Origin: Zhouia spongiae
GTDB lineage: Bacteria; Bacteroidota; Bacteroidia; Flavobacteriales; Flavobacteriaceae
DNA: 64,000 bases
NCBI RefSeq assembly: GCF_022760175.1
Contig: NZ_CP094326.1
Location: 3,708,804-3,772,803 of the forward strand
Direction: 5' to 3'
Of this stretch, positions 1 through 64,000 are shown piece by piece. The translations under genes were made by a program, and so were the position numbers. The notes under the pieces were generated by a model, which worked only from the letters and a program-made list of their open reading frames with translations, searched no databases and was not told where the DNA came from. Within the stretch, counting starts at the first letter, position 1, and each line of letters opens with the position of its first letter.

Positions 1-157
1 AAACACATCCATAAGCAACATCCGTATATACCTGAGTGGTGAAAATTTATTCGAAATCACAAACCTTTACAAATATCTCGACCCTGAAATATTAGGATCT
101 ACTTCAGCTTATCCGTTCCAGAAGACATATTCTATAGGTGCATCATTAAATTTTTAA
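1..157 (+). CDS. SusC/RagA-type TonB-dependent receptor, C-terminal end only
   Basis: An open frame enters from the left edge (first whole codon at base 2) and stops with TAA at 155-157. The 51 visible residues read as the last beta-strands of a SusC receptor: a 'IRIYLSGENLFEITNLYKY' stretch, then '...YSIGASLNF' ending in Phe, the usual last residue for beta-barrel assembly recognition. A SusD gene starts 10 bases later, as expected for a SusC-SusD pair. In this family SusC is the outer-membrane TonB-driven barrel and SusD its lipoprotein lid. The substrate cannot be read from this tail; the downstream phosphoesterase and phosphonate genes suggest a phosphorus-containing ligand (inference). 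Confidence 0.9.
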   Translation, partial: NTSISNIRIYLSGENLFEITNLYKYLDPEILGSTSAYPFQKTYSIGASLNF

Positions 158-167
158 AATTAAACCC

Positions 168-1949
168 ATGAAAAAGATAGTATTATATATATCCGCTGTA
201 ACTTTATTATTACAGGGGTGCGAGGATGACTTCCTGGATCGAATCCCGGAAACAGACATTACCGGAGAAAACTTTTTTAACAACCCAAAGGACCTCGAAA
301 CCTATACAAACGAGTTTTATGACTATTTGGGTGCCAGTACCAGTGATTATTCTACAGACAACATGGCCCAGTATTCTCAGGGAAGTGAACTCGAGGACAA
401 GCTAAGGGGTACCATTTCGCCGGAAACTGTTGGTGGTGGATGGAGTTGGGGCCAACTGAGAAACATTAACTACTTTTTGGTCAATTATCAGAAAGCGGAA
501 GGTGATCAAACTGAAATCAACCATTATGTAGGTATCGCAAAATATTTTAGAGCAAGGTTTTACATCGATAAAATTAAACGGTTCGGTAGTGCTCCATGGT
601 ATTCGAAACCTGTTGAAACAGGAGATGAAGATTTATTATATCAGGCTAATGATCCCAGAGAACTTGTTGTCGATTCTATCATGGCAGACCTTGAGTTTGC
701 TGTAAAACATGTAAAAGAAGACTCAGACAAAACACGGTTAAGCAAATGGGTTGCCCTCGCAGAATTATCAAGATTCAGTCTTTACGAAGGGACGTTCAGA
801 AAATATCATAATGAAATCAATATTGGTAATGCTGACCGTTTTTTAAAAAGGGCTGTCTCGGCTGCCGATGAAATCATAAATAGCGGAAGTTTTAGCCTGT
901 ACAGTACAGGTAATCCTACAGAAGATTACAGAAACCTGTTTGCCATGGAAAGCCAAAGCGGCAACCCTGAAGCGATTATGTATTTAGATTATGATTCCAG
1001 CGAACGTACCAACCAAAACGGAGTTGTTTTTGATTATTATTGGGGGTTAAGCAAATCGCTGGCAGATTCTTACCTGATGGATAACGGTACGTCTTTTACA
1101 ACCCTTACAGGTAATGATCAAAAAGCCATCATCGAAATATTTGAAAACAGGGATCCACGAATGGCTCAAACAATTATGGCACCGGGATATACCCGCCCCG
1201 GCTCACCTTCTCCTTTTGTCACCAGATTGTCATACGGCGGATATAACCAGGTAAAGTTTTGGCCGAAGGAAGAAAATAAATTAGGCTGGCAACGCTCTTA
1301 TAACGACCTCATGGTGTACCGTTTCGGTGAAGTATTGCTAAATTATGCCGAGGCAAAAGCAGAATTGGAAACAATTACCCAGGCAGATATCGACAAAAGC
1401 ATCAACAAACTCAGAGAGCGAGCAGGCATGCCTTCTTTAAATATGGCTGCTGCAAATACATCTATAGACCCGGTATTAGCAGATCAGTACCCGAACGTAG
1501 GGGGAGACAATCAGGGACTCATGCTGGAACTAAGAAGGGAAAGACGTGTAGAACTGGCTTGTGAAGGGTTCAGGGAACAAGACATGTACAGATGGAAAGC
1601 AGGTTCTACCTTGGCAAAACCACAATTTGGCATTTTCATTCCCGAACTTGGTGAACACGATGTAACAGGCGATGGTGTGCCGGACATAGCTGTATTAAAT
1701 TCACCTGAAGAGACATCGCCTATCGATGATGTTCCGGATGCAATAAAAAGTACGTTAGCCATATACTACTTAAATGAACAAGGAACCCCTACCGATCTGT
1801 ACCTAAGCGGTGGATCCCAGGGTTTTGTTGGTTTTAATCAAGATCATAATGTTCCGAAATCGTTTATAGAGCCTCAATATTATTATTATCCGATCCCGTT
1901 AAATGAATTGGTTTTAAACCCTAACCTGCAACAACCTCCAGGTTGGTAA
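168..1949 (+). CDS. RagB/SusD family nutrient-binding outer-membrane lipoprotein
   Basis: 593 aa. The N-terminus is a lipoprotein signal with lipobox LLLQGC (Cys18), followed by the 'DDFLDRIPETDITGENFF' start typical of SusD proteins. The middle has the TPR-like helical pattern, and the C-terminal part carries the 'LMVYRFGEVLLNYAEAKAE' and 'LRRERRVELACEGFR' motifs of the RagB/SusD family. The protein should sit on the cell surface and cap the SusC whose tail ends 10 bases upstream. A hairpin terminator follows at 1971-1997, so this pair probably forms its own transcript end, with some read-through possible into the metallophosphoesterase gene that starts 62 bases later. The ligand is unknown; the phosphonate-type context is only suggestive. 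Confidence 0.95.
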   Translation: MKKIVLYISAVTLLLQGCEDDFLDRIPETDITGENFFNNPKDLETYTNEFYDYLGASTSDYSTDNMAQYSQGSELEDKLRGTISPETVGGGWSWGQLRNINYFLVNYQKAEGDQTEINHYVGIAKYFRARFYIDKIKRFGSAPWYSKPVETGDEDLLYQANDPRELVVDSIMADLEFAVKHVKEDSDKTRLSKWVALAELSRFSLYEGTFRKYHNEINIGNADRFLKRAVSAADEIINSGSFSLYSTGNPTEDYRNLFAMESQSGNPEAIMYLDYDSSERTNQNGVVFDYYWGLSKSLADSYLMDNGTSFTTLTGNDQKAIIEIFENRDPRMAQTIMAPGYTRPGSPSPFVTRLSYGGYNQVKFWPKEENKLGWQRSYNDLMVYRFGEVLLNYAEAKAELETITQADIDKSINKLRERAGMPSLNMAAANTSIDPVLADQYPNVGGDNQGLMLELRRERRVELACEGFREQDMYRWKAGSTLAKPQFGIFIPELGEHDVTGDGVPDIAVLNSPEETSPIDDVPDAIKSTLAIYYLNEQGTPTDLYLSGGSQGFVGFNQDHNVPKSFIEPQYYYYPIPLNELVLNPNLQQPPGW

Positions 1950-1970
1950 AAATTACTTAAGTTTATCCTT

Positions 1971-1997
1971 GCAAAGCCCATTATGGGCTTTGCTTTA
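1971..1997 (+). terminator. Hairpin terminator after SusD
   Basis: GCAAAGCCCA-ttat-GGGCTTTGC forms a 9-bp stem with a short loop just after the SusD stop codon, followed by TTTATT. The T-run is imperfect, so termination may be partial. Confidence 0.7.
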
Positions 1998-2011
1998 TTA
2001 AAAAAAATACT

Positions 2012-4498
2012 ATGAATAAGTTATCCTGTTACATCTGTTTTATACTTATAAACATCATTTTCTTTACTGCAAACGCTCAAACTCAGGGTAGCGTTTATCA
2101 TGATGATAATGGAAATGGTAAAAAAGATAAAAAGGAAAAAGGCATAGAAGGTGCTATTATATCTAACGGCCTTCATGTGGTAAAAACTAATAAAAAGGGA
2201 GAATTTTTGTTACCTGCATGGGAAAAAGCCCGCTTTGTAACCCTATACCCTACTGCTAACCAATCAGTAAAAACACGTTACATCCGTATAGAAGAGCATA
2301 TTCATAATTACGATTTTGCTGTAGAAAAAAAAGAAATAAAAGAAGAAGTCAGTTTTATTCAAATATCAGACACCGAAACCTACGAGTATAAAGAATGGTT
2401 AAATGATCTTAAAAGATATTCAGAGAATACAAAGCCTGACTTTATAGTACATACAGGAGACATCTGTTATGAATCAGGAATGGAATGGCATGCAAAAGAA
2501 GTTACTACCCAAACCATTGGAGTACCCGTTTATTATTGTCTTGGCAACCACGATCTTGTAAAGGGGGCTTACGGAGAAGAATTCTTTGAAAACAGTTTCG
2601 GGCCGGCATGGTATGCCTTCGAAGAAGGAAATGCATTGTATGTAATTACTCCAATGATGGGAGGAGATTTTGCTCCTGGTTTTACCCGCGAGGAGATTGG
2701 AGAATGGCTTCAAAATTTACTGGACACGTACCCGGAAAAACTGCCTAAATACTTTTTTAACCACGACCTGCTTACCAATAGTGAGAACTTCGATTTTAAA
2801 ATCGATGAAAATAACTCTATCCGTTTAAATGACTACAACCTCAAGGCATGGCTTTTTGGTCATTGGCATATAAACATGACCAAAACCCACGGCCTGTCTG
2901 ATATTAAATCCTATTCTACTGCCACAGCTGCAAAAGGAGGGATCGATCATTCTCCGTCATCATTCCGTGTCATAAACGTAGATAAAAAAGGAAATAGTTC
3001 CTCGAACTTAAAATGGACATTCACAAACAATATTATACAGATTGTTTCACCACATCGGGATAAAGCTTTTAAAAATGGAGAAGGAAACATTGATATTTCT
3101 ATTAATGTATATAGTTCACAGGCAGATGTAGATAGCGTTACTTACAATATATTCGATGAAAAAGGTTTAAACTGGAGTTCAGCCAGAGAGAAAAAAACAA
3201 GGCTTATGGCTAAAAATTCAGACTGGAACTGGTCTGCTCAATTTTCACCGGAACCAGGATCTAAGTCCTATACAGTAGCTGTTGAAGCTCACTTAAACAA
3301 TGGAGAAGTATTATACCGAAAAAGCACATTTTCTATAGGTGGAACCACTTCAAACGGTGAAACTGGCGCGTCGTGGTATAATCTCGGGGGAAATCCTGAA
3401 CACGATGCCGTGAGCCCTTACAGTCATTCCGGAGGTTACGAACTGGCATGGGTGAAAAATATTAAAGGAAATATTTATATGAGTTCTCCCGTACTGTATA
3501 AAGATAATGTGCTTACTGCCAGTTTTGATGACAATAATGCTACAGATAATTACATCGTATGTTATAATGCTTCTACCGGAAAAAAACGATGGAGCTATCA
3601 GACAAAAAATAGCATCAAAAACCAAATGGTTATTTCTGAAGGCATAATTATAGCTACCGATGTACAAGGTTTTGTATATGCTCTAGATATAGAAACAGGA
3701 AAAATTGTATGGGAAAAAGATCTCAACTACAACAGACTTCCGGCACTTATTTCCGGAGCTGTAGCCAATGACAATGTTGTTTATACCGGATTTGGCAATA
3801 CCCTCTCTGCTATCGATACTAGAACCGGAAAAACATTATGGATCAACCAGGAATGGAACGGAGGTCAGGGATCGACACCTACCATGACTATTGCGGGTAA
3901 TATTCTTATTACATCATCAAACTGGGGTGCCCTTTACGGACATGAAATAAAAACCGGAAAACTTGCCTGGAAAAGAGGTGATAGCGGATTACGTTTTAGA
4001 AACGGAAATGTTCTATACAAAGAGAACACTTTATGGGTTGCCGAAAACGATGGCAACGATGGAACCGTTCATTTATTAGATCCAGAGACGGGAAAAACGA
4101 TCAAAACCATTAATACATATATGAACAATAAAAGTACAACGACCCCTGTTGTAACAGATACGAACATTTTTGTGGCCGGATCCGATCCGGGAATTGCTTC
4201 GATAGACCGAAAAACCGGAAAAAAAATATGGGAATACGAAGTGCTTCCTGCTATATTTTACACTCCTCAGTACTTTTCCGATCAACAGCGTAGTATCGAA
4301 TCTACACCTATTTTAGCCGGTGATGAATTAATTTTTGGAGCGATGGACGGCTGGGTATACAAATTAAATGCTTCAACAGGCGCCCTTACATGGAAAAAAT
4401 ATCTTGGCGCACCTGTATTAACTACAGCCGCCGTAACAAAGAACGGTTTTTATATATGCGATTTCGCCGGAAATATTTATTACTTCAGGAATAAATAA
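2012..4498 (+). CDS. Secreted metallophosphoesterase fused to a PQQ-type beta-propeller
   Basis: 828 aa with a signal peptide (about residues 1-22). After it comes a small SdrD-B/CalcineurinN-like beta domain ('GSVYHDDNGNGKKDKKEKG'). The calcineurin-like phosphoesterase core follows: ISDTE near residue 118, HTGD near 147, GNHD near 175, NHD near 250 and GHWH near 283. A C-terminal beta domain (about 340-450) leads into a BamB/PQQ-type propeller from about 475 to the end, with repeated 'TGKKRW', 'TGKIVW', 'TGKTLW' and 'TGKLAW' blades. The first metal motif is D-x-E rather than the common D-x-H. Known members hydrolyse phosphomono- or diesters; the propeller may bind substrate or a surface. The location after SusC/SusD and before phosphonate genes suggests periplasmic or surface trimming of a phosphorylated ligand (inference). 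Confidence 0.88.
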   Translation: MNKLSCYICFILINIIFFTANAQTQGSVYHDDNGNGKKDKKEKGIEGAIISNGLHVVKTNKKGEFLLPAWEKARFVTLYPTANQSVKTRYIRIEEHIHNYDFAVEKKEIKEEVSFIQISDTETYEYKEWLNDLKRYSENTKPDFIVHTGDICYESGMEWHAKEVTTQTIGVPVYYCLGNHDLVKGAYGEEFFENSFGPAWYAFEEGNALYVITPMMGGDFAPGFTREEIGEWLQNLLDTYPEKLPKYFFNHDLLTNSENFDFKIDENNSIRLNDYNLKAWLFGHWHINMTKTHGLSDIKSYSTATAAKGGIDHSPSSFRVINVDKKGNSSSNLKWTFTNNIIQIVSPHRDKAFKNGEGNIDISINVYSSQADVDSVTYNIFDEKGLNWSSAREKKTRLMAKNSDWNWSAQFSPEPGSKSYTVAVEAHLNNGEVLYRKSTFSIGGTTSNGETGASWYNLGGNPEHDAVSPYSHSGGYELAWVKNIKGNIYMSSPVLYKDNVLTASFDDNNATDNYIVCYNASTGKKRWSYQTKNSIKNQMVISEGIIIATDVQGFVYALDIETGKIVWEKDLNYNRLPALISGAVANDNVVYTGFGNTLSAIDTRTGKTLWINQEWNGGQGSTPTMTIAGNILITSSNWGALYGHEIKTGKLAWKRGDSGLRFRNGNVLYKENTLWVAENDGNDGTVHLLDPETGKTIKTINTYMNNKSTTTPVVTDTNIFVAGSDPGIASIDRKTGKKIWEYEVLPAIFYTPQYFSDQQRSIESTPILAGDELIFGAMDGWVYKLNASTGALTWKKYLGAPVLTTAAVTKNGFYICDFAGNIYYFRNK

Positions 4499-4553
4499 CC
4501 CCGAATATTAACCCAAACTTAACGATATACTATCACATAATTAGCATTTAATA

Positions 4554-4584
4554 TTGTTATACGATTCATTTTTTTTAATATTTG
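4554..4584 (+). promoter_or_regulatory. Candidate Bacteroidota promoter for the FAD oxidase/PhnX-like operon
   Basis: A TTG at 4554-4556 lies about 20 bases before AATATTTG (4577-4584). This is one mismatch from the Bacteroidota -7 consensus TAnnTTTG at the usual -33 spacing. It is 48 bases upstream of the ATG at 4632, in a 133-bp gap after the metallophosphoesterase gene. Confidence 0.45.
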
Positions 4585-4631
4585 TAAAATAATTTTACAT
4601 CTGATAAATTTAACGCATTCATTTAGAACAA

Positions 4632-5786
4632 ATGCAAAAACAATATGACTTAATAGTAATAGGCGGCGGGGTCTTAGGTACATTTCACGCTTATCATGCC
4701 CTTTTAAAAGGCTTAAGAGTAGCTTTGATCGAAAAAGACATACAGCCGATGGGCGCAACGGTCAGAAACTTTGGTCAGGTAGTACCATCTGGTATGGATA
4801 GTAAATGGCAGGCATACGGAAGGCGCAGCCTTGAAATATATAAGAACATTCAATCTGAACATGATATTTCTGCGAGGCTGAACGGTACGGTATATATCGC
4901 TTCAAATGAAGAAGAACTTCAGCTCCTAGAAGAACTTTACAGTATCAACCAAAGAAACAGCTATGCTTCCTCACTGCTTACTAAAGAAGAATGCTTAAAA
5001 AAATACCCGGGCTTACAAAATGACTATGTAGTGGCAGGGTTATTCTTTCCGGAAGAAATTACCGTAGAATCAAGGGTCATGATTTCCCGACTGCAAAAAT
5101 ACCTGGTTGATAAATTTAGCCTGGAAATAATTTATAATCTTAACGTCTTGCATTGTGAACCGCTGAATGGTCGTGTAGAAGTGATGACCTCCCTTCATAA
5201 AACGCTGTGGGCCTCCAAGGTCATTATATGCAATGGCAATGATTTTAAAACCTTGTATCCCGAGGTTTTTAATGCCAGCGACCTTGAGGTATGCAAACTC
5301 CAGATGATGCAAACAAAGCCTCAGAAAAATTACCGTTTGCCCGGGTCTATCCTTACGGGATGGACTATCAGGAGGTATGAAAGTTTTTCTGAGTGTCCTT
5401 CTTATAAGGAGATCAAAGCCAGGGAACCTGAAACTTCATATCAGAAAAAATGGGGAGTGCACATCCTTTTTAAACAAGCTGCCGACGGTTCCGTAATTAT
5501 TGGTGATTCTCATGAATATGCAGACGCTGAAAATGCCGATTCATTAGGTTTCGACCTGAACATGGAACTGGACAATTTTATGATCGAGGAAGCAAAAAAG
5601 ATTATAGCATTACCTGATTATGAAATCGCACAACGATGGTATGGAACTTATTCACAATGCAAGCATAACGATATCTTTACCCACAATGTAAACGACAATA
5701 TTCATATCGTAACAGGAATAGGCGGTAAAGGAATGACCGGAAGTGCCGGATTTGCCGAAGATAATATTGAATCAATATATAATTAA
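4632..5786 (+). CDS. FAD-dependent oxidoreductase, TIGR03364 type (phosphonate-associated amine oxidase)
   Basis: 384 aa, soluble, no signal peptide. The N-terminal dinucleotide-binding fold is clear: GGGVLG at about residues 12-17 and an acidic strand end 'LIEKD' near 35, as in DAO/glycine-oxidase-like flavoproteins (PF01266). The 'GATVRNFGQVVPSGM' segment and the C-terminal 'VTGIGGKGMTGSAGFAED' FAD contact are typical of TIGR03364. That family is known for repeated association with PhnX-like hydrolases and was proposed to deaminate aminophosphonates related to 2-aminoethylphosphonate; relatives in phosphonate clusters are reported to oxidise N-methylated forms. The gene ends 5 bases before the PhnX-like gene, so the two are almost surely co-transcribed and act in sequence in the cytoplasm. 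The exact substrate is not deducible here. Confidence 0.87.
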   Translation: MQKQYDLIVIGGGVLGTFHAYHALLKGLRVALIEKDIQPMGATVRNFGQVVPSGMDSKWQAYGRRSLEIYKNIQSEHDISARLNGTVYIASNEEELQLLEELYSINQRNSYASSLLTKEECLKKYPGLQNDYVVAGLFFPEEITVESRVMISRLQKYLVDKFSLEIIYNLNVLHCEPLNGRVEVMTSLHKTLWASKVIICNGNDFKTLYPEVFNASDLEVCKLQMMQTKPQKNYRLPGSILTGWTIRRYESFSECPSYKEIKAREPETSYQKKWGVHILFKQAADGSVIIGDSHEYADAENADSLGFDLNMELDNFMIEEAKKIIALPDYEIAQRWYGTYSQCKHNDIFTHNVNDNIHIVTGIGGKGMTGSAGFAEDNIESIYN

Positions 5787-5791
5787 TTAAA

Positions 5792-6469
5792 ATGAAGGAT
5801 CAAAAAATTGAGCTTGTTGTTTTTGATATGGCAGGAACAACAGTAGATGAAGACAATGTAGTATACAAAACATTAAGAAATGCTATTAATAAAGCGGGGT
5901 ACGATTACTCTTTAAACTTTGTTCTGGAACACGGGGCAGGAAAAGAAAAAAAGCAAGCTATAATAGACATTCTGGCACAGGATGACATAAATGACATTCC
6001 CCTGGCTGAGGCTATTTTTTCTGATTTTAAAGTAATGTTGAAAAAAGCTTACGATGAGCTGGCCGTTACCACCTATAAAGATACCGAACAGCTTTTCTGC
6101 AATCTAAAGGATAAAGGTATCAAGGTAGCACTAAATACCGGCTACGATGCTAAAACAGCCAACCTGCTTATCGACAAACTGGGCTGGAAAGTTGGAGAGC
6201 ATATAGACATGCTGGTTACCGCTTCCGATGTTGAACATGGCCGTCCGGGACCTGATATGATCAACCTCGTTATGGAAAATCTTGGTATCAAGGACTCATC
6301 CTCTGTAATAAAAGTGGGGGATTCTATAATTGATATTGAGGAAGGTAAAAATGCAAATTGCGGATATTCAATAGGTGTTACTACCGGGGCGCATACAAGA
6401 GAACAACTTCAGACGGCAAATCCGGATTATATTTTCGACTCTTTAAAAGAACTGGAGTCGATCCTTTAA
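5792..6469 (+). CDS. PhnX-like phosphonatase-type HAD hydrolase (TIGR03351 type)
   Basis: 225 aa cytosolic HAD protein. Motif I is FDMAGT (Asp12, Ala14), the DxAGT variant that separates phosphonatases from ordinary DxD HAD enzymes. The cap segment 'HGAGKEKKQ' (about residues 48-56) contains lysines that could provide the Schiff-base residue of phosphonatase chemistry. Motif III region 'EHGRPGPD' has the phosphonatase-like Arg, and 'KVGDSIIDIEEGKNA' supplies the metal-binding acids. TIGR03351 members are documented next to FAD oxidases and zinc dehydrogenases rather than PhnW, exactly the context here. Expected reaction: C-P cleavage of phosphonoacetaldehyde or its 1-hydroxy analogue to phosphate plus an aldehyde. 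Which of these is used is unproven. Confidence 0.88.
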   Translation: MKDQKIELVVFDMAGTTVDEDNVVYKTLRNAINKAGYDYSLNFVLEHGAGKEKKQAIIDILAQDDINDIPLAEAIFSDFKVMLKKAYDELAVTTYKDTEQLFCNLKDKGIKVALNTGYDAKTANLLIDKLGWKVGEHIDMLVTASDVEHGRPGPDMINLVMENLGIKDSSSVIKVGDSIIDIEEGKNANCGYSIGVTTGAHTREQLQTANPDYIFDSLKELESIL

Positions 6470-6513
6470 TACAACAAAACTTTCATTTGTTTTTTTTAAT
6501 TTGGTTTTTACTT

Positions 6514-6547
6514 AAAAAGGGCTTTAAATACTTTAAGGCCCTTTTTT
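6514..6547. terminator. Bidirectional hairpin terminator between convergent genes
   Basis: AAAAAGGGCTTTAA-atac-TTTAAGGCCCTTTTTT forms a long stem with one mismatch, A-rich on the left and T-rich on the right. It ends the phosphonate operon on the plus strand and the converging regulator gene on the minus strand. Confidence 0.85.
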
Positions 6548-7112
6548 ATATATAAAAGTACATGACCAGCATTTTAGCTTTGCCCTTACTTTCATTTACC
6601 GGTACATGCGGTATCCGTCCATCAAAAAATATGGCATCGCCCTCATTAACCGTTACTTCATCGTCTCCTATAATATATTTACAGCTTCCACTTAACATGT
6701 ATTTAAACTCAAAAGCTTCCGTAATGACTTTACCCCGTTTAGAACCAGGGGATACTTCCAATAATACGGCCTCAAAGCCCATCGACGACAATTGTTTACT
6801 GAAAATATATTTATAGAGAAACCCTTCAGCATCGTCTTCCTTTTCGATAACCGAAAAGTCCGATGATCTTGTTAGTATATAAGAAGCTCCGTTAGAATTA
6901 GGCATTCCGAGAAAAAAGTCGGTCACTTCAACCTCCAATGCCTTTATGATATTAAATAATACCGGTAGCGAAGGAATCGTTCTGCCGTTTTCGATTCTCG
7001 ATATAAGACCATTACTTACATCTGCTCTCGAAGCTATATCACTTATAGTCTTTTTATTATCTTTTCGTATCTCCTTAATACGTTTTCCAATTCCTATTAT
7101 ATAATCTTTCAT
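6546..7112 (-). CDS. XRE-family HTH transcriptional regulator with C-terminal cupin
   Basis: 188 aa. Residues about 8-65 form an XRE/HTH_3 domain ('KRIKEIRKDNKKTISDIA', 'VSNGLISRIENGRTIPSL'). Residues about 110-187 form a small beta-barrel cupin ending in 'GDAIFFDGRIPHVPVN', the ligand-sensing half. Proteins of this layout typically control uptake or catabolism genes for small polar compounds. It resembles the second regulator at 10829-11416 in length, domain order and the 'FFDGR.PHVP' signature, so the two are probably paralogues within one island. It is the last gene of the minus-strand group, 146 bases after the SGNH esterase gene. A role in regulating the phosphonate genes is inference from position. 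Confidence 0.9.
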   Translation of the reverse strand: MKDYIIGIGKRIKEIRKDNKKTISDIASRADVSNGLISRIENGRTIPSLPVLFNIIKALEVEVTDFFLGMPNSNGASYILTRSSDFSVIEKEDDAEGFLYKYIFSKQLSSMGFEAVLLEVSPGSKRGKVITEAFEFKYMLSGSCKYIIGDDEVTVNEGDAIFFDGRIPHVPVNESKGKAKMLVMYFYI

Positions 7113-7258
7113 CCCCTTATTTTGGAGACAATATATTCAAAAAAAGGAAAAGTATTTTAACAATTATGATCTTTTACAATAAAAACTTTACTCACCAAGT
7201 AAGACTTACAATTCGCAGATACTTAATCCGGGTAGTATATGTATAAACTTATCGGGGA

Positions 7259-8377
7259 TCAATTCTTTATTATTTCAGACAAAATATGGTTATAGGCTTC
7301 TGCATACTGTATCATTCCATAATCATTCGGATGCGTACCATCAACAAAAGAATCAATACCCAAACCTATATCTTCTTTGGTTAACAGGTATAAATTCTGA
7401 TCTCCCTCCTCCTTCAAACGTTGGTATGCTTTTTTTACCGCTACATTTAATCGGGTAAACATTCTTTTCCGGTTATATTGAATATCTCCATCCGAATATC
7501 CTCCATGTTCAACGAATAAAATGGGGGTTTTACTATGTTTTTGCCTCAGGATTCCAACTGCTTCTACCAATCTTTCCTCGGCCTGCACAGGACCTAAATC
7601 ATCTTTAGTAAAGTTTGGCATACAATCTAAAACAAAAACAGAGGCATCAAAGTTTCTCATGTACTCCAGTAATGGTTTTTCCAGCAGACCATTACCTGAA
7701 AACCCTAAATTAACCACCGTTTTATTTAACTTGCGCGACACGATACTGGTCCAGGCCATTCCGGGCCGTGAAGCACATGCGCCTTGCGCTATCGAAGTTC
7801 CATATACCACAACCGGGTTCTTTTCCCGTCGGGTTTCTCTCAGTTCTTTTATCGTATTAGCGTGAGGAACTCCAATTTTCAGCCATTCGATTTTAGTATA
7901 CAAGGGGAGGTACAAGCAGAATTCCCTTTGTTTCCGAATTTTGTCCAGATCTGAATAAGTAAAAGATATTGTGTCCTGAAAGTTATAATGCCCACGTACC
8001 CATTTAAATTTACCATCATCAACAGCATAAAGATCTACCCCGCTGACACCGGTAGCCGGCATATGGTTCATACTCTTAGCTCCCTTTACCTTATAATTAA
8101 CAAGAATCTGTTGCGCATCAGTCTCAAATTTAAGGTATAAACCGGCTGCATGTTGGGATAGTCTCCAAACCGGTTCTCTTACCTCCGTTTCCATAGAAGC
8201 CGGCAACCGGTTAAAATCTTCTCTTTCTTTATCGACCAATCTTCCGTAGACATTCATTTTTTTTGCATCCAGCCAACGGTATGCTTTTGCCTCCTGAGCA
8301 TTGATGATAAATGAGCTTAGAAAGACGGCAAATGCAATCCCCCTTAAACAGCTATGCTTATGCTTAATGATGTTCAT
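7259..8377 (-). CDS. Secreted SGNH/GDSL esterase with N-terminal GxDLY domain
   Basis: 372 aa with a signal peptide ('GIAFAVFLSSFIINAQ'). The N-terminal half is a jelly-roll-like domain containing 'GVDLYA', the GxDLY signature of PF14607. The C-terminal half is an SGNH hydrolase of the PF14606 type: block I 'VVYGTSIAQGA' (nucleophile Ser in GTS), 'GFSGNG' with the oxyanion Gly/Asn, and block V 'DGTHPNDYG' with the catalytic Asp and His. Such enzymes remove acyl or acetyl groups in the periplasm. The gene begins 5 bases after the stop of the phosphodiesterase gene, so they are translated from one operon. A role in deacylating a phospho- or phosphonolipid or decorated glycan would fit (inference); the true substrate is unknown. 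Confidence 0.88.
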   Translation of the reverse strand: MNIIKHKHSCLRGIAFAVFLSSFIINAQEAKAYRWLDAKKMNVYGRLVDKEREDFNRLPASMETEVREPVWRLSQHAAGLYLKFETDAQQILVNYKVKGAKSMNHMPATGVSGVDLYAVDDGKFKWVRGHYNFQDTISFTYSDLDKIRKQREFCLYLPLYTKIEWLKIGVPHANTIKELRETRREKNPVVVYGTSIAQGACASRPGMAWTSIVSRKLNKTVVNLGFSGNGLLEKPLLEYMRNFDASVFVLDCMPNFTKDDLGPVQAEERLVEAVGILRQKHSKTPILFVEHGGYSDGDIQYNRKRMFTRLNVAVKKAYQRLKEEGDQNLYLLTKEDIGLGIDSFVDGTHPNDYGMIQYAEAYNHILSEIIKN

Positions 8378-8382
8378 CCCGG

Positions 8383-9321
8383 TTAATCCTTAAATATGAC
8401 TCCGGGAATTTGTCCGACCCACGATTCCGGAAGTTCCTTACATTGAAATAATTCGGCTATGACCCTGGCAGTATTTGTATTGTTATTAGGGGCATCAAAT
8501 CCATCAGAGTTATGAATACGGGGCCCTACAATGGCCCACGGCACATTCATTTCTACTTCGCTGACACCTCCGTGCCCATGACCTTTACCACCATGATCGG
8601 TAATCAGTAAAAAGTGTGTATCTTCAAAGATATTCTTTTCTTTCAAGGCATTTATAAGCTTCCCTATAGCGGTATCTGCTTCTTCGATTGATCTTATATA
8701 CTCCGGAGACATCCATTTATATTTATGGCCGGCATGATCAGTATGCACTGAATACAAAAAGATGAAGGTAGGATCTTCTTTGTGTTCATCAGCAAAGCGC
8801 AACGCTTTATCATAATTTTCTATATAAGCATCATCCTCAAGAAAATTCACCTCATCTAAATAACGCCGGTTAATAGGATTAATCAAATTGCCCCAATTAT
8901 AATAATAAGCAGTTTTTACTCCGGGAACCTGGTCTTTTAATATCTTAAATATAGAGGGATAGTATCCGTCTGCATCTGTTTCTATAGCCGGCAAATTATT
9001 TTTATCTATAGTCCATCCGTTGCTATCCACTCCATGTTGTTCCGGCCCTCCGGAGGTTAAATGACTTGTCCAGTTTGGCAAGGTAACCGAAGGCATAACG
9101 GTTCTGGTAGCGAATGAAACCATCCCTTTTCCGAAAAGCGCGTCCAGATTCGGATGACTGGCGGTCTTATATCCATCCACGCTGATTCCATCAAGACCTA
9201 TGACGATAACCCTTTTTGCTACAGGTTTATTATCCGATTGCTTGTTAGCCGGTTTGGAAGTACTACAACTGAAGATACCGCTCAATAATATTACCAAAAA
9301 AAGATTTTTAATTTTTACCAT
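8383..9321 (-). CDS. ENPP/phosphonoacetate-hydrolase-like alkaline phosphatase superfamily lipoprotein
   Basis: 312 aa from the ATG at 9321; a longer frame upstream begins only at a TTG and is unlikely. The start gives a clean lipoprotein signal ending 'LLSGIFSC'. Alkaline-phosphatase-superfamily metal sites are all visible: 'VIGLDGIS' (Asp), 'PSVTLPNWTS' with the nucleophilic Thr typical of nucleotide pyrophosphatase/phosphodiesterases and phosphonoacetate hydrolase, 'HTDHAGH' and 'TDHGGKGHGHGG'. It should hydrolyse a phosphodiester or C-P compound in the periplasm. Short length (no extra domains) is close to bacterial NPP or PhnA-like forms. It lies between the carrier gene upstream and the SGNH esterase downstream (5-base gap). 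Phosphodiesterase is the safer call; direct C-P hydrolysis is possible. Confidence 0.87.
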   Translation of the reverse strand: MVKIKNLFLVILLSGIFSCSTSKPANKQSDNKPVAKRVIVIGLDGISVDGYKTASHPNLDALFGKGMVSFATRTVMPSVTLPNWTSHLTSGGPEQHGVDSNGWTIDKNNLPAIETDADGYYPSIFKILKDQVPGVKTAYYYNWGNLINPINRRYLDEVNFLEDDAYIENYDKALRFADEHKEDPTFIFLYSVHTDHAGHKYKWMSPEYIRSIEEADTAIGKLINALKEKNIFEDTHFLLITDHGGKGHGHGGVSEVEMNVPWAIVGPRIHNSDGFDAPNNNTNTARVIAELFQCKELPESWVGQIPGVIFKD

Positions 9322-9401
9322 TGATAAAATATTTTTTACAAATAATAAAAACAAATTAACCAAAAAGTAATGAAATACACAAAAGAGAATTCATGATTTC
9401 A

Positions 9402-10691
9402 TTATAATGCTTCACTGATTATTTTTTTTTCACTTTTAGAGAAGTTAAAATACAACATCGTTACTGATACCAAAATCAGCATTCCTATAGCTGTTTTAAT
9501 ATTTAAACCGATAAAGAATTCGACCCAGGTATTATCGTATTTAAATACTTCTTTTAACAACAACACCGACACGCTTCCCATATAACCAAAAGCATCTGCT
9601 GTATAAAACATAAATCCAATATTGCCTTTATACCTTAAAAAAGCCATTAAGCGTTCAAAAACAAGACAATGAAAAAGTATATAGGGTAAATAGATTCCTA
9701 TTCCTGTACTGATCATCCAGGCGACAGGCGACATCAACTTCTTTTCGAACATAACTGTTGCTAACAGAACTAATACCGATCCGAGTATCGTAAGCCACAT
9801 ACCCATATTAAAAGCCAGTTTGTTTTTCCTGATCATTATCCCCATAGCTGTCAGCACCAATACGATTACAGCTACCGGAATTTCGGTAAGGGTAATTAAC
9901 TCCGGTTTTTGGGAATAGCCTAATTCTGCCCAGAACTCAACAACAAAATTATCTCGAAAATCCCTTACTATGGTCAACAGCACATAAATAATAACCAGGC
10001 CTGCAAATCCCAAACCGTGTTTTCTTATAAATTCTTTTCTTTTAGCCCGATCCATCGGAACACGTTCTGTCCGTTCCTGAACATCGAGAGCATCCGGACT
10101 CTTTGAGTGTTTAAGCATCCATACAGCCAGTAAGAAAAAAGGGAAAAACAACAATCCGGTAACGAAAGGCATTATGTATTCTCCAAGTCCGAAGTCTTGC
10201 ATCAACACAACCCCCACGGTCTTCACCAGTCCGGTTGAAAAAATAAACGTTGCACTTAAAGCAGCAGCCAGCAACTCTGTATTTCTTCGTCCTTCTATAT
10301 ATGAGAGTACAACCCCGAATACCATCCCCAAAGGCAAACCATTAAGAAAAATTGCCAGTACCTTGAGCGGTGGCGGAACTATTGCAAACAATCCTAACAT
10401 TGCAAGACCAAAAGCAACCAGCCCCACAAGCCACTTAACCCGTTTTTCGGGCGACATTTCTGAAATGATCTTGATCCCTGCAAATTTAGATAGCATATAC
10501 CCTAAAACCTGGCTTATCACTAAAACCGTTTTCGCATCCACTTCAAAGCTTAACCCCAGATCTAAATACTGTCCTGCCAAAAAGGATTTTCTAACCGCAT
10601 ACATGCCCGTATAGCATAAAAAAGCCGCTATCATTATCCACCCTGAACTAAACCATGCAGAGGCTGTCATTTTATTTTTAAGATTCATCAT
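9402..10691 (-). CDS. DUF5690/MFS-type inner-membrane carrier with organophosphate-antiporter-like motif
   Basis: About 429 aa with roughly twelve hydrophobic segments. I start it at the tandem ATG codons (10691/10688): the longer frame begins at a TTG inside the apparent promoter at 10714-10742. The first membrane segment reads 'CYTGMYAVRKSFLAG', closely matching the Y-x-x-R-K-x-F motif of the GlpT/UhpT/UhpC family, in which the Arg contacts phosphate. A second Arg-rich segment opens the C-terminal half ('TIVRDFRDNF'), where GlpT has its other phosphate-binding Arg. DUF5690 itself has no assigned substrate. Its place with phosphodiesterase, esterase and phosphonate genes makes uptake of a phosphorylated or phosphonate compound a reasonable inference. 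Confidence 0.82.
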   Translation of the reverse strand: MMNLKNKMTASAWFSSGWIMIAAFLCYTGMYAVRKSFLAGQYLDLGLSFEVDAKTVLVISQVLGYMLSKFAGIKIISEMSPEKRVKWLVGLVAFGLAMLGLFAIVPPPLKVLAIFLNGLPLGMVFGVVLSYIEGRRNTELLAAALSATFIFSTGLVKTVGVVLMQDFGLGEYIMPFVTGLLFFPFFLLAVWMLKHSKSPDALDVQERTERVPMDRAKRKEFIRKHGLGFAGLVIIYVLLTIVRDFRDNFVVEFWAELGYSQKPELITLTEIPVAVIVLVLTAMGIMIRKNKLAFNMGMWLTILGSVLVLLATVMFEKKLMSPVAWMISTGIGIYLPYILFHCLVFERLMAFLRYKGNIGFMFYTADAFGYMGSVSVLLLKEVFKYDNTWVEFFIGLNIKTAIGMLILVSVTMLYFNFSKSEKKIISEAL

Positions 10692-10713
10692 CGCTAACAA
10701 TTTTCTGTTAAAG

Positions 10714-10742
10714 CAAATGTAATTTTCTATCCTTGACAACAA
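10714..10742 (-). promoter_or_regulatory. Promoter for the carrier-phosphodiesterase-esterase operon
   Basis: Read on the minus strand, TTG (10742-10740) is followed after 18 bases by TACATTTG (10721-10714), a perfect TAnnTTTG -7 element at correct spacing. It lies 23 bases upstream of the ATG at 10691 and supports that start over the upstream TTG. Confidence 0.6.
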
Positions 10743-10770
10743 ATTAAGGAAACGTAAAGTAACGGTTAAA

Positions 10771-10815
10771 TTTTCTTTTTAATAAATTAATTTTCTTATT
10801 AAGAAACTATATTTG
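10771..10815 (+). promoter_or_regulatory. Tandem operator-like repeat and -7 element upstream of the second XRE regulator
   Basis: Two adjacent 20-bp direct repeats (10771-10790 and 10791-10810, 16 of 20 positions equal, core TTTTCTTnTTAA) overlap an inverted pair TTAATAA...TTATTAA (10779-10785, 10796-10802). They run directly into TATATTTG (10808-10815), a perfect TAnnTTTG -7 element 13 bases before the ATG at 10829. The site lies between the divergent promoters and could be bound by one of the cupin regulators; that is inference. Confidence 0.5.
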
Positions 10816-10828
10816 CATTGAAAACGAA

Positions 10829-11416
10829 ATGGTCATGTCGGAAAACAAACATATAACTATTTGGATAGGAAAGAAAATCAGGGAGTTACGAATTTCCAAA
10901 AACTGGAAATTAGGTGATCTTTCCAATCATTCGGATGTCAGTATCCCTATGTTATCAAAAATTGAGAACGGTCGGGTCTTCCCCACTTTCCCTACTCTAC
11001 TGCAAATACTCAGAACCCTGGAGGTTGATTTAAATGATTTTTTTGAAGATGTAGGTGAAAACAAAAAATTTCCGGGTCACCTATTCATAAAGAAGGAAGA
11101 CTATACGGAAACAGCAAAAGAAGCTTCGATTGGCTTTAAGTATGAAACGGTTCTCAATCATTCCATTAATGATATTTCACTCGAAATCTCGGTTCTGACC
11201 TTATCCCGGAATGCAACCAGGGAAATGGTTGTTACTGAAGGTTTTGAATATATTTACGTTGTAAAAGGCGACATTACTTACAGGCTCGGAGATAAGACCT
11301 TTAACATGCAAGAGGGTGATTCTCTGTACTTTGATGGCAGACAACCTCATGTACCCCTTAACAAGCTGAATACAGAATCTATATTATTAGTAGTCTACTT
11401 TATTACTTCAATTTAA
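10829..11416 (+). CDS. XRE-family HTH transcriptional regulator with cupin domain (second copy)
   Basis: 195 aa. The HTH domain covers about residues 10-70 ('KIRELRISKNWKLGDLSN', 'VSIPMLSKIENGRVFPTF'); the cupin covers about 115-193 and ends with 'GDSLYFDGRQPHVPLN'. It shares domain order and the 'FDGR.PHVP' motif with the regulator at 6546-7112. It is the first gene of a plus-strand operon: the zinc dehydrogenase starts 6 bases after its stop. Its promoter (10808-10815) faces the promoter of the carrier operon, so it may control both directions and itself. Translation could start at the ATG at 10829 or at the Met two codons later; nothing decides between them. Confidence 0.9.
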   Translation: MVMSENKHITIWIGKKIRELRISKNWKLGDLSNHSDVSIPMLSKIENGRVFPTFPTLLQILRTLEVDLNDFFEDVGENKKFPGHLFIKKEDYTETAKEASIGFKYETVLNHSINDISLEISVLTLSRNATREMVVTEGFEYIYVVKGDITYRLGDKTFNMQEGDSLYFDGRQPHVPLNKLNTESILLVVYFITSI

Positions 11417-11422
11417 AATCTT

Positions 11423-12508
11423 ATGTGCAACACAAAAGCCAGGGCCAAAATATTTAAACAACCCCATGAATCATTTGGTCATTTAGAAATAGAAATACCA
11501 GAACCTGACAATGAAGAAATCATTGTACAAATAACCTATACCACAATATGTACCAGTGATTTACACACATATTACGGAAGGAGGAAATCTCCAAGTCCGG
11601 GAATTTTAGGACATGAGATTATTGGAAAAATTGTAAAACTGGGGCAACATATCCATTCAGATTATAATGGTGAAAAAATAACCACAGGGGATCTGATTAC
11701 GTGGTCCGTTTATGCATTCGATCCGGACAATTTACAAGCCAAAAGGGGGATTCCCCAAAAATCTCCCGGTTTATTTAAATACGGGCATCAGACAATCCTG
11801 AACGATTCTCCATTAAGCGGTGGATTTGCCACCCATTGTGTTCTAAAAAAAGGAAGTTCCGTTTTTAAACTTTCAACCGAACTTTTACCATCTGAAGCGG
11901 CTCCTCTTAATTGTACACATGCAACCGTGGCGGGTGCTTTAAGACTGGCAGGGGATATCGACAATAAAAATGTAATGGTCTTTGGAGCAGGAATGCTGGG
12001 ACTGTCAGCTTGTGCCATGAGTAAAGAAAGAGGTGCCAAAAATGTATATGCCGCGGATATTAACCCTGAAAGGTTATCCACAGCTAAAAAATTTGGTACA
12101 TCGGAAACATTTATAGCTTCATTAAGTAAAACTGAAATTATAGAAAACCTCAATGGTGAAGATATAGACATTGTAATAGATACAACAGGGAACCCGGAAG
12201 CCATGGCATTAGGAATTAATTTATTAACTTTAGGGGGAGTTGCCGTATGGGTCGGAGCCGTTTATAATGCTCCTAAAACACAAATCGACGCCGAAACCAT
12301 AGTAAGGAATATTTTGTCTGTTAAAGGATTGCATAACTATACACCACAAGATCTGGCCACAGCTATAGAATTTATGAATTCATGTCATAAAAAGTATCCT
12401 TTCAAGGAACTTGTAGGTAAAGAATATTCGCTTTGTGAGCTGGATACAGCTTTTAAGACGGCTAATACGGGAATTCACCATAGAGTTGGTATTAATCAAA
12501 ACCTTTAA
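11423..12508 (+). CDS. Zinc-binding alcohol dehydrogenase, phosphonate-associated TIGR03366 type
   Basis: 361 aa medium-chain dehydrogenase. Catalytic-zinc residues appear as 'TICTSDLH' (Cys near 43) and 'GHEIIG' (His near 64). The Rossmann motif is 'VFGAGMLGLSACAMSKERGA', ending in an Asp (AADINPER) that favours NAD. The usual four-Cys structural-zinc lobe is absent; in its place is 'RGIPQKSPGLFKYGH', matching the '.PQK...L.KYGH' signature of the TIGR03366 family. That family is known for repeated neighbourhood with phosphonate catabolism genes. Here it would oxidise or reduce the aldehyde released by C-P cleavage (for example acetaldehyde or glycolaldehyde); that assignment is inference. 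It lies 6 bases after the XRE-cupin gene and 3 bases before the lipoprotein gene. Confidence 0.85.
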   Translation: MCNTKARAKIFKQPHESFGHLEIEIPEPDNEEIIVQITYTTICTSDLHTYYGRRKSPSPGILGHEIIGKIVKLGQHIHSDYNGEKITTGDLITWSVYAFDPDNLQAKRGIPQKSPGLFKYGHQTILNDSPLSGGFATHCVLKKGSSVFKLSTELLPSEAAPLNCTHATVAGALRLAGDIDNKNVMVFGAGMLGLSACAMSKERGAKNVYAADINPERLSTAKKFGTSETFIASLSKTEIIENLNGEDIDIVIDTTGNPEAMALGINLLTLGGVAVWVGAVYNAPKTQIDAETIVRNILSVKGLHNYTPQDLATAIEFMNSCHKKYPFKELVGKEYSLCELDTAFKTANTGIHHRVGINQNL

Positions 12509-12511
12509 ATT

Positions 12512-13120
12512 ATGAAAATATTAAAAATCTTATTAATAGTGTTTATTGTTGTTTCTTGTAAAACCAATGAAAGCAAGAAAGAAATAATGAATAAGGATAC
12601 GGACACACTAAATGTAGAGTCAGAACCTGCTGTTAAAAATGAAAATGAGAACTTTATTGAAAATGGGGTAGATGATAAACTTTCTGCAAGGATATCAAAC
12701 TTTATAAAAGACAGTATTGTAAAAAAAGACATTGAATTTTTAAATGAAACCGATCGTAGTTATCAGTTTTATACTGTTGACTTAAACAGTGATGGAAAGG
12801 ACGAGGTGTTTGTAAAACTAAACGGTTCATACTTCTGTGGCTCAGGAGGATGTACAATACTTTTACTAAACGCTGAACTTCATCCTATTACTACTTTTAC
12901 TGTTATGAGACCACCCCTTTTTATAGAAAATACGAAAAAGAACAATTGGGCGATATTACTTATAAAAAGCGAAGGCGAGTTTAAAGAACTTACCTATAAC
13001 AACGGTACATATCCGTCTAACCCGTCAATACTTCCTAAAGCACCATATGATGCTCCCAGTGGTCATGCCCAAATTGCATTTGACGATAATTACGGAAAAT
13101 CAAAAACATATACTTTTTAA
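12512..13120 (+). CDS. Small lipoprotein of unknown function
   Basis: 202 aa. A lipoprotein signal ends 'IVFIVVSC' (Cys16), followed by a polar Lys/Glu/Asn-rich linker to about residue 60. The globular part holds 'YTVDLNSDGKDEVFV', an EF-hand/FG-GAP-like calcium loop pattern (DxNxDGxDE), and 'CGSGGC', a likely disulfide-bonded turn. I do not recognise a family. It is translationally close to the dehydrogenase gene (3-base gap) and ends the operon. Its TAA is also the first three bases of the 8-bp target duplication of the adjacent IS element, so the reading frame is intact but its own terminator now lies on the far side of the insertion (14472-14500). Confidence 0.85.
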   Translation: MKILKILLIVFIVVSCKTNESKKEIMNKDTDTLNVESEPAVKNENENFIENGVDDKLSARISNFIKDSIVKKDIEFLNETDRSYQFYTVDLNSDGKDEVFVKLNGSYFCGSGGCTILLLNAELHPITTFTVMRPPLFIENTKKNNWAILLIKSEGEFKELTYNNGTYPSNPSILPKAPYDAPSGHAQIAFDDNYGKSKTYTF

Positions 13121-13125
13121 AAAAG
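13118..13125. repeat. Left target-site duplication of the IS256-type element
   Basis: TAAAAAAG, matched by the same 8 bases at 14462-14469 on the other side of the element. The first three bases are the stop codon of the lipoprotein gene. Confidence 0.85.
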
Positions 13126-14461
13126 GACACTATCCCGAAAAGTGTGTAAGTTAAAAATCGAGGGTTTGACTTTTTTAAAGTCAAACCCTTTTTTCAAATA
13201 TAGTTAAAAACTGGTTTAAAATAATGCCCCAGTTCCTAATAGGCATTGACCATTTTTTAGTAGCCTCTCTAAGAGCTAAAAAAGTGGATTTCATTACAGC
13301 TTCATCTGTTGGAAATGAGAGCTTATTTTTAGTGTACTTTCTGATTTTTCCATTAAGGTTTTCGATAAGGTTCGTGGTGTAAATGATTTTTCTAATTTCT
13401 AAAGGAAATTCATAAAAAGCGGTAAGCTCCTCCCAGTTGTCTTCCCAGCTTTTAATGGCGTAAGAGTACTTGTGTTCCCATTTCTGAGCAAAGTCCTCCA
13501 GAGCGGCTTTTGCTGCGCTTTTGGTTGGTGCATCATAAATGTTTTTCATATCCTTTGTAAACGCCTTCTTGTCTTTCCAAACCACATAGCGGCAAGCGTT
13601 ACGAATTTGGTGTATCACGCAGATTTGGGTTTTAGATTCAGGAAAAACGTTTTTAATAGTATCTGTAAAACCGTTAAGATTATCTGTAGCTGTGATAAGT
13701 AAATCCTGAACACCTCTGGCTTTAATGTCGGTCAGTACACTCATCCAAAAGGCTGCCGATTCATTCTTACCCAGCCAAAGTCCCAAAACTTCCTTTTTAC
13801 CATCTCTGCGCAGTCCTACGGCAATGTACATGGTTTTATTAATGACTTTGGAGTTCTCCCGAACTTTGAATACAATACCGTCCATCCAAGTAATTAAATA
13901 TACAGGCTCTAGTGGTCTGTTTTGCCAGGCAACAATATCATTGGTTACCTTATCTGTGATCCGGGATATGGTAGATGTAGAAACATCAAAATCGTAGACT
14001 TCTCGGATTTGTTCTTCGATATCAGAATTACTCATGCCTTTTGCATAAAGGCTGATAATGACGTTTTCTATGCCATCGACCATGTTAGTACGCTTTGGAA
14101 CAAGCATAGGATTAAAGGAGGCTTCTCGGTCTCTGGGAACTTTAATGTTAGTCTCTCCCAGAGCTGTTTTTATCTTTTTTGAACCATAACCATTACGAGT
14201 ATTACTGTCATCGGATTGCTGATGTTTATCATAATCCAGATGCGCATCAAGTTCGCCTTCAAGCATCTTTTCAATACCTCGCTTTTGGATGGATTTTAAA
14301 AAGGAGGTCAATTCGTCTCCTGTCTTGAACTGTTTTAAAAAATCGTCGTTTAGAAAATCTTCTTTCTTCATAAGTGTGTAAATTTTAAAATTAAACAAAA
14401 AAATATCGAGAGCATTAACCCTCGATATTTTTATACTTTACACACTTGGTGAGATACTACC
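13126..14461 (-). mobile_element. Intact IS256-family insertion sequence (1336 bp)
   Basis: Imperfect 24-bp terminal inverted repeats start GACACTATCCCG at 13126 and, read inward from 14461, GGTAGTATCTCA. Both share the inner block AAGTGTGTAA, with a further shared ATCGAGGG inside. The element carries a single transposase gene and is flanked by an 8-bp duplication (TAAAAAAG), within the 8-9 bp known for the IS256 family. Near-perfect duplication and an uninterrupted transposase indicate a recent, probably active copy. A degraded relative remains at 54143-54370. Confidence 0.92.
13181..14371 (-). CDS. IS256-family transposase
   Basis: 396 aa from the ATG at 14371; the frame extends nine codons to a TTG but the ATG precedes the usual '[15 protein letters not shown]' start. 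Features of the mutator/IS256 family are visible: '[21 protein letters not shown]' region near 60-85, a first catalytic Asp in '[11 protein letters not shown]', the second in 'ATDNLNGF', a 'CVIHQIRN' C/H-x-x-R motif, and the catalytic Glu in '[14 protein letters not shown]'. It catalyses cut- or copy-type transposition at the inverted repeats at 13126 and 14461. Full length and unbroken, so probably functional. Confidence 0.97.
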
Positions 14462-14469
14462 TAAAAAAG
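14462..14469. repeat. Right target-site duplication of the IS256-type element
   Basis: TAAAAAAG, identical to 13118-13125. Removing the element and one copy restores the lipoprotein stop codon followed directly by its hairpin terminator. Confidence 0.85.
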
Positions 14470-14471
14470 AT

Positions 14472-14500
14472 AGCCGGTATTTGTTACCGGCTTTTCTTTT
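14472..14500. terminator. Terminator displaced from the lipoprotein gene; also ends the minus-strand phosphoesterase
   Basis: AGCCGGTA-tttgt-TACCGGCT is an 8-bp perfect stem followed by TTTTCTTTT on the plus strand. On the minus strand it is followed by ATCTTTTTT, so it can work for the phosphoesterase gene 14512-15492 too. Confidence 0.8.
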
Positions 14501-14511
14501 GAAAAATCTGT

Positions 14512-15492
14512 TTAATGTTTAATTAAACGCTTCCTGATTTCCGGAACTATCTCTTGTCCGGGCCTTGCATTTTCATACCCTTCAAACCCGAGCTTTACAG
14601 GACTGTCTCCTACCCATTCTGTGTCTTTCCCTCTAAAACTAATGGTTTGTTTCCCAGGATCGATTGTCATTGTAGTAAATAAAGCATCACGATAGGGACA
14701 TGTGTAAGCTATGTATTTGTACTGATCAAGAACCTCATCGCTATAGCTTTTATGCTGGAACTTTCCTCCCACCCAATAATAAGATGCTGAGTTTATGTGC
14801 ACATAGTTCACTCCTTTTATCAGAAGATGAGCATCTATATGAGTATGACCGTTAATAGCGACTAAAATCTTATCTGAATACTTCCCCAGCAAATTTTGTA
14901 TCTCTTCAGCATTGTCTACCGAATAAGTGCCTGCCAATGGCTGATGCGATGCAATGACAATGGGACCTTCAAGTGTTTTTAACTGTTCTTCCAACCACGA
15001 TGCCTGTTCTTCATTGATATATGAAGCGTAACCTCCTTTATGAGACGGTGACCCCTTATCATTTCCATCCAGAACTATAAAATATACCCCCGAGATTTCT
15101 GACACATAATAACGGGCGGGCATCCCCCAATAATCTACACATTGTTCCCGCGTATAACCCGAATCCATATCATGGTTCCCTATAATATGCATGCGTTCCT
15201 TATGTGCATCGTTAAACATCCCGATCACCTCTTTATTTTTATCACCTGGATATGCAAAATCTCCCATTTGCATTATGGCATCCGGTTTTTCGCTTCTCAT
15301 TGAGCGAAGAAAGGACTCCATCCTTTCTTTTCCATCATGCATAATATCCTGATGTAAATCGGTTATAATTCCTATTTTAACCTTATTTCTGCGGTTATCA
15401 AATAAGCTTAAAGCACTTGTGGGCAACGATAATACAACACCTGTCGCTACGGCTCCTTTTATAAAACTTCTCCTGTTATTTTCCCGGTACAT
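14512..15492 (-). CDS. Tat-exported metallophosphoesterase
   Basis: 326 aa. The N-terminus 'NRRSFIKGAVATGVV' is a twin-arginine signal, unlike the Sec signals of most neighbours, so it is probably exported folded with its metals. The calcineurin-like motifs are complete: 'TDLHQD' (D-x-H) near residue 45, 'MGDFAYPG' near 78, 'GNHDMDSG' near 105, 'ASHQPL' near 185 and 'NGHTHID' near 220. Expected role: periplasmic phosphomono- or diesterase releasing phosphate or an alcohol from a larger ligand. Together with the fused phosphoesterase at 2012 and the ENPP-like enzyme at 8383 it makes three exported phosphohydrolases in the island. The substrate is unknown. Confidence 0.9.
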   Translation of the reverse strand: MYRENNRRSFIKGAVATGVVLSLPTSALSLFDNRRNKVKIGIITDLHQDIMHDGKERMESFLRSMRSEKPDAIMQMGDFAYPGDKNKEVIGMFNDAHKERMHIIGNHDMDSGYTREQCVDYWGMPARYYVSEISGVYFIVLDGNDKGSPSHKGGYASYINEEQASWLEEQLKTLEGPIVIASHQPLAGTYSVDNAEEIQNLLGKYSDKILVAINGHTHIDAHLLIKGVNYVHINSASYYWVGGKFQHKSYSDEVLDQYKYIAYTCPYRDALFTTMTIDPGKQTISFRGKDTEWVGDSPVKLGFEGYENARPGQEIVPEIRKRLIKH

Positions 15493-15828
15493 GATTATTA
15501 AACTTTTATTCGTATTTGTAATTTAATTTTAAATATAAGTAAAAAAATGACTTTTAAAAAAACTTTACAATATCATAATAATAACAGTAGTAAACTACCT
15601 CGGTGCAAGCACACGAGGCATTGGTCGGAAACAAATTTTAATTTCGAGGCAAGCCCCGGGGTATTATACCCTTTGGCGGTGCCAATAAAATCCTGGAAAA
15701 TACAGATTTAAACCATCAATATATGGTGTTAAACTACGGAACGGATCAGACCGGTTATAAATACATTTCTTTAAGGGTAAAAAAAAAGCGTTACCGGATC
15801 AGTAACGCTTAAGGGTGGTTGTAAATAT
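15493..15828. other. Gene-free gap with a decayed coding-like fragment
   Basis: 336 bases. An open frame on the plus strand from 15642 to the TAA at 15810-15812 reads '...GGANKILENTDLNHQYMVLNY' and then 'GYKYISLRVKKK', which looks like the last part of a protein but has no start or upstream continuation. CCTCG/CGAGG inverted repeats lie at 15598-15618. I could not assign the fragment. The right end holds the terminator of the minus-strand gene. Confidence 0.45.
15779..15810 (-). terminator. Terminator of the thioredoxin/protease operon
   Basis: On the minus strand AAGCGTTAC-tgatccg-GTAACGCTT is a 9-bp perfect stem followed by a run of nine T. It closes the long minus-strand locus that begins with the sigma factor. 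Confidence 0.9.
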
Positions 15829-17223
15829 TTACCTGGAGTTTCCAAGCAATCGGTTTAGTTGATTTCTAAGTTTAGGATTAGAAGGGCGGTATGCATCTAT
15901 AGAAATGATCTTTCCTTCTTTATCGAACAATAAAAAGCGTGGGATCGCATTAATCTCATAATTTTTGGCTATTGCAGATTTAAATGCTTTATCGGCCATA
16001 AGTTGTACCCCTTTTAAATTTTCATTCTTTACAAAATCTTTCCACTTTTGCTTGTCCTTAAGCTCATCTACGGAAACACTCATAAACACAATATCCTTTT
16101 CTCTGTATTCATGCTCCAGTTCTTTCAGGAAAGGGATTTCTTTTTTACAAGGTCCACACCAGGTTGCCCATACATCTATATATACATACTTCCCTCTAAA
16201 ATCATTAAATGATACCGGCTTATCGTTTACGTCGTTGTATGTAAATTCGAGACCGGGCTGCCCTACATTCTTATGAAGTTCTTTTTCGTACTGAACCAGA
16301 AACTCTTTGCTTTTTTCAGAGGTAAAGTATTTATACAGGGGCGCCATTAATGTTTTATATTCATCAGGCTGAAGTTTTATACGGGAAAGCTGGTTCATAA
16401 CATATACTTCTATCAATCTGTCATTTCCGATATGGGAAACCGAATTACTGATCCCTCCCGAAGGGCCTGATCTAAACCCGTTTTGCATCTGTTCATTAAA
16501 AAAATAGCTTTCCATCCAATTATAGCCGTTTCCTAAACGTAAAATATTTTCATCAGAAAATTTCACTCCGTCAACATGCAATTCATTATATACTTCGGGA
16601 CGGTTTCCTTTTTCGGGATGTTTTATGCGTGGCAATCTGAAAAAACCATACATTTCATTTTCGTAATCGCATTGTACGGCCAGTTTCATTAAGGCATCAA
16701 ATTTTTCATCGCCGGTACGAATGGAATTTTTAAGGTCCTGAACCATTTTAACACCTTCTTTTTCCAAAAAGGGATAATACTGTTCATAGGTCATCATTCC
16801 TCCCAGTGTATTAAAGCGGGCAAAGGCATCATAAACCTTATTTGCCTTTTGCACCAGCTTGTTATGGCCTGTTTTTTTACCCTTTAACACATATTCTTTT
16901 TCACTAATCTCTAGGCTTAAATCGAGGTTCGGTTGAAGATAAAATCGTAGCAACTGATCTCTCCTACCCTTCATCTGTCCGTAATCCAGATAATAGAAAC
17001 CCGGAGGATTTGCAGACAGCAAAAACCCGAATTTCCCATCCGGATCTATTTTACTCGTAGCATAGGTTTCCATTTTTCCGTCTACAACATACATTAGCTT
17101 TACTTCAGCTGCTTTATACTCGAAAGTAAAATGGCCTTCAATACTTGTAAGACCGGTTTTGTTTCCTGCCGATACCGAAACGGACGTTAGCAGGACACAT
17201 AATAAGAGAAAGATTTTTTTCAT
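15829..17223 (-). CDS. TlpA-type thioredoxin-fold disulfide reductase
   Basis: 464 aa with a Sec signal peptide (to about residue 19, 'SVSVSAG'). The N-terminal 100 residues form a beta-rich DUF4369-like domain, then a helical middle. The C-terminal thioredoxin fold carries 'WATWCGPCKKEIP' near residue 350 and a cis-Pro loop 'INAIPRFLLF'. Proteins of this layout reduce or isomerise disulfides in the periplasm. It is the distal gene of the SusC-linked locus, 62 bases after the retropepsin-like gene, and is a clear sequence relative of the protein at 18860-20239 (same '.RPSN.KL...LN.L.G' tail). Its partner and electron source are not visible here. Confidence 0.9.
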   Translation of the reverse strand: MKKIFLLLCVLLTSVSVSAGNKTGLTSIEGHFTFEYKAAEVKLMYVVDGKMETYATSKIDPDGKFGFLLSANPPGFYYLDYGQMKGRRDQLLRFYLQPNLDLSLEISEKEYVLKGKKTGHNKLVQKANKVYDAFARFNTLGGMMTYEQYYPFLEKEGVKMVQDLKNSIRTGDEKFDALMKLAVQCDYENEMYGFFRLPRIKHPEKGNRPEVYNELHVDGVKFSDENILRLGNGYNWMESYFFNEQMQNGFRSGPSGGISNSVSHIGNDRLIEVYVMNQLSRIKLQPDEYKTLMAPLYKYFTSEKSKEFLVQYEKELHKNVGQPGLEFTYNDVNDKPVSFNDFRGKYVYIDVWATWCGPCKKEIPFLKELEHEYREKDIVFMSVSVDELKDKQKWKDFVKNENLKGVQLMADKAFKSAIAKNYEINAIPRFLLFDKEGKIISIDAYRPSNPKLRNQLNRLLGNSR

Positions 17224-17285
17224 CTGTTTAAAATTTTATAATTAAAAGAAGTTATTGTTTTTAGTCTTAATTATTATTCAACGTT

Positions 17286-18764
17286 TTAAATCGTTATCTG
17301 CATCGATTGGTCTCCCCGGGTAACTCTCAACTCTAACGGAGCATTCGAAGTTTTTATAAGGTTTATGTTTTCGGGTAGTTGCAATTCTTCCGCAGTATAA
17401 CCGTTGATGGCATGTATGGTTGTTCCTTGCTGTATTCCGGAAGCATGTGCTTTAGACCCCTGAATTACTGTTTTCACCTGCATTTCCCCATCGGCATCAA
17501 ACCCGATAATAAGTCCGGAAACTGTAAAATCAAAGGGCTTTTTGTAATTGGAATTAGGTTCAAGATAAATAACTTTATGGAGGAGGTCTACCGTAAAATT
17601 AAACCGTTTTATCACTTCAATTCCTATGGAACCGTCGTTAGAAGCCCAGTTTTTATTGTCTTCCTGATAGGCCTGCAAAGCTCCGCTAACACCATAAAAA
17701 GTAAATTCAGAAAACTGAAGTTGCGAATAGTTTCCCATCATCGTTTGGGTGGCATGCCCTACACTGTAATTGGTAGACAGGTAATCGTATTTGAACTCTT
17801 CATCGAGTTTGTACTCATGTACAAAAGGTCCGAATGATATGATATTGTAACCGGCTCCGGTATCGAACACATAACTTCCTTGAGCTTCCTTGCCGTTATT
17901 AAGTTTTATATCGCATTCTATCACAGGCACTCCAGAAGCATAAGAAGTTGGTGTTGGTGTTCCGATGCCTTTATACTCCCCGAACGAATACAGTTCTATT
18001 TTCTGCGTATCGAAATCTACCCTTGTGATGTATTTTGAAAGGAAATTACCTCCAAAAATTCCGTCAAAACCCTTACTGATTTGTGGAAAGACCACCAGGT
18101 TCTGATCGGGGATCGATAGTTCTCCAACCCTGATCGTATTACCCGAAGATATTTTTACATTTGCCGTGCCACCCACCACCGAGGTAGAATGATCCCGGAT
18201 ATTTTTAATATTTGCTTTTGCTGCCGCCGTCGGAGAAAGAGCCATTCCGTCTGCTCCCGTATCGAAGAGCATCGTAAATTCATCTTCCGAATCGTTCAGT
18301 TTTAATTTTACCGCAATAGATTCGTGAAGCATTTCAAAAGGTATTTTCACTATCAGTTCAGATGTCTGATAACGATCTACCTTATACAGTTGGTCTAACA
18401 GGTCTGCATACTTGATCTTATGTCCTGAATTTAAAACTATGGTAGACGTATGAGGCTTCTGATCTTTAAAAAAATGTGTCACTTGTACCCTCGTTTCACC
18501 TTCTACGGTGTTGACACTTTTAACGTTAAGCGAATCCAGTAAATAGTAACGTTCCAATATGCCTTCAAACAACCTGTCTGTTGATGGGGTTTCATACACA
18601 GCTATACTAAAATCATCGGCCAACAGGGTCTTCATTTTTTCAAAATCCCGGTTTTTAAAGGCTGTTTCATAAGCAGCTATTACATCCCTGGCTTTCTTGT
18701 CTTGCTGTGCAGAGACATTAAAAGTCACCAGCAATAATGTTGTTAACATTATTATTTTCTTCAT
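17286..18764 (-). CDS. Retropepsin-like aspartyl protease with PDZ domain
   Basis: 492 aa, Sec signal peptide ending 'TFNVSAQQ'. The first 110 residues look like a SnoaL/NTF2-type domain. Two aspartyl-protease lobes follow, each with its own active-site motif: 'LFDTGADGMALS' near residue 165 and 'VFDTGAGYNIIS' near 300. A C-terminal PDZ domain ('SKAHASGIQQGTTIHAING', about 425-490) is the likely substrate-tail binder. Having both DTGA halves in one chain suggests an intramolecular pepsin-like active site. Position among thioredoxins and SusC/SusD suggests periplasmic peptide processing (inference). Known relatives in Bacteroidota are poorly characterised. Confidence 0.88.
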   Translation of the reverse strand: MKKIIMLTTLLLVTFNVSAQQDKKARDVIAAYETAFKNRDFEKMKTLLADDFSIAVYETPSTDRLFEGILERYYLLDSLNVKSVNTVEGETRVQVTHFFKDQKPHTSTIVLNSGHKIKYADLLDQLYKVDRYQTSELIVKIPFEMLHESIAVKLKLNDSEDEFTMLFDTGADGMALSPTAAAKANIKNIRDHSTSVVGGTANVKISSGNTIRVGELSIPDQNLVVFPQISKGFDGIFGGNFLSKYITRVDFDTQKIELYSFGEYKGIGTPTPTSYASGVPVIECDIKLNNGKEAQGSYVFDTGAGYNIISFGPFVHEYKLDEEFKYDYLSTNYSVGHATQTMMGNYSQLQFSEFTFYGVSGALQAYQEDNKNWASNDGSIGIEVIKRFNFTVDLLHKVIYLEPNSNYKKPFDFTVSGLIIGFDADGEMQVKTVIQGSKAHASGIQQGTTIHAINGYTAEELQLPENINLIKTSNAPLELRVTRGDQSMQITI

Positions 18765-18859
18765 ATCCGTTTTTTATAAATCGCCGGGAACAAATGAAAA
18801 GGGGTAGTCCCCGACGATTGCCAATTACTAACTACTAATTCAAATACATTCAAAAATGT

Positions 18860-20239
18860 TTACCCCTTAATACTATTCAATTTTTCAATGAGCTTGTCGT
18901 TCGACGGTCTGTAGGCATCATACATGATCAGCTTCCCTTCTTTATCGATAAGAATAAACCTCGGTATGCCTGCTATTTGGTAGAAATCGAAAAATGCTTT
19001 ATTCTTTTTATGCCACTCACCTCCTCCATACAACTGAACCCAGGAATGTGGACTTCCGGTAATGAAATTTTCCCAGGCTCCTTTATTTTTATCTACCGAA
19101 ACGCTCACGAATTGTACGTCTTCTTTATATGCTTCATACACTTTTTCAAGATGTGGTATTTCAGCTTTACAGGGTGCGCACCAGGTAGCCCATACATCTA
19201 TATAAACCGGTTTCCCTTTAAGGTCGCGAAGTGAGATTTCGGTACCCTTATCATCTATAAAAGTAAATGACGGTGCAGTAACCCCTGCTGTATAGGGCTC
19301 TATTTGTTCTTTTATATATTGCTGCACCTCATCTTTTTGTTTATCTGTTATCAATAAAGGGGCATACAACTTTTCTTTTTCATAAAACACTTCTCCATAC
19401 AACCTTCTGTTAAGGAGTTCTTCCAGGGCCAATTTCGAAGCTATCTCGTTATCTCCCAGCCTTTTCAATTCCTTTATATAAATGGAATCGTAATCGGTAT
19501 AATTTCTTTTTGCATAAAAGTTGTGCTTATAATTCAACGCAAAACGGAGGTAGTCTTTAGCCAGTGAACTCCCAAAATAACAATCTGAAAGCGCCAGATC
19601 CTGATATTTGTCGGGCTGATAGAGTTCTTTATATTGCTTAGGCAGTTTTGAAAATTCCGGGAACATCATTCGCGGATCAGACCACAGTTTAAGATATAAC
19701 CCATCGAGTTCCGCAGAAGCCATTTTAGAAAAATACGCCTTATAAGTCTCATTATCGGGAACAGCAGCTATCAGTTGTTCCAGTTGGAAAACACTTGTCT
19801 CAACATTTTTTATTTTTGCATTTAAATCATCCTGTGAAAACCCTGCTTTCTTATAGGTTTCACTTATGAGTTCATTCCATTTCCGAAAATGATCGTGAAC
19901 CTTATCATTACCGGAAACAATCTCGTAATTTCCATTCATTTTTATCGACAGATCATCTCCCGGTTTTACATACAATTTACAGGAAGGATAATCGGTTCCC
20001 AATGCATATATCTGTGGCCTTGTAGCTTCAAAGCTGTAACTAAATTGAGTTCCATTAAGGGGTATGCTATCTAAAATCCTGAATTCGCCTTCTACTATAT
20101 CGTATAAATAGACTAGGGTTACGGTTTCTTTTTCTTTACCTGTTTCCTGATAGGTGCCGGAAATACGAACTGTGCTTTGACGGGTACACGAGCATACCAG
20201 CAAAAGAATCAGTACCGGTTTTAATATATTGTAGTTCAT
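18860..20239 (-). CDS. TlpA-family disulfide reductase lipoprotein
   Basis: 459 aa. A lipoprotein signal ends 'LILLLVCSC'. A DUF4369-like beta domain occupies about residues 20-120, a helical segment 130-310, and a thioredoxin fold with 'WATWCAPCKAEIP' near 355 and cis-Pro 'IAGIPRFILI' the C-terminus. It should act as a membrane-anchored thiol:disulfide reductase on the periplasmic side. The gene follows the CMPC thioredoxin by 13 bases, so the two are co-translated. It is a paralogue of the 464-aa protein at 15829-17223 with an Ala for Gly change between the active cysteines, which usually shifts redox behaviour only slightly. Confidence 0.92.
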   Translation of the reverse strand: MNYNILKPVLILLLVCSCTRQSTVRISGTYQETGKEKETVTLVYLYDIVEGEFRILDSIPLNGTQFSYSFEATRPQIYALGTDYPSCKLYVKPGDDLSIKMNGNYEIVSGNDKVHDHFRKWNELISETYKKAGFSQDDLNAKIKNVETSVFQLEQLIAAVPDNETYKAYFSKMASAELDGLYLKLWSDPRMMFPEFSKLPKQYKELYQPDKYQDLALSDCYFGSSLAKDYLRFALNYKHNFYAKRNYTDYDSIYIKELKRLGDNEIASKLALEELLNRRLYGEVFYEKEKLYAPLLITDKQKDEVQQYIKEQIEPYTAGVTAPSFTFIDDKGTEISLRDLKGKPVYIDVWATWCAPCKAEIPHLEKVYEAYKEDVQFVSVSVDKNKGAWENFITGSPHSWVQLYGGGEWHKKNKAFFDFYQIAGIPRFILIDKEGKLIMYDAYRPSNDKLIEKLNSIKG

Positions 20240-20252
20240 GATATGATATTTA

Positions 20253-21470
20253 TTAGTCCATTGAAAAAGGTTTGGGGTCCCATGCTTTCTTTGGTTTAAA
20301 ATTGTTCAGATTCTTGTTCTGAATAGCTGCTAGCAATTGTGCAATATCATCATCGCTTGTACCATATGAATCTTTAGCCTTGTCTATCCCTTTTATGCTT
20401 TCCGCTGCCTGGTTGTATTTACCTAAATACGACAGTATAAGAGCTTCTTTATAGATATCTGCCTTGGTATTTTTCGGGGAGTATTTCTTATATTCTTTAT
20501 AAAGTAAGCTAAGCACGGATCTATCACTTCCCGAGTCTATAATTATTTGTGCATAAGCATTGCTTTTATCCTGCCAGTCGTATCCTCCGTTTTTAATTTT
20601 CCCGATAAACCAGGTTGCGTCTTTACTTTCCTTATAGTATGGTTGATACAAGGTTTCTATACTTAGACGCTGCCAATCAGCCGGTGAAAAAATTGTTTTC
20701 AGATCGGCAAGCATTTTATCGTAAGCTTTATAATCACTATTCTTAGCCAATTCTTTTGCACGTGCAGGGACTTTACTTAACATACTCATACTTACCCGTT
20801 TTTCCCCGTATTTTTCGGCCAGTTCTTGTGCATGTTCTATATAATAGGCAGCATATTTTCCCTTGTAAACCAATTTGAGCATCACCAGAAAAGGTATTTC
20901 TGCCATTTTATCGGGTTGAGCATCGAGATATGCTTCTATTTCCTCCTGGGTCGCCTTAAGCTTTTTTGTTTCAAAATAGGTGTTGTAAAAATCGGGGTAT
21001 TGCAAATTGAATGAAGGGCTGTAATCTTTAAATGTTTTCTCTCTGTTCTTTGCTTTAGCTTCGGCAAGCAGGTTTACCAGGTTATCAACCCCTATAAAAC
21101 CACTTTCTATGGCTATAATATGCTGATCGGGAGCCAGCAGAAGAAAGGTTGGAAATCCGGTGATCCCGTATTTTTTCATTAGTCTTTCTCCCAATACCTT
21201 TTCTTCGTCTTTATAGACATTTACCTTATAGGTTATAAAATCATTGTTTAGTATTGTTGCCACCTTCGGATCGGGGAACACTCTTTTGTCCATTTCGGCA
21301 CAAGGCATGCAGCCTGTAAAATAAAGGTCTACAAATACCGGTTTACCCTCCTGTTGTGCTTTTTCAAGAACGTCATCCCACGATCCCGGTTCAAATTTAG
21401 TTTGAGTTGTTCCAAAAAAGGGGGAAAGTAATACGACTACAAAAACAGTATATTTTAATATATTTTTCAT
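20253..21470 (-). CDS. Secreted thioredoxin-like protein with CMPC motif
   Basis: 405 aa with a Sec signal peptide ending 'SPFFGTTQ'. The thioredoxin domain is N-terminal (residues about 25-150) with 'FTGCMPCAEMDKRVF' near 54 and cis-Pro 'ITGFPTFLLL'; this is the DUF255/thioredoxin_7-like arrangement seen in DsbD-gamma-type proteins. The remaining 250 residues are alpha-helical and TPR-like ('KAKELAKNSDYKAYDKML'). It probably transfers electrons or binds a partner in the periplasm. A hairpin at 21597-21621 in the 181-base gap upstream may lower its expression relative to the import genes. Confidence 0.9.
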   Translation of the reverse strand: MKNILKYTVFVVVLLSPFFGTTQTKFEPGSWDDVLEKAQQEGKPVFVDLYFTGCMPCAEMDKRVFPDPKVATILNNDFITYKVNVYKDEEKVLGERLMKKYGITGFPTFLLLAPDQHIIAIESGFIGVDNLVNLLAEAKAKNREKTFKDYSPSFNLQYPDFYNTYFETKKLKATQEEIEAYLDAQPDKMAEIPFLVMLKLVYKGKYAAYYIEHAQELAEKYGEKRVSMSMLSKVPARAKELAKNSDYKAYDKMLADLKTIFSPADWQRLSIETLYQPYYKESKDATWFIGKIKNGGYDWQDKSNAYAQIIIDSGSDRSVLSLLYKEYKKYSPKNTKADIYKEALILSYLGKYNQAAESIKGIDKAKDSYGTSDDDIAQLLAAIQNKNLNNFKPKKAWDPKPFSMD

Positions 21471-21596
21471 GTATAATTAAGTTTTAATATTTGAGACAAA
21501 TTATTGCTGATGGTTATCAAATCACAATGTAACCCTGTAAAAAAACAACAATATATCCCCTCATCATACAGCGTATAATGTATTATGTGTTACAAA

Positions 21597-21621
21597 GGGT
21601 TGGCTGCCCAGCCACCAACCC
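21597..21621 (-). terminator. Intercistronic hairpin between import genes and redox genes
   Basis: GGGTTGG-t-GGCTG-gg-CAGCC-AACCC on the minus strand gives a strong stem but only a short T-run (TTT). Probably an attenuator or mRNA 3'-end rather than a full stop. Confidence 0.55.
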
Positions 21622-21651
21622 CTTACTACTATTTTTAGATATAAAAAACGA

Positions 21652-23139
21652 TTAACGTAAACGGTAAGATATACTTACAATTTTACCAAATCCTGTGTAA
21701 GATTGCAACGGATCGCCCAAATCGCCATTTACAGGAGGTACTTCATAAAGTTCCATAGTACCATTAGCACTACCAGAATCGTAACTGGTAACTACCAATC
21801 TATTAGCAAAATAGGATAATTCTTCAAATTTTAACAAGGTTATTTCTTCAGCGCCCTTATCGATCATTAGTTTCGATTGTTTGATCCCAAAATCATACTC
21901 ATACACTTTACTACCAACGTTATAGAAAACATACCCAAAATCCGGATTAACAGCAAAATGCTCTGCCTGTGCCATGTCTGCCGCTATTTCCGCAGGCACC
22001 TCTTCGTAATACAGCTGATTAACAGTACCATAGTCATTACTCATACGTGCTAAAAACACCTTACCATCTGCAGGATCTTTCAGAATAGCAAATACTTCAC
22101 CTCCATTGTAGCCCGTTCTGTCCATATACAGCAAATCTTTGCCGGTATTATAATCAAACAGTGTACCTTGAGGCATTTCACCACATTTTTGAGCAGCCCA
22201 TGGCTGACGTACAAAACGTTTGTTGTCGTTGTCATACAATATATTGGTACCAATAATAACCCCTCCAGAACCAACAAAAGGAGCAGCTTCAAAAACCGCA
22301 CTCTCTCCATCCATAATATTTACCGGTACGCTGTATCTATATTGGTAAATTCTTAAATAATAATAGAAATTACCATCTTTGTACATTAAACTTTCGTTCC
22401 CTCCCGTTCTTTTTATAAAGTCGGCCTTAAAATCGGTAGGCACATCAGAAAGCATTTCAAAAGACACATAATATTCCGTTTCCCAATCGAAGCTATCAGG
22501 ATTTATCTTGGTAGTACCCGTACCTTCTGTTGTTACATAGATACCGTAAAACTGAGGGTCGTAATCGTAACAATATACATTTACAGGAGCTCCTTCTAAT
22601 GTTAATGATGACCCGGCATAAGCCAGCACATCGTATATTGGGGTATATTCATCGGCAATTTTGGACACCATATCCAACCTGGCCGCGCCGTTAACATCGC
22701 TCATTAACATCCACCCTTCGTAAATAGAACTGTCTACTTTTAATTTAAAAGTGGTACTCCACTGCACACCTGTTTCACTATCGGTAACCAGATACCTTAC
22801 ATTATAATCGGCTGGTGCCAAAGTAAGCGATTCTAATTGCAGGTTTTTTGTTGTTGCCAAATCCCACCTTTGATCGCCCGGAAGCACATTGCCTTCCCTG
22901 TAAGCTACCCATTCGTAAGTATATCTGCTCTCATTTGCTTCTAAGTCTTTCGTATATTTAAGCGTTGGTGTAATCTCAAATGGTTCACCCAACAAGGCGA
23001 TATACTCCGTCCCAATATCCTGAAACTCTATTTCATTGATAGGTAAATAATCATAATTACCAAGGTCTTCGCTACAAGACCACAACAGCGCACAAAAAAC
23101 GGAGGCTATTGTTATATATTGATTTATATTTTTAAACAT
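21652..23139 (-). CDS. PKD-like family surface lipoprotein
   Basis: 495 aa. Lipobox 'CALLWSC' near residue 22, then 'SEDLGNYDYLPINEI', the standard start of the Bacteroidota 'PKD-like family lipoprotein' group. The N-terminal ~130 residues form one PKD/Ig-like domain; the rest is beta-rich and propeller-like, with repeated 'FAILKDPADGKVFLARM'-type strands. Members are encoded beside SusC/SusD and DUF4843 proteins and are probably surface components that help capture the ligand. The ligand is not known. It follows the DUF4843 gene by 25 bases in the same operon. Confidence 0.88.
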   Translation of the reverse strand: MFKNINQYITIASVFCALLWSCSEDLGNYDYLPINEIEFQDIGTEYIALLGEPFEITPTLKYTKDLEANESRYTYEWVAYREGNVLPGDQRWDLATTKNLQLESLTLAPADYNVRYLVTDSETGVQWSTTFKLKVDSSIYEGWMLMSDVNGAARLDMVSKIADEYTPIYDVLAYAGSSLTLEGAPVNVYCYDYDPQFYGIYVTTEGTGTTKINPDSFDWETEYYVSFEMLSDVPTDFKADFIKRTGGNESLMYKDGNFYYYLRIYQYRYSVPVNIMDGESAVFEAAPFVGSGGVIIGTNILYDNDNKRFVRQPWAAQKCGEMPQGTLFDYNTGKDLLYMDRTGYNGGEVFAILKDPADGKVFLARMSNDYGTVNQLYYEEVPAEIAADMAQAEHFAVNPDFGYVFYNVGSKVYEYDFGIKQSKLMIDKGAEEITLLKFEELSYFANRLVVTSYDSGSANGTMELYEVPPVNGDLGDPLQSYTGFGKIVSISYRLR

Positions 23140-23164
23140 TGCTTTACTTTTAATAATTAATTAT

Positions 23165-23935
23165 TTACTGCACAAAGATGCCCATAGCCATAGGTGTACC
23201 ATCCTCTTCATAAATGGTTTCCCCTGCAGCCGTCTTTTCATTTAGGTAGCGTTGCATAAACTGCCCATGATATTCTATTTCTGGAATAGCTACCTGGTGG
23301 GTATAATAATCCATAGGGATGTTTAAAAGCTCACCCATCAAAAGCATTTTTTTAACTGTAAATACCCCAAAATATCCGCTAGACCAATGCTGTGGTGTTT
23401 GCAAAATATCGTTCATAGATATTTGAAAAACCGTATAGTTTCTAGTTTCTCCTGTCTGCTCGTCTATAATTTTATCTTCCATATTTACCGAGAAATTTTC
23501 ATTGGCTACTAATTCAAGTGCCAATGTAAAAGTACTCGATTTCATATCCGGGGTTCTGTATAATGTAATCGGGATACTATCTACATGACTGTTTGCCCTA
23601 AGGGTTAATTGGTCGGGAAAATCGAAATGCACCCCTTTTTTGGCAGTCGATTCTTCTCTTACCTTTACATCAACCTCCCTAGCCTGTTGTGAAAGTTTTC
23701 CTTGTACAGATATAGGTAATTTAAAGATAATATCTGTTGTGGTTTGCGGCATAAAAGCAAACGTCATCCCCAGGCTATCTATATATTGGTGAGGATAAGT
23801 ATTGTCTGGTCTTTTCTCTGCCCAGGTAAAATATACATTATCCTTAGTATTAAAAGTATCTATCTCGTCTGTGCTACAGGATATAGCCAGTATATAACAA
23901 CAAACCAAACCTATGTATATAATTTTATTTTTCAT
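23165..23935 (-). CDS. DUF4843 domain surface lipoprotein
   Basis: 256 aa with lipobox 'CCYILAISC' near residue 20. The DUF4843 pattern is seen in 'NTKDNVYFTW', 'FKLPISVQG' and 'KGVHFDFPDQLTLRANSH', which resemble a Calx-beta-like fold. Members nearly always sit between SusD and a PKD-like lipoprotein, as here (18 bases after SusD, 25 before the PKD-like gene). It is probably a surface-exposed accessory of the SusC/SusD complex. No enzymatic residues are seen. Confidence 0.9.
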   Translation of the reverse strand: MKNKIIYIGLVCCYILAISCSTDEIDTFNTKDNVYFTWAEKRPDNTYPHQYIDSLGMTFAFMPQTTTDIIFKLPISVQGKLSQQAREVDVKVREESTAKKGVHFDFPDQLTLRANSHVDSIPITLYRTPDMKSSTFTLALELVANENFSVNMEDKIIDEQTGETRNYTVFQISMNDILQTPQHWSSGYFGVFTVKKMLLMGELLNIPMDYYTHQVAIPEIEYHGQFMQRYLNEKTAAGETIYEEDGTPMAMGIFVQ

Positions 23936-23953
23936 TTGTAATTCGAATTAAGA

Positions 23954-25378
23954 TTATTGATACTTAGTTTCAGAGTCCGGTAAAGGCACTACATACTTAC
24001 TTTCGTCCATAGTTATTCTACTAAATGAAGAAGACGAAGATCCATTTAAAATTCTTGGAATATTTCTCCTTTTATAATAGAAAAACAGTTGCCCTTCTCC
24101 AAAAAATTCTTTTTGGTATTCTTTTTCCAACTCCGTATTGATATTAATCTCCGATGTTAAATCTACCAAACCTCTGTTAAACCTTACCGTATTTAAATAT
24201 TGCAAGGCCAAGGTTTCATCGGTTTCAGTTTCGGCGGCTATATAATACATTTCGGAGATACGTATTAAAGGTTGTAAATACCTAAATAGTAAGCGAGAAT
24301 CACTTATATCTGCATACTTATAAAAGGTACGATATGTTTTCTCGGCAGGATAAATCCAAGTCGAGGTGTAACGATAATCGTTTTCGTTATTCTCAAACAC
24401 ATTTCGTAAACGTGTAGCATTTGGTGCTAATATGTTATTGTCTATTAAGGAGCTACTAAAAAAGTCATTTTGCCTTTCGTACAACTCTACATTTTGCATA
24501 GCAAATATTACTTCTGATGAAAATGTACGGTCTGGATTACTTCCTGCAGACACTACATCGGTTGGGTCTGTCCATGGAAAAAATGAAGAAGCTTCATCTA
24601 TTACTACTTTAGCGGCTTTATTGGCTTCGACTGCATTGCCTGCATACAAATACACCCTAGCTTGTAATGCCTTAACTGCAAAGAAATTAAACCGTAGATT
24701 TCTATTGTTGTAATAAAAAGGAGCTTCCAAACTTCCTGAATTAACCCCATTTTGACGTATTGGGTCTTCATCTAATAGCTCCTCAGCTTTCGTTAAATCG
24801 GCAACAATATTTTCCAACACTTGGTCAGCAGGTAATATTTCACCGTTTTTCGCCTGTGTTTTTGTATAATACGGGATGGCCAAATTGTCTGGATTTTCAC
24901 TATAAACAGGGCCAAATAGCCGTAACATATCAAAATGTAACATCGCACGAAGCCCATAAGCTTCCCCTTTTATAATACTTGTTTTAAAGGGTGTTAGTAT
25001 ATTATATTTTTCTACGTTGGCAATTAAATCGTTTAAATTTAAAATGTTGGTATAAGCCGATGTCCAGATATCATCAAAATTTTCTTTTACATTATTTTCC
25101 TGATAGGCATAATTAGCAAAATTATAATAGGTCTCTGATGCGTTATACCGTTGAGCCAAAAGCTCGATCGTACTCATAGTTAAATTACCACCATATAATT
25201 TCTTATCGGTTAAATTTAAATATATACCGTTAAGCACATTATTTGTCCCTGATTCTGAATTGTATATCTGATCTTCCAAAAGTTTATCTTCCGGCTGCAC
25301 ATCCAAATAGTCACTACATGATGTAAACACTACTGCAATCAAGACAAACAATACCGTTTTATATATATTTGTTTTCAT
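23954..25378 (-). CDS. RagB/SusD family nutrient-binding lipoprotein
   Basis: 474 aa. Lipobox 'AVVFTSC' near residue 21, followed by 'SDYLDVQPEDKLLEDQIY'. Family motifs include 'GEAYGLRAMLHFDMLRLFG' near 145 and 'PLIRISEMYYIAAETET' near 385, with the shortened C-terminus usual for SusD-like proteins of this locus type. It pairs with the STN-containing SusC encoded 105 bases upstream and caps that channel at the cell surface. Expected ligand is probably a peptide, given the redox and protease genes downstream, but this is inference. Confidence 0.95.
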   Translation of the reverse strand: MKTNIYKTVLFVLIAVVFTSCSDYLDVQPEDKLLEDQIYNSESGTNNVLNGIYLNLTDKKLYGGNLTMSTIELLAQRYNASETYYNFANYAYQENNVKENFDDIWTSAYTNILNLNDLIANVEKYNILTPFKTSIIKGEAYGLRAMLHFDMLRLFGPVYSENPDNLAIPYYTKTQAKNGEILPADQVLENIVADLTKAEELLDEDPIRQNGVNSGSLEAPFYYNNRNLRFNFFAVKALQARVYLYAGNAVEANKAAKVVIDEASSFFPWTDPTDVVSAGSNPDRTFSSEVIFAMQNVELYERQNDFFSSSLIDNNILAPNATRLRNVFENNENDYRYTSTWIYPAEKTYRTFYKYADISDSRLLFRYLQPLIRISEMYYIAAETETDETLALQYLNTVRFNRGLVDLTSEININTELEKEYQKEFFGEGQLFFYYKRRNIPRILNGSSSSSFSRITMDESKYVVPLPDSETKYQ

Positions 25379-25483
25379 CTGTTAATATTTATTGCTTTTT
25401 AATGGTCAGATGCGATGCCCAAATTATCATACCGCTTGGGTTTGCAACTTTTTATTAATGGGCATTTCATAACTGTTCTTTTT

Positions 25484-28400
25484 TTAAAATGATGCATTTA
25501 TGCTAAATGAAACCGATCTTGCAAAAGGATAGTCGATACCTCGCTCTGCTTTAATTGTACCTGTTCTAAAGATATCGTTCATATAAGCTGTTACACGTAG
25601 GGTCTTCATGCCCAGATTGTCTAACCAGGGTTTATTTTCGACCCTGTACCCTAGATTAAAAGACTCCCCTACCAATACATCATTATCTTGAACAAAACGT
25701 GAAGAAATAGGTGTATTTTCTGAAATAGCTATCGATTTAAATCTTGTTACATCGCCAGGCTGTTGCCATCTGTCGTACAGAGCTCGTTTATCCTGATTAA
25801 GCAGGATATCATCGACACCAATATTTTCTACCTTGTTGTATAAAGCGGTATTAAAATCCTGTCCACCAAAACGATACCTTACGTTAAGCCCTAAACTGAA
25901 ACCTTTATAATTAAAATAATTGCTTAATATACCTTCAACTTTTGGGCGGGTAGAACCTACTACCACCTCATCTTCATAATCAAAATCAAAAGTAGTTTGT
26001 CCGTTTTTCTTTAAAAAAATCTCACGTCCGGTGGCCGGATCTATCCCTAATGAAGGTACAGCCCAAATATCATCAGGACTATTACCATCTCTGTAACGTC
26101 TCAACGAACCACTATCTAAAGCGTCTTCATCTAAATTTTGCAAGGTGTTACCAAAACCACCATATTCCATATTTACTATGGCCGCAGTAGCGCCTATTCT
26201 CCAGAATACTTGGTTTTCTAAATTGTTTATAATTTTAAAATTGGTAATAGCCTCAAAACCATCTACCTGTAAATAGCCCACATTTAAAGGGTAAGCCACC
26301 AAACCTGTAGACGAGGCCAGATTCACAGGTACCACCAATGGATCTGTTTTTTTCCTGTAGACATTTAGTTGAGCATCAAATCGGCTGTTGAACAGGGCTA
26401 TATCCAAACCTAAGTTCATATCGAATGTACGTTGCCACTCTAAATCCGGGTTTGCATAAGTAGTTAGCCTAAGCCCTGGTCCAAAATAGTTAATCAGATC
26501 GCTGTAATTATAAACCGACGTTGACGCTACGCTACCCAAACTTTGATTACCTGTATATCCAAACGTTTGTCTTAACCTTAATAAGTTAACCACACTTGGC
26601 ATCCCTAATTCTTTATGTATGTTCCAACCTAAACCTACAGACCAGAATGGTGAATATTTTTCGTTAGAACCAAACGCCGTAGAACCGTCCAAGCGGTAAT
26701 TTGCATCTAAAAAGTATTTATTATCGTAAGCATAGTTTACAGACCCCATAACATTATTTCTACGGTATTTTCCAGTAAAATACGTTGGTTTTGCATTTGG
26801 GTCGTAGCTAAATGAAAAACTAGGATTTCCATTAGTACCATTGGGAAATCCAACAGCTACCGTAGTATACACTTCATTATTTTGTTCTTCTATCTCTGTT
26901 CTTAAGTTTCCTGTAAGACTATGTTTTTCTGCAAAAACGTTGTGGTATACCAACATAGCATTGGCTATATAACTAAAGCTTTCGGTTTGTGTATTGGCAT
27001 ACTCTCCTTTTTCAAAAAAGGCAACATCATCAAAAATTGTTTCTTCAGGAGAAGTAAACACTTCGCGCTCTGAGCTTCCTTTTTTTAACTGAACCGCCCC
27101 TTGAAACCTTACATTAGAATTCAGTGTCCATATTAACCCTAAGTTATTTTGAACGTTAAGTCCCTGCGTAGTGTTGCGATTACTTAAAGTTGAACTGTAT
27201 AACGGATTTACAACATTATATCTATAGAAGCCTACTACATTAACATTCGATTCTAAGTATTTGGTTATTTCACCATCCTCATTATGTTTTCTATAATAAG
27301 GGTTAGCTTGTGCAAATTTTGAAAATGACCCGTAAGGCGATTCATCGGCCTCAGCCCCACTAACATACAATCTATTATAGATATTTAATTTCCCTTTTCT
27401 ATAGGTCAAATCTAAGTTTCCGCCCCAGGTATCTCTTCCGGAACCTTTCATGACTCCCTCTTGATTTCTATAATTCAAACCAGCATTAAAACGCAGCTCA
27501 TCTGTTCCGCCATCAACATATATCGCGTGTTTTTGAGTAAAGGCAGTTTGCACCGGTTCGCTTAACCAATAACTATCAACTCCTCTTGTTACATCGGCCA
27601 ACTTAACATTATAAAGACTGTCTAATACAGCTTGCCTCCTTGGATCATCTACATAATCTGTCCATCTGCCCGACAAACGTTCGAATTCTAATTTTTCTTC
27701 TGCATTCATTAAATTATAATCCGACAAATCGGGAATATCTACAGAAAAATCACCTGTGTAGCTTACACGGATTTCGCCTGCTGTTGGCTTTTTCGTTTCT
27801 ACTACAACAACACCGTTAGCTGCTTTTGAACCATACAACGCTGTTGAAGCTGCATCTTTTAGTATGGTAATAGAAGCGATGCGGTTCATATCTAAATCAA
27901 CTATAGTTCTTAAGTCAGTTTCAAACCCATCTAACACAAACAACGGACTATTAGGGTCTGTACCAAATTGATCACGTGCTGCATCAGTCGCTATACTTGT
28001 TTGCCCTCTCACTTCTATTGTTGGCAATACATTAGGATTCGATCCTTGAAGGTTATTTTCTAAAACGATAAACGAAGGATCTAACGTTTTTATACTTTGT
28101 ATAATATTCTGATTCCCAATAGCTTTCAATTCTTCTCCGGATATTGTATTAACAGCCCCCGTATAGGTTTCCTTTTTACGTTCTACAATACCCGTAACCA
28201 CAACAGCGTCCAGTTCTGCTACATCAAGAGCCATCTTAACATTGATGGTTTTATCATTAGCTGATATCTCCTGCGTAAGATATCCTATATAGCTAAAAGA
28301 AAGTACAGCTCCTTTTTTAACAGTAATCTCAAAGACACCATCAAAATCTGTAACAACACCCCTTCTTTCTTCACTTACCACTACTGTTACCCCAGGTAAA

Positions 28401-28825
28401 GGTTGTCCATTTTCGTCCGTCACAACCCCCTTAACTGTAATCATTTCCTGATCTGCCAATTCATCAACCGGAATAATCAAATAGAGCCCTTCTCCTTGTT
28501 TTTCCACAGAGAAACGACTCCCTATTAAACTGGATATAGCTTCTATCAGGTCTGTTTTATCAAACCTGACCTTAACAACCTTATTTACATCGAGTTCTTT
28601 ATCACTGTAAAAGAAATCAACATTAGCAGAGTTCCCTATTTCTTTCAGTGCTTCATGCAACGTAACCTTTCCCAGATTCAAGGTTACTTTTTGCGAAAAT
28701 GCGAATGCGGTGACATTCAAAAATAAAATACAGAATACAATAAGCGATCGCTTCATAATCCACATAATTTGTCGCTCATACCGCTCGAGAAATCCGAGGA
28801 TTTCCCACGATAGAATTTTTTTCAT
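25484..28825 (-). CDS. SusC/RagA TonB-dependent receptor with N-terminal STN signalling domain
   Basis: 1113 aa. The frame opens with 'MKKILSWEILGFLERYERQ' before a second Met that begins the real-looking signal peptide 'MKRSLIVFCILFLNVTAFAF'; the downstream Met (codon 21 or 24) may be the true start. Domains in order: STN/secretin-like (about 47-115), CarboxypepD_reg-like (about 130-200, 'GVVTDENGQPLPGVTVVV'), TonB plug (about 215-340, with 'ATALYGSKAANGVVVVETKK') and the beta-barrel ending in '...SFSINASF'. The STN domain is the part that contacts a FecR-type anti-sigma factor, and both FecR and an ECF sigma are encoded directly upstream. So ligand binding should switch on this locus. Confidence 0.95.
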   Translation of the reverse strand: MKKILSWEILGFLERYERQIMWIMKRSLIVFCILFLNVTAFAFSQKVTLNLGKVTLHEALKEIGNSANVDFFYSDKELDVNKVVKVRFDKTDLIEAISSLIGSRFSVEKQGEGLYLIIPVDELADQEMITVKGVVTDENGQPLPGVTVVVSEERRGVVTDFDGVFEITVKKGAVLSFSYIGYLTQEISANDKTINVKMALDVAELDAVVVTGIVERKKETYTGAVNTISGEELKAIGNQNIIQSIKTLDPSFIVLENNLQGSNPNVLPTIEVRGQTSIATDAARDQFGTDPNSPLFVLDGFETDLRTIVDLDMNRIASITILKDAASTALYGSKAANGVVVVETKKPTAGEIRVSYTGDFSVDIPDLSDYNLMNAEEKLEFERLSGRWTDYVDDPRRQAVLDSLYNVKLADVTRGVDSYWLSEPVQTAFTQKHAIYVDGGTDELRFNAGLNYRNQEGVMKGSGRDTWGGNLDLTYRKGKLNIYNRLYVSGAEADESPYGSFSKFAQANPYYRKHNEDGEITKYLESNVNVVGFYRYNVVNPLYSSTLSNRNTTQGLNVQNNLGLIWTLNSNVRFQGAVQLKKGSSEREVFTSPEETIFDDVAFFEKGEYANTQTESFSYIANAMLVYHNVFAEKHSLTGNLRTEIEEQNNEVYTTVAVGFPNGTNGNPSFSFSYDPNAKPTYFTGKYRRNNVMGSVNYAYDNKYFLDANYRLDGSTAFGSNEKYSPFWSVGLGWNIHKELGMPSVVNLLRLRQTFGYTGNQSLGSVASTSVYNYSDLINYFGPGLRLTTYANPDLEWQRTFDMNLGLDIALFNSRFDAQLNVYRKKTDPLVVPVNLASSTGLVAYPLNVGYLQVDGFEAITNFKIINNLENQVFWRIGATAAIVNMEYGGFGNTLQNLDEDALDSGSLRRYRDGNSPDDIWAVPSLGIDPATGREIFLKKNGQTTFDFDYEDEVVVGSTRPKVEGILSNYFNYKGFSLGLNVRYRFGGQDFNTALYNKVENIGVDDILLNQDKRALYDRWQQPGDVTRFKSIAISENTPISSRFVQDNDVLVGESFNLGYRVENKPWLDNLGMKTLRVTAYMNDIFRTGTIKAERGIDYPFARSVSFSINASF

Positions 28826-28922
28826 ACATTTACATGTTTAGTTAGTTAATTATTTAAAGAGACTAGTTAATTAACAGCCTATACCGGTTAGTGCGGCCAA
28901 CACTTCCCGGTTTTTTTTGCTG

Positions 28923-30128
28923 TTATTTTTTTGATATAATTATTTCATATACTCCTGTTTTTGTTTTTTGTGCCGTATACCCTATACGTGCAGTCCTGCT
29001 GATCATTTCTAGAAGATCTTCCAGGGGGGCATCCTTTTTCGCCACCCCGGTAAAAGGCACCTTTCTCAGCTCTTCATCTTCAAACCTTACCTTAAAACCG
29101 TACCAGCGACCTACTTTTTTCAAGATACTCTCCAGTGAGCCCCGCTCAAAGTAAAACCTGCCATCTTTCCATGAGGTATGGTAACGGATATCCACATCAT
29201 ATACTTTCACCCCTTCTTTAGCCCCGAAGTTTAAATATCCCATTTCACCCGGAGAAAGGAAAACATCTTGTTTTGCATCCGTTGTTAGTTTAACTTTTCC
29301 TTCAACCAAAGTCGTGGCCACATATTCATCATTCGGATAGGCACTTATATTAAAGGAGGTTCCCAGCACGGTAATGTCTTCGTTTACTGTCCTCACCACA
29401 AACTCCCTGGTACCTTTCTTTACTTCAAAATAAGCTTCTCCTTTAAGCTCTACCAGTCTTTGCTTTCCTGTAAAACGTTCCGGGTACCTGATCGACGATG
29501 CAGAATTTAACCACACTTTACTACCATCAGGGAGTATCACCGTATAAATTCCTCCTACCGGCACATGCAACGTATTATACCTGGGCTCTTCTTCATTTGC
29601 TGCCTTATCCACATTGTAAGCCAATACATTTTGAGAATTAACAATCTGAATGCCTCCCGTTGTACGGACAGGCTGATTCTTCACCCTCGTAAGGTCTACC
29701 TCTGTACCGTCAGACAGTACAAGGGTTGCCTTTTCATAGCCCGGCTGGATCTCGGTTAACACCTGTTCTGTTATCACACGTTCTTTCTCCGACGAATAAT
29801 GGTTCCAGACCATGACTCCTGACACGGCAACCAATAAGATCGCCGCATACTTACTCAGGCGGTATAGTTTTTTACGGAAAGTTCCGGCTTCGTGACGCTT
29901 TATTTTTGACTGCAACTTCAAAAAAGCTTTATCCCTGTCCAGCGAACTGTAGAATTTCTGTTTGGAATTAATCTCGTCTTTATCAAGAATCCTGTCGTAA
30001 GCTTTTTTATTATGCCCGTTTTTCAACCAATGGTCCAGAATTACCTTCTCTTCCTCGTTCAACGTTTTCATAACTGATTTTGAAATCAGGGCTGCAATCT
30101 TATATTTTGATGGAATATCTTTATTCAT
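28923..30128 (-). CDS. FecR-family anti-sigma factor (DUF4974)
   Basis: 401 aa. The N-terminal cytoplasmic part (1-85) is followed by a single membrane helix 'YAAILLVAVSGVMVW' near 90-105. The periplasmic FecR domain includes 'LSDGTEVDLTRVKNQ', 'LPDGSKVWLNSASSIRYP' and 'VLGTSFNISAYP'. A C-terminal DUF4974 domain ends the protein ('GSLESILKKVGRWYGF'); it resembles STN and likely meets the STN domain of the SusC encoded 97 bases downstream. It would hold the ECF sigma inactive until signalled. Canonical order sigma-FecR-SusC-SusD is kept. Confidence 0.95.
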   Translation of the reverse strand: MNKDIPSKYKIAALISKSVMKTLNEEEKVILDHWLKNGHNKKAYDRILDKDEINSKQKFYSSLDRDKAFLKLQSKIKRHEAGTFRKKLYRLSKYAAILLVAVSGVMVWNHYSSEKERVITEQVLTEIQPGYEKATLVLSDGTEVDLTRVKNQPVRTTGGIQIVNSQNVLAYNVDKAANEEEPRYNTLHVPVGGIYTVILPDGSKVWLNSASSIRYPERFTGKQRLVELKGEAYFEVKKGTREFVVRTVNEDITVLGTSFNISAYPNDEYVATTLVEGKVKLTTDAKQDVFLSPGEMGYLNFGAKEGVKVYDVDIRYHTSWKDGRFYFERGSLESILKKVGRWYGFKVRFEDEELRKVPFTGVAKKDAPLEDLLEMISRTARIGYTAQKTKTGVYEIIISKK

Positions 30129-30217
30129 ATCTCATTAAAGTACATCAGGCAATCGTGTACTTCTCCTTTATTTTGTTAGTAAGAGTGATTAAAATGTAAA
30201 ATGGGTGGAAAAAAAAT

Positions 30218-30679
30218 CTAAAAAATTTGATTTTTTAACATCATAGATAAATATATCAACAGAAGCGGGTTGTCTTTCAGCTGGGTTTTAAGTAATTCTA
30301 TAGCTCTGGATCGTTGAGACTTAACAGTATTTACAGATATCCCCATATCTTCTGCTATATCTTTATATTTTAACCCTTCAAGGCAAGACAACTCAAACAC
30401 CCTTCTGCACTTTTCGGGCAGGGTATTTAAAGCGGCTATAAGGGTGGCATGGACTTCTTCCTCTATTATATATTCATCTTCCTGACTGACGGATTCTCCA
30501 AAACCGGAATCCAGGGATACTACTTTACTGTTTTTTTTCAGGTAGGCATAAGCCTTATTCCTGACCATCGTATATAAATAAGACTTCAGATCCATGACCT
30601 CCGCCAGATCGTTTTTACGTTCCCATAAATAAAGCATGCATTCTTCTACAATCTCTTCGGCTGCAAACGGATCTTTCAC
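30218..30679 (-). CDS. ECF-type RNA polymerase sigma factor; start codon uncertain
   Basis: 153 aa if translation starts at the GTG at 30679. Region 2 ('AAEEIVEECMLYLWERKNDL', 'VRNKAYAYLKKN') and region 4 ('TLPEKCRRVFELSCLEGLKY', 'ISVNTVKSQRSRAIELLK') are clear. However, the same frame stays open upstream to 30796 and encodes 'SSYREIFYNLYPRLLSFCIK', the conserved start of region 2 of these sigma factors. No ATG, GTG or TTG occurs in that extension; ATT at 30778 or 30751 would give 187 or 178 aa. So either a rare start codon is used, or the annotated protein is N-terminally short, or a base has changed. It should direct RNA polymerase to the SusC locus and be controlled by the adjacent FecR. 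Confidence 0.85.
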   Translation of the reverse strand: MKDPFAAEEIVEECMLYLWERKNDLAEVMDLKSYLYTMVRNKAYAYLKKNSKVVSLDSGFGESVSQEDEYIIEEEVHATLIAALNTLPEKCRRVFELSCLEGLKYKDIAEDMGISVNTVKSQRSRAIELLKTQLKDNPLLLIYLSMMLKNQIF

Positions 30680-31095
30680 ATACTTTATGCAGAATGAAAG
30701 TAACCTGGGATACAGGTTGTAAAATATTTCTCTATAAGAACTCGGAGTAATCTTTATATGTTTGGCTTGAGGGTTAATGATTATATAACGATTTGATTAC
30801 TATATTTTTAAAATGGTGATAAATATAAATTTTCTTTTTGTAAAACCGTTGCCGTAAACTTAAAATTCATCAAAATTCGGTAGGAATCCTTCAAATGTCA
30901 CATGAACAACATTCATACAAATACAAACGACTGTATTGTGTTTATTTGCTCATTGAATTTTATATATGAACAACATACCAGCAGAAACCGGGTTCTGAAG
31001 AATCCTTATATAATTGTGATAGAGATGCCATGCCTGTATACAAAAAAATCCCCGAAGAACGGGGATTTCAGTATTCCGGATAAAAGGTTGTTCTG
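30680..31095. other. Upstream region of the sigma gene
   Basis: 416 bases. The left ~117 bases hold the in-frame coding extension of the sigma factor (30680-30796). The remainder is AT-rich with no convincing gene or consensus -7 element. The right end contains the M16 peptidase terminator. Confidence 0.6.
31042..31068 (-). terminator. Terminator of the M16 peptidase gene
   Basis: On the minus strand AAATCCCCG-ttctt-CGGGGATTT, a 9-bp perfect stem, is followed by a T-run (31042-31048). It separates the peptidase transcript from the sigma-FecR-SusC operon. Confidence 0.9.
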
Positions 31096-33885
31096 TTATA
31101 AATTCTCAGGAATCAGAACCCCTTCAACCACATCAGACTTCTCAGCTATTGTACGGGCTGCTTTCTTTATATCGTTTTCTGTTATGGTATTAACAAGTGC
31201 TATATAATCGTTTAGCGTATAAATCTCTCTTCCGTAAAATACATTCGATGTAATAACACTCATCCAGTAACTGTTATTGTTCACAGCTTCTTTTCTGGAT
31301 TTGATCATGGCCATTTTCACCTCGTTAAAATCGTTTGCATTTATCTCTTCAGACAATTTGTTCACTTCATGATAGACAACACCGAGTAGCTGTTCTGTTT
31401 TATCAGGATTACAATCAAAACCTACAGAAACTGTATACCGTTCATCAGGTATATCGGTCAAGCTCCCGGAAGCTCCTACTCCGTAGCTCCCTCCTTCTTC
31501 TTCACGTATTACCTCGTGACAACTTTTTTCCAGTAACTGACCAAGCATACTTACTACCAACCCGTTCTTTAACGAATAAGGCATCTCCCCGTTAAAAATT
31601 ACACGTACCGTAGTCTGTGGCGTTTCCATCTCTTCTTTTACACGTACCACCGATTTTCCGTCTGCCGGAACATATTTGTGGTCGATATAAGATTCTTTTG
31701 CTCCCGACGGTTTTATATTTCCGATATATTTCTGAGCTAACTTCAGCACCTGGTCTTCATCGATATCGCCTACCAGTACAAATGTAAAGTCATCTGCTCC
31801 TTTAAACCTGTCCTTATATATATTTTGGAGCTTCTGAAAGTCTATTTGTTTCAATAGCGACTCGTTAAAAAGCAATGTTCTTTTATGGTGATCAGACATG
31901 GCTAAAGAAATAGAATCCTGTAGTGTACTCTTTTTATTCTTTTTCTTTTGTTCAAGTCCTTTTTCAAATCTTTTTATAGCCAGGTCATAAGCTTCCTGCT
32001 CAAATCTCGGGGCTTCAAAACTCAGGTACAGTTTTTTAAACAACACCTCTATATCAGACTTTGTACTGCGGCCCGAAACAGATTCCGACAATTCGCTAAG
32101 TCCCATACTTAAAGAAGTATTGGTTCCTGCCAATTTTTTACCCAGGGCTATTTTATCAAAATTACCCAATCCGGACTGTGATGCCACATATGTTACCGCA
32201 TCGGCAGAAGGAAGCATTGGCGTTTCCAACAATGAGGTTCCTCCCGGACTGTAACCTCTTATATAAATTACATCTTTATCGTATGTTGTAGGGTAAATAA
32301 CCACTTTCGCCCCATTGCTTAAAGTATACATATTAGCGTCTACCCCCTGAAGCTTTTCTTTTTTAATGACAGGCCTGGCTGTTAACTGCGCTGCAATCAA
32401 CGGCTCGTCTGAAGTAGTGTCTTCAAATGGTTTTAAATCTGATTGGTGTACTTTGTTATAGGTCTCCATAAAAGCATCTTCTCCCGGGTAATCCTTATCT
32501 TCCGGACCTGTAACGGCTACAACGATATCTTCTTTCTTATAATTGGCACGGATATGTTTTAACAAGTCTTCGTTACTGATCGTTTCTAAACGATTTACAA
32601 TATAGTCTACATTCCATGTCACATCCGGCATAGGGTTTTTAGAAAAGAAATGTGCATAGATACTATTGGCATAAGAATCGCTGCTGATCTTATCTTTGTT
32701 CTTTAAATAAGATAACTGATTGTTCTTAATAGAGATTTTAGCTCTTTGTAGTTCGCTTTCTGTAGCACCATGCGTTACAAACCGCAATAATTCGGTTAAT
32801 GCAAATTCAAAACTTTTTAGCTCCATTCCTGTTTTTGGCTGTATGTTCAGGCTCAGGATGTCTAACGGCCGTATAAAATTGGAGTATGAGTAACCTGCGC
32901 TCAATGCCGGACAATCAGGCTTCACCACCATTTCTTTATACCTGTTGTTAAGGATATAAGAAACCAGGCTTTCTTTCAGGCTATTGTCCAGGTATTCAAA
33001 TCCTTCACGTTTTTTGGCTTTGTTCCGTATATAGAACTGTACTCCCACCGTACCTACTTCTTTATCAAGAGACTTTATAAACCTGGTACCGCCATTCAGC
33101 GTAATGTCAAATTCTTTTCTTTCCGGCAGGTTCTTTTTTAAAGGTATCGACGAGAAAGTGGAGATGATGCGTTCTTCCATTTTATCAACATCTATATCTC
33201 CCACGACCACTACTGCCTGCTGATCCGGTCTATACCATCTTTTGTAATAATCTCTTAATTCGTCGTATTCAAAATTGTTCACGACAGACATCAAGCCGAT
33301 AGGCATTCGTTTGGCATATACCGATCCTTCCATCACGCCTTCCGTCCATATTTTTTCTGCGACTCTAAACCCAGGGGTGTTTCTGGTTCTCCATTCTTCG
33401 TTAATAACCCCCCGTTCTGCATCGATCTCTTTTTCGGTTAGCGATAAAGAGCCCGACCAGTCATGCAGCACCAATAAAGTAGAGTCTATCAGTTTCTGGT
33501 TGGTAACAGGTACTTTGCTGATATTGTATACTGTTTTATCAAACGCGGTAAATGCATTGATCTCTGAACCAAATTTCACTCCATTTTTTTCGAGGTAAGC
33601 CAGCATGCTTTTTTCGGGGTAATGCTCGGTACCGTTAAATGCCATGTGCTCCAGAAAATGTGCGAGTCCGCGTTGGGTGTCTTTCTCCAATACGGATCCG
33701 ACGTTCTGGGCAAAATAGAACGAAGCCCTCTCTTTAGGCTCTTCATTATGCTTAATGTAATAGTGCATTCCGTTAGGTAAAATCCCTTTACGGACCGAGG
33801 CATCGAAAGGCACCTCTTTTCCGGTTTGTGCATTTCCGCCAAAAAAGGTCATTAGCAGTAATGCTCCAAAAGTAAATATTCTCAT
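31096..33885 (-). CDS. M16-family zinc peptidase (insulinase/pitrilysin type)
   Basis: 929 aa from the ATG at 33885, which gives the signal peptide 'FTFGALLLMTFFGGNAQ'; the longer frame begins at a TTG. The inverted zinc motif HFLEH is in 'GLAHFLEHMAFNGTEHYP' near residue 75, with the distant Glu ligand in 'TEKEIDAERGVINEEWR'. Two M16 half-domains plus the M16_C regions fill the length, so both the active and the inactive half are in one chain, as in pitrilysin-type enzymes. Exported to the periplasm, it would degrade imported peptides too large for other peptidases. It is transcribed in the same direction as, and just before, the sigma-SusC locus, but ends in its own terminator. Confidence 0.94.
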   Translation of the reverse strand: MRIFTFGALLLMTFFGGNAQTGKEVPFDASVRKGILPNGMHYYIKHNEEPKERASFYFAQNVGSVLEKDTQRGLAHFLEHMAFNGTEHYPEKSMLAYLEKNGVKFGSEINAFTAFDKTVYNISKVPVTNQKLIDSTLLVLHDWSGSLSLTEKEIDAERGVINEEWRTRNTPGFRVAEKIWTEGVMEGSVYAKRMPIGLMSVVNNFEYDELRDYYKRWYRPDQQAVVVVGDIDVDKMEERIISTFSSIPLKKNLPERKEFDITLNGGTRFIKSLDKEVGTVGVQFYIRNKAKKREGFEYLDNSLKESLVSYILNNRYKEMVVKPDCPALSAGYSYSNFIRPLDILSLNIQPKTGMELKSFEFALTELLRFVTHGATESELQRAKISIKNNQLSYLKNKDKISSDSYANSIYAHFFSKNPMPDVTWNVDYIVNRLETISNEDLLKHIRANYKKEDIVVAVTGPEDKDYPGEDAFMETYNKVHQSDLKPFEDTTSDEPLIAAQLTARPVIKKEKLQGVDANMYTLSNGAKVVIYPTTYDKDVIYIRGYSPGGTSLLETPMLPSADAVTYVASQSGLGNFDKIALGKKLAGTNTSLSMGLSELSESVSGRSTKSDIEVLFKKLYLSFEAPRFEQEAYDLAIKRFEKGLEQKKKNKKSTLQDSISLAMSDHHKRTLLFNESLLKQIDFQKLQNIYKDRFKGADDFTFVLVGDIDEDQVLKLAQKYIGNIKPSGAKESYIDHKYVPADGKSVVRVKEEMETPQTTVRVIFNGEMPYSLKNGLVVSMLGQLLEKSCHEVIREEEGGSYGVGASGSLTDIPDERYTVSVGFDCNPDKTEQLLGVVYHEVNKLSEEINANDFNEVKMAMIKSRKEAVNNNSYWMSVITSNVFYGREIYTLNDYIALVNTITENDIKKAARTIAEKSDVVEGVLIPENL

Positions 33886-34171
33886 AAGTTTTAATGTTTT
33901 AGATATAGAACACCGTAAAGATATAAATGGGTGTAACAATCCTGGCTATTTGACATTTATTTAACTTTTTTATAGGTTTTTTACGAATAATGAATGGGGT
34001 TTTACATTTTTTACAATGGATGCCGCAAGTTCATGGGGTCTCTACGTCCTGTCTATCAAAGGATACTTCTATAAAAAAGCATGAATTAAACAAAAACGTA
34101 ACATTTAATAAATATTAGAATTAAAAATATTGAATAACATTGAGGTCGTTTTAAATAGTATAAAAGACATC

Positions 34172-35848
34172 GTGGAATACAATAGAAGAAAATTCATCAC
34201 CTTCGTAGGTAAAGCAAGTTTAGGAACTGTCTTAATACCTCCTTTTTTAGTTAGTTGTGGTAGTACTACCACTCCGATTACTGATAAAAAATTATCTAAA
34301 AACACCCTTGAAAGGTTAAAAAACCTGAGATTAGAAAGTATGGTTGCTTCTGATAAAGACGATCTGTTACTGACAAACGGATTGAGTTATCATACCATTA
34401 TAAAATGGGGCGATAAAATCAGCGACCAGGATACTTTTGGGTTTAACAATGACTTTACGTGTTTTATCCCGTTGGATGAAAACAATCCAAAAGACGGCTT
34501 GTTATGGGTAAATCACGAATATATAAATCCACTTTTTGTTTCTGATTTTAATTACAGGGATTACGAAAATCCGCAACTGCACCGTACCAAAGAACAGGTA
34601 GATCAAGAAATGTATAACGTTGGCGGAAGTATCGTAAGAATCAGGGAAGAGAACGGGCAATGGAAAGTGGTACAAAACGATCCTCATAACAGGCGTATTA
34701 CTGCAAAAACACCTATACAACTAAACTGGGACACCCCTATTAAAGGCAAGTCTACCATCATAGGAACAAATAGTAACTGCTCCGGGGGAATCACTCCCTG
34801 GAAAACGTTCCTGACCTGTGAAGAAAACTACGATGGTTTTTTCGGAGAAACAACATACGATGCAAATAACATACCGACCCACAGACCTAGTAGCTACGGT
34901 TGGGAAAAATTTTACAGCTATCCTCCGGAGCATTACGGTTGGGTTGTAGAGGTAAATCCAAAAGACGGAACAGCCCAAAAACATATCGCTTTAGGGCGGT
35001 TTGCACACGAATGCTGTACTTTGTATGAACTGGCAGATAAGCGTGTGGTTGCTTATACGGGTGATGATAAAAACGACGAGCATTTATATAAATTCATTTC
35101 GTCTAAGCCGGGCTCTTTAAAGGAAGGGACGTTATATGTGGCTGATACTGAAAATGGCAAATGGCTTCCTTTGGATTGGGAAACACAAACTGTTTTAAAG
35201 GCTAAATTCAAAGATCAAACCGAAGTACTTATCAGGGCGAGAGAAGCAGCAAAATTAGTAGGCGCTACGGCATTAAACCGTCCGGAGGATATAGAAATAG
35301 ACCCTATTACCGGAAACATTTTCATCACTTTAACTAACAATAAAGGGAAAAACGATTTCCACGGTTCTATCTTAAAAATTGAAGAAACTGACGGTGCATT
35401 TGATGCGTTAACTTTTAAAGCCTCGACCTATAAAGCCGGTGGGGAGGAGAACGGGTTTTCTTGTCCTGATAATTTAGCTTTTGATATGTCGGGGAACTTA
35501 TGGATAACTTCTGATATGTCTGGCAGTGCAATGAACAGGGCAGACGAACCTTATATGTCTTTTAAAAACAATAGTTTGTTCGTGATCCCAAGATATGGGA
35601 AAGATGCGGGGAAAGTCATTCGGGTTGCATCGGCTCCGAGGGATGCCGAACTTACCGGCCCCTGGTTTTCTCCGGATGGAAAAACCTTGTTTTTAAGTGT
35701 GCAGCATCCGGGAGAACAGACTAAGGACATCCGTAATCCTACAAGTAAATTTCCTTTTGATAAGGACGGGATTCCGAAACCGTCTGTCGTAGCTATTACG
35801 GGTGATCTGATTGAGAAAATGAACTGCTTACATCAAATTGAGGGTTAG
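34172..35848 (+). CDS. phoX: PhoX-family alkaline phosphatase with Tat-type lipoprotein signal
   Basis: 558 aa from the GTG at 34172; the same frame can also start at TTG 34130, but the GTG places the twin-arginine signal 'NRRKFITFVGKASLG' near the N-terminus. A lipobox-like 'PPFLVSC' follows. PhoX (PF05787) motifs are present: 'SGGITPWKTFLTCEENYDG', 'RFAHECCTLYEL', 'GDDKNDEHLYKF', 'NRPEDIEIDP', 'SCPDNLAFDMSGNLW' and 'TGPWFSPDGKTLFL'. PhoX enzymes are Ca/Fe-dependent, Tat-exported phosphomonoesterases induced by phosphate starvation in many bacteria. This gene stands alone between divergent and convergent neighbours. No pho-box was recognised upstream. Confidence 0.9.
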   Translation: MEYNRRKFITFVGKASLGTVLIPPFLVSCGSTTTPITDKKLSKNTLERLKNLRLESMVASDKDDLLLTNGLSYHTIIKWGDKISDQDTFGFNNDFTCFIPLDENNPKDGLLWVNHEYINPLFVSDFNYRDYENPQLHRTKEQVDQEMYNVGGSIVRIREENGQWKVVQNDPHNRRITAKTPIQLNWDTPIKGKSTIIGTNSNCSGGITPWKTFLTCEENYDGFFGETTYDANNIPTHRPSSYGWEKFYSYPPEHYGWVVEVNPKDGTAQKHIALGRFAHECCTLYELADKRVVAYTGDDKNDEHLYKFISSKPGSLKEGTLYVADTENGKWLPLDWETQTVLKAKFKDQTEVLIRAREAAKLVGATALNRPEDIEIDPITGNIFITLTNNKGKNDFHGSILKIEETDGAFDALTFKASTYKAGGEENGFSCPDNLAFDMSGNLWITSDMSGSAMNRADEPYMSFKNNSLFVIPRYGKDAGKVIRVASAPRDAELTGPWFSPDGKTLFLSVQHPGEQTKDIRNPTSKFPFDKDGIPKPSVVAITGDLIEKMNCLHQIEG

Positions 35849-36316
35849 TGGGTGGAAGTCGCAAGTTTGCACAATTTTTTAATTCCACCGCCTGGGCACA
35901 GTATCACGGTATTACCTGATTACATTGTTTATGGGTTGCAGCGCGGAGCAAATTATCGGCAGGTTGTTTGTGGTGCTTACAGGGGAAATTAATGTGTCAT
36001 TCATTAAGAGTTATCTGGATAATATGAAGATTATATAGGGATTATATGGGGATAACTATGTTAAAAAGCTGTTTTTGGCTTGTTTTTGAAAGGTAATAGC
36101 TCCGGCTTTACGGGAGTGTTTTTTGTATGATTGTTTGATGTCGGTGGGATTGAAATTAAGGAATAATTATCTTCCGTTGTGTGGACTTGTATCGATGGGT
36201 TATTAAAAGGGATCGTCTTAATTTCTTTTTAACATTCTGATATTAGGATATTTGAATCTTAAAGGATATTGAGAGGCTGTCATGACTTTTCAGAAGACAG
36301 CCTCTTTTTGTTAGTG
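35849..36316. other. Gene-free gap downstream of the PhoX gene
   Basis: 468 bases between convergent genes. No supported coding frame is seen. A weak hairpin (CTCCG...CGGGAG near 36110-36125, followed by TGTTTTTT) may end the PhoX transcript, and a strong terminator is at 36273-36309. The rest looks like decayed sequence. Confidence 0.5.
36273..36309 (+). terminator. Hairpin terminator between convergent transcripts
   Basis: GAGGCTGTC (36273-36281) pairs perfectly with GACAGCCTC (36296-36304), followed by TTTTT on the plus strand. On the minus strand the stem lies just after the PorE-like gene's stop. Confidence 0.8.
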
Positions 36317-38227
36317 TTAATCGTAGTTTACGATGTAGAAGTACGATCTTCTGTTTTCCTGGTGTTTGGCTTCTGAACACTTCACGCCGTCAGCGCATTC
36401 GTTCAGCAGCTGGCTTTCTCCATATCCTATTGAGCTTTCTATACGTGCGGGTTCAATTCCTCTGGACAAGATATACTCTCTGGTGGCGTCTGCCCTGCGT
36501 TGTGATAGTTTCATATTGTAACGGTCACTACCTCGGCTGTCTGTATGCGATTCGATCTTGATAACCATTTGCGGATGGTTTTTCATCACGTTTACGATAT
36601 GTTCCAGTTCGTATTGTGCATCCGCCCTGATATTCCATTTATCGAAATTAAAGAATATCGGATTCAGCACGATCTGGTTTTTATCTATCAGTGGTATCAG
36701 TTCAAGGTTTACGGTATTTACCCGGTCGTTTTCCTTGGTCGTACCGATCTCAGCCAAAGCATCCCTGTAATCGGGCTTGCTCCCTTTTATCGTGAATTGC
36801 TTATCGCAATCCAGCTTTATACTGTAATATCCTTCCTTGTTCGAATTTACTTTTGCAATCAATTTTCCGGTACTGTCAAAAACGGAGACTTCCGCTTCCA
36901 ATGGTAATTGTGTATTGGCATTCCTGACGATTCCTTCGACTTTTTGCTTGCAGCTGTATGTTCCGTAAAAATAGATATCGTCATCGCCTTTACCGCCCTG
37001 TCTGTTTGATGCAAGATACCCGGTTTTCAGATCATCATTGATAAAGAATGAAAAATCGTCTTCGGGACTGTTATATGGGGCTCCCATATTTTCAGGTGCA
37101 GTGGTTGAACCACGTAAGATACCGGACTTGTATATATCGAGGAGTCCCAGTCCTAAATAACCGTCAGAGGAAAAATACAATGTACTGTCTTTAGCTACAA
37201 ACGGAAACATTTCCCTTCCTTCGGTATTGATATGTTTCCCCAGGTTTTCCGGTTTTCCATAGCTACCATCTTCATGGATTGCTACCGAATAGATATCAGT
37301 CTGACCAAAGCCTCCTTTTTTATCCGATACTATATACAACGTTTTTCCATCAGGGCTCAATGCAGGGTGACCGACAGAATACTGCGAGCTGTTAAAAGGC
37401 AGTTCTTCTATATCTTGCCAGATACCGTCTACCAGAGAGGCCTTATAGAGCTTTAAATGTGAGATTCCTTTATGGTCGGCTTTCAACCGGTTTGCCTTAC
37501 TTACATTATTACGGGTAAAGTAAAGCGTTTTTCCATCGTTGCTTATGGCTATATTGGCTTCGTGGTAAATCGTATTGATCTTTTTTGCCTTCAACGCTTC
37601 TATATGTCCTATGCTTACGGAATCATTGTTTTTAGTGATCTGAGCCTGGTAGATATCCAGAAAAGGCTGATTGTTCCAGCTATACTTCTTACTGTTGTCT
37701 TGTCCGCTTGAATAGTAGAGCGTGTTCCCTACAGCATATGCACCAAAATCATAATCAGGCGTATTAACGGACAGGTTTACTGTTTTTACATAAATCCCCT
37801 CCGTTTTGGCATACTCGTTAAAATAGTTGGTCAGGTTGCCCTGTAATTGTTCCGAACGACTGTCGTTTTCGGTAATATCGTTAAATATTTTTAACCAGTC
37901 GTTGGCGTTTTCATAGTTTCCCAAACTACGCTGGGTTTGTATGTACTTATATACATATTCAGGTCTTTTATCGTATTTTTTGTCTTTTTTAAGTGCCAAT
38001 TCATACCATTTGGCGGCCTTTTCAGACTCAGAATTATTGTAATAGCAATCGCCTAACTTATATAGTGTTTCAGGGGTAGCGTCGCCACCCGCCACAACCT
38101 CTTCATACAGTTCGGCTGCTTTTACATATGAGAAATCTTTAAAATACTTGTCCGCTACAAACTTTTTCTGTCCAAACAGACAAACCGGAATCCCTATTAA
38201 GGTTATAAAAAGTATAATTCGTTTCAT
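36317..38227 (-). CDS. PorE-like TPR / PD40 propeller / OmpA-domain envelope protein
   Basis: 636 aa, signal peptide ending 'GIPVCLFGQ'. Order: TPR repeats (about 25-130, 'YKLGDCYYNNSESEKAAKWY'), PD40/WD40-like beta-propeller (about 165-420, 'ALSPDGKTLYIVSDKKGG', 'YLASNRQGGKGDDDIY'), a carboxypeptidase-regulatory-like domain (about 425-500) and a peptidoglycan-binding OmpA domain (about 515-636, 'HTDSRGSDRYNMKLSQRRAD'). This is the layout of PorE and related T9SS accessory proteins. It lies 11 bases after the PorP/SprF gene and completes the adhesin operon, so it probably anchors the secretion or attachment complex to the cell wall. Confidence 0.92.
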   Translation of the reverse strand: MKRIILFITLIGIPVCLFGQKKFVADKYFKDFSYVKAAELYEEVVAGGDATPETLYKLGDCYYNNSESEKAAKWYELALKKDKKYDKRPEYVYKYIQTQRSLGNYENANDWLKIFNDITENDSRSEQLQGNLTNYFNEYAKTEGIYVKTVNLSVNTPDYDFGAYAVGNTLYYSSGQDNSKKYSWNNQPFLDIYQAQITKNNDSVSIGHIEALKAKKINTIYHEANIAISNDGKTLYFTRNNVSKANRLKADHKGISHLKLYKASLVDGIWQDIEELPFNSSQYSVGHPALSPDGKTLYIVSDKKGGFGQTDIYSVAIHEDGSYGKPENLGKHINTEGREMFPFVAKDSTLYFSSDGYLGLGLLDIYKSGILRGSTTAPENMGAPYNSPEDDFSFFINDDLKTGYLASNRQGGKGDDDIYFYGTYSCKQKVEGIVRNANTQLPLEAEVSVFDSTGKLIAKVNSNKEGYYSIKLDCDKQFTIKGSKPDYRDALAEIGTTKENDRVNTVNLELIPLIDKNQIVLNPIFFNFDKWNIRADAQYELEHIVNVMKNHPQMVIKIESHTDSRGSDRYNMKLSQRRADATREYILSRGIEPARIESSIGYGESQLLNECADGVKCSEAKHQENRRSYFYIVNYD

Positions 38228-38238
38228 AGAGTATATTG

Positions 38239-39168
38239 TTAAAAGTATCTTGGTGACTTGATACGTTTTTTATTGATCTCATATATAAGCAAGAACTCAT
38301 GAGTACCATTTGTATAGGGCCTGATGCCCGATACGGGCAGCTCATAAGTATAACCCAGTCTAAGCCTGTCTGAAACCTGAAAATCAATAAGTGCCCCAAA
38401 AGTATTAAAAGAGTCAAAGCGATAAGCCGCACCCAACCAAAGCTTTTCATTGAATAAAAAGTTGGCTGTGGCATCAAAAGATAAAGGAGCCCCGTTGGTG
38501 GCCTTTAGTAACATGGCCGGTTTAAACTTTACATCTTTTCCCATATCAAAAACATAGCCTCCTGTCAGATAGTAACTTACCCGTTCAAAAGCTACATAAT
38601 CGACTCCTGCGGCCTCACCATCGTTATAATCATTGGTGAGTATCCGTGGTGCTGAAAGTCCCAGGTACCATCTTTCGCTATAGAGGTATGAACCCACTCC
38701 GATATTAGGTGACCAACGATTTGAAAAATCCTGAAAATACGGATCACTTATAATCGCCGGATCTGTAATCAATTCTTCATCCAGGGAATAATGTGTAAAT
38801 CCGGCTTTTAGTCCTAAAGCTAGTTTGGTATCTGCACCTACCTGAAGGTTGTATGCAAAATCTCCATACAGGTACGTAAAGTTCTCATACCCTAGTTTAT
38901 CGTTAATAAACGAAAATCCCAGTCCAACTTTTTCGTTTTTCATCATGGAGTTCACAGATACCGTTTGTGTTGAAGGGCCTCCTTCGAACCCGGCCCATTG
39001 AGATCTATGGAGGCCGACAACACTAAACGAGCCTCTACTCCCTGCATAAGCAGGGTTTATAGAGATCGTATTGTACATATATTGTGTAAACTGTGGCAAT
39101 TGTTGCGAAAAGGCTTGTATCCCGCAAAAAAGTGCTATCAGGCATGTAATATTTTTAACTATTTTCAT
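38239..39168 (-). CDS. PorP/SprF family type IX secretion outer-membrane protein
   Basis: 309 aa, signal peptide ending 'ALFCGIQAFSQ'. The start of the mature protein, 'PQFTQYMYN' and 'INPAYAGSRG', is the diagnostic PorP/SprF motif, followed by a beta-barrel with alternating strands. In Flavobacterium, SprF is encoded next to SprB and is needed to deliver it; proteins with type-B sorting domains generally need a partner of this family. Here the gene starts 14 bases after the 4565-aa adhesin, so it is very likely its dedicated partner. It is a single-copy accessory, not the core T9SS, whose other genes are not in this window. Confidence 0.95.
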   Translation of the reverse strand: MKIVKNITCLIALFCGIQAFSQQLPQFTQYMYNTISINPAYAGSRGSFSVVGLHRSQWAGFEGGPSTQTVSVNSMMKNEKVGLGFSFINDKLGYENFTYLYGDFAYNLQVGADTKLALGLKAGFTHYSLDEELITDPAIISDPYFQDFSNRWSPNIGVGSYLYSERWYLGLSAPRILTNDYNDGEAAGVDYVAFERVSYYLTGGYVFDMGKDVKFKPAMLLKATNGAPLSFDATANFLFNEKLWLGAAYRFDSFNTFGALIDFQVSDRLRLGYTYELPVSGIRPYTNGTHEFLLIYEINKKRIKSPRYF

Positions 39169-39182
39169 GGTTCAAGAATTTC

Positions 39183-42100
39183 TTATTTAGTACCTACAAA
39201 TATATAACCTGTAATAGGTTTTATCCCACTATCTTTTAGATCTATGATATAATAATAGGTTCCTGATGGTACTGTTCCTGATCGGCCGAATGCTGATCTG
39301 GTAGTAGCTCCATCCCAATTATTCTGATAATTCTCTGCTTCATAGATCATATGTCCCCAACGGTTAAAGATCTTAACATTGATCGTAAAGCCGCAAGCTT
39401 CAACTCCTGTTACAGTAAAGTACTGGTTATAGGCATCTCCGTTTGGTGTAATGGTTTTTGATACAATTACATCGTCTCTTCCGCATGGTAATATCACACA
39501 TTCATCGTGAACGGTAATCTTTATTTCCCATACCTCAGGACAAGAAGTATTTGTTACTTTATATTGTAAGGTATAAATACCTAGCTCCAAACCAGACGGA
39601 TCAAAGAAGGAACCATTTACATCGGCATCTCCATCCTCTACAGTCCATTCTCCACCTTCCTGAGCTGTATCAGGTAACAGGCTGTTCAGGTCTATTACAG
39701 CATCTTCAACACACAGTTCTGTTTCCGGTAACTCCTGAATATCATTGTTTACATATACCTCTAAGTATTCGGTATAGACATGTACTGTACCGTCTGCTTC
39801 TGTAATGGTCCAGGTTCTGGTAATATTATAATCTTCCAGTAACCCTTGATAGTCTGAGGTTTCTTCAAAAGTAACCGTGATATCCCCAGGAAAATAATTT
39901 GAAAAATCATGATCTGGCACCTCCGGAATATTATCACAATCTACCGGAACAGGTGGTGCAGGTGGTGGCAATTCTCCCGGTATGTTCACATGCACTGTTT
40001 GTGAATGCATAACTTCATTACCACAGGCATCAGCTGCTATCCATGTTCTTACAATATCGTAAGTGAACTTACTCTCGTTCACAATACTTTCTGAGAATGT
40101 CACCGTAGCATCACCGCAATTATCGACTGCTGTCAGTGTCTCAGCATCCGGAATGTCACCTTCATTTACTGTTATGTCTTGTGGTAAGGCTTCTACAAAC
40201 TCAGGAGCCGTGGTATCCATTACCGTAATGAATTGAACATGGGTTGTGGTATTGTTGTTACCGTCTGTTAAGATCCATGTACGGGTTATTATACTTTCAT
40301 TCGGACAATCACCAGGTTCTACAGTATCCGAATAGATAGCTTCTATTCCTGTAGCGCAATTATCGGCTTCATCGGTTACATCACCTGTAACAGAAAGATC
40401 TGTAATATCGGTATCGCATGCTACCGTAATATCGGCCGGTACTGTAAAGGTTGGGGCTTCAGAGTCACCAACAAAAGTAATTTCAATACTACCGTCAACA
40501 GTACAACCATTATCACTGTCGGTTACAGTTACCGTATATGTTCCGGCTGCAGTTACAGTGACAGACTGTGTGGTCTCTCCGGTACTCCACAGATAACTTG
40601 CTGTTCCTTGCACTGATGGAGTAGCTGTTATTACTAAATCAGAATTTGTACAGCTTAATTCATCATCGTCGGTGCTAATGTTTACAGACGGAGCCGTAGT
40701 ATCTTCCCCGATGATCACATCATCAGACGTTACACTACATCCGTTATCGCTATCGGTAACTACCACGCTGTATGTTCCGGCTGCAGTTACGGTAATGCTT
40801 TGTGTGGTCTCTCCATTGCTCCATAAGTAGCTGGCTGTGCCTTGTACGGTAGCAGTCGCAGTGATGACAACCTCCTGGTCGGCACAACTGATCTCCGTGG
40901 CATCAGCGCTTACACTTACCGTTGGTACCGTAGTGTCTTCCCCGATGATCACATCATCAGACGTTACACTACATCCGTTATCGCTATCGGTAACTACCAC
41001 GCTATATGTTCCGGCTGCAGTTACGGTAATGCTTTGTGTGGTCTCTCCATTGCTCCATAAGTAGCTGGCTGTACCTTGTACGGTAGCAGTCGCAGTGATG
41101 ACAACCTCCTGGTCGGCACAACTGATCTCCGTGGCATCAGTGCTTACGCTTACCGCTGGTAGTTTATTAATTGTCAGAGTCACGGCTGTTCTGGTCAGGC
41201 TTGTACAAGTACCATCGTTATATTCTGCGTAATAGGTTGCACTGCCTACGGTATTTAATGTTGGAGTCGCAACTACACTACCTCCGGTAGCAGCATCGTA
41301 CCAGGTGATCCCTGTGGTGCTTGATAAAGCATCGTTGGCATCTAAAGTCTGGATCGGACTTGTCTCACACTCGGTAATATCACCACTACTTACTGGGGCT
41401 GCCGGAGCGCCTGTGATCGTTAACACTACCGCTGTTCTTGTTAAACTTGTACAAGTACCATCGTTATATTCTGCGTAATAGGTTGCACTGCCTACGGTAT
41501 TTAATGTTGGGTTGGCAACTACACTACCTCCGGTAGCAGCATCGTACCAGGTAATGCCTGTAGTACTTGATAAAGCATCGTTCGCATCTAAAGTCTGGAT
41601 CGGACTTGTCTCACACTCGGTAATATCACCATTACTTACTGGGGCTGCCGGAGCGCCAGTGATCGTTAACACTACCGCTGTTCTTGTTAAACTTGTACAA
41701 GTACCATCGTTATATTCTGCGTAATAGGTTGCACTGCCTACGGTATTTAATGTTGGGTTGGCAACTACACTACCTCCGGTAGCAGCATCGTACCAGGTAA
41801 TGCCTGTAGTACTTGATAAAGCATCGTTGGCATCTAAAGTCTGGATCGGACTTGTCTCACACTCGGTAATATCACCACTACTTACTGGGGCTGCCGGAGC
41901 GCCTGTAATCGTTAACACTACCGCTGTTCTTGTTAAACTTGTACAAGTACCATCGTTATATTCTGCGTAATAGGTTGCACTGCCTACGGTATTTAATGTT
42001 GGGTTGGCAACTACACTACCTCCGGTAGCAGCATCGTACCAGGTAATGCCTGTAGTACTTGATAAAGCATCGTTGGCATCTAAAGTCTGGATCGGACTTG

Positions 42101-45100
42101 TCTCACACTCGGTAATATCACCACTACTTACTGGGGCTGCCGGAGCGCCAGTGATCGTTAACACTACCGCTGTTCTTGTTAAACTTGTACAAGTACCATC
42201 GTTATATTCTGCATAATAGGTCGCACTTCCTACGGTATTTAATGTTGGGTTGGCAACTACACTACCTCCGGTAGCAGCATCGTACCAGGTAATGCCTGTA
42301 GTACTTGATAAAGCATCGTTGGCATCTAAAGTCTGGATCGGACTTGTCTCACACTCGGTAATATCACCACTACTTACTGGGGCTGCCGGAGCGCCTGTGA
42401 TCGTTAACACTACCGCTGTTCTTGTTAAACTTGTACAAGTACCATCGTTATATTCTGCATAATAGGTCGCACTTCCTACGGTATTTAATGTTGGGTTGGC
42501 AACTACATTTCCTCCGGTAGCAGCATCGTACCAGGTGATCCCTGTTGTATCGCTAAGTGCATTATTCGCATCTAAAGTCTGGATCGGACTTGTCTCACAC
42601 TCGGTAATATCACCACTACTTACTGGGGCTGCCGGAGCGCCTGTAATCGTTAACACTACCGCTGTTCTTGTTAAACTTGTACAAGTACCATCGTTATATT
42701 CTGCATAATAGGTTGCACTGCCTACGGTATTTAATGTTGGAGTCGCAACTACACTACCTCCGGTAGCAGCATCGTACCAGGTAATGCCTGTAGTACTTGA
42801 TAAAGCATCGTTCGCATCCAAGGTCTGGATCGGACTTGTCTCACACTCGGTAATATCACCACTACTTACTGGGGCTGCCGGAGCGCCTGTAATCGTTAAT
42901 ACTACCGCTGTTCTTGTTAAACTTGTACAAGTACCATCGTTATATTCTGCATAATAGGTTGCACTGCCTACGGTATTTAATGTCGGATTGGCTACTACAC
43001 TACCTCCGGTAGCAGCATCGTACCAGGTAATGCCTGTAGTACTTGATAAAGCATCGTTGGCATCTAAAGTCTGGATCGGACTTGTCTCACACTCGGTAAT
43101 ATCACCATTACTTATTGGGGCTGCCGGAGCGCCTGTGATCGTTAACACTACCGCTGTTCTTGTTAAACTTGTACAAGTACCATCGTTATATTCTGCGTAA
43201 TAGGTTGCACTGCCTACGGTATTTAATGTTGGAGTCGCAACTACACTACCTCCGGTAGCAGCATCGTACCAGGTAATGCCTGTAGTACTTGATAAAGCAT
43301 CGTTGGCATCCAAGGTCTGGATCGGACTTGTCTCACACTCGGTAATATCACCACTACTTACTGGGGCTGCCGGAGCGCCTGTAATCGTTAACACTACCGC
43401 TGTTCTTGTTAAACTTGTACAAGTACCATCGTTATATTCTGCATAATAGGTCGCACTGCCTACGGTATTTAATGTTGGAGTCGCAACTACACTACCTCCG
43501 GTAGCAGCATCGTACCAGGTGATCCCTGTAGTACTTGATAAAGCATCGTTGGCATCTAAAGTCTGGATCGGACTTGTCTCACACTCGGTAATATCACCAC
43601 TACTTACTGGGGCTGCCGGAGCGCCTGTAATCGTTAACACTACCGCTGTTCTTGTTAAACTTGTACAAGTACCATCGTTATATTCTGCATAATAGGTCGC
43701 ACTTCCTACGGTATTTAATGTTGGGTTGGCAACTACATTTCCTCCGGTAGCAGCATCGTACCAGGTAATGCCTGTAGTACTTGATAAAGCATCGTTCGCA
43801 TCTAAAGTCTGGATCGGACTTGTCTCACACTCGGTAATATCACCACTACTTACTGGGGCTGCCGGAGCGCCTGTAATCGTTAACACTACCGCTGTTCTTG
43901 TTAAACTTGTACAAGTACCATCGTTATATTCTGCATAATAGGTTGCACTGCCTACGGTATTTAATGTTGGAGTCGCAACTACACTACCTCCGGTAGCAGC
44001 ATCGTACCAGGTAATGCCTGTAGTACTTGATAAAGCATCGTTGGCATCCAAGGTCTGGATCGGACTTGTCTCACACTCGGTAATATCACCACTACTTACT
44101 GGGGCTGCCGGAGCGCCTGTGATCGTTAACACTACCGCTGTTCTTGTTAAACTTGTACAAGTACCATCGTTATATTCTGCGTAATAGGTTGCACTGCCTA
44201 CGGTATTTAATGTTGGGTTGGCAACTACACTACCTCCGGTAGCAGCATCGTACCAGGTAATGCCTGTAGTACTTGATAAAGCATCGTTGGCATCCAAGGT
44301 CTGGATCGGACTTGTCTCACACTCGGTAATATCACCATTACTTACTGGGGCTGCCGGAGCGCCAGTGATCGTTAACACTACCGCTGTTCTTGTTAAACTT
44401 GTACAAGTACCATCGTTATATTCTGCGTAATAGGTTGCACTGCCTACGGTATTTAATGTTGGGTTGGCAACTACACTACCTCCGGTAGCAGCATCGTACC
44501 AGGTGATCCCTGTAGTACTTGATAAAGCATCGTTGGCATCTAAAGTCTGGATCGGACTTGTCTCACACTCGGTAATATCACCACTACTTACTGGGGCTGC
44601 CGGAGCGCCTGTAATCGTTAACACTACCGCTGTTCTTGTTAAACTTGTACAAGTACCATCGTTATATTCTGCGTAATAGGTTGCACTGCCTACGGTATTT
44701 AATGTTGGGTTGGCAACTACACTACCTCCGGTAGCAGCATCGTACCAGGTGATCCCTGTAGTGCTTGATAAAGCATCGTTGGCATCTAAAGTCTGGATCG
44801 GACTTGTCTCACACTCGGTAATATCACCACTACTTACTGGGGCTGCCGGAGCGCCAGTGATCGTTAACACTACCGCTGTTCTTGTTAAACTTGTACAAGT
44901 ACCATCGTTATATTCTGCGTAATAGGTTGCACTGCCTACGGTATTTAATGTTGGGTTGGCAACTACATTTCCTCCGGTAGCAGCATCGTACCAGGTGATC
45001 CCTGTTGTATCGCTAAGTGCATTATTCGCATCTAAGGTCTGGATCGGACTTGTCTCACACTCGATAATATCACCACTACTTACTGGGGCTGCCGGAGCGC

Positions 45101-48100
45101 CTGTAATCGTTAACACTACCGCTGTTCTTGTTAAACTTGTACAAGTACCATCGTTATATTCTGCGTAATAGGTTGCACTGCCTACGGTATTTAATGTTGG
45201 AGTCGCAACTACACTACCTCCGGTAGCAGCATCGTACCAGGTAATGCCTGTAGTACTTGATAAAGCATCGTTGGCATCTAAAGTCTGGATCGGACTTGTC
45301 TCACACTCGGTAATATCACCACTACTTACTGGGGCTGCCGGAGCGCCTGTGATCGTTAACACTACCGCTGTTCTTGTTAAACTTGTACAAGTACCATCGT
45401 TATATTCTGCATAATAGGTTGCACTGCCTACGGTATTTAATGTTGGAGTCGCAACTACACTACCTCCGGTAGCAGCATCGTACCAGGTAATGCCTGTAGT
45501 GCTTGATAAAGCATCGTTGGCATCCAAGGTCTGGATCGGACTTGTCTCACACTCGGTAATATCACCACTACTTACTGGGGCTGCCGGAGCGCCAGTGATC
45601 GTTAACACTACCGCTGTTCTTGTTAAACTTGTACAAGTACCATCGTTATATTCTGCATAATAGGTCGCACTGCCTACGGTATTTAATGTTGGGTTGGCAA
45701 CTACATTTCCTCCGGTAGCAGCATCGTACCAGGTGATCCCTGTAGTGCTTGATAAAGCATCGTTGGCATCTAAAGTCTGGATCGGACTTGTCTCACACTC
45801 GGTAATATCACCACTACTTACTGGGGCTGCCGGAGCGCCTGTGATCGTTAACACTACCGCTGTTCTTGTTAAACTTGTACAAGTACCATCGTTATATTCT
45901 GCGTAATAGGTTGCACTGCCTACGGTATTTAATGTTGGAGTCGCAACTACACTACCTCCGGTAGCAGCATCGTACCAGGTAATGCCTGTAGTACTTGATA
46001 AAGCATCGTTGGCATCTAAAGTCTGGATCGGACTTGTCTCACACTCGGTAATATCACCACTACTTACTGGGGCTGCCGGAGCGCCTGTGATCGTTAACAC
46101 TACCGCTGTTCTTGTTAAACTTGTACAAGTACCATCGTTATATTCTGCGTAATAGGTTGCACTGCCTACGGTATTTAATGTTGGGTTGGCAACTACACTA
46201 CCTCCGGTAGCAGCATCGTACCAGGTAATGCCTGTAGTACTTGATAAAGCATCGTTCGCATCTAAAGTCTGGATCGGACTTGTCTCACACTCGGTAATAT
46301 CACCATTACTTACTGGGGCTGCCGGAGCGCCAGTGATCGTTAACACTACCGCTGTTCTTGTTAAACTTGTACAAGTACCATCGTTATATTCTGCGTAATA
46401 GGTTGCACTGCCTACGGTATTTAATGTTGGGTTGGCAACTACACTACCTCCGGTAGCAGCATCGTACCAGGTAATGCCTGTAGTACTTGATAAAGCATCG
46501 TTGGCATCTAAAGTCTGGATCGGACTTGTCTCACACTCGGTAATATCACCACTACTTACTGGGGCTGCCGGAGCGCCTGTAATCGTTAACACTACCGCTG
46601 TTCTTGTTAAACTTGTACAAGTACCATCGTTATATTCTGCGTAATAGGTTGCACTGCCTACGGTATTTAATGTTGGGTTGGCAACTACACTACCTCCGGT
46701 AGCAGCATCGTACCAGGTAATGCCTGTAGTACTTGATAAAGCATCGTTGGCATCTAAAGTCTGGATCGGACTTGTCTCACACTCGGTAATATCACCACTA
46801 CTTACTGGGGCTGCCGGAGCGCCAGTGATCGTTAACACTACCGCTGTTCTTGTTAAACTTGTACAAGTACCATCGTTATATTCTGCATAATAGGTCGCAC
46901 TTCCTACGGTATTTAATGTTGGGTTGGCAACTACACTACCTCCGGTAGCAGCATCGTACCAGGTAATGCCTGTAGTACTTGATAAAGCATCGTTGGCATC
47001 TAAAGTCTGGATCGGACTTGTCTCACACTCGGTAATATCACCACTACTTACTGGGGCTGCCGGAGCGCCTGTGATCGTTAACACTACCGCTGTTCTTGTT
47101 AAACTTGTACAAGTACCATCGTTATATTCTGCGTAATAGGTTGCACTGCCTACGGTATTTAATGTTGGGTTGGCAACTACACTACCTCCGGTAGCAGCAT
47201 CGTACCAGGTGATCCCTGTAGTGCTTGATAAAGCATCGTTGGCATCCAAGGTCTGGATCGGACTTGTCTCACACTCGGTAATATCACCACTACTTACTGG
47301 GGCTGCCGGAGCGCCTGTAATCGTTAACACTACCGCTGTTCTTGTTAAACTTGTACAAGTACCATCGTTATATTCTGCGTAATAGGTTGCACTGCCTACG
47401 GTATTTAATGTTGGGTTGGCAACTACACTACCTCCGGTAGCAGCATCGTACCAGGTGATCCCTGTAGTGCTTGATAAAGCATCGTTGGCATCCAAGGTCT
47501 GGATCGGACTTGTCTCACACTCGGTAATATCACCACTACTTACTGGGGCTGCCGGAGCGCCTGTAATCGTTAACACTACCGCTGTTCTTGTTAAACTTGT
47601 ACAAGTACCATCGTTATATTCTGCGTAATAGGTTGCACTGCCTACGGTATTTAATGTTGGAGTCGCAACTACACTACCTCCGGTAGCAGCATCGTACCAG
47701 GTAATGCCTGTGGTACTTGATAAAGCATCGTTGGCATCTAAAGTCTGGATCGGACTTGTCTCACACTCGGTAATATCACCACTACTTACTGGGGCTGCCG
47801 GAGCGCCAGTAATCGTTAACACTACCGCTGTTCTTGTTAAACTTGTACAAGTACCATCGTTATATTCTGCGTAATAGGTCGCACTGCCTACGGTATTTAA
47901 TGTTGGAGTCGCAACTACACTACCTCCGGTAGCAGCATCGTACCAGGTGATCCCTGTAGTACTTGATAAAGCATCGTTGGCATCTAAAGTCTGGATCGGA
48001 CTTGTCTCACACTCGGTAATATCGCCACTACTTACTGGGGCTGCCGGAGCGCCTGTAATCGTTAACACTACCGCTGTTCTTGTTAAACTTGTACAAGTAC

Positions 48101-51100
48101 CATCGTTATATTCTGCATAATACGTCGCACTGCCTACGGTATTTAATGTTGGAGTCGCAACTACACTACCTCCGGTAGCAGCATCGTACCAGGTAATGCC
48201 TGTAGTGCTTGATAAAGCATCGTTGGCATCCAAGGTCTGGATCGGACTTGTCTCACACTCGGTAATATCACCATTACTTACTGGGGCTGCCGGAGCGCCT
48301 GTGATCGTTAACACTACCGCTGTTCTTGTTAAACTTGTACAAGTACCATCGTTATATTCTGCATAATAGGTTGCACTGCCTACGGTATTTAATGTTGGAG
48401 TCGCAACTACACTACCTCCGGTAGCAGCATCGTACCAGGTGATCCCTGTAGTGCTTGATAAAGCATCGTTGGCATCCAAGGTCTGGATCGGACTTGTCTC
48501 ACACTCGGTAATATCACCACTACTTACTGGGGCTGCCGGAGCGCCAGTGATCGTTAACACTACCGCTGTTCTTGTTAAACTTGTACAAGTACCATCGTTA
48601 TATTCTGCATAATAGGTTGCACTGCCTACGGTATTTAATGTTGGAGTCGCAACTACACTACCTCCGGTAGCAGCATCGTACCAGGTGATCCCTGTAGTAC
48701 TTGATAAAGCATCGTTCGCATCCAAGGTCTGGATCGGACTTGTCTCACACTCGGTAATATCGCCACTACTTACTGGGGCTGCCGGAGCGCCAGTGATCGT
48801 TAACACTACCGCTGTTCTTGTTAAACTTGTACAAGTACCATCGTTATATTCTGCGTAATAGGTTGCACTGCCTACGGTATTTAATGTTGGGTTGGCAACT
48901 ACACTACCTCCGGTAGCAGCATCGTACCAGGTGATCCCTGTAGTGCTTGATAAAGCATCGTTGGCATCTAAGGTCTGGATTGGACTTGTCTCACACTCGG
49001 TAATATCGCCACTACTTACTGGGGCTGCCGGAGCGCCTGTAATCGTTAACACTACCGCTGTTCTTGTTAAACTTGTACAAGTACCATCGTTATATTCTGC
49101 ATAATAGGTTGCACTGCCTACGGTATTTAATGTTGGATTGGCTACTACACTACCTCCGGTAGCAGCATCGTACCAGGTAATGCCTGTAGTGCTTGATAAA
49201 GCATCGTTGGCATCTAAGGTCTGGATCGGACTTGTCTCACACTCGGTAATATCACCATTACTTACTGGGGCTGCCGGAGCGCCTGTGATCGTTAACACTA
49301 CCGCTGTTCTTGTTAAACTTGTACAAGTACCATCGTTATATTCTGCGTAATAGGTCGCACTGCCTACGGTATTTAATGTTGGAGTCGCAACTACACTACC
49401 TCCGGTAGCAGCATCGTACCAGGTAATGCCTGTAGTACTTGATAAAGCATCGTTCGCATCCAAGGTCTGGATCGGACTTGTCTCACACTCGGTAATATCG
49501 CCACTACTTACTGGGGCTGCCGGAGCGCCTGTAATCGTTAACACTACCGCTGTTCTTGTTAAACTTGTACAAGTACCATCGTTATATTCTGCATAATACG
49601 TCGCACTGCCTACGGTATTTAATGTTGGAGTCGCAACTACACTTCCGCCTGTTGAAGCATCGTACCAGGTGATCCCTGTAGTGCTTGATAAAGCATCGTT
49701 GGCATCTAAAGTCTGGATCGGACTTGTCTCACACTCGGTAATATCACCATTACTTACTGGGGCTGCCGGAGCGCCAGTGATCGTTAACACTACCGCTGTT
49801 CTTGTTAAACTTGTACAAGTACCATCGTTATATTCTGCGTAATAGGTTGCACTGCCTACGGTATTTAATGTTGGGTTGGCAACTACACTACCTCCGGTAG
49901 CAGCATCGTACCAGGTGATCCCTGTAGTGCTTGATAAAGCATCGTTGGCATCTAAGGTCTGGATTGGACTTGTCTCACACTCGGTAATATCGCCACTACT
50001 TACTGGGGCTGCCGGAGCGCCAGTGATCGTTAACACTACCGCTGTTCTTGTTAAACTTGTACAAGTACCATCGTTATATTCTGCATAATAGGTTGCACTG
50101 CCTACGGTATTTAATGTTGGAGTCGCAACTACACTACCTCCGGTAGCAGCATCGTACCAGGTGATCCCTGTAGTGCTTGATAAAGCATCGTTGGCATCCA
50201 AGGTCTGGATCGGACTTGTCTCACACTCGGTAATATCACCATTACTTACTGGGGCATCAGGCAAATCATTAATCGTTACCGTTATCGGAACCCGGGTTGG
50301 ACTCATACAGTCTTCATCAAATCCTTCTGCCACATAATAGGTGAACTCTCCGGCTACGTCTGTCGGCGGGGTCAAGCTTGCCTGCCCAATCGTAGCAGGG
50401 TTATCATCCGTATAATACAATAATACATATCCTGGAACAGTTGGTGTTGCTGTTAGCGGAACTGCTGTTTCATTTAAACAGTAAGTTACATCACTTGCAT
50501 TAACATCCGGAGTACTGTTAATTGTATTTACATTAATAGTAAATTCATAGTAACAGCTCGATAGGCCCGGAGGGACTCCAAAATACGTTGTTTGTCCGGG
50601 AGTGGCAGGAAAAGGGTTGCTACTTGTATATCGTATAGAAGTATCTTCTACAGGGTACTCGTTATAGAACATCGTTCCCGGAGGGAACTGAGCTTCCACT
50701 TCTGAGGTCTGTATATCTGTTGTTCTGTTACAGAAATAAAAATCACGTACCGGGTCGTAACTGGCACAATGCTGATTTACATAATCATCTTTATCTATTG
50801 TTATATTTAAAGGGATTGGTATAGGCTCTCCTTCACATACCCCACTCGTTTCATACCCCTGTATCAAATCCTGATTGAATGAAGTTCCCGAAACAACTCC
50901 GTTCCCTGTAATATATCCTGTTAAAGCAATTAATGGCTGGCAGGTAGTGTTCGAAAGAATGGCACAATCTGTTGTAGCTGTAAATTCAAAATTTAGTCTG
51001 TACAACCAATCATCCGGATCATTTTGTTCCGGCAAATCCCCTATATCCCATACGATAGCCCCGGTGGCTCCAATGTTTGGATCGTATTCAGGCTGTGAAT

Positions 51101-52880
51101 TCGGACTTAAAGAATAGGAAGGATTCGTTGTATATGAAATATTGGTATTCTGATAAGCCGAAGTATATGGAACGGGTATTGTTAATACAGCATTCTCTAT
51201 TGCTTCCGTCCCTTTATTTTTAATATCTACGGTAAACTCAATGGTTTCTCCCGGCTCTATTGATAAGGATGAAGAAGGCGGAACAGAAGAACCTCCTCCT
51301 ATGGACACCCCGGTTACCACCCCCTCTGTTTCAGGCACATACGCATCTACGGCAAAAGTTACGTTAAAGATCGAATAAGTATCTCCATCAGTATAGTATT
51401 TAAAAGATGTTGATGTTTGACTATTATCTATAATAGAATTGCTGCTATTATTTATATTAAACATACTAATATCAATACCCGTATTATTTAGTAACGTAGG
51501 ATTTCTGGGATTTCCTCCGGTAACTATCGAAGAATTAAAAAAGTTTGTAGTCGAATTCCCGGTATGACTTAACGAAGTATAATTTCCGGTATTTCTATTC
51601 TCGATTTGAAAAGCATCTCCTGTAAATGGCGCATCTCCTTCGCCCGCCATAACACCTAACTTCACATTAACATTACCATTTTGCGCTGCATGGAACCCAT
51701 CCACGTCAATGATGTATTCATCATCATTTGAAGAATTCACATAGGCATAGCCGTCAAAAACCGTAATATCCCTCCAGTTCATTTTAGAGTTTTCATAGAC
51801 CACTACCATACCCCAGCCTCCAAAGTATCCTGTCCCGTCAGGGTCTCCTTCCCTTAAGGCCATATCAGCCACAAAGTACTCTCCAAGCCCGTTGGTTTTT
51901 ACATAATCTGTTATTTCAGTATAAGCAGCATATATATAAGCTTCGGAATTTGTTGGATAATAAATATCATTTGCATTGGCAGTTAGCTCAGTATAACCCG
52001 AGGCATTAGGTCCTTTTATGGATATCTTTCGTTTATCGTAATTCTTAGTAACGGTTACGACCTCTGGGACTGTTTCGTTATAAGTAACATCAACATAGGC
52101 TCTATCCCAAGAATTGCCCCAAGAAGAAAGATACAACCTTGTCACCTCTAAAGTATAATTACTATCAGAATATATTTCATATGGTGTACTGAAATAAGCA
52201 GTATTATTATCTATAGAACTAGTATTCACTATTGGACTTGTGTTCCAATTAAACCCATTATATAAACGTACCTCACTATTATTTCCATTTTGTCTATACC
52301 TAAATCTTACGGTATTTCCTCCCCCGGAAGGAATGAATGTAAAATAATTATTACTACCGCTATATGTAATTGTTAACGAATAATCCGTTTTATCTATATT
52401 GCCATTATTGTATATCGCTACACCTTCATCAGTCACTTCTTCAGATACCATATTCCCTGTGGGTACTTCTTTATTAACAGTAAAGTTTTGGTCCGATCCG
52501 GCCCTGCCACTCCAATACAATCCGGCGTAAATAATATTGGAACAATCGGGAAGTGCCCCGTTTTCATTAGAGAATTGTAATGTTGCAGATGATGAGTTGA
52601 GAGTATTAATATCTCCATCCACATCAACATAACGCATGTCATTAGCATTACTGGTATTATCACCGTAATTCACCAAAGTAAGGTTGGTATTCCCCATCAT
52701 GGTAAAGTCTCCTTTTACATTGTATATGGTTTTACCAGGAGTGTATACAGAGGATCTTGGTTGAAAATTAACATTTACCTGAGCAATAGCACTATTCCCT
52801 ACGAAGATTAAAAGTGTTAATACAAACAAAACACTTGCTAATCGTTTTTTACTTAAATTATCTGAGATATTATTTTTCAT
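39183..52880 (-). CDS. Giant T9SS-secreted, SprB-like repeat adhesin (4565 aa)
   Basis: Signal peptide (about 1-34, ending 'VGNSAIAQ'). The N-terminal 870 residues include a region with 'NIIYAGLYWSG' and 'GGWGMVVVYEN' (common in large flavobacterial surface proteins), a DUF11-like stretch near 550-640 and one diverged Ig-like unit. Residues about 870-3904 are 37 tandem 82-aa Ig-like repeats (Ig_7/CHU_C-associated type; 'TGITWYDAATGG', 'ATYYAEYNDGTCTSLTRTAV'), each with two Cys. Three PKD-like repeats of 78 aa (to about 4140), two HYR-like modules and a final gliding-motility-associated type-B sorting domain ('TITPNGDAYNQYF', 'FNRWGHMIYEAE', 'GTYYYIIDLKD') follow. It is probably an exposed adhesin for attachment or gliding. 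Confidence 0.95.
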   Translation of the reverse strand: MKNNISDNLSKKRLASVLFVLTLLIFVGNSAIAQVNVNFQPRSSVYTPGKTIYNVKGDFTMMGNTNLTLVNYGDNTSNANDMRYVDVDGDINTLNSSSATLQFSNENGALPDCSNIIYAGLYWSGRAGSDQNFTVNKEVPTGNMVSEEVTDEGVAIYNNGNIDKTDYSLTITYSGSNNYFTFIPSGGGNTVRFRYRQNGNNSEVRLYNGFNWNTSPIVNTSSIDNNTAYFSTPYEIYSDSNYTLEVTRLYLSSWGNSWDRAYVDVTYNETVPEVVTVTKNYDKRKISIKGPNASGYTELTANANDIYYPTNSEAYIYAAYTEITDYVKTNGLGEYFVADMALREGDPDGTGYFGGWGMVVVYENSKMNWRDITVFDGYAYVNSSNDDEYIIDVDGFHAAQNGNVNVKLGVMAGEGDAPFTGDAFQIENRNTGNYTSLSHTGNSTTNFFNSSIVTGGNPRNPTLLNNTGIDISMFNINNSSNSIIDNSQTSTSFKYYTDGDTYSIFNVTFAVDAYVPETEGVVTGVSIGGGSSVPPSSSLSIEPGETIEFTVDIKNKGTEAIENAVLTIPVPYTSAYQNTNISYTTNPSYSLSPNSQPEYDPNIGATGAIVWDIGDLPEQNDPDDWLYRLNFEFTATTDCAILSNTTCQPLIALTGYITGNGVVSGTSFNQDLIQGYETSGVCEGEPIPIPLNITIDKDDYVNQHCASYDPVRDFYFCNRTTDIQTSEVEAQFPPGTMFYNEYPVEDTSIRYTSSNPFPATPGQTTYFGVPPGLSSCYYEFTINVNTINSTPDVNASDVTYCLNETAVPLTATPTVPGYVLLYYTDDNPATIGQASLTPPTDVAGEFTYYVAEGFDEDCMSPTRVPITVTINDLPDAPVSNGDITECETSPIQTLDANDALSSTTGITWYDAATGGSVVATPTLNTVGSATYYAEYNDGTCTSLTRTAVVLTITGAPAAPVSSGDITECETSPIQTLDANDALSSTTGITWYDAATGGSVVANPTLNTVGSATYYAEYNDGTCTSLTRTAVVLTITGAPAAPVSNGDITECETSPIQTLDANDALSSTTGITWYDASTGGSVVATPTLNTVGSATYYAEYNDGTCTSLTRTAVVLTITGAPAAPVSSGDITECETSPIQTLDANDALSSTTGITWYDAATGGSVVATPTLNTVGSATYYAEYNDGTCTSLTRTAVVLTITGAPAAPVSNGDITECETSPIQTLDANDALSSTTGITWYDAATGGSVVANPTLNTVGSATYYAEYNDGTCTSLTRTAVVLTITGAPAAPVSSGDITECETSPIQTLDANDALSSTTGITWYDAATGGSVVANPTLNTVGSATYYAEYNDGTCTSLTRTAVVLTITGAPAAPVSSGDITECETSPIQTLDANDALSSTTGITWYDAATGGSVVATPTLNTVGSATYYAEYNDGTCTSLTRTAVVLTITGAPAAPVSSGDITECETSPIQTLDANDALSSTTGITWYDAATGGSVVATPTLNTVGSATYYAEYNDGTCTSLTRTAVVLTITGAPAAPVSNGDITECETSPIQTLDANDALSSTTGITWYDAATGGSVVATPTLNTVGSATYYAEYNDGTCTSLTRTAVVLTITGAPAAPVSSGDITECETSPIQTLDANDALSSTTGITWYDAATGGSVVATPTLNTVGSATYYAEYNDGTCTSLTRTAVVLTITGAPAAPVSSGDITECETSPIQTLDANDALSSTTGITWYDAATGGSVVATPTLNTVGSATYYAEYNDGTCTSLTRTAVVLTITGAPAAPVSSGDITECETSPIQTLDANDALSSTTGITWYDAATGGSVVANPTLNTVGSATYYAEYNDGTCTSLTRTAVVLTITGAPAAPVSSGDITECETSPIQTLDANDALSSTTGITWYDAATGGSVVANPTLNTVGSATYYAEYNDGTCTSLTRTAVVLTITGAPAAPVSSGDITECETSPIQTLDANDALSSTTGITWYDAATGGSVVANPTLNTVGSATYYAEYNDGTCTSLTRTAVVLTITGAPAAPVSSGDITECETSPIQTLDANDALSSTTGITWYDAATGGSVVANPTLNTVGSATYYAEYNDGTCTSLTRTAVVLTITGAPAAPVSSGDITECETSPIQTLDANDALSSTTGITWYDAATGGSVVANPTLNTVGSATYYAEYNDGTCTSLTRTAVVLTITGAPAAPVSNGDITECETSPIQTLDANDALSSTTGITWYDAATGGSVVANPTLNTVGSATYYAEYNDGTCTSLTRTAVVLTITGAPAAPVSSGDITECETSPIQTLDANDALSSTTGITWYDAATGGSVVATPTLNTVGSATYYAEYNDGTCTSLTRTAVVLTITGAPAAPVSSGDITECETSPIQTLDANDALSSTTGITWYDAATGGNVVANPTLNTVGSATYYAEYNDGTCTSLTRTAVVLTITGAPAAPVSSGDITECETSPIQTLDANDALSSTTGITWYDAATGGSVVATPTLNTVGSATYYAEYNDGTCTSLTRTAVVLTITGAPAAPVSSGDITECETSPIQTLDANDALSSTTGITWYDAATGGSVVATPTLNTVGSATYYAEYNDGTCTSLTRTAVVLTITGAPAAPVSSGDIIECETSPIQTLDANNALSDTTGITWYDAATGGNVVANPTLNTVGSATYYAEYNDGTCTSLTRTAVVLTITGAPAAPVSSGDITECETSPIQTLDANDALSSTTGITWYDAATGGSVVANPTLNTVGSATYYAEYNDGTCTSLTRTAVVLTITGAPAAPVSSGDITECETSPIQTLDANDALSSTTGITWYDAATGGSVVANPTLNTVGSATYYAEYNDGTCTSLTRTAVVLTITGAPAAPVSNGDITECETSPIQTLDANDALSSTTGITWYDAATGGSVVANPTLNTVGSATYYAEYNDGTCTSLTRTAVVLTITGAPAAPVSSGDITECETSPIQTLDANDALSSTTGITWYDAATGGSVVATPTLNTVGSATYYAEYNDGTCTSLTRTAVVLTITGAPAAPVSSGDITECETSPIQTLDANDALSSTTGITWYDAATGGNVVANPTLNTVGSATYYAEYNDGTCTSLTRTAVVLTITGAPAAPVSSGDITECETSPIQTLDANDALSSTTGITWYDAATGGSVVATPTLNTVGSATYYAEYNDGTCTSLTRTAVVLTITGAPAAPVSSGDITECETSPIQTLDANDALSSTTGITWYDAATGGSVVATPTLNTVGSATYYAEYNDGTCTSLTRTAVVLTITGAPAAPISNGDITECETSPIQTLDANDALSSTTGITWYDAATGGSVVANPTLNTVGSATYYAEYNDGTCTSLTRTAVVLTITGAPAAPVSSGDITECETSPIQTLDANDALSSTTGITWYDAATGGSVVATPTLNTVGSATYYAEYNDGTCTSLTRTAVVLTITGAPAAPVSSGDITECETSPIQTLDANNALSDTTGITWYDAATGGNVVANPTLNTVGSATYYAEYNDGTCTSLTRTAVVLTITGAPAAPVSSGDITECETSPIQTLDANDALSSTTGITWYDAATGGSVVANPTLNTVGSATYYAEYNDGTCTSLTRTAVVLTITGAPAAPVSSGDITECETSPIQTLDANDALSSTTGITWYDAATGGSVVANPTLNTVGSATYYAEYNDGTCTSLTRTAVVLTITGAPAAPVSSGDITECETSPIQTLDANDALSSTTGITWYDAATGGSVVANPTLNTVGSATYYAEYNDGTCTSLTRTAVVLTITGAPAAPVSNGDITECETSPIQTLDANDALSSTTGITWYDAATGGSVVANPTLNTVGSATYYAEYNDGTCTSLTRTAVVLTITGAPAAPVSSGDITECETSPIQTLDANDALSSTTGITWYDAATGGSVVATPTLNTVGSATYYAEYNDGTCTSLTRTAVTLTINKLPAVSVSTDATEISCADQEVVITATATVQGTASYLWSNGETTQSITVTAAGTYSVVVTDSDNGCSVTSDDVIIGEDTTVPTVSVSADATEISCADQEVVITATATVQGTASYLWSNGETTQSITVTAAGTYSVVVTDSDNGCSVTSDDVIIGEDTTAPSVNISTDDDELSCTNSDLVITATPSVQGTASYLWSTGETTQSVTVTAAGTYTVTVTDSDNGCTVDGSIEITFVGDSEAPTFTVPADITVACDTDITDLSVTGDVTDEADNCATGIEAIYSDTVEPGDCPNESIITRTWILTDGNNNTTTHVQFITVMDTTAPEFVEALPQDITVNEGDIPDAETLTAVDNCGDATVTFSESIVNESKFTYDIVRTWIAADACGNEVMHSQTVHVNIPGELPPPAPPVPVDCDNIPEVPDHDFSNYFPGDITVTFEETSDYQGLLEDYNITRTWTITEADGTVHVYTEYLEVYVNNDIQELPETELCVEDAVIDLNSLLPDTAQEGGEWTVEDGDADVNGSFFDPSGLELGIYTLQYKVTNTSCPEVWEIKITVHDECVILPCGRDDVIVSKTITPNGDAYNQYFTVTGVEACGFTINVKIFNRWGHMIYEAENYQNNWDGATTRSAFGRSGTVPSGTYYYIIDLKDSGIKPITGYIFVGTK
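40470..41165 (-). repeat. Three 234-bp (78-aa) PKD-like repeats in the adhesin
   Basis: Two copies are almost identical in DNA (matching anchors start at 40703 and 40937, 234 bases apart). The third, nearest the C-terminus, is diverged. Each encodes 'TASYLWSNGETTQS' or 'TASYLWSTGETTQS' followed by 'VTDSDNGC'. This is the pattern seen in SprB-type repeat regions. Confidence 0.9.
41170..50271 (-). repeat. 37 tandem 246-bp repeats encoding 82-aa Ig-like domains
   Basis: Anchors recur every 246 bases from 41266 to 50122 without a single indel, giving exactly 37 units. Units are almost identical in DNA. Variation is limited to a few sites: SSGD/SNGD, VVATP/VVANP, GGS/GGN, DALSS/NALSD and some silent changes. 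Rare marker units repeat at fixed distances (42496 and 44956 are 10 units apart; 43726 and 45694 are 8 units apart), showing multi-unit duplications. Confidence 0.97.
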
Positions 52881-52905
52881 TCTTACAGTACTTTAAACAA
52901 CTGAA

Positions 52906-53421
52906 TTAAGATTTTTTATTCACCCCATAAAGGATAATAATTTCAGGATCGGGATTGACAACATATCGTTTGATATCATACTCTGATACCTCAAAAGAAC
53001 AATCGATAAAAAGATATTTTAGTCCCCTTAAACCGGTTAGTTTCGACATATCGATCGTATTCCTCAGTTCACTCCTGTTTTCAATATCTATCTTCAGCAA
53101 CTCAACATTTCTGAATCTGGAATCTGGTGAAGCCAGCAAGTTATATGAGTTTGAATTGCTCATTTTTATAACAACAGGCCTTCTGTAGCCACTAACTTTT
53201 TTTATGTTGTTATTCTCTATATAGATACAGGGCTGTAGCTGAAAAGCTAGTTCTGAAACCCGCTCTTCGCCAGGTACAGAAGCACTACCCAACCTCGCTT
53301 CCGAAGTTCTTTCGAATTTATATATCCTACTTTCCTGAGCTGTACCGGTTTCTACACCAAACACACCTACTAAAGCGATCATTAAACACACATACTTACA
53401 AAAGCTATTAACTATTCTCAT
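52906..53421 (-). CDS. Secreted protein of unknown function, first gene of the adhesin operon
   Basis: 171 aa with a Sec signal peptide ending 'VETGTAQES'. The mature part includes 'LRNTIDMSKLTGLRGLKYLF' and ends 'PDPEIIILYGVNKKS', with a leucine-rich-repeat-like rhythm ('LLKIDIENRSEL', 'LTGLRGLKYLFI'). I do not recognise a family. The adhesin gene begins 25 bases after its stop, so it is probably co-expressed. A role in adhesin secretion, folding or regulation is possible, from position only. Confidence 0.8.
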   Translation of the reverse strand: MRIVNSFCKYVCLMIALVGVFGVETGTAQESRIYKFERTSEARLGSASVPGEERVSELAFQLQPCIYIENNNIKKVSGYRRPVVIKMSNSNSYNLLASPDSRFRNVELLKIDIENRSELRNTIDMSKLTGLRGLKYLFIDCSFEVSEYDIKRYVVNPDPEIIILYGVNKKS

Positions 53422-53445
53422 AATATTCTGTTTTAATAAAAGGCC

Positions 53446-53478
53446 AAAAAAAACCCTTGGTGCTCTCAGGCACCTTTA
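53446..53478 (-). terminator. Hairpin terminator upstream of the adhesin operon
   Basis: On the minus strand GGTGC-ctgaga-GCACC is followed by AAGGG and eight T. It lies immediately after the stop of the short broken frame (53479-53598) and before the 171-aa gene, implying that a small transcript ends here. Confidence 0.65.
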
Positions 53479-53598
53479 TTAATAATCGTTATGTAAAATT
53501 GGTTTATTCGGATTTTCAGGAGGATCGTGTTTACCAACACCAACTCCCGCTACCAGGATTAAAAACGGTAGTGCGGTATATAACCGTTACCTGTGCAT
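53479..53598 (-). pseudogene. Small peptide gene interrupted by an early stop
   Basis: On the minus strand ATG CAC AGG is followed directly by TAA (53587-53589). The same frame then continues for 35 codons: a hydrophobic stretch 'RLYTALPFLILVAGVGVG' and a polar tail 'KHDPPENPNKPILHNDY', stop at 53479. Start, export-like hydrophobic segment, polar tail and terminator suggest a former 39-codon peptide gene with one premature stop. It could also be chance; no family is recognised. Confidence 0.35.
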
Positions 53599-54142
53599 AA
53601 ATGCTGATTTAATGAAATCCGTTCTGAGCTACAGTCAGAAAATAAACAAGAAGTGTAAAAATGTTTCATGGGCCTATAATTTTTAAATTCACCCCATAAC
53701 AACAACGCTAGCTATTAATCAATCAAAACCTGTAAACTAACATATACATTATTCTGATATATTAAATAATGTATTTAGGTATAAGATATAATCCAAGGTT
53801 TGGGGCTTTGAATTTTCTTACTACAAAGTAAGTCACAATCTTATATTGAAATCGAAAATTTTAGATTAACGACACTTTTTATCGATAACTAATTATAACC
53901 ATTCGTTAACAAAATTTTAATGGTTGTTTTTATGGTTGTTATCGTGTTACGGAGTTATGATGTGATGGTGTTATCGTGTTACGAAGTTATGGTGTGATGG
54001 TGTTGTGATGTGATGGTGTGATCTGGTTATTCAGTTATTTGGTAATGCAGTATTGTTGTTTTGTTTTATGTCTCATTCTTTTAGAAGTAATATTCTTTTT
54101 TGACATGGTGTATATAAGCTACATATTTAATTAATAGGTAAT
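53599..54142. other. Gene-free tract with low-complexity repeats
   Basis: No supported coding frame. The right half is rich in GTGATGGTGT-type words and includes the 32-bp tandem duplication at 53939-54002. It borders the truncated IS256 relative, suggesting repeated insertion and loss here. Confidence 0.5.
53939..54002. repeat. 32-bp tandem duplication in a low-complexity tract
   Basis: Two adjacent copies (53939-53970 and 53971-54002) beginning TTATCGTGTTACG differ at two positions. More degenerate GTGATGGTGT words follow to about 54020. No coding frame is supported here. Confidence 0.8.
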
Positions 54143-54289
54143 ATCTCATTCCCAACAGACGTAGCGGTAATGAAATCCACTTTTTTAGCACTAAGAGAAG
54201 CTACTAAAAAATGGTCTATGCCTATTAGAAACCGGGGCATTATTTTAAACCGGTTTTTGACTGTATTTGAAAAAAGGATCCAACGCTAA
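54143..54289 (+). pseudogene. Truncated IS256-family transposase, C-terminal 48 residues
   Basis: The plus-strand frame reads '[20 protein letters not shown]' then '[20 protein letters not shown]' and stops at 54287-54289. It matches the last part of the intact transposase at 13181-14371 with a few changes. The rest of the gene is absent upstream. Confidence 0.92.
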
Positions 54290-54293
54290 TAAA

Positions 54294-54372
54294 GAGTCAA
54301 ACCCTCGATTTTTAGCTTACATACTTTAAGGCATAGTGCCATTTATAGCTTACACACTTTTCGGGATCGTAT
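54294..54372 (+). repeat. Two adjacent IS256-type terminal repeats
   Basis: After the truncated transposase, AGTCAAACCCTCGATTTTT and a diverged end (CTTACATACTTTAAGG...AGTGCC) are followed at once by a second copy of the end (GCTTACACACTTTTCGGGAT). Both match the left end of the intact element read in reverse. The double end suggests nested or adjacent insertion followed by deletion. Confidence 0.75.
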
Positions 54373-54394
54373 CTTTTTTATAACAGACTTCCGT

Positions 54395-55471
54395 CTAGTC
54401 ATCATTCAATTTAAACTCAGCTCTCCTGTTCAGCTTATGCTTTTCTTCGCCACAAGGCACATTATCTTTACACTCATTCACCAAATTACTTTCTCCCAGC
54501 CATTGTACGCTAATCCTCGAGCTATTCACCCCGGCATTGACCAGATAATCCCGAACGCGCCGTGCCCTTTTTTGGGTTAACCATTCATTGTATTTATCTG
54601 TCCCTCTGGAGTCTGCATTGGATACCACCAAAATTGTCACTTCTCTGTTTCTCTCTAAAAATTCTACCAACCGGTCGACCGACACCTTCGCTGCCTTATT
54701 CAAATATGACGAATCAAAATCAAAATAAACCGGGGAGATCTTTTCCAGCTCCTGTTCAAGGGCTTCCCTTCTTAATTGAGCTTCGGAAATCTGTGGCTCC
54801 GGTTCCGGAATTACTTCTTCTACCTCTTCTTCAGCAGGTTTTTGGACTTCTACCACCACGACCTCCTCAGGAACAGTTACCACCGGCTTTTCTTTATTAA
54901 ACTTATAAACCAGCGCTATTGAATATTGGGCGTGATTGTTACCTTCGTGATTTCCCCCCGCATCAAACTTCCCCAAAGCGTTAAAATTAAGTCCCAGTTT
55001 ATCGTTGAACCAGGTATTGAAACCAAAGCCTGCATTTAGTGTTGTGCGCTCCGTTGAACCCACCCAGTTACGTCCGGCTCCGCCGGCAATATACGGGTCA
55101 AACCAACCTGTTTGGCCGAATATCTTATTCAGGTCGTAGCTAATTTGTGCATCCAAGGCAAAATATTGTTTCTTTTCGGCATTTGGCAGTGCATTTACTG
55201 TTTTCCCTTCTTTATAAGTCGTATGAGACGCTACCAGCTGAAACCCCAAACCATTCTTTAAGAAATAGCCCCCGGAAAACCGTGACGGGTACCACGCAAT
55301 ATTCCAATTATCTTCCACATTAACATATTGCCGTAATTTTAATCCTGTATCATCGACCGCATTTATTCCGATCCCGATTAACCAGTAGTTTTCATCAGGC
55401 TGATCCTGAGCTTGCGCAAATTGTCCTAACAGTAGCGTAACAAGTAGAGAAAGAGGTAATAATCTGTTCAT
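54395..55471 (-). CDS. OmpA-family outer-membrane porin-like protein
   Basis: 358 aa from the ATG at 55471; a TTG two codons earlier is unlikely. Signal peptide ends 'LLLGQFAQAQD'. Residues about 22-195 form an OmpA-type beta-barrel; an acidic Pro/Glu/Val linker ('EVIPEPEPQISEAQ') joins it to a C-terminal peptidoglycan-binding OmpA domain ('VYFDFDSSYLNKAAKVSVDR', 'NADSRGTDKYNEWLTQKRAR'). The domain has the Cys pair 'NECKDNVPCG' also seen in the PorE-like protein at 36317. Probably a structural outer-membrane to cell-wall link. It is a single gene; the truncated IS sequence lies just past its 3' end. Confidence 0.92.
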   Translation of the reverse strand: MNRLLPLSLLVTLLLGQFAQAQDQPDENYWLIGIGINAVDDTGLKLRQYVNVEDNWNIAWYPSRFSGGYFLKNGLGFQLVASHTTYKEGKTVNALPNAEKKQYFALDAQISYDLNKIFGQTGWFDPYIAGGAGRNWVGSTERTTLNAGFGFNTWFNDKLGLNFNALGKFDAGGNHEGNNHAQYSIALVYKFNKEKPVVTVPEEVVVVEVQKPAEEEVEEVIPEPEPQISEAQLRREALEQELEKISPVYFDFDSSYLNKAAKVSVDRLVEFLERNREVTILVVSNADSRGTDKYNEWLTQKRARRVRDYLVNAGVNSSRISVQWLGESNLVNECKDNVPCGEEKHKLNRRAEFKLNDD

Positions 55472-55976
55472 AATCAATCGTCTTTAGAGCTTGAAGATGG
55501 CTAAATTTGATTCTATTGTGAAGTTAATTCCATCATTTACGTAAATTATCGTCCAAATAAAGGATGTGAGTACTACAGAGGCATCATTAAACTTTACTTA
55601 ATTACCTTTTAAATGCCCTTAAAATAACAACATTAATTGAAAGATGAGTAGCTACACATAAAGAAGGAAAAAACATATATTTACCCGATCGTCGAGATTT
55701 TTCCCGTATAGCAATCGAAAGCTCCTACACCTGTCCCCCCCGTGAAATATTCCTGTCGGAATTTCACGGGGCAAACCCTTATTAAATGTTCTGAAAGAAT
55801 TTCACAGGGCAATCCCCGAGGTCGTCGGCTCTTTTTATTACCCCCCCGTAGTGACCACCGGGCTATGACTAATGATTGTTTACACACAATGACATTACAT
55901 TCAAAATCCAATAAAAATAAAGACACACCGGCTATAACCGTGATGCCTGTAAAACGTCTCTTTTATTCTTTTGTAC
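55472..55976. other. Gap between the OmpA-type gene and the LytTR regulator
   Basis: 505 bases. No credible gene is seen. An 81-codon minus-strand frame at 55681-55926 crosses the palindromes and reads mainly as repeat. The palindromic element is listed separately. Confidence 0.5.
55738..55885. repeat. Palindrome-rich intergenic element
   Basis: CCCCGTGAAAT (55738-55748) and ATTTCACGGGG (55761-55771) form an 11-bp perfect inverted repeat with a 12-base loop. A second right arm, ATTTCACAGGG, is at 55799-55809. An imperfect palindrome CCCCGTAGTGACCACCGGG follows near 55844-55862. The pattern resembles a small mobile or REP-like repeat; its family is not identified. Confidence 0.6.
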
Positions 55977-56735
55977 TCACCTGTCGAGCCATTCTTTAAA
56001 CTTTGCTACTTCATTTTTACTGACGAATATCTGATCGTTATCAGGCACTTTCTGTTTCAGGATCAATTCGAGTTTGGATGCTGAATGTCTTAAAATCCTA
56101 TCAACGGCATTATAATTTACAATATAGTTCCGGTTGACCTTAAAAAACTGATCCGGATCCAGTTTTTCGACGATATCCCTGACCGTATCATTATACAGAT
56201 AGCTTTCGTCTGCCTGGGAGTGGATAAACAAATGTTTTCCGGAGCCATAGAAGAAAGCTATGTTTTCGACCTCTAACGATATAAGCTGATGCCCTTTATG
56301 CACCAGAAAACGCTTCTGATAGTCTTCTCTCCTCGTCAGCAAGAACTGTTCCAGCTCCTGAAGTTTATCATTGCTGATCCTCCGAATCTGTTTGAGCTTC
56401 TGAAGAGCCCTTCTCAGATCGGCTGAATCAAAAGGTTTTAATAAGTAATCTATTGTGAAATGCTTAAAAGCCTGGATTGCATAGGCATCGTAAGCAGTGG
56501 TAAAAATGACAGGCGCTGTGATCTTAACGCTGTTAAATATCTCCATACTGTTACCGTCTGCCAAATTTATATCTAAAAAGACCAGGTCGGGCGTATGCAC
56601 TTTCAAATAGGCAATTGCTTCCTTCACAGTACTTATGCACAACGTTGAGTTGATTTGTACAACTTCCTGTTCAAACAATTCTTTTTTCAGGTAATTAGCT
56701 GCTAAATCTTCATCTTCAACTATAACAACATCCAT
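55977..56735 (-). CDS. LytTR-family response regulator
   Basis: 252 aa. An N-terminal receiver domain has the acidic pair 'EDED' near residue 8, the phospho-acceptor Asp in 'LVFLDINLADGNS' near 55 and the Lys in 'LLKPFDSADL' near 105. A C-terminal LytTR DNA-binding domain spans about 145-250 ('FFKVNRNYIVNYNAVDRIL'). No histidine kinase gene is adjacent: the neighbours are the OmpA-type gene and, after a terminator, the SusD gene. It is therefore an orphan in this window and its kinase must be elsewhere. A -7-like element CAAAAATA (minus strand TATTTTTG) sits at 56755-56762, about 20 bases before the start. Confidence 0.93.
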   Translation of the reverse strand: MDVVIVEDEDLAANYLKKELFEQEVVQINSTLCISTVKEAIAYLKVHTPDLVFLDINLADGNSMEIFNSVKITAPVIFTTAYDAYAIQAFKHFTIDYLLKPFDSADLRRALQKLKQIRRISNDKLQELEQFLLTRREDYQKRFLVHKGHQLISLEVENIAFFYGSGKHLFIHSQADESYLYNDTVRDIVEKLDPDQFFKVNRNYIVNYNAVDRILRHSASKLELILKQKVPDNDQIFVSKNEVAKFKEWLDR

Positions 56736-56754
56736 ATCTTTACTAAATAAACCT

Positions 56755-56762
56755 CAAAAATA
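56755..56762 (-). promoter_or_regulatory. Candidate -7 element for the LytTR regulator
   Basis: TATTTTTG on the minus strand matches TAnnTTTG and is 19 bases before the ATG at 56735. No clear TTG is seen at the -33 distance, so confidence is low. Confidence 0.35.
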
Positions 56763-56786
56763 TGGATTTATCCGTTGAAAATTAAA

Positions 56787-56813
56787 AAGTCCGATGTTTT
56801 ACACCGGACTTTC
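56787..56813 (-). terminator. Terminator of the second SusC/SusD operon
   Basis: On the minus strand AAAGTCCGG and CGGACTTTTT enclose the loop, giving an 8-bp stem followed by T-residues, 26 bases after the SusD stop. It separates the import operon from the LytTR gene. Confidence 0.85.
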
Positions 56814-56838
56814 TTATTTAAAACTAACTAACTTAAAC

Positions 56839-58158
56839 TTATAATTCTGGATTATTAAGTTTAGCATCTTCCGGATAGAGCAATGTATATCGGGGATCAT
56901 TTTCCGCCAATATATATGTTTCTCCATCAAAACTGTGGACAATCTCTTTTTGATTACTTCTTCTGAGATCAAACCACCTATGTCCTTCCAAAGCCAACTC
57001 CCTTGCTCTTTCTTGCTGTAGCATGGCCTCGAAATCGGTATTATTCATGGCCTCTATACCGGCCTGTAGTGTATTGATATATGCCGGATCGTATCGATTT
57101 TCGAGCAAAGAAAGCAGGGTTTCTTTAGCTTCATTTATATTTCCTAAATGAAAAAGGGCTTCTGCTTTCAATAAGTACAGCTCGGCAGTCCTTATTGAAC
57201 ACTTATATTTTTGATCGCCTCCTTTATTAGATTTATAATTACCGCCACTCTGAACAAAATACAATGAGAAGCGCAAATCGTTCTCCTGATCGAACAAGGC
57301 TATTAGTTCGTTAGAAATAAACGCTGCATTGTTTACAGATGCCTCGTATACGTCTTCTAATGCCAATACCGATTCCGGAGAAGTATATTCATTAGGAAGT
57401 CCGGCAGCCGTATTCATATTCAGAAGCTGATCATTATAGTTCAAAGACCTGTTAACTGCCGACACGGCATTCTCCCAATCATTCATGTACAGATAAACCC
57501 TGGCTTCCAAAGCATTCACCGCCGATATAGAAAAACGGTAATTCTTCCCCGTTTCCTGTAATTCCACATTTATAAGCTCTTTTGCATTTTCTAAATCAGA
57601 CAACACCTGTGCATAGACCTCTTGTACCGAAGCCGGTTTAAACACCTGTTCCAGGTCTATTTCCAAAGCCAGGGGTACCCCCGGGTCGTTAGCTGATGTT
57701 TCCTTATTATATGGCTTCCCGTAAAGGTTCACGAGATCGAAAAAGCTATATGCCCTTAATGCATAGGCTTCTCCTAAAAGCTGGTCTTTTTCTGCCGAAT
57801 CCTTCATGGTTAATACCCCTTCATTGATAATGTGGTTCGTATAGAATACCGTATTATAAAACTGTACCCACGGATATTGACCTGTTTGCGGATCCGGATT
57901 TACATCCTTCCATATATATATATCCCTGAAATAAGGGGCGTCATTAGAAAATTCATCGAGAATCACTTCATCTGTACGGAACTGTAGCTTCGATCTGTGT
58001 TTCGGGTAACCGCTATAGGCTTTCGTTAAAAGAGCCCTGTTTTCTTCCAGTGTTTTCGGGATCACTTTCCCTTCGGGTTCAATATCCAGATAATTATCAC
58101 AAGAAGCCGGGATCATTGTCCAAACTACGATTGCTGCTAAATATAAATATCTTTTCAT
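56839..58158 (-). CDS. RagB/SusD family nutrient-binding lipoprotein (second pair)
   Basis: 439 aa from the ATG at 58158, which gives the lipoprotein signal ending 'WTMIPASC'; the longer frame starts at a TTG. The mature protein begins 'DNYLDIEPEGKVIPKTLEE'. Family motifs include 'LGEAYALRAYSFFDLVNLYG' near 140 and a C-terminal 'ELALEGHRWFDLRRSNQ'. It is the SusD partner of the receptor gene 96 bases upstream. Associated metalloprotease suggests a peptide-type ligand (inference). Confidence 0.95.
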   Translation of the reverse strand: MKRYLYLAAIVVWTMIPASCDNYLDIEPEGKVIPKTLEENRALLTKAYSGYPKHRSKLQFRTDEVILDEFSNDAPYFRDIYIWKDVNPDPQTGQYPWVQFYNTVFYTNHIINEGVLTMKDSAEKDQLLGEAYALRAYSFFDLVNLYGKPYNKETSANDPGVPLALEIDLEQVFKPASVQEVYAQVLSDLENAKELINVELQETGKNYRFSISAVNALEARVYLYMNDWENAVSAVNRSLNYNDQLLNMNTAAGLPNEYTSPESVLALEDVYEASVNNAAFISNELIALFDQENDLRFSLYFVQSGGNYKSNKGGDQKYKCSIRTAELYLLKAEALFHLGNINEAKETLLSLLENRYDPAYINTLQAGIEAMNNTDFEAMLQQERARELALEGHRWFDLRRSNQKEIVHSFDGETYILAENDPRYTLLYPEDAKLNNPEL

Positions 58159-58254
58159 CTCTTTATTTTTACTGTTTTTTATCAATCACATAACCTAAAT
58201 GGTTCAAACTACTTATGCTGTATCCAACCAAATCGGTTTCATTGCATTTGGTTT

Positions 58255-61200
58255 TTAAAATGAAACATTTAGTCCCAGGGCTATCGATTTAGGGATAGGT
58301 TGTGCGTAAATGTTCCCGAAAGTTTCAGGGTCGAAATATCCTTTATAATCAGAACTGATTACAAACAGGTTTCTCCCTTCCAGGCTAAACCTCATGGTAT
58401 CAATTTTTAGTTTTGAAGTGACCGACTGAGGCAACCTATACCCCATCCTGATACTTGAAATTCTTAAATAACTCATTTCCCTTACGAACGTATCGAGGTA
58501 CGACATGGTATTTATAGGGTTCAGATCGCCAAACCATTTATAAGCCATCCATGAATCACCGCTTCCCGAGGCTTCTCCTACAATTCCCGGTAAGTTCGTA
58601 TTTGTATTCGATGGTGACCAGGCGTTTAGGATATCCTTGCTGTAATTCTGTCCTCTATCAACCTGCGTAGGGTTATAAGGCATATTTTGAACCACCGTCT
58701 GCTTCAGGTTAAAGTTCGCTGCCACGGTAAAGTCGAAATTCTTATATGAAAAATTATTAATGACACCTCCGCTAAACTTCGGGTCCTTGTCTCCTACATA
58801 AGTGAAAAGATCCCTGAACTCTTCATTACTCAAATTAGACTGCGTTAAATATCCCGGGAAGAAATCTGCCCACGGATCTACCAGGTCAAAAAATTCGACT
58901 GCGCTTACTTTCTCGCCGCCTTTCCAGAATAATGGATAACCGTTATCGTCTATACCTGCTGTTTTCAATGCAAATACTGAATTTACAGGACGTCCCTCCC
59001 TTGAAGGAAGAAAGCTGTTTTCCCGAATTTGGATCTTGTCTACATTACTTTTATTATGGGCGATATTGAAATTCGTTGTCCACTTAAAATTATCTGTCGC
59101 AATGTTCCTTGTCGTTAACGACAATTCAAACCCTTGATTGGTAACCTGCGCCCAGTTCAGGTTGGTAAATTCAAAGCCATTTTCCAATGGGATCGATTTC
59201 AGACCTACAAGGTCGGAGCTCTTTCTTTTATATACATCAAAAGAAAGGCTGATCCTGTTATTAAATAACCCGATATCGGTTCCCAGGTTGTAGTTCTCCG
59301 TTTTTTCCCAACGCAATTTATCATTCGGCGGTGAGGTAACTACTATTGTTTCTTCGCTGTTCCCCGGTAAAATGGATGTATTTTCATAAGATCCCACTAC
59401 AAATGGAGATGTATTCCTGTCTATATTTCCCTGAAGTCCGTAGGAAGCCCTTAAACGAAGATTCGATATGAGTTTACTGTTTTTGAGGAACTCTTCCTGC
59501 GATACCAGCCATGAGGCAGCTGTCGACCATAAGGGCAGGTATTTATATTTAGGGTCTACTCCGAATAAATTCGATCCGTCGTAGCGAACACTTCCAAAAA
59601 CGGTATACTTCCTGTCGTATGTATACGAAGCTGTCGCATAAAAAGAAGCATAAGCATTCTCTGCTTTGTTGCGTTCGTATGCCCTGAATGTACTTTCATT
59701 TGCGTCGCTTTCATTCGGGAACATGATAGGTGTTGTATTTAGGGTTTTCGGATCATAGCCGAACCCTTTTGTCGCAATAATTTTAGCATCAGACCTGCGA
59801 AGTTCCGAACCGATCATTGCATCCAGTTCGTGCTTTTCTCCGAAACGTGTATTGTATTCCAACAATGACTTCCAGTTATACTGAAAAAAACGGTTTTCCC
59901 AGTTCTGAATTATTCCCCCGGCCGGTAAAAAGTAATAATACCCTCCTAAGTCTGAACTATACCTACGCGTTCTTTCACGCATTTTCCGAGTAAAATACGA
60001 CTCCTGGCCTGCATATTTTTCAGTACTACTGTTATCTAACTGAAGTCCTAATTGAGATGATATTTTCAAATCATTACTAATGTCGTATGAAACATCAAAA
60101 ATGGCCTTCAACGCATTGTTTTTTAAGTCGTAAGAAGTCTGGTCTCTTTCCTCCAAAAAGTTAAAAGGCACATACCTTCCGTCGAGGCCTTCGATATCCT
60201 TGTCATAATTATAACTACCGTCTTCCATATAAGGTGTTAAATACGGATTGGCATTTCTCGAATAGTTAGAAGGATTGGTAAATGCATCGGTTCCGGTAAC
60301 ATAAGACTCTTTATTAGATTGAGAAAGGAAGAAAGATACGCCTGCTTTAAGCTTTTCCGACAATTGGTAATTATTTTTCAAAGTCAGGTTATACCGTTCG
60401 AAACCAGTTCCGATGGTGGTTCCTTCTTCGTCATAATATCCAAGCGAGAAGTAATAATCTGATTTTTCACTCCCCCCGGAAATTCCAAGGCTATATTGGG
60501 TATTGGCTGCGGCCTGGTATAAAAGGTCTCCCCAATCGGTATGAGATGATTTGAGTTTATTAATTTGTTGCTGTGTGATAGCATTCAATCCCGACAAACC
60601 ATTAGCTCTGTATGCATCTAACTCACCGGATGCCTGTAAAATCCTCATCACCTCTCCCTTGTCGGTTCTGAAATCGAGATCAGTTCTTTTGGCTAGTTCC
60701 AGCTCAAAATCTACTTTTTCAGACGCATTCATCAGGTTAAGGCGGTCGAAATCAGCCTTCATTGTATAAAAGGTATTGGCTGAAAAATTAACATTCATTC
60801 TACCTTTTTGTCCCTTTTTGGTAGTCACCACGATAACTCCATTAGCGGCCCTTGCCCCGTATATGGCTGTAGCTGCTGCATCTTTTAAAATCGTTATGTC
60901 TTTTATATCGTTAGGGTTAATACCTGCTATGGCATAGTTTCTCAATTCATCGATATTATCTTTATCGCTAAAATCAGGTACATCATTGCCTTCCAGGGGT
61001 AAGCCATCGACTACCCAAAGCGGATCCTGGGGGCCCGATAAAGAGGCTGTTCCTCTAATACGGATTTTTGCCGGGGCACCGGGAGCTCCTGTTTGTGGTG
61101 TAACCACTACCCCTGCTGCCTGTCCTTGTAACAATACATCTGTACTGGAAACACCTATTTGGTTGATATCCTCCATTTTCACCTTATCGACAGCAGCTGT

Positions 61201-61593
61201 AAGCTTACGTTTTTCGACCTTTTGGTATCCCGTTACCACGACTTCATTAAGAGCATTCAATTCTTCCGAGAGGTAAATCGTGTAGAATTCTTTCCCCGAT
61301 AATTCTATCACACGGGTTTCAAAACCTATAAAACTTATGGTCAGCCTTTTTACGTCCTCCGGTAACTTCAACTGGAAATTTCCGTCAAAATCTGTTACGG
61401 CTCCTATCCCTGTACTTTCAATAATACCATCTACCGGGGTTTGGTTTGCAATGGTTTTTGAGTCGACATAAACGGAAGCGCCCGGTAAGGGCATACCATC
61501 GGCTTTCGAAAGCACTTGTCCCTTTATTGACTGTGGTTGCTGGCTCAGGGCCAGGAAAGGCAGCAACAAGATAATCAAATAAAAATTCTTCAT
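58255..61593 (-). CDS. SusC/RagA TonB-dependent receptor (second pair)
   Basis: 1112 aa, signal peptide ending 'LLPFLALSQ'. A CarboxypepD_reg-like domain (about 22-105), TonB plug (about 115-260, 'ATAIYGARAANGVIVVTTKK') and beta-barrel follow, ending in 'GLNVSF'. Unlike the receptor at 25484 it lacks an STN domain, so it does not signal to a FecR/sigma pair. It starts 20 bases after the metalloprotease gene and is followed by its SusD, so the three form one operon entering from the right edge. Confidence 0.95.
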   Translation of the reverse strand: MKNFYLIILLLPFLALSQQPQSIKGQVLSKADGMPLPGASVYVDSKTIANQTPVDGIIESTGIGAVTDFDGNFQLKLPEDVKRLTISFIGFETRVIELSGKEFYTIYLSEELNALNEVVVTGYQKVEKRKLTAAVDKVKMEDINQIGVSSTDVLLQGQAAGVVVTPQTGAPGAPAKIRIRGTASLSGPQDPLWVVDGLPLEGNDVPDFSDKDNIDELRNYAIAGINPNDIKDITILKDAAATAIYGARAANGVIVVTTKKGQKGRMNVNFSANTFYTMKADFDRLNLMNASEKVDFELELAKRTDLDFRTDKGEVMRILQASGELDAYRANGLSGLNAITQQQINKLKSSHTDWGDLLYQAAANTQYSLGISGGSEKSDYYFSLGYYDEEGTTIGTGFERYNLTLKNNYQLSEKLKAGVSFFLSQSNKESYVTGTDAFTNPSNYSRNANPYLTPYMEDGSYNYDKDIEGLDGRYVPFNFLEERDQTSYDLKNNALKAIFDVSYDISNDLKISSQLGLQLDNSSTEKYAGQESYFTRKMRERTRRYSSDLGGYYYFLPAGGIIQNWENRFFQYNWKSLLEYNTRFGEKHELDAMIGSELRRSDAKIIATKGFGYDPKTLNTTPIMFPNESDANESTFRAYERNKAENAYASFYATASYTYDRKYTVFGSVRYDGSNLFGVDPKYKYLPLWSTAASWLVSQEEFLKNSKLISNLRLRASYGLQGNIDRNTSPFVVGSYENTSILPGNSEETIVVTSPPNDKLRWEKTENYNLGTDIGLFNNRISLSFDVYKRKSSDLVGLKSIPLENGFEFTNLNWAQVTNQGFELSLTTRNIATDNFKWTTNFNIAHNKSNVDKIQIRENSFLPSREGRPVNSVFALKTAGIDDNGYPLFWKGGEKVSAVEFFDLVDPWADFFPGYLTQSNLSNEEFRDLFTYVGDKDPKFSGGVINNFSYKNFDFTVAANFNLKQTVVQNMPYNPTQVDRGQNYSKDILNAWSPSNTNTNLPGIVGEASGSGDSWMAYKWFGDLNPINTMSYLDTFVREMSYLRISSIRMGYRLPQSVTSKLKIDTMRFSLEGRNLFVISSDYKGYFDPETFGNIYAQPIPKSIALGLNVSF

Positions 61594-61613
61594 TTAAAAT
61601 GTACTTTAGAGTT

Positions 61614-64000
61614 CTAGTTGTTAATTACTTTTTCAATTCTGTCTATCAGGTCGATATAATGCATCCGGGTTTCAAGAGCACCTTTGTTCTTCTTCTTTTT
61701 AAGCAATTCTAACAGAATGTAGAGTTCGCCTTTCTTTACAGTGGTTACCTCTGAAACACGTTTAATAGACGTATAGTTGATGTTTCTGGCAGAAACATCG
61801 CTATTAACAACGTGGTTACATATGGTTGGAATTTGCAAAGATGCAGGTATTTGTAATGATTTTGTATTCGTTTTAACAAAAAGTTTATTTATATCTACAA
61901 TTAAGACATCTACATAATTCTTTTGCGCCATACGTTCAAAATAGGATAATGATTTCCCCTGTATTGTTTTATGAAACACATGGTTCCGTACTTGCTCGAA
62001 TAAGTTCTTTACACTGAAAACCTTATCGCGGGAATTACGGTACAATTCGCTTTCCATCAACCTTAACAACCGTTCGTCTTTAAACAATGCATAAAACACT
62101 GAATACTGAAGCTCTCTGGATAAGGTATACGGCGAATATTCATACGGGCCTAACGGGGAATCTTTAAGCGGATATGTCTTGGCAATTACCTCGTTAACAA
62201 AGAGCCATTCCGGCAATGTAAAAACATTCTGATTAAGGTACTGAACAGCTTCAAATTGCTTTTGATACGGTACCGGCTCATATGCGTTACTGGTGTCGCC
62301 ATGAACAACATGATTCAAATAAACACCTCCGACGTTATTTAACACATGGTTATTGTACAATTGCCATTGCCCTATAATTCCCATATATAATTTTCCGGTC
62401 TTGTAATAGGTATCTCCTTCTTCGTAGGTCCAGGTTTCTACATTTTCCAAGACCCGCTTCAGGTTTTTCACCCCATAGGTACTTGCCAGTACCGCATCAT
62501 TACCAAGGTCTTCCGATTGCGACCTGGGATCGATGGTATTTTTATAATCCTGCTGTTCTCCGTAAAAATACAGAGGGTCGTTGCTGTGACGGGTTATAAG
62601 TTCTTTTAGATACGTCTTTTCTTCTATATCGTTTTTAAACCATTTGTACCCCCATTCTATGGCGTATTTATCATACACTCCGATTTGTGGTGTTATTGCG
62701 ACCACGTTATCTTCGGGCTGCGCCACGTAGTTATACCTTGCATAGTCCATTATAGACGGGGCTGTTCCGCCCATTTTTCGGGTAAATGACCTGGAGCGCA
62801 GGGAGTCTACCTCAAATGCATAGGAGGCTCCCATATTATGTTTAAGTCCGAAAGTATGCCCTACTTCATGTGAAGAAACGAACTGAATGGCAGCTCCCAT
62901 ATGCTGATCGTCAAACACATTGCCCCTAGCTTTTTCATCTATGGCACCGGTTTGAATCCTCATCCAGCTGTGAAGGGATGTCATCACATTATGCCACCAT
63001 ATGATGTCGGCTTCGAGGATTTCCCCACTACGGGGATCGACTACAGACGGCCCCATGGCATTAGCTTTCGGTGATGCCGCATAGGTTATTACCGAATACC
63101 TTACATCGTCAATATCAAAATCAGGGTCGTCTTCTGCCGGTTCTTTAGCAATCACGGCATTTTTAAAACCTGCCTTTTCAAAGGCTTGTTGCCAGTCAAA
63201 CACTCCTTGTTTTATATAAGACCTCCATTTTTCAGGGGTTGCCGGATCTATATAAAATACAATGGGCTTCCTGGGGGTTACCAATTTCCCTTTCATATAA
63301 TCTTCTACATCCTCAGCTCTTGGCTCCAGCCTCCATCTTGTAATGAGTTCGCGCTCTTCCATTGCATGCTGGCCATCATTGAAGTACCATCTTTTTTTGG
63401 AAAAGTAACCTACACGTTTATCAAGGAACCTTGGCTGCATCGGAGTTTCCGGCAAAACAACTATGTTACATGCAATTCCGATGGTAATAGGTATCGATGC
63501 ACCTCCTTCTGATACCGAAGTCGTCAACTCTGATTTCACCATTATATTTTCGGGAAAAGCCTTTATTTTTTCTATATAGGACAAACTTGTCTTTGCAGTT
63601 CCTCCCAAACCGGTGTTATTGAACACATCGTTGAAACTTTTCTCCTTCCCATTAAAGACTTTATTGACTTTTATGACTATTGAAGGGCTCTTTTTGTTGA
63701 TGGATACTATATCGAAGGACTCCACTATTGATGACGAAAAGTTATTCTGCACCGACCTGGTAATCGCATCGTCTGCGGGAGAGGAAACCATTGGTTTTAA
63801 AGTACGTACCCATACTTTATTATGTATTGTATCCTTTTGGAATGTTATAACCTTGTTTTCAAACTCCATTCCTTTATTAAGGCCTGCTTCATTTAACGGC
63901 AGGGGTACTTTTGAAATTTTATTTACAATAAGGAAAGACCTTCCCATTAATGAATCGGGGATCTCAAAATAGTAATCTTGTTTAATTTGAATTACATTAA
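61614..64000 (-). CDS. DUF5117/DUF5118-type zinc metalloprotease, N-terminus beyond the window
   Basis: At least 795 codons. The frame is open through the right edge: residues before the Met at 63947 continue as 'IKQDYYFEIPDSLMGRSF', so that Met is internal and the start lies outside. The zinc motif HEVGHTFGLKHN (HExxHxxGxxH) is near the middle, preceded by 'DPRSGEILEADIIWWHN'. 'DUF5117' precedes and 'DUF5118/4953-like' parts follow the catalytic core in this family. Members are secreted or periplasmic zinc proteases often next to SusC/SusD. Here the gene lies 20 bases before SusC, so the operon probably digests and imports peptide. The missing N-terminus would hold the export signal. Confidence 0.93.
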   Translation of the reverse strand, partial: NVIQIKQDYYFEIPDSLMGRSFLIVNKISKVPLPLNEAGLNKGMEFENKVITFQKDTIHNKVWVRTLKPMVSSPADDAITRSVQNNFSSSIVESFDIVSINKKSPSIVIKVNKVFNGKEKSFNDVFNNTGLGGTAKTSLSYIEKIKAFPENIMVKSELTTSVSEGGASIPITIGIACNIVVLPETPMQPRFLDKRVGYFSKKRWYFNDGQHAMEERELITRWRLEPRAEDVEDYMKGKLVTPRKPIVFYIDPATPEKWRSYIKQGVFDWQQAFEKAGFKNAVIAKEPAEDDPDFDIDDVRYSVITYAASPKANAMGPSVVDPRSGEILEADIIWWHNVMTSLHSWMRIQTGAIDEKARGNVFDDQHMGAAIQFVSSHEVGHTFGLKHNMGASYAFEVDSLRSRSFTRKMGGTAPSIMDYARYNYVAQPEDNVVAITPQIGVYDKYAIEWGYKWFKNDIEEKTYLKELITRHSNDPLYFYGEQQDYKNTIDPRSQSEDLGNDAVLASTYGVKNLKRVLENVETWTYEEGDTYYKTGKLYMGIIGQWQLYNNHVLNNVGGVYLNHVVHGDTSNAYEPVPYQKQFEAVQYLNQNVFTLPEWLFVNEVIAKTYPLKDSPLGPYEYSPYTLSRELQYSVFYALFKDERLLRLMESELYRNSRDKVFSVKNLFEQVRNHVFHKTIQGKSLSYFERMAQKNYVDVLIVDINKLFVKTNTKSLQIPASLQIPTICNHVVNSDVSARNINYTSIKRVSEVTTVKKGELYILLELLKKKKNKGALETRMHYIDLIDRIEKVINN

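What the first reader, a model, noticed from the sequence alone, without database searches (positions are those of the whole stretch)
1..15492. SusC/SusD-linked phosphonate utilisation island without PhnW
Within 15 kb are genes of three family types known to co-occur in aminophosphonate catabolism (FAD oxidase TIGR03364, PhnX-like TIGR03351, zinc dehydrogenase TIGR03366). They lie beside a SusC/SusD pair, three exported phosphohydrolases, an SGNH esterase, a phosphate-carrier-like transporter and two cupin regulators. No PhnW and no PhnCDE ABC transporter is seen. A TonB-dependent, polysaccharide-locus-like way of capturing and processing a phosphonolipid, phosphonoglycan or phospho-oligomer would be a new kind of phosphonate uptake. 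The family facts are established; the coupling to SusC/SusD and the large ligand are my inference.
Basis: partly seen in the sequence, partly recalled or inferred. Interest (0 to 1): 0.8.

Follow-up and report, generated by a model that had tools for sequence, protein, structure and literature searches.

The report
TonB-coupled aminophosphonate utilisation locus
The window holds part of a conserved flavobacterial gene cluster that appears to take phosphonate-bearing molecules through the outer membrane, free the aminophosphonate, import it and break its carbon-phosphorus bond, a little-described way for these bacteria to obtain phosphorus, nitrogen or carbon.

Summary
Observation partly confirmed. 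The FAD oxidase (TIGR03364, PbfD type) and the PhnX-like hydrolase (TIGR03351) pass curated cut-offs; the TIGR03366 dehydrogenase just misses (320 vs 328 bits). Most of SusC, and another TonB receptor, lie left of the window; an IS256 transposase separates the last phosphoesterase. The genome has no match over cut-off to PhnW (TIGR02326), PF12974 or PhnJ.

The coupling is real. PbfD occurs in 21 of 299 family genomes; all 21 loci hold DUF5690 transporter, PbfD and PhnX-like, and 19 a SusC or TonB receptor. Among 80 named relatives, 69 have a receptor within 10 kb, against 1 of 16 control stretches (about 26% expected from plug-domain density). Fourteen of 21 also carry PbfA (hydroxy-AEP lyase), 13 of them beside SusCD and a phosphodiesterase. 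One relative has SusCD and phosphodiesterase beside PbfA, PhnA, PhnY and PhnW. A palindrome (TTTAC-W5-GTAAA) precedes receptor and transporter genes in 49 of 80 loci.

Best reading: a TonB-dependent, PUL-like aminophosphonate locus with DUF5690 as permease. An ester ligand (phosphonoglycan or phosphonolipid) is plausible, not shown. Precedent: one clause in PMC8115612.

The parts
1..157 (+). 3' end of SusC (gene is G000:C1:3705796-3708960; mostly outside the window)
   Evidence: PF07715, PF13715, PF00593
168..1949 (+). SusD-like lipoprotein
   Evidence: PF07980 159.5 bits, PF14322
2012..4498 (+). metallophosphoesterase with MetallophosN and PQQ-type beta-propeller
   Evidence: PF00149, PF16371, PF13360; among the 21 loci shared with G021 and G256
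4574..4608 (.). two one-mismatch copies of the palindrome TTTAC-N5-GTAAA, 20 bp apart, before PbfD
4632..5786 (+). PbfD-type FAD-dependent oxidase (TIGR03364)
5792..6469 (+). PhnX-like HAD hydrolase (TIGR03351); Lys51 aligns with Lys53 of PhnX
6546..7112 (-). XRE-cupin regulator 1
   Evidence: PF01381, PF07883; family present in 20 of 21 loci
7259..8377 (-). GxDLY/SGNH esterase; among the 21 loci seen only here and in G021 (same genus)
8383..9363 (-). type I phosphodiesterase (PF01663), lipobox-like N-terminus; likely start near 9321
9314..9349 (.). two one-mismatch palindrome copies, 21 bp apart, at the phosphodiesterase start (one overlaps the likely start codon, so weak)
9402..10742 (-). 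DUF5690 transporter of MFS fold, candidate aminophosphonate importer
10829..11416 (+). XRE-cupin regulator 2
11423..12508 (+). zinc-type alcohol dehydrogenase near TIGR03366 (320.3 bits, cut-off 328.1)
   Evidence: in 4 of 21 loci
12512..13120 (+). 202-aa predicted lipoprotein, no family; also in G021 next to the dehydrogenase

Best explanation
This is the window's copy of a conserved flavobacterial locus for aminophosphonates. Outer-membrane TonB receptors (here one SusC/SusD pair and one receptor without SusD) take up a molecule bearing 2-aminoethylphosphonate (AEP). Exported phosphodiesterases, and here an esterase, free the aminophosphonate. The DUF5690 permease carries it into the cell. 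PbfD oxidises AEP or N-methyl-AEP to phosphonoacetaldehyde without PhnW, and the PhnX-like hydrolase splits the C-P bond to acetaldehyde and phosphate; the dehydrogenase may handle an aldehyde. An XRE-cupin regulator probably controls the genes through a shared palindrome. Shown by sequence: family membership, conserved linkage, conserved palindrome, conserved catalytic residues. Inferred: uptake, the ester ligand, the permease substrate, the regulator-palindrome pairing, and every enzyme activity in this organism.
For: TIGR03364 and TIGR03351 over cut-off; PbfD enzymes are reported to oxidise AEP and M1AEP to phosphonoacetaldehyde (PMC10590968). Core DUF5690, PbfD, PhnX-like in 21 of 21 and 80 of 80 loci; DUF5690 in 25 of 299 family genomes, including all 21 with PbfD. 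Outer-membrane receptor in 69 of 80 loci vs 1 of 16 control stretches, and in 19 of 21 by gene order. PbfA (NF049939, 691.7 bits, cut-off 525) in 14 of 21 loci; in the 28 of 80 named loci that show it, SusC_A and a strong phosphodiesterase are always in the same stretch. G129: SusCD, phosphodiesterase, PbfA, PhnA, PhnY, PhnW and a GlpT/PgtP-like MFS in one stretch. Palindrome: 75 strict sites in 49 of 80 loci, 72 of them upstream of locus genes, 0 in 320 kb of control. PhnX-like model's best solved matches are PhnX; D12 and K51 invariant in 21 of 21. DUF5690 model is nearest G6PT, with GlpT listed at rank 49; AepP, an experimentally shown AEP permease, is GlpT-related (PMC8316502).
Against: No growth, expression or enzyme data. 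The window's own genome lacks PbfA over cut-off (best 227.7 vs 525), so the strongest substrate link comes from relatives whose SusC is only about 21-39% identical to the window's in aligned pieces. 11 of 80 loci show no receptor (L138 and L139 are short stretches). The phosphodiesterase family is not exclusive: of 36 genomes with it, 12 have neither PbfD, PbfA nor DUF5690, and in G006 and in one stretch of G018 it stands beside another SusC/SusD with no phosphonate gene. G217 has PbfA with only a SusD remnant and no phosphodiesterase of this family in the locus; G050 has SusCD without PbfA. PhnX-like misses the PhnX equivalog cut-off (114.2 vs 220). Bare AEP is small and need not use TonB transport. 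26 of 80 loci have neither a strict palindrome nor a phased pair.
Confidence: 0.78

Rival explanations
1. The locus imports free aminophosphonate only. Receptors and phosphodiesterases are general organic-phosphorus scavengers (Pus type) that sit beside it because all are phosphate-starvation genes.
For: A PhoA-GDPD gene with the domain pair of PhoA1 in PUSII (PF00245+PF13653) is in 6 of 21 fetched stretches (PMC8115612); LpxH-like, glycosyltransferase and GH1 genes are in 8 of 21. The phosphodiesterase family occurs in 12 genomes without PbfD, PbfA or DUF5690, and in G006 and G018 beside another SusC/SusD without phosphonate genes in the stretch.
Against: A receptor stands directly before the permease on the same strand in 24 of 80 loci, and one ORF further in 4; the 28 PbfA loci of the 80 all carry SusC_A and a strong phosphodiesterase; the palindrome marks receptor and permease promoters alike.
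Confidence: 0.3
2. An ordinary polysaccharide or phospholipid locus in which PbfD and the HAD enzyme act on a non-phosphonate amine or phosphate ester.
For: SGNH/GxDLY esterase, PA14 and lectin-like modules. TIGR03364 and TIGR03351 are hypothetical equivalogs in NCBIfam.
Against: PbfA in the locus of 14 of 21 genomes; PhnW, PhnY and PhnA beside a SusC_A/SusD_A pair in G129; PMC10590968 reports that the tested Pbf enzymes did not react with non-phosphonate analogues such as sarcosine, taurine or beta-alanine.
Confidence: 0.07
3. Chance neighbourhood: SusC/SusD genes are common in these genomes.
For: 61 plug-domain matches in 4.04 Mb, so about 26% of 20-kb stretches should hold one (my arithmetic).
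Against: 69 of 80 observed, repeated gene orders, shared palindrome. The loci are related, so counts are not independent, but the receptor label changes 15 times by parsimony on a quick PbfD tree.
Confidence: 0.02

Closest known systems
PbfD2-PhnX pathway (PMC10590968)
   Same: FAD oxidase of TIGR03364 with a PhnX-type hydrolase and no PhnW; phosphonoacetaldehyde as intermediate (inferred here)
   Different: Here tied to TonB receptors, phosphodiesterases, a DUF5690 permease and XRE-cupin regulators; the hydrolase falls in TIGR03351, not over the TIGR01422 cut-off
Phosphate utilisation systems PusCD of Flavobacterium (PMC8115612)
   Same: SusC/SusD with phosphodiesterases instead of carbohydrate enzymes; [quoted passage not shown]
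   Different: Those are defined by induction under phosphate depletion, not tested here; the sections and passages I read describe no PbfD, PbfA or DUF5690 locus
AepP 2AEP permease (PMC8316502)
   Same: major facilitator fold, resemblance to organophosphate:phosphate antiporters
   Different: AepP is 27.75% identical to GlpT by that paper; the DUF5690 profile has no sequence match in the PDB set at E<=1
Polysaccharide utilisation locus
   Same: SusC/SusD, exported hydrolases, a local regulator
   Different: No glycoside hydrolase or lyase among the recurring members of the block; phosphoesterases instead (a GH1 gene lies in the stretch in 8 of 21)

Membership tests
PbfD / TIGR03364 | score over curated cut-off 285.1 | tested here: met
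   426.8 bits
PbfD / TIGR03364 | oxidation of AEP or N-methyl-AEP to phosphonoacetaldehyde | not testable with these tools
   needs an enzyme assay
PbfD2 subgroup | position in the PbfD tree outside PbfD1 | not tested
PhnX (TIGR01422) | score over equivalog cut-off 220 | tested here: not met
   114.2 bits
PhnX-like (TIGR03351) | score over cut-off 218.9 | tested here: met
   237.3 bits
PhnX-like (TIGR03351) | Asp12 nucleophile and Lys53 of PhnX conserved (roles recalled) | tested here: met
   D12 and K51 invariant in 21 of 21; K51 aligned with K53. The residue facing Met49 varies; read without a gap, the one facing His56 is Lys in the window
TIGR03366 dehydrogenase | score over cut-off 328.1 | tested here: not met
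   320.3 bits
Polysaccharide utilisation locus | tandem SusC-SusD | tested here: met
   L007:5797-8961 and window 168-1949
Polysaccharide utilisation locus | linked carbohydrate-active enzymes | tested here: inconclusive
   no glycoside hydrolase or lyase among the families found for 2012-15492; the GxDLY/SGNH esterase could act on a carbohydrate; no CAZyme library was searched
PusCD phosphate utilisation system | SusCD linked to phosphomono- or diesterases | tested here: met
PusCD phosphate utilisation system | induction by phosphate depletion | not testable with these tools
   needs expression data
Organophosphate:phosphate antiporter (OPA) MFS | fold closest to GlpT/G6PT | tested here: inconclusive
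   best solved matches are G6PT, TM about 0.68, but other MFS families score close and GlpT is at rank 49

The most novel reading that the evidence does not exclude
A dedicated TonB-dependent system for esterified aminophosphonates (phosphonoglycans or glyco-phosphonolipids): capture by SusCD or a TonB receptor, release of AEP or hydroxy-AEP by phosphodiesterases that in relatives bear PA14 or lectin-like modules, import by DUF5690 as a new aminophosphonate permease family, and control by an XRE-cupin regulator through a shared operator.
Probability: 0.42. Interest if true: 0.85.

Novelty: new variant of a known kind. Interest (0 to 1): 0.7.

Why it matters
How Bacteroidota take up phosphonates, and who consumes phosphonate esters of polymers and lipids, is little described; the AEP transporters in the passages I read are inner-membrane ones. 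A conserved cluster names a receptor, candidate releasing enzymes, a permease and an operator, so each step becomes testable. It also offers a function for DUF5690 and suggests what some of the many unassigned SusCD systems carry.

Tried and rejected
Considered and dropped: chance proximity of SusCD (base rate; controls). The pattern TTTAC-N5-GTAAA with any core is not specific genome-wide (16 exact places vs 10 for the reversed control); I rely on the A/T-core form, whose strict version misses 31 of 80 loci. A sequence search of the PDB with the DUF5690 profile gave nothing at E<=1. My crude N-terminal hydrophobicity test was useless (PbfD passes it too) and is not used; export of the phosphoesterases was not formally predicted. 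The flanking phospholipase C-type gene was considered as a partner but is not shared with the other 20 loci. PbfF (pfam02826, PMC12366243) is not the dehydrogenase here. The one-mismatch palindrome pairs before PbfD and at the phosphodiesterase start are weaker than the SusC one.

Limits: the 80 named loci are the best 80 of 495 relatives, chosen by similarity to the query alignment, 33 of them Flavobacterium, so counts are not independent. 'SusC_A' is a broad label: in several Flavobacterium loci it is only about 30-36% identical to my queries. The control is 16 stretches at round coordinates that I chose in 16 of the 20 other genomes; the receptor profiles were built from the loci themselves, so other receptor types could be missed there, and two control stretches had sub-threshold hits of 69 and 29 bits. 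The dyad count used 191 upstream stretches of the 80 loci and a single block shuffle. That searches examined the same 299 genomes is taken from their shared handles. Changed on re-checking: the phosphodiesterase family also occurs in 12 genomes without phosphonate genes, so the odds of the novel reading were lowered from 0.45 to 0.42.
Full report
What is there. The oxidase at 4632-5786 matches TIGR03364 at 426.8 bits (cut-off 285.1) and the hydrolase at 5792-6469 matches TIGR03351 at 237.3 bits (cut-off 218.9). The dehydrogenase at 11423-12508 scores 320.3 with TIGR03366, just below its cut-off of 328.1. SusC lies almost wholly left of the window (G000:C1:3705796-3708960) and is preceded by a second TonB receptor without SusD (3702723-3705572). 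An IS256 transposase at 13181-14398 stands between the conserved block and the metallophosphoesterase at 14512-15492; those two are not in the block of G021 or G256. Genome-wide there is no PhnW over cut-off (TIGR02326, best 39.2 vs 400.8 bits), no PF12974 match, no PhnJ and no PbfA over cut-off (best 227.7 vs 525). The relative labelled 'same genus' (G021) has a contig of 600,677 bases, as has Zhouia amylolytica in the named set, so the window is probably a Zhouia; this is an inference.

Conservation. Of 299 genomes of the family, 21 carry TIGR03364 over cut-off. I fetched the 20 other loci and extended them. All 21 hold the DUF5690 transporter, PbfD and the PhnX-like gene; 20 hold an XRE-cupin regulator. 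In 11 of 21 the order is DUF5690 > PbfD > PhnX-like, reversed regulator, SusC > SusD, then phosphodiesterase, metallo-beta-lactamase-fold protein, PbfA, purple-acid-phosphatase-like and alkaline-phosphatase-superfamily genes, with some of these last missing in G172 and G050. In three more (G144, G248, G180) the SusCD half comes first. Overall SusC_A and SusD_A are in 14 of 21, the phosphodiesterase in 16 (window type included), PbfA in 14, PAP-like in 14, AP-superfamily in 13, MBL in 10. PbfA, SusCD and phosphodiesterase are together in 13; G217 has PbfA but only a 128-aa SusD remnant and no phosphodiesterase of this family, and G050 has SusCD without either. By gene order 19 of 21 have a SusC or TonB receptor in the stretch fetched; G217 (remnant) and G203 do not.

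Named relatives. A scan of genome contigs found 495 relatives, of which the best 80 were kept: 20 genus labels, 33 loci from Flavobacterium. DUF5690 and PhnX-like are in 80 of 80, the regulator in 78. DUF5690 is the immediate upstream neighbour of PbfD on the same strand in 74, PhnX-like the immediate downstream one in 80. A receptor (at least 100 bits and 400 aa) is in the stretch in 69 of 80, against 1 of 16 control stretches; two further controls had weaker hits of 69 and 29 bits. Because those profiles were made from the loci, a fairer base rate is the 61 plug-domain matches of the own genome, which predict about 26% of 20-kb stretches (my arithmetic). SusC_A is in 36 loci and the TonB receptor without SusD in 32, with 2 holding both. 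SusC_A is a broad label: in several Flavobacterium loci it is only about 30-36% identical to the queries. A receptor lies directly before the permease in 24 loci and one ORF further in 4, nearly all of the type without SusD (27 of 28). On a quick PbfD tree of 81 rows the receptor label, with 'none' as one state, changes 15 times (least possible 5, shuffled mean 34.7); between the two main types alone it changes 6 times. So the receptor seems to have been exchanged while the catabolic core stayed.

Substrate. The key link is PbfA. [quoted passage not shown] In the 80 named loci, 28 show PbfA, and all 28 also show SusC_A and a strong phosphodiesterase; PbfA and the TIGR03366-like dehydrogenase are never in the same stretch (28 vs 11). 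In the 299 genomes PbfA is over cut-off in 20, 14 of them with PbfD. The six without PbfD are instructive. G129 has two PbfA genes, each next to a phosphodiesterase and near a SusC_A/SusD_A pair; one stretch reads SusC, SusD, two other ORFs (one with masked bases), phosphodiesterase, PbfA, PhnA (474.1 bits, cut-off 407.6), PhnY (642.3, cut-off 635.7), PhnW (TIGR03301, 406.8, cut-off 360.8), a GlpT/PgtP-like MFS protein, a FAD-oxidoreductase-like protein. G212 and G018 have SusCD, phosphodiesterase and PbfA; G121 has PbfA behind a different SusCD next to a PhoA-GDPD gene; in G240 and G162 PbfA stands without SusCD by my profiles. G057 keeps the locus but has a different PF01266 oxidase in the PbfD place. 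So SusCD and phosphodiesterase often follow aminophosphonate genes even when the catabolic route differs.

Results against an exclusive link. At E<=1e-50 the phosphodiesterase family is in 36 of 299 genomes: 18 with PbfD, 6 more with PbfA or DUF5690, and 12 with none of these. In two of the 18 (G050, G203) it lies elsewhere than the locus. In G006, and in one stretch of G018, it stands beside another SusC/SusD lineage without phosphonate genes. The 14 matches over 800 bits all lie in genomes with PbfD or PbfA. The enzyme family is therefore probably broader than phosphonates.

Permease. DUF5690 occurs in 25 of 299 genomes, including all 21 with PbfD; the other four are G212, G057, G129 and G162, each with a phosphodiesterase of this family within a few genes. 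The AlphaFold model (mean pLDDT 87.2) is closest to G6PT (SLC37A4) among solved structures, with GlpT at rank 49 and other MFS proteins between. No paper in the library mentions DUF5690 or PF18943. AepP, an AEP permease shown by mutants, is an MFS protein related to GlpT (PMC8316502, passages). DUF5690 is thus a strong but unproven candidate. If it exchanged AEP for phosphate it would serve N or C rather than P supply (inference).

Hydrolase. The PhnX-like model (mean pLDDT 92.8) has B. cereus PhnX as its four best solved matches. D12 and K51 are invariant in 21 of 21, and K51 aligns with K53; that this lysine forms the Schiff base is recalled, and fits the K53R and borohydride-reduced entries listed. 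The residue facing Met49 varies, and the one facing His56 (ungapped) is Lys in the window.

Ligand size. The phosphodiesterase of G108 carries PA14 and chitobiase-C-like modules by Pfam, and the alignment shows the same C-terminal region in the 12 long sequences. In L083, a locus with the receptor lacking SusD, the phosphodiesterase behind PhnX-like carries a ConA-like lectin domain and DUF4983. A phosphodiesterase-like ORF follows PhnX-like directly in 20 of 80 loci; its domains were checked only in L083. The window's copy lacks these modules. This favours a glycan- or glycolipid-borne phosphonate ester, but bare AEP is not excluded.

Regulation. Counting dyads in 191 upstream stretches, without prior expectation, gave TTTAC-N5-GTAAA in 50 of 80 loci, against at most 11 for any dyad in one block shuffle. 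The strict form with an A/T core has 75 sites in 49 of 80 loci and none in 320 kb of control; four permuted palindromes gave 0, 3, 0 and 1 sites. 72 of the 75 lie upstream of locus genes: DUF5690 29, receptor without SusD 27, regulator 10, SusC_A 3, dehydrogenase 2 (both over 300 bp away), SusC_B 1. Of the 27, 12 lie 58-63 bp and 10 lie 287-291 bp before the ORF start (first-start-codon ORFs, so starts may be misplaced). Neighbouring copies with up to one mismatch are 41-43 bp apart in 40 cases, none in control. 26 of 80 loci have neither a strict site nor a phased pair, among them most Allomuricauda/Flagellimonas loci and some Flavobacterium. In the window's genome a perfect copy and a one-mismatch partner 40 bp on stand before SusC; one-mismatch pairs stand before PbfD and at the phosphodiesterase start, and a single one before the TonB receptor. 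That the XRE-cupin protein binds it is inferred; the two loci without the regulator lack the site, too few to test.

What is known. PbfD acting without PhnW is known (PMC10590968; abstract, sections 8 and 18 and passages read). PbfA with phnX outside Proteobacteria is noted in PMC12366243 (passages). [quoted passage not shown] Other papers were seen as passages only (PMC8316502; PMC8154272; PMC10574752; PMC9381506). Library searches for a TonB- or SusCD-linked aminophosphonate locus showed in their listings no paper devoted to one; one search matched 257 papers and one search matched 113, of which 20 each were listed. The library lacks most subscription journals and all bioRxiv preprints, so an earlier description elsewhere is possible. 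I therefore call this a new variant of a known kind.

Noticed in passing
window 13181-14398: IS256-family transposase (413.6 bits) between the conserved block and the last metallophosphoesterase.
   Followed up: partly
window 15829-25378: A run on the minus strand with ResA/TlpA-like thioredoxins, an aspartyl-protease/PDZ protein, PKD_2 and DUF4843 proteins and a SusD-like protein, followed by a 1113-aa ORF (25484-28825); no link to phosphonates seen.
   Followed up: no
G000:C1:3698056-3699927 (L008:6057-7928, -): Phospholipase C-type phosphoesterase (PF04185, PF05506) a few kb left of the TonB receptor; not shared with the other 20 loci.
   Followed up: partly
L049:7441-10727 and equivalents: LpxH-like metallophosphoesterase, MJ1255-type glycosyltransferase and GH1-like gene lie together near the locus in 8 of 21 genomes; reminiscent (recalled) of PlcP-type lipid remodelling. 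The GH1 label is mine from sequence, not from a family search.
   Followed up: partly
L049:10976-12784: PhoA-GDPD fusion (PF00245+PF13653), the domain pair reported for PhoA1 in PUSII, in the stretches of 6 of 21 genomes; in G121 it lies beside SusCD and PbfA.
   Followed up: partly
L174:10530-11777: A different PF01266 oxidase (49 bits to TIGR03364) occupies the PbfD place in G057: apparent non-orthologous replacement.
   Followed up: partly
L032:12789-13175: 128-aa SusD C-terminal remnant between the regulator and PbfA in G217: the SusCD pair seems to be decaying there.
   Followed up: no
G000:C1:1414753 and 2139340: Two other copies or near-copies of the palindrome: before an NPCBM-domain protein, and before another SusC/SusD pair that follows a PhoD-like phosphatase and a sodium symporter.
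   Followed up: partly
G006:C3 (L211) and G018:C5 (L213): The phosphodiesterase family beside a SusC_C/SusD_C pair, in L213 also near PhoA-GDPD, with no phosphonate gene seen by my profiles: perhaps a sister phosphodiester system.
   Followed up: no
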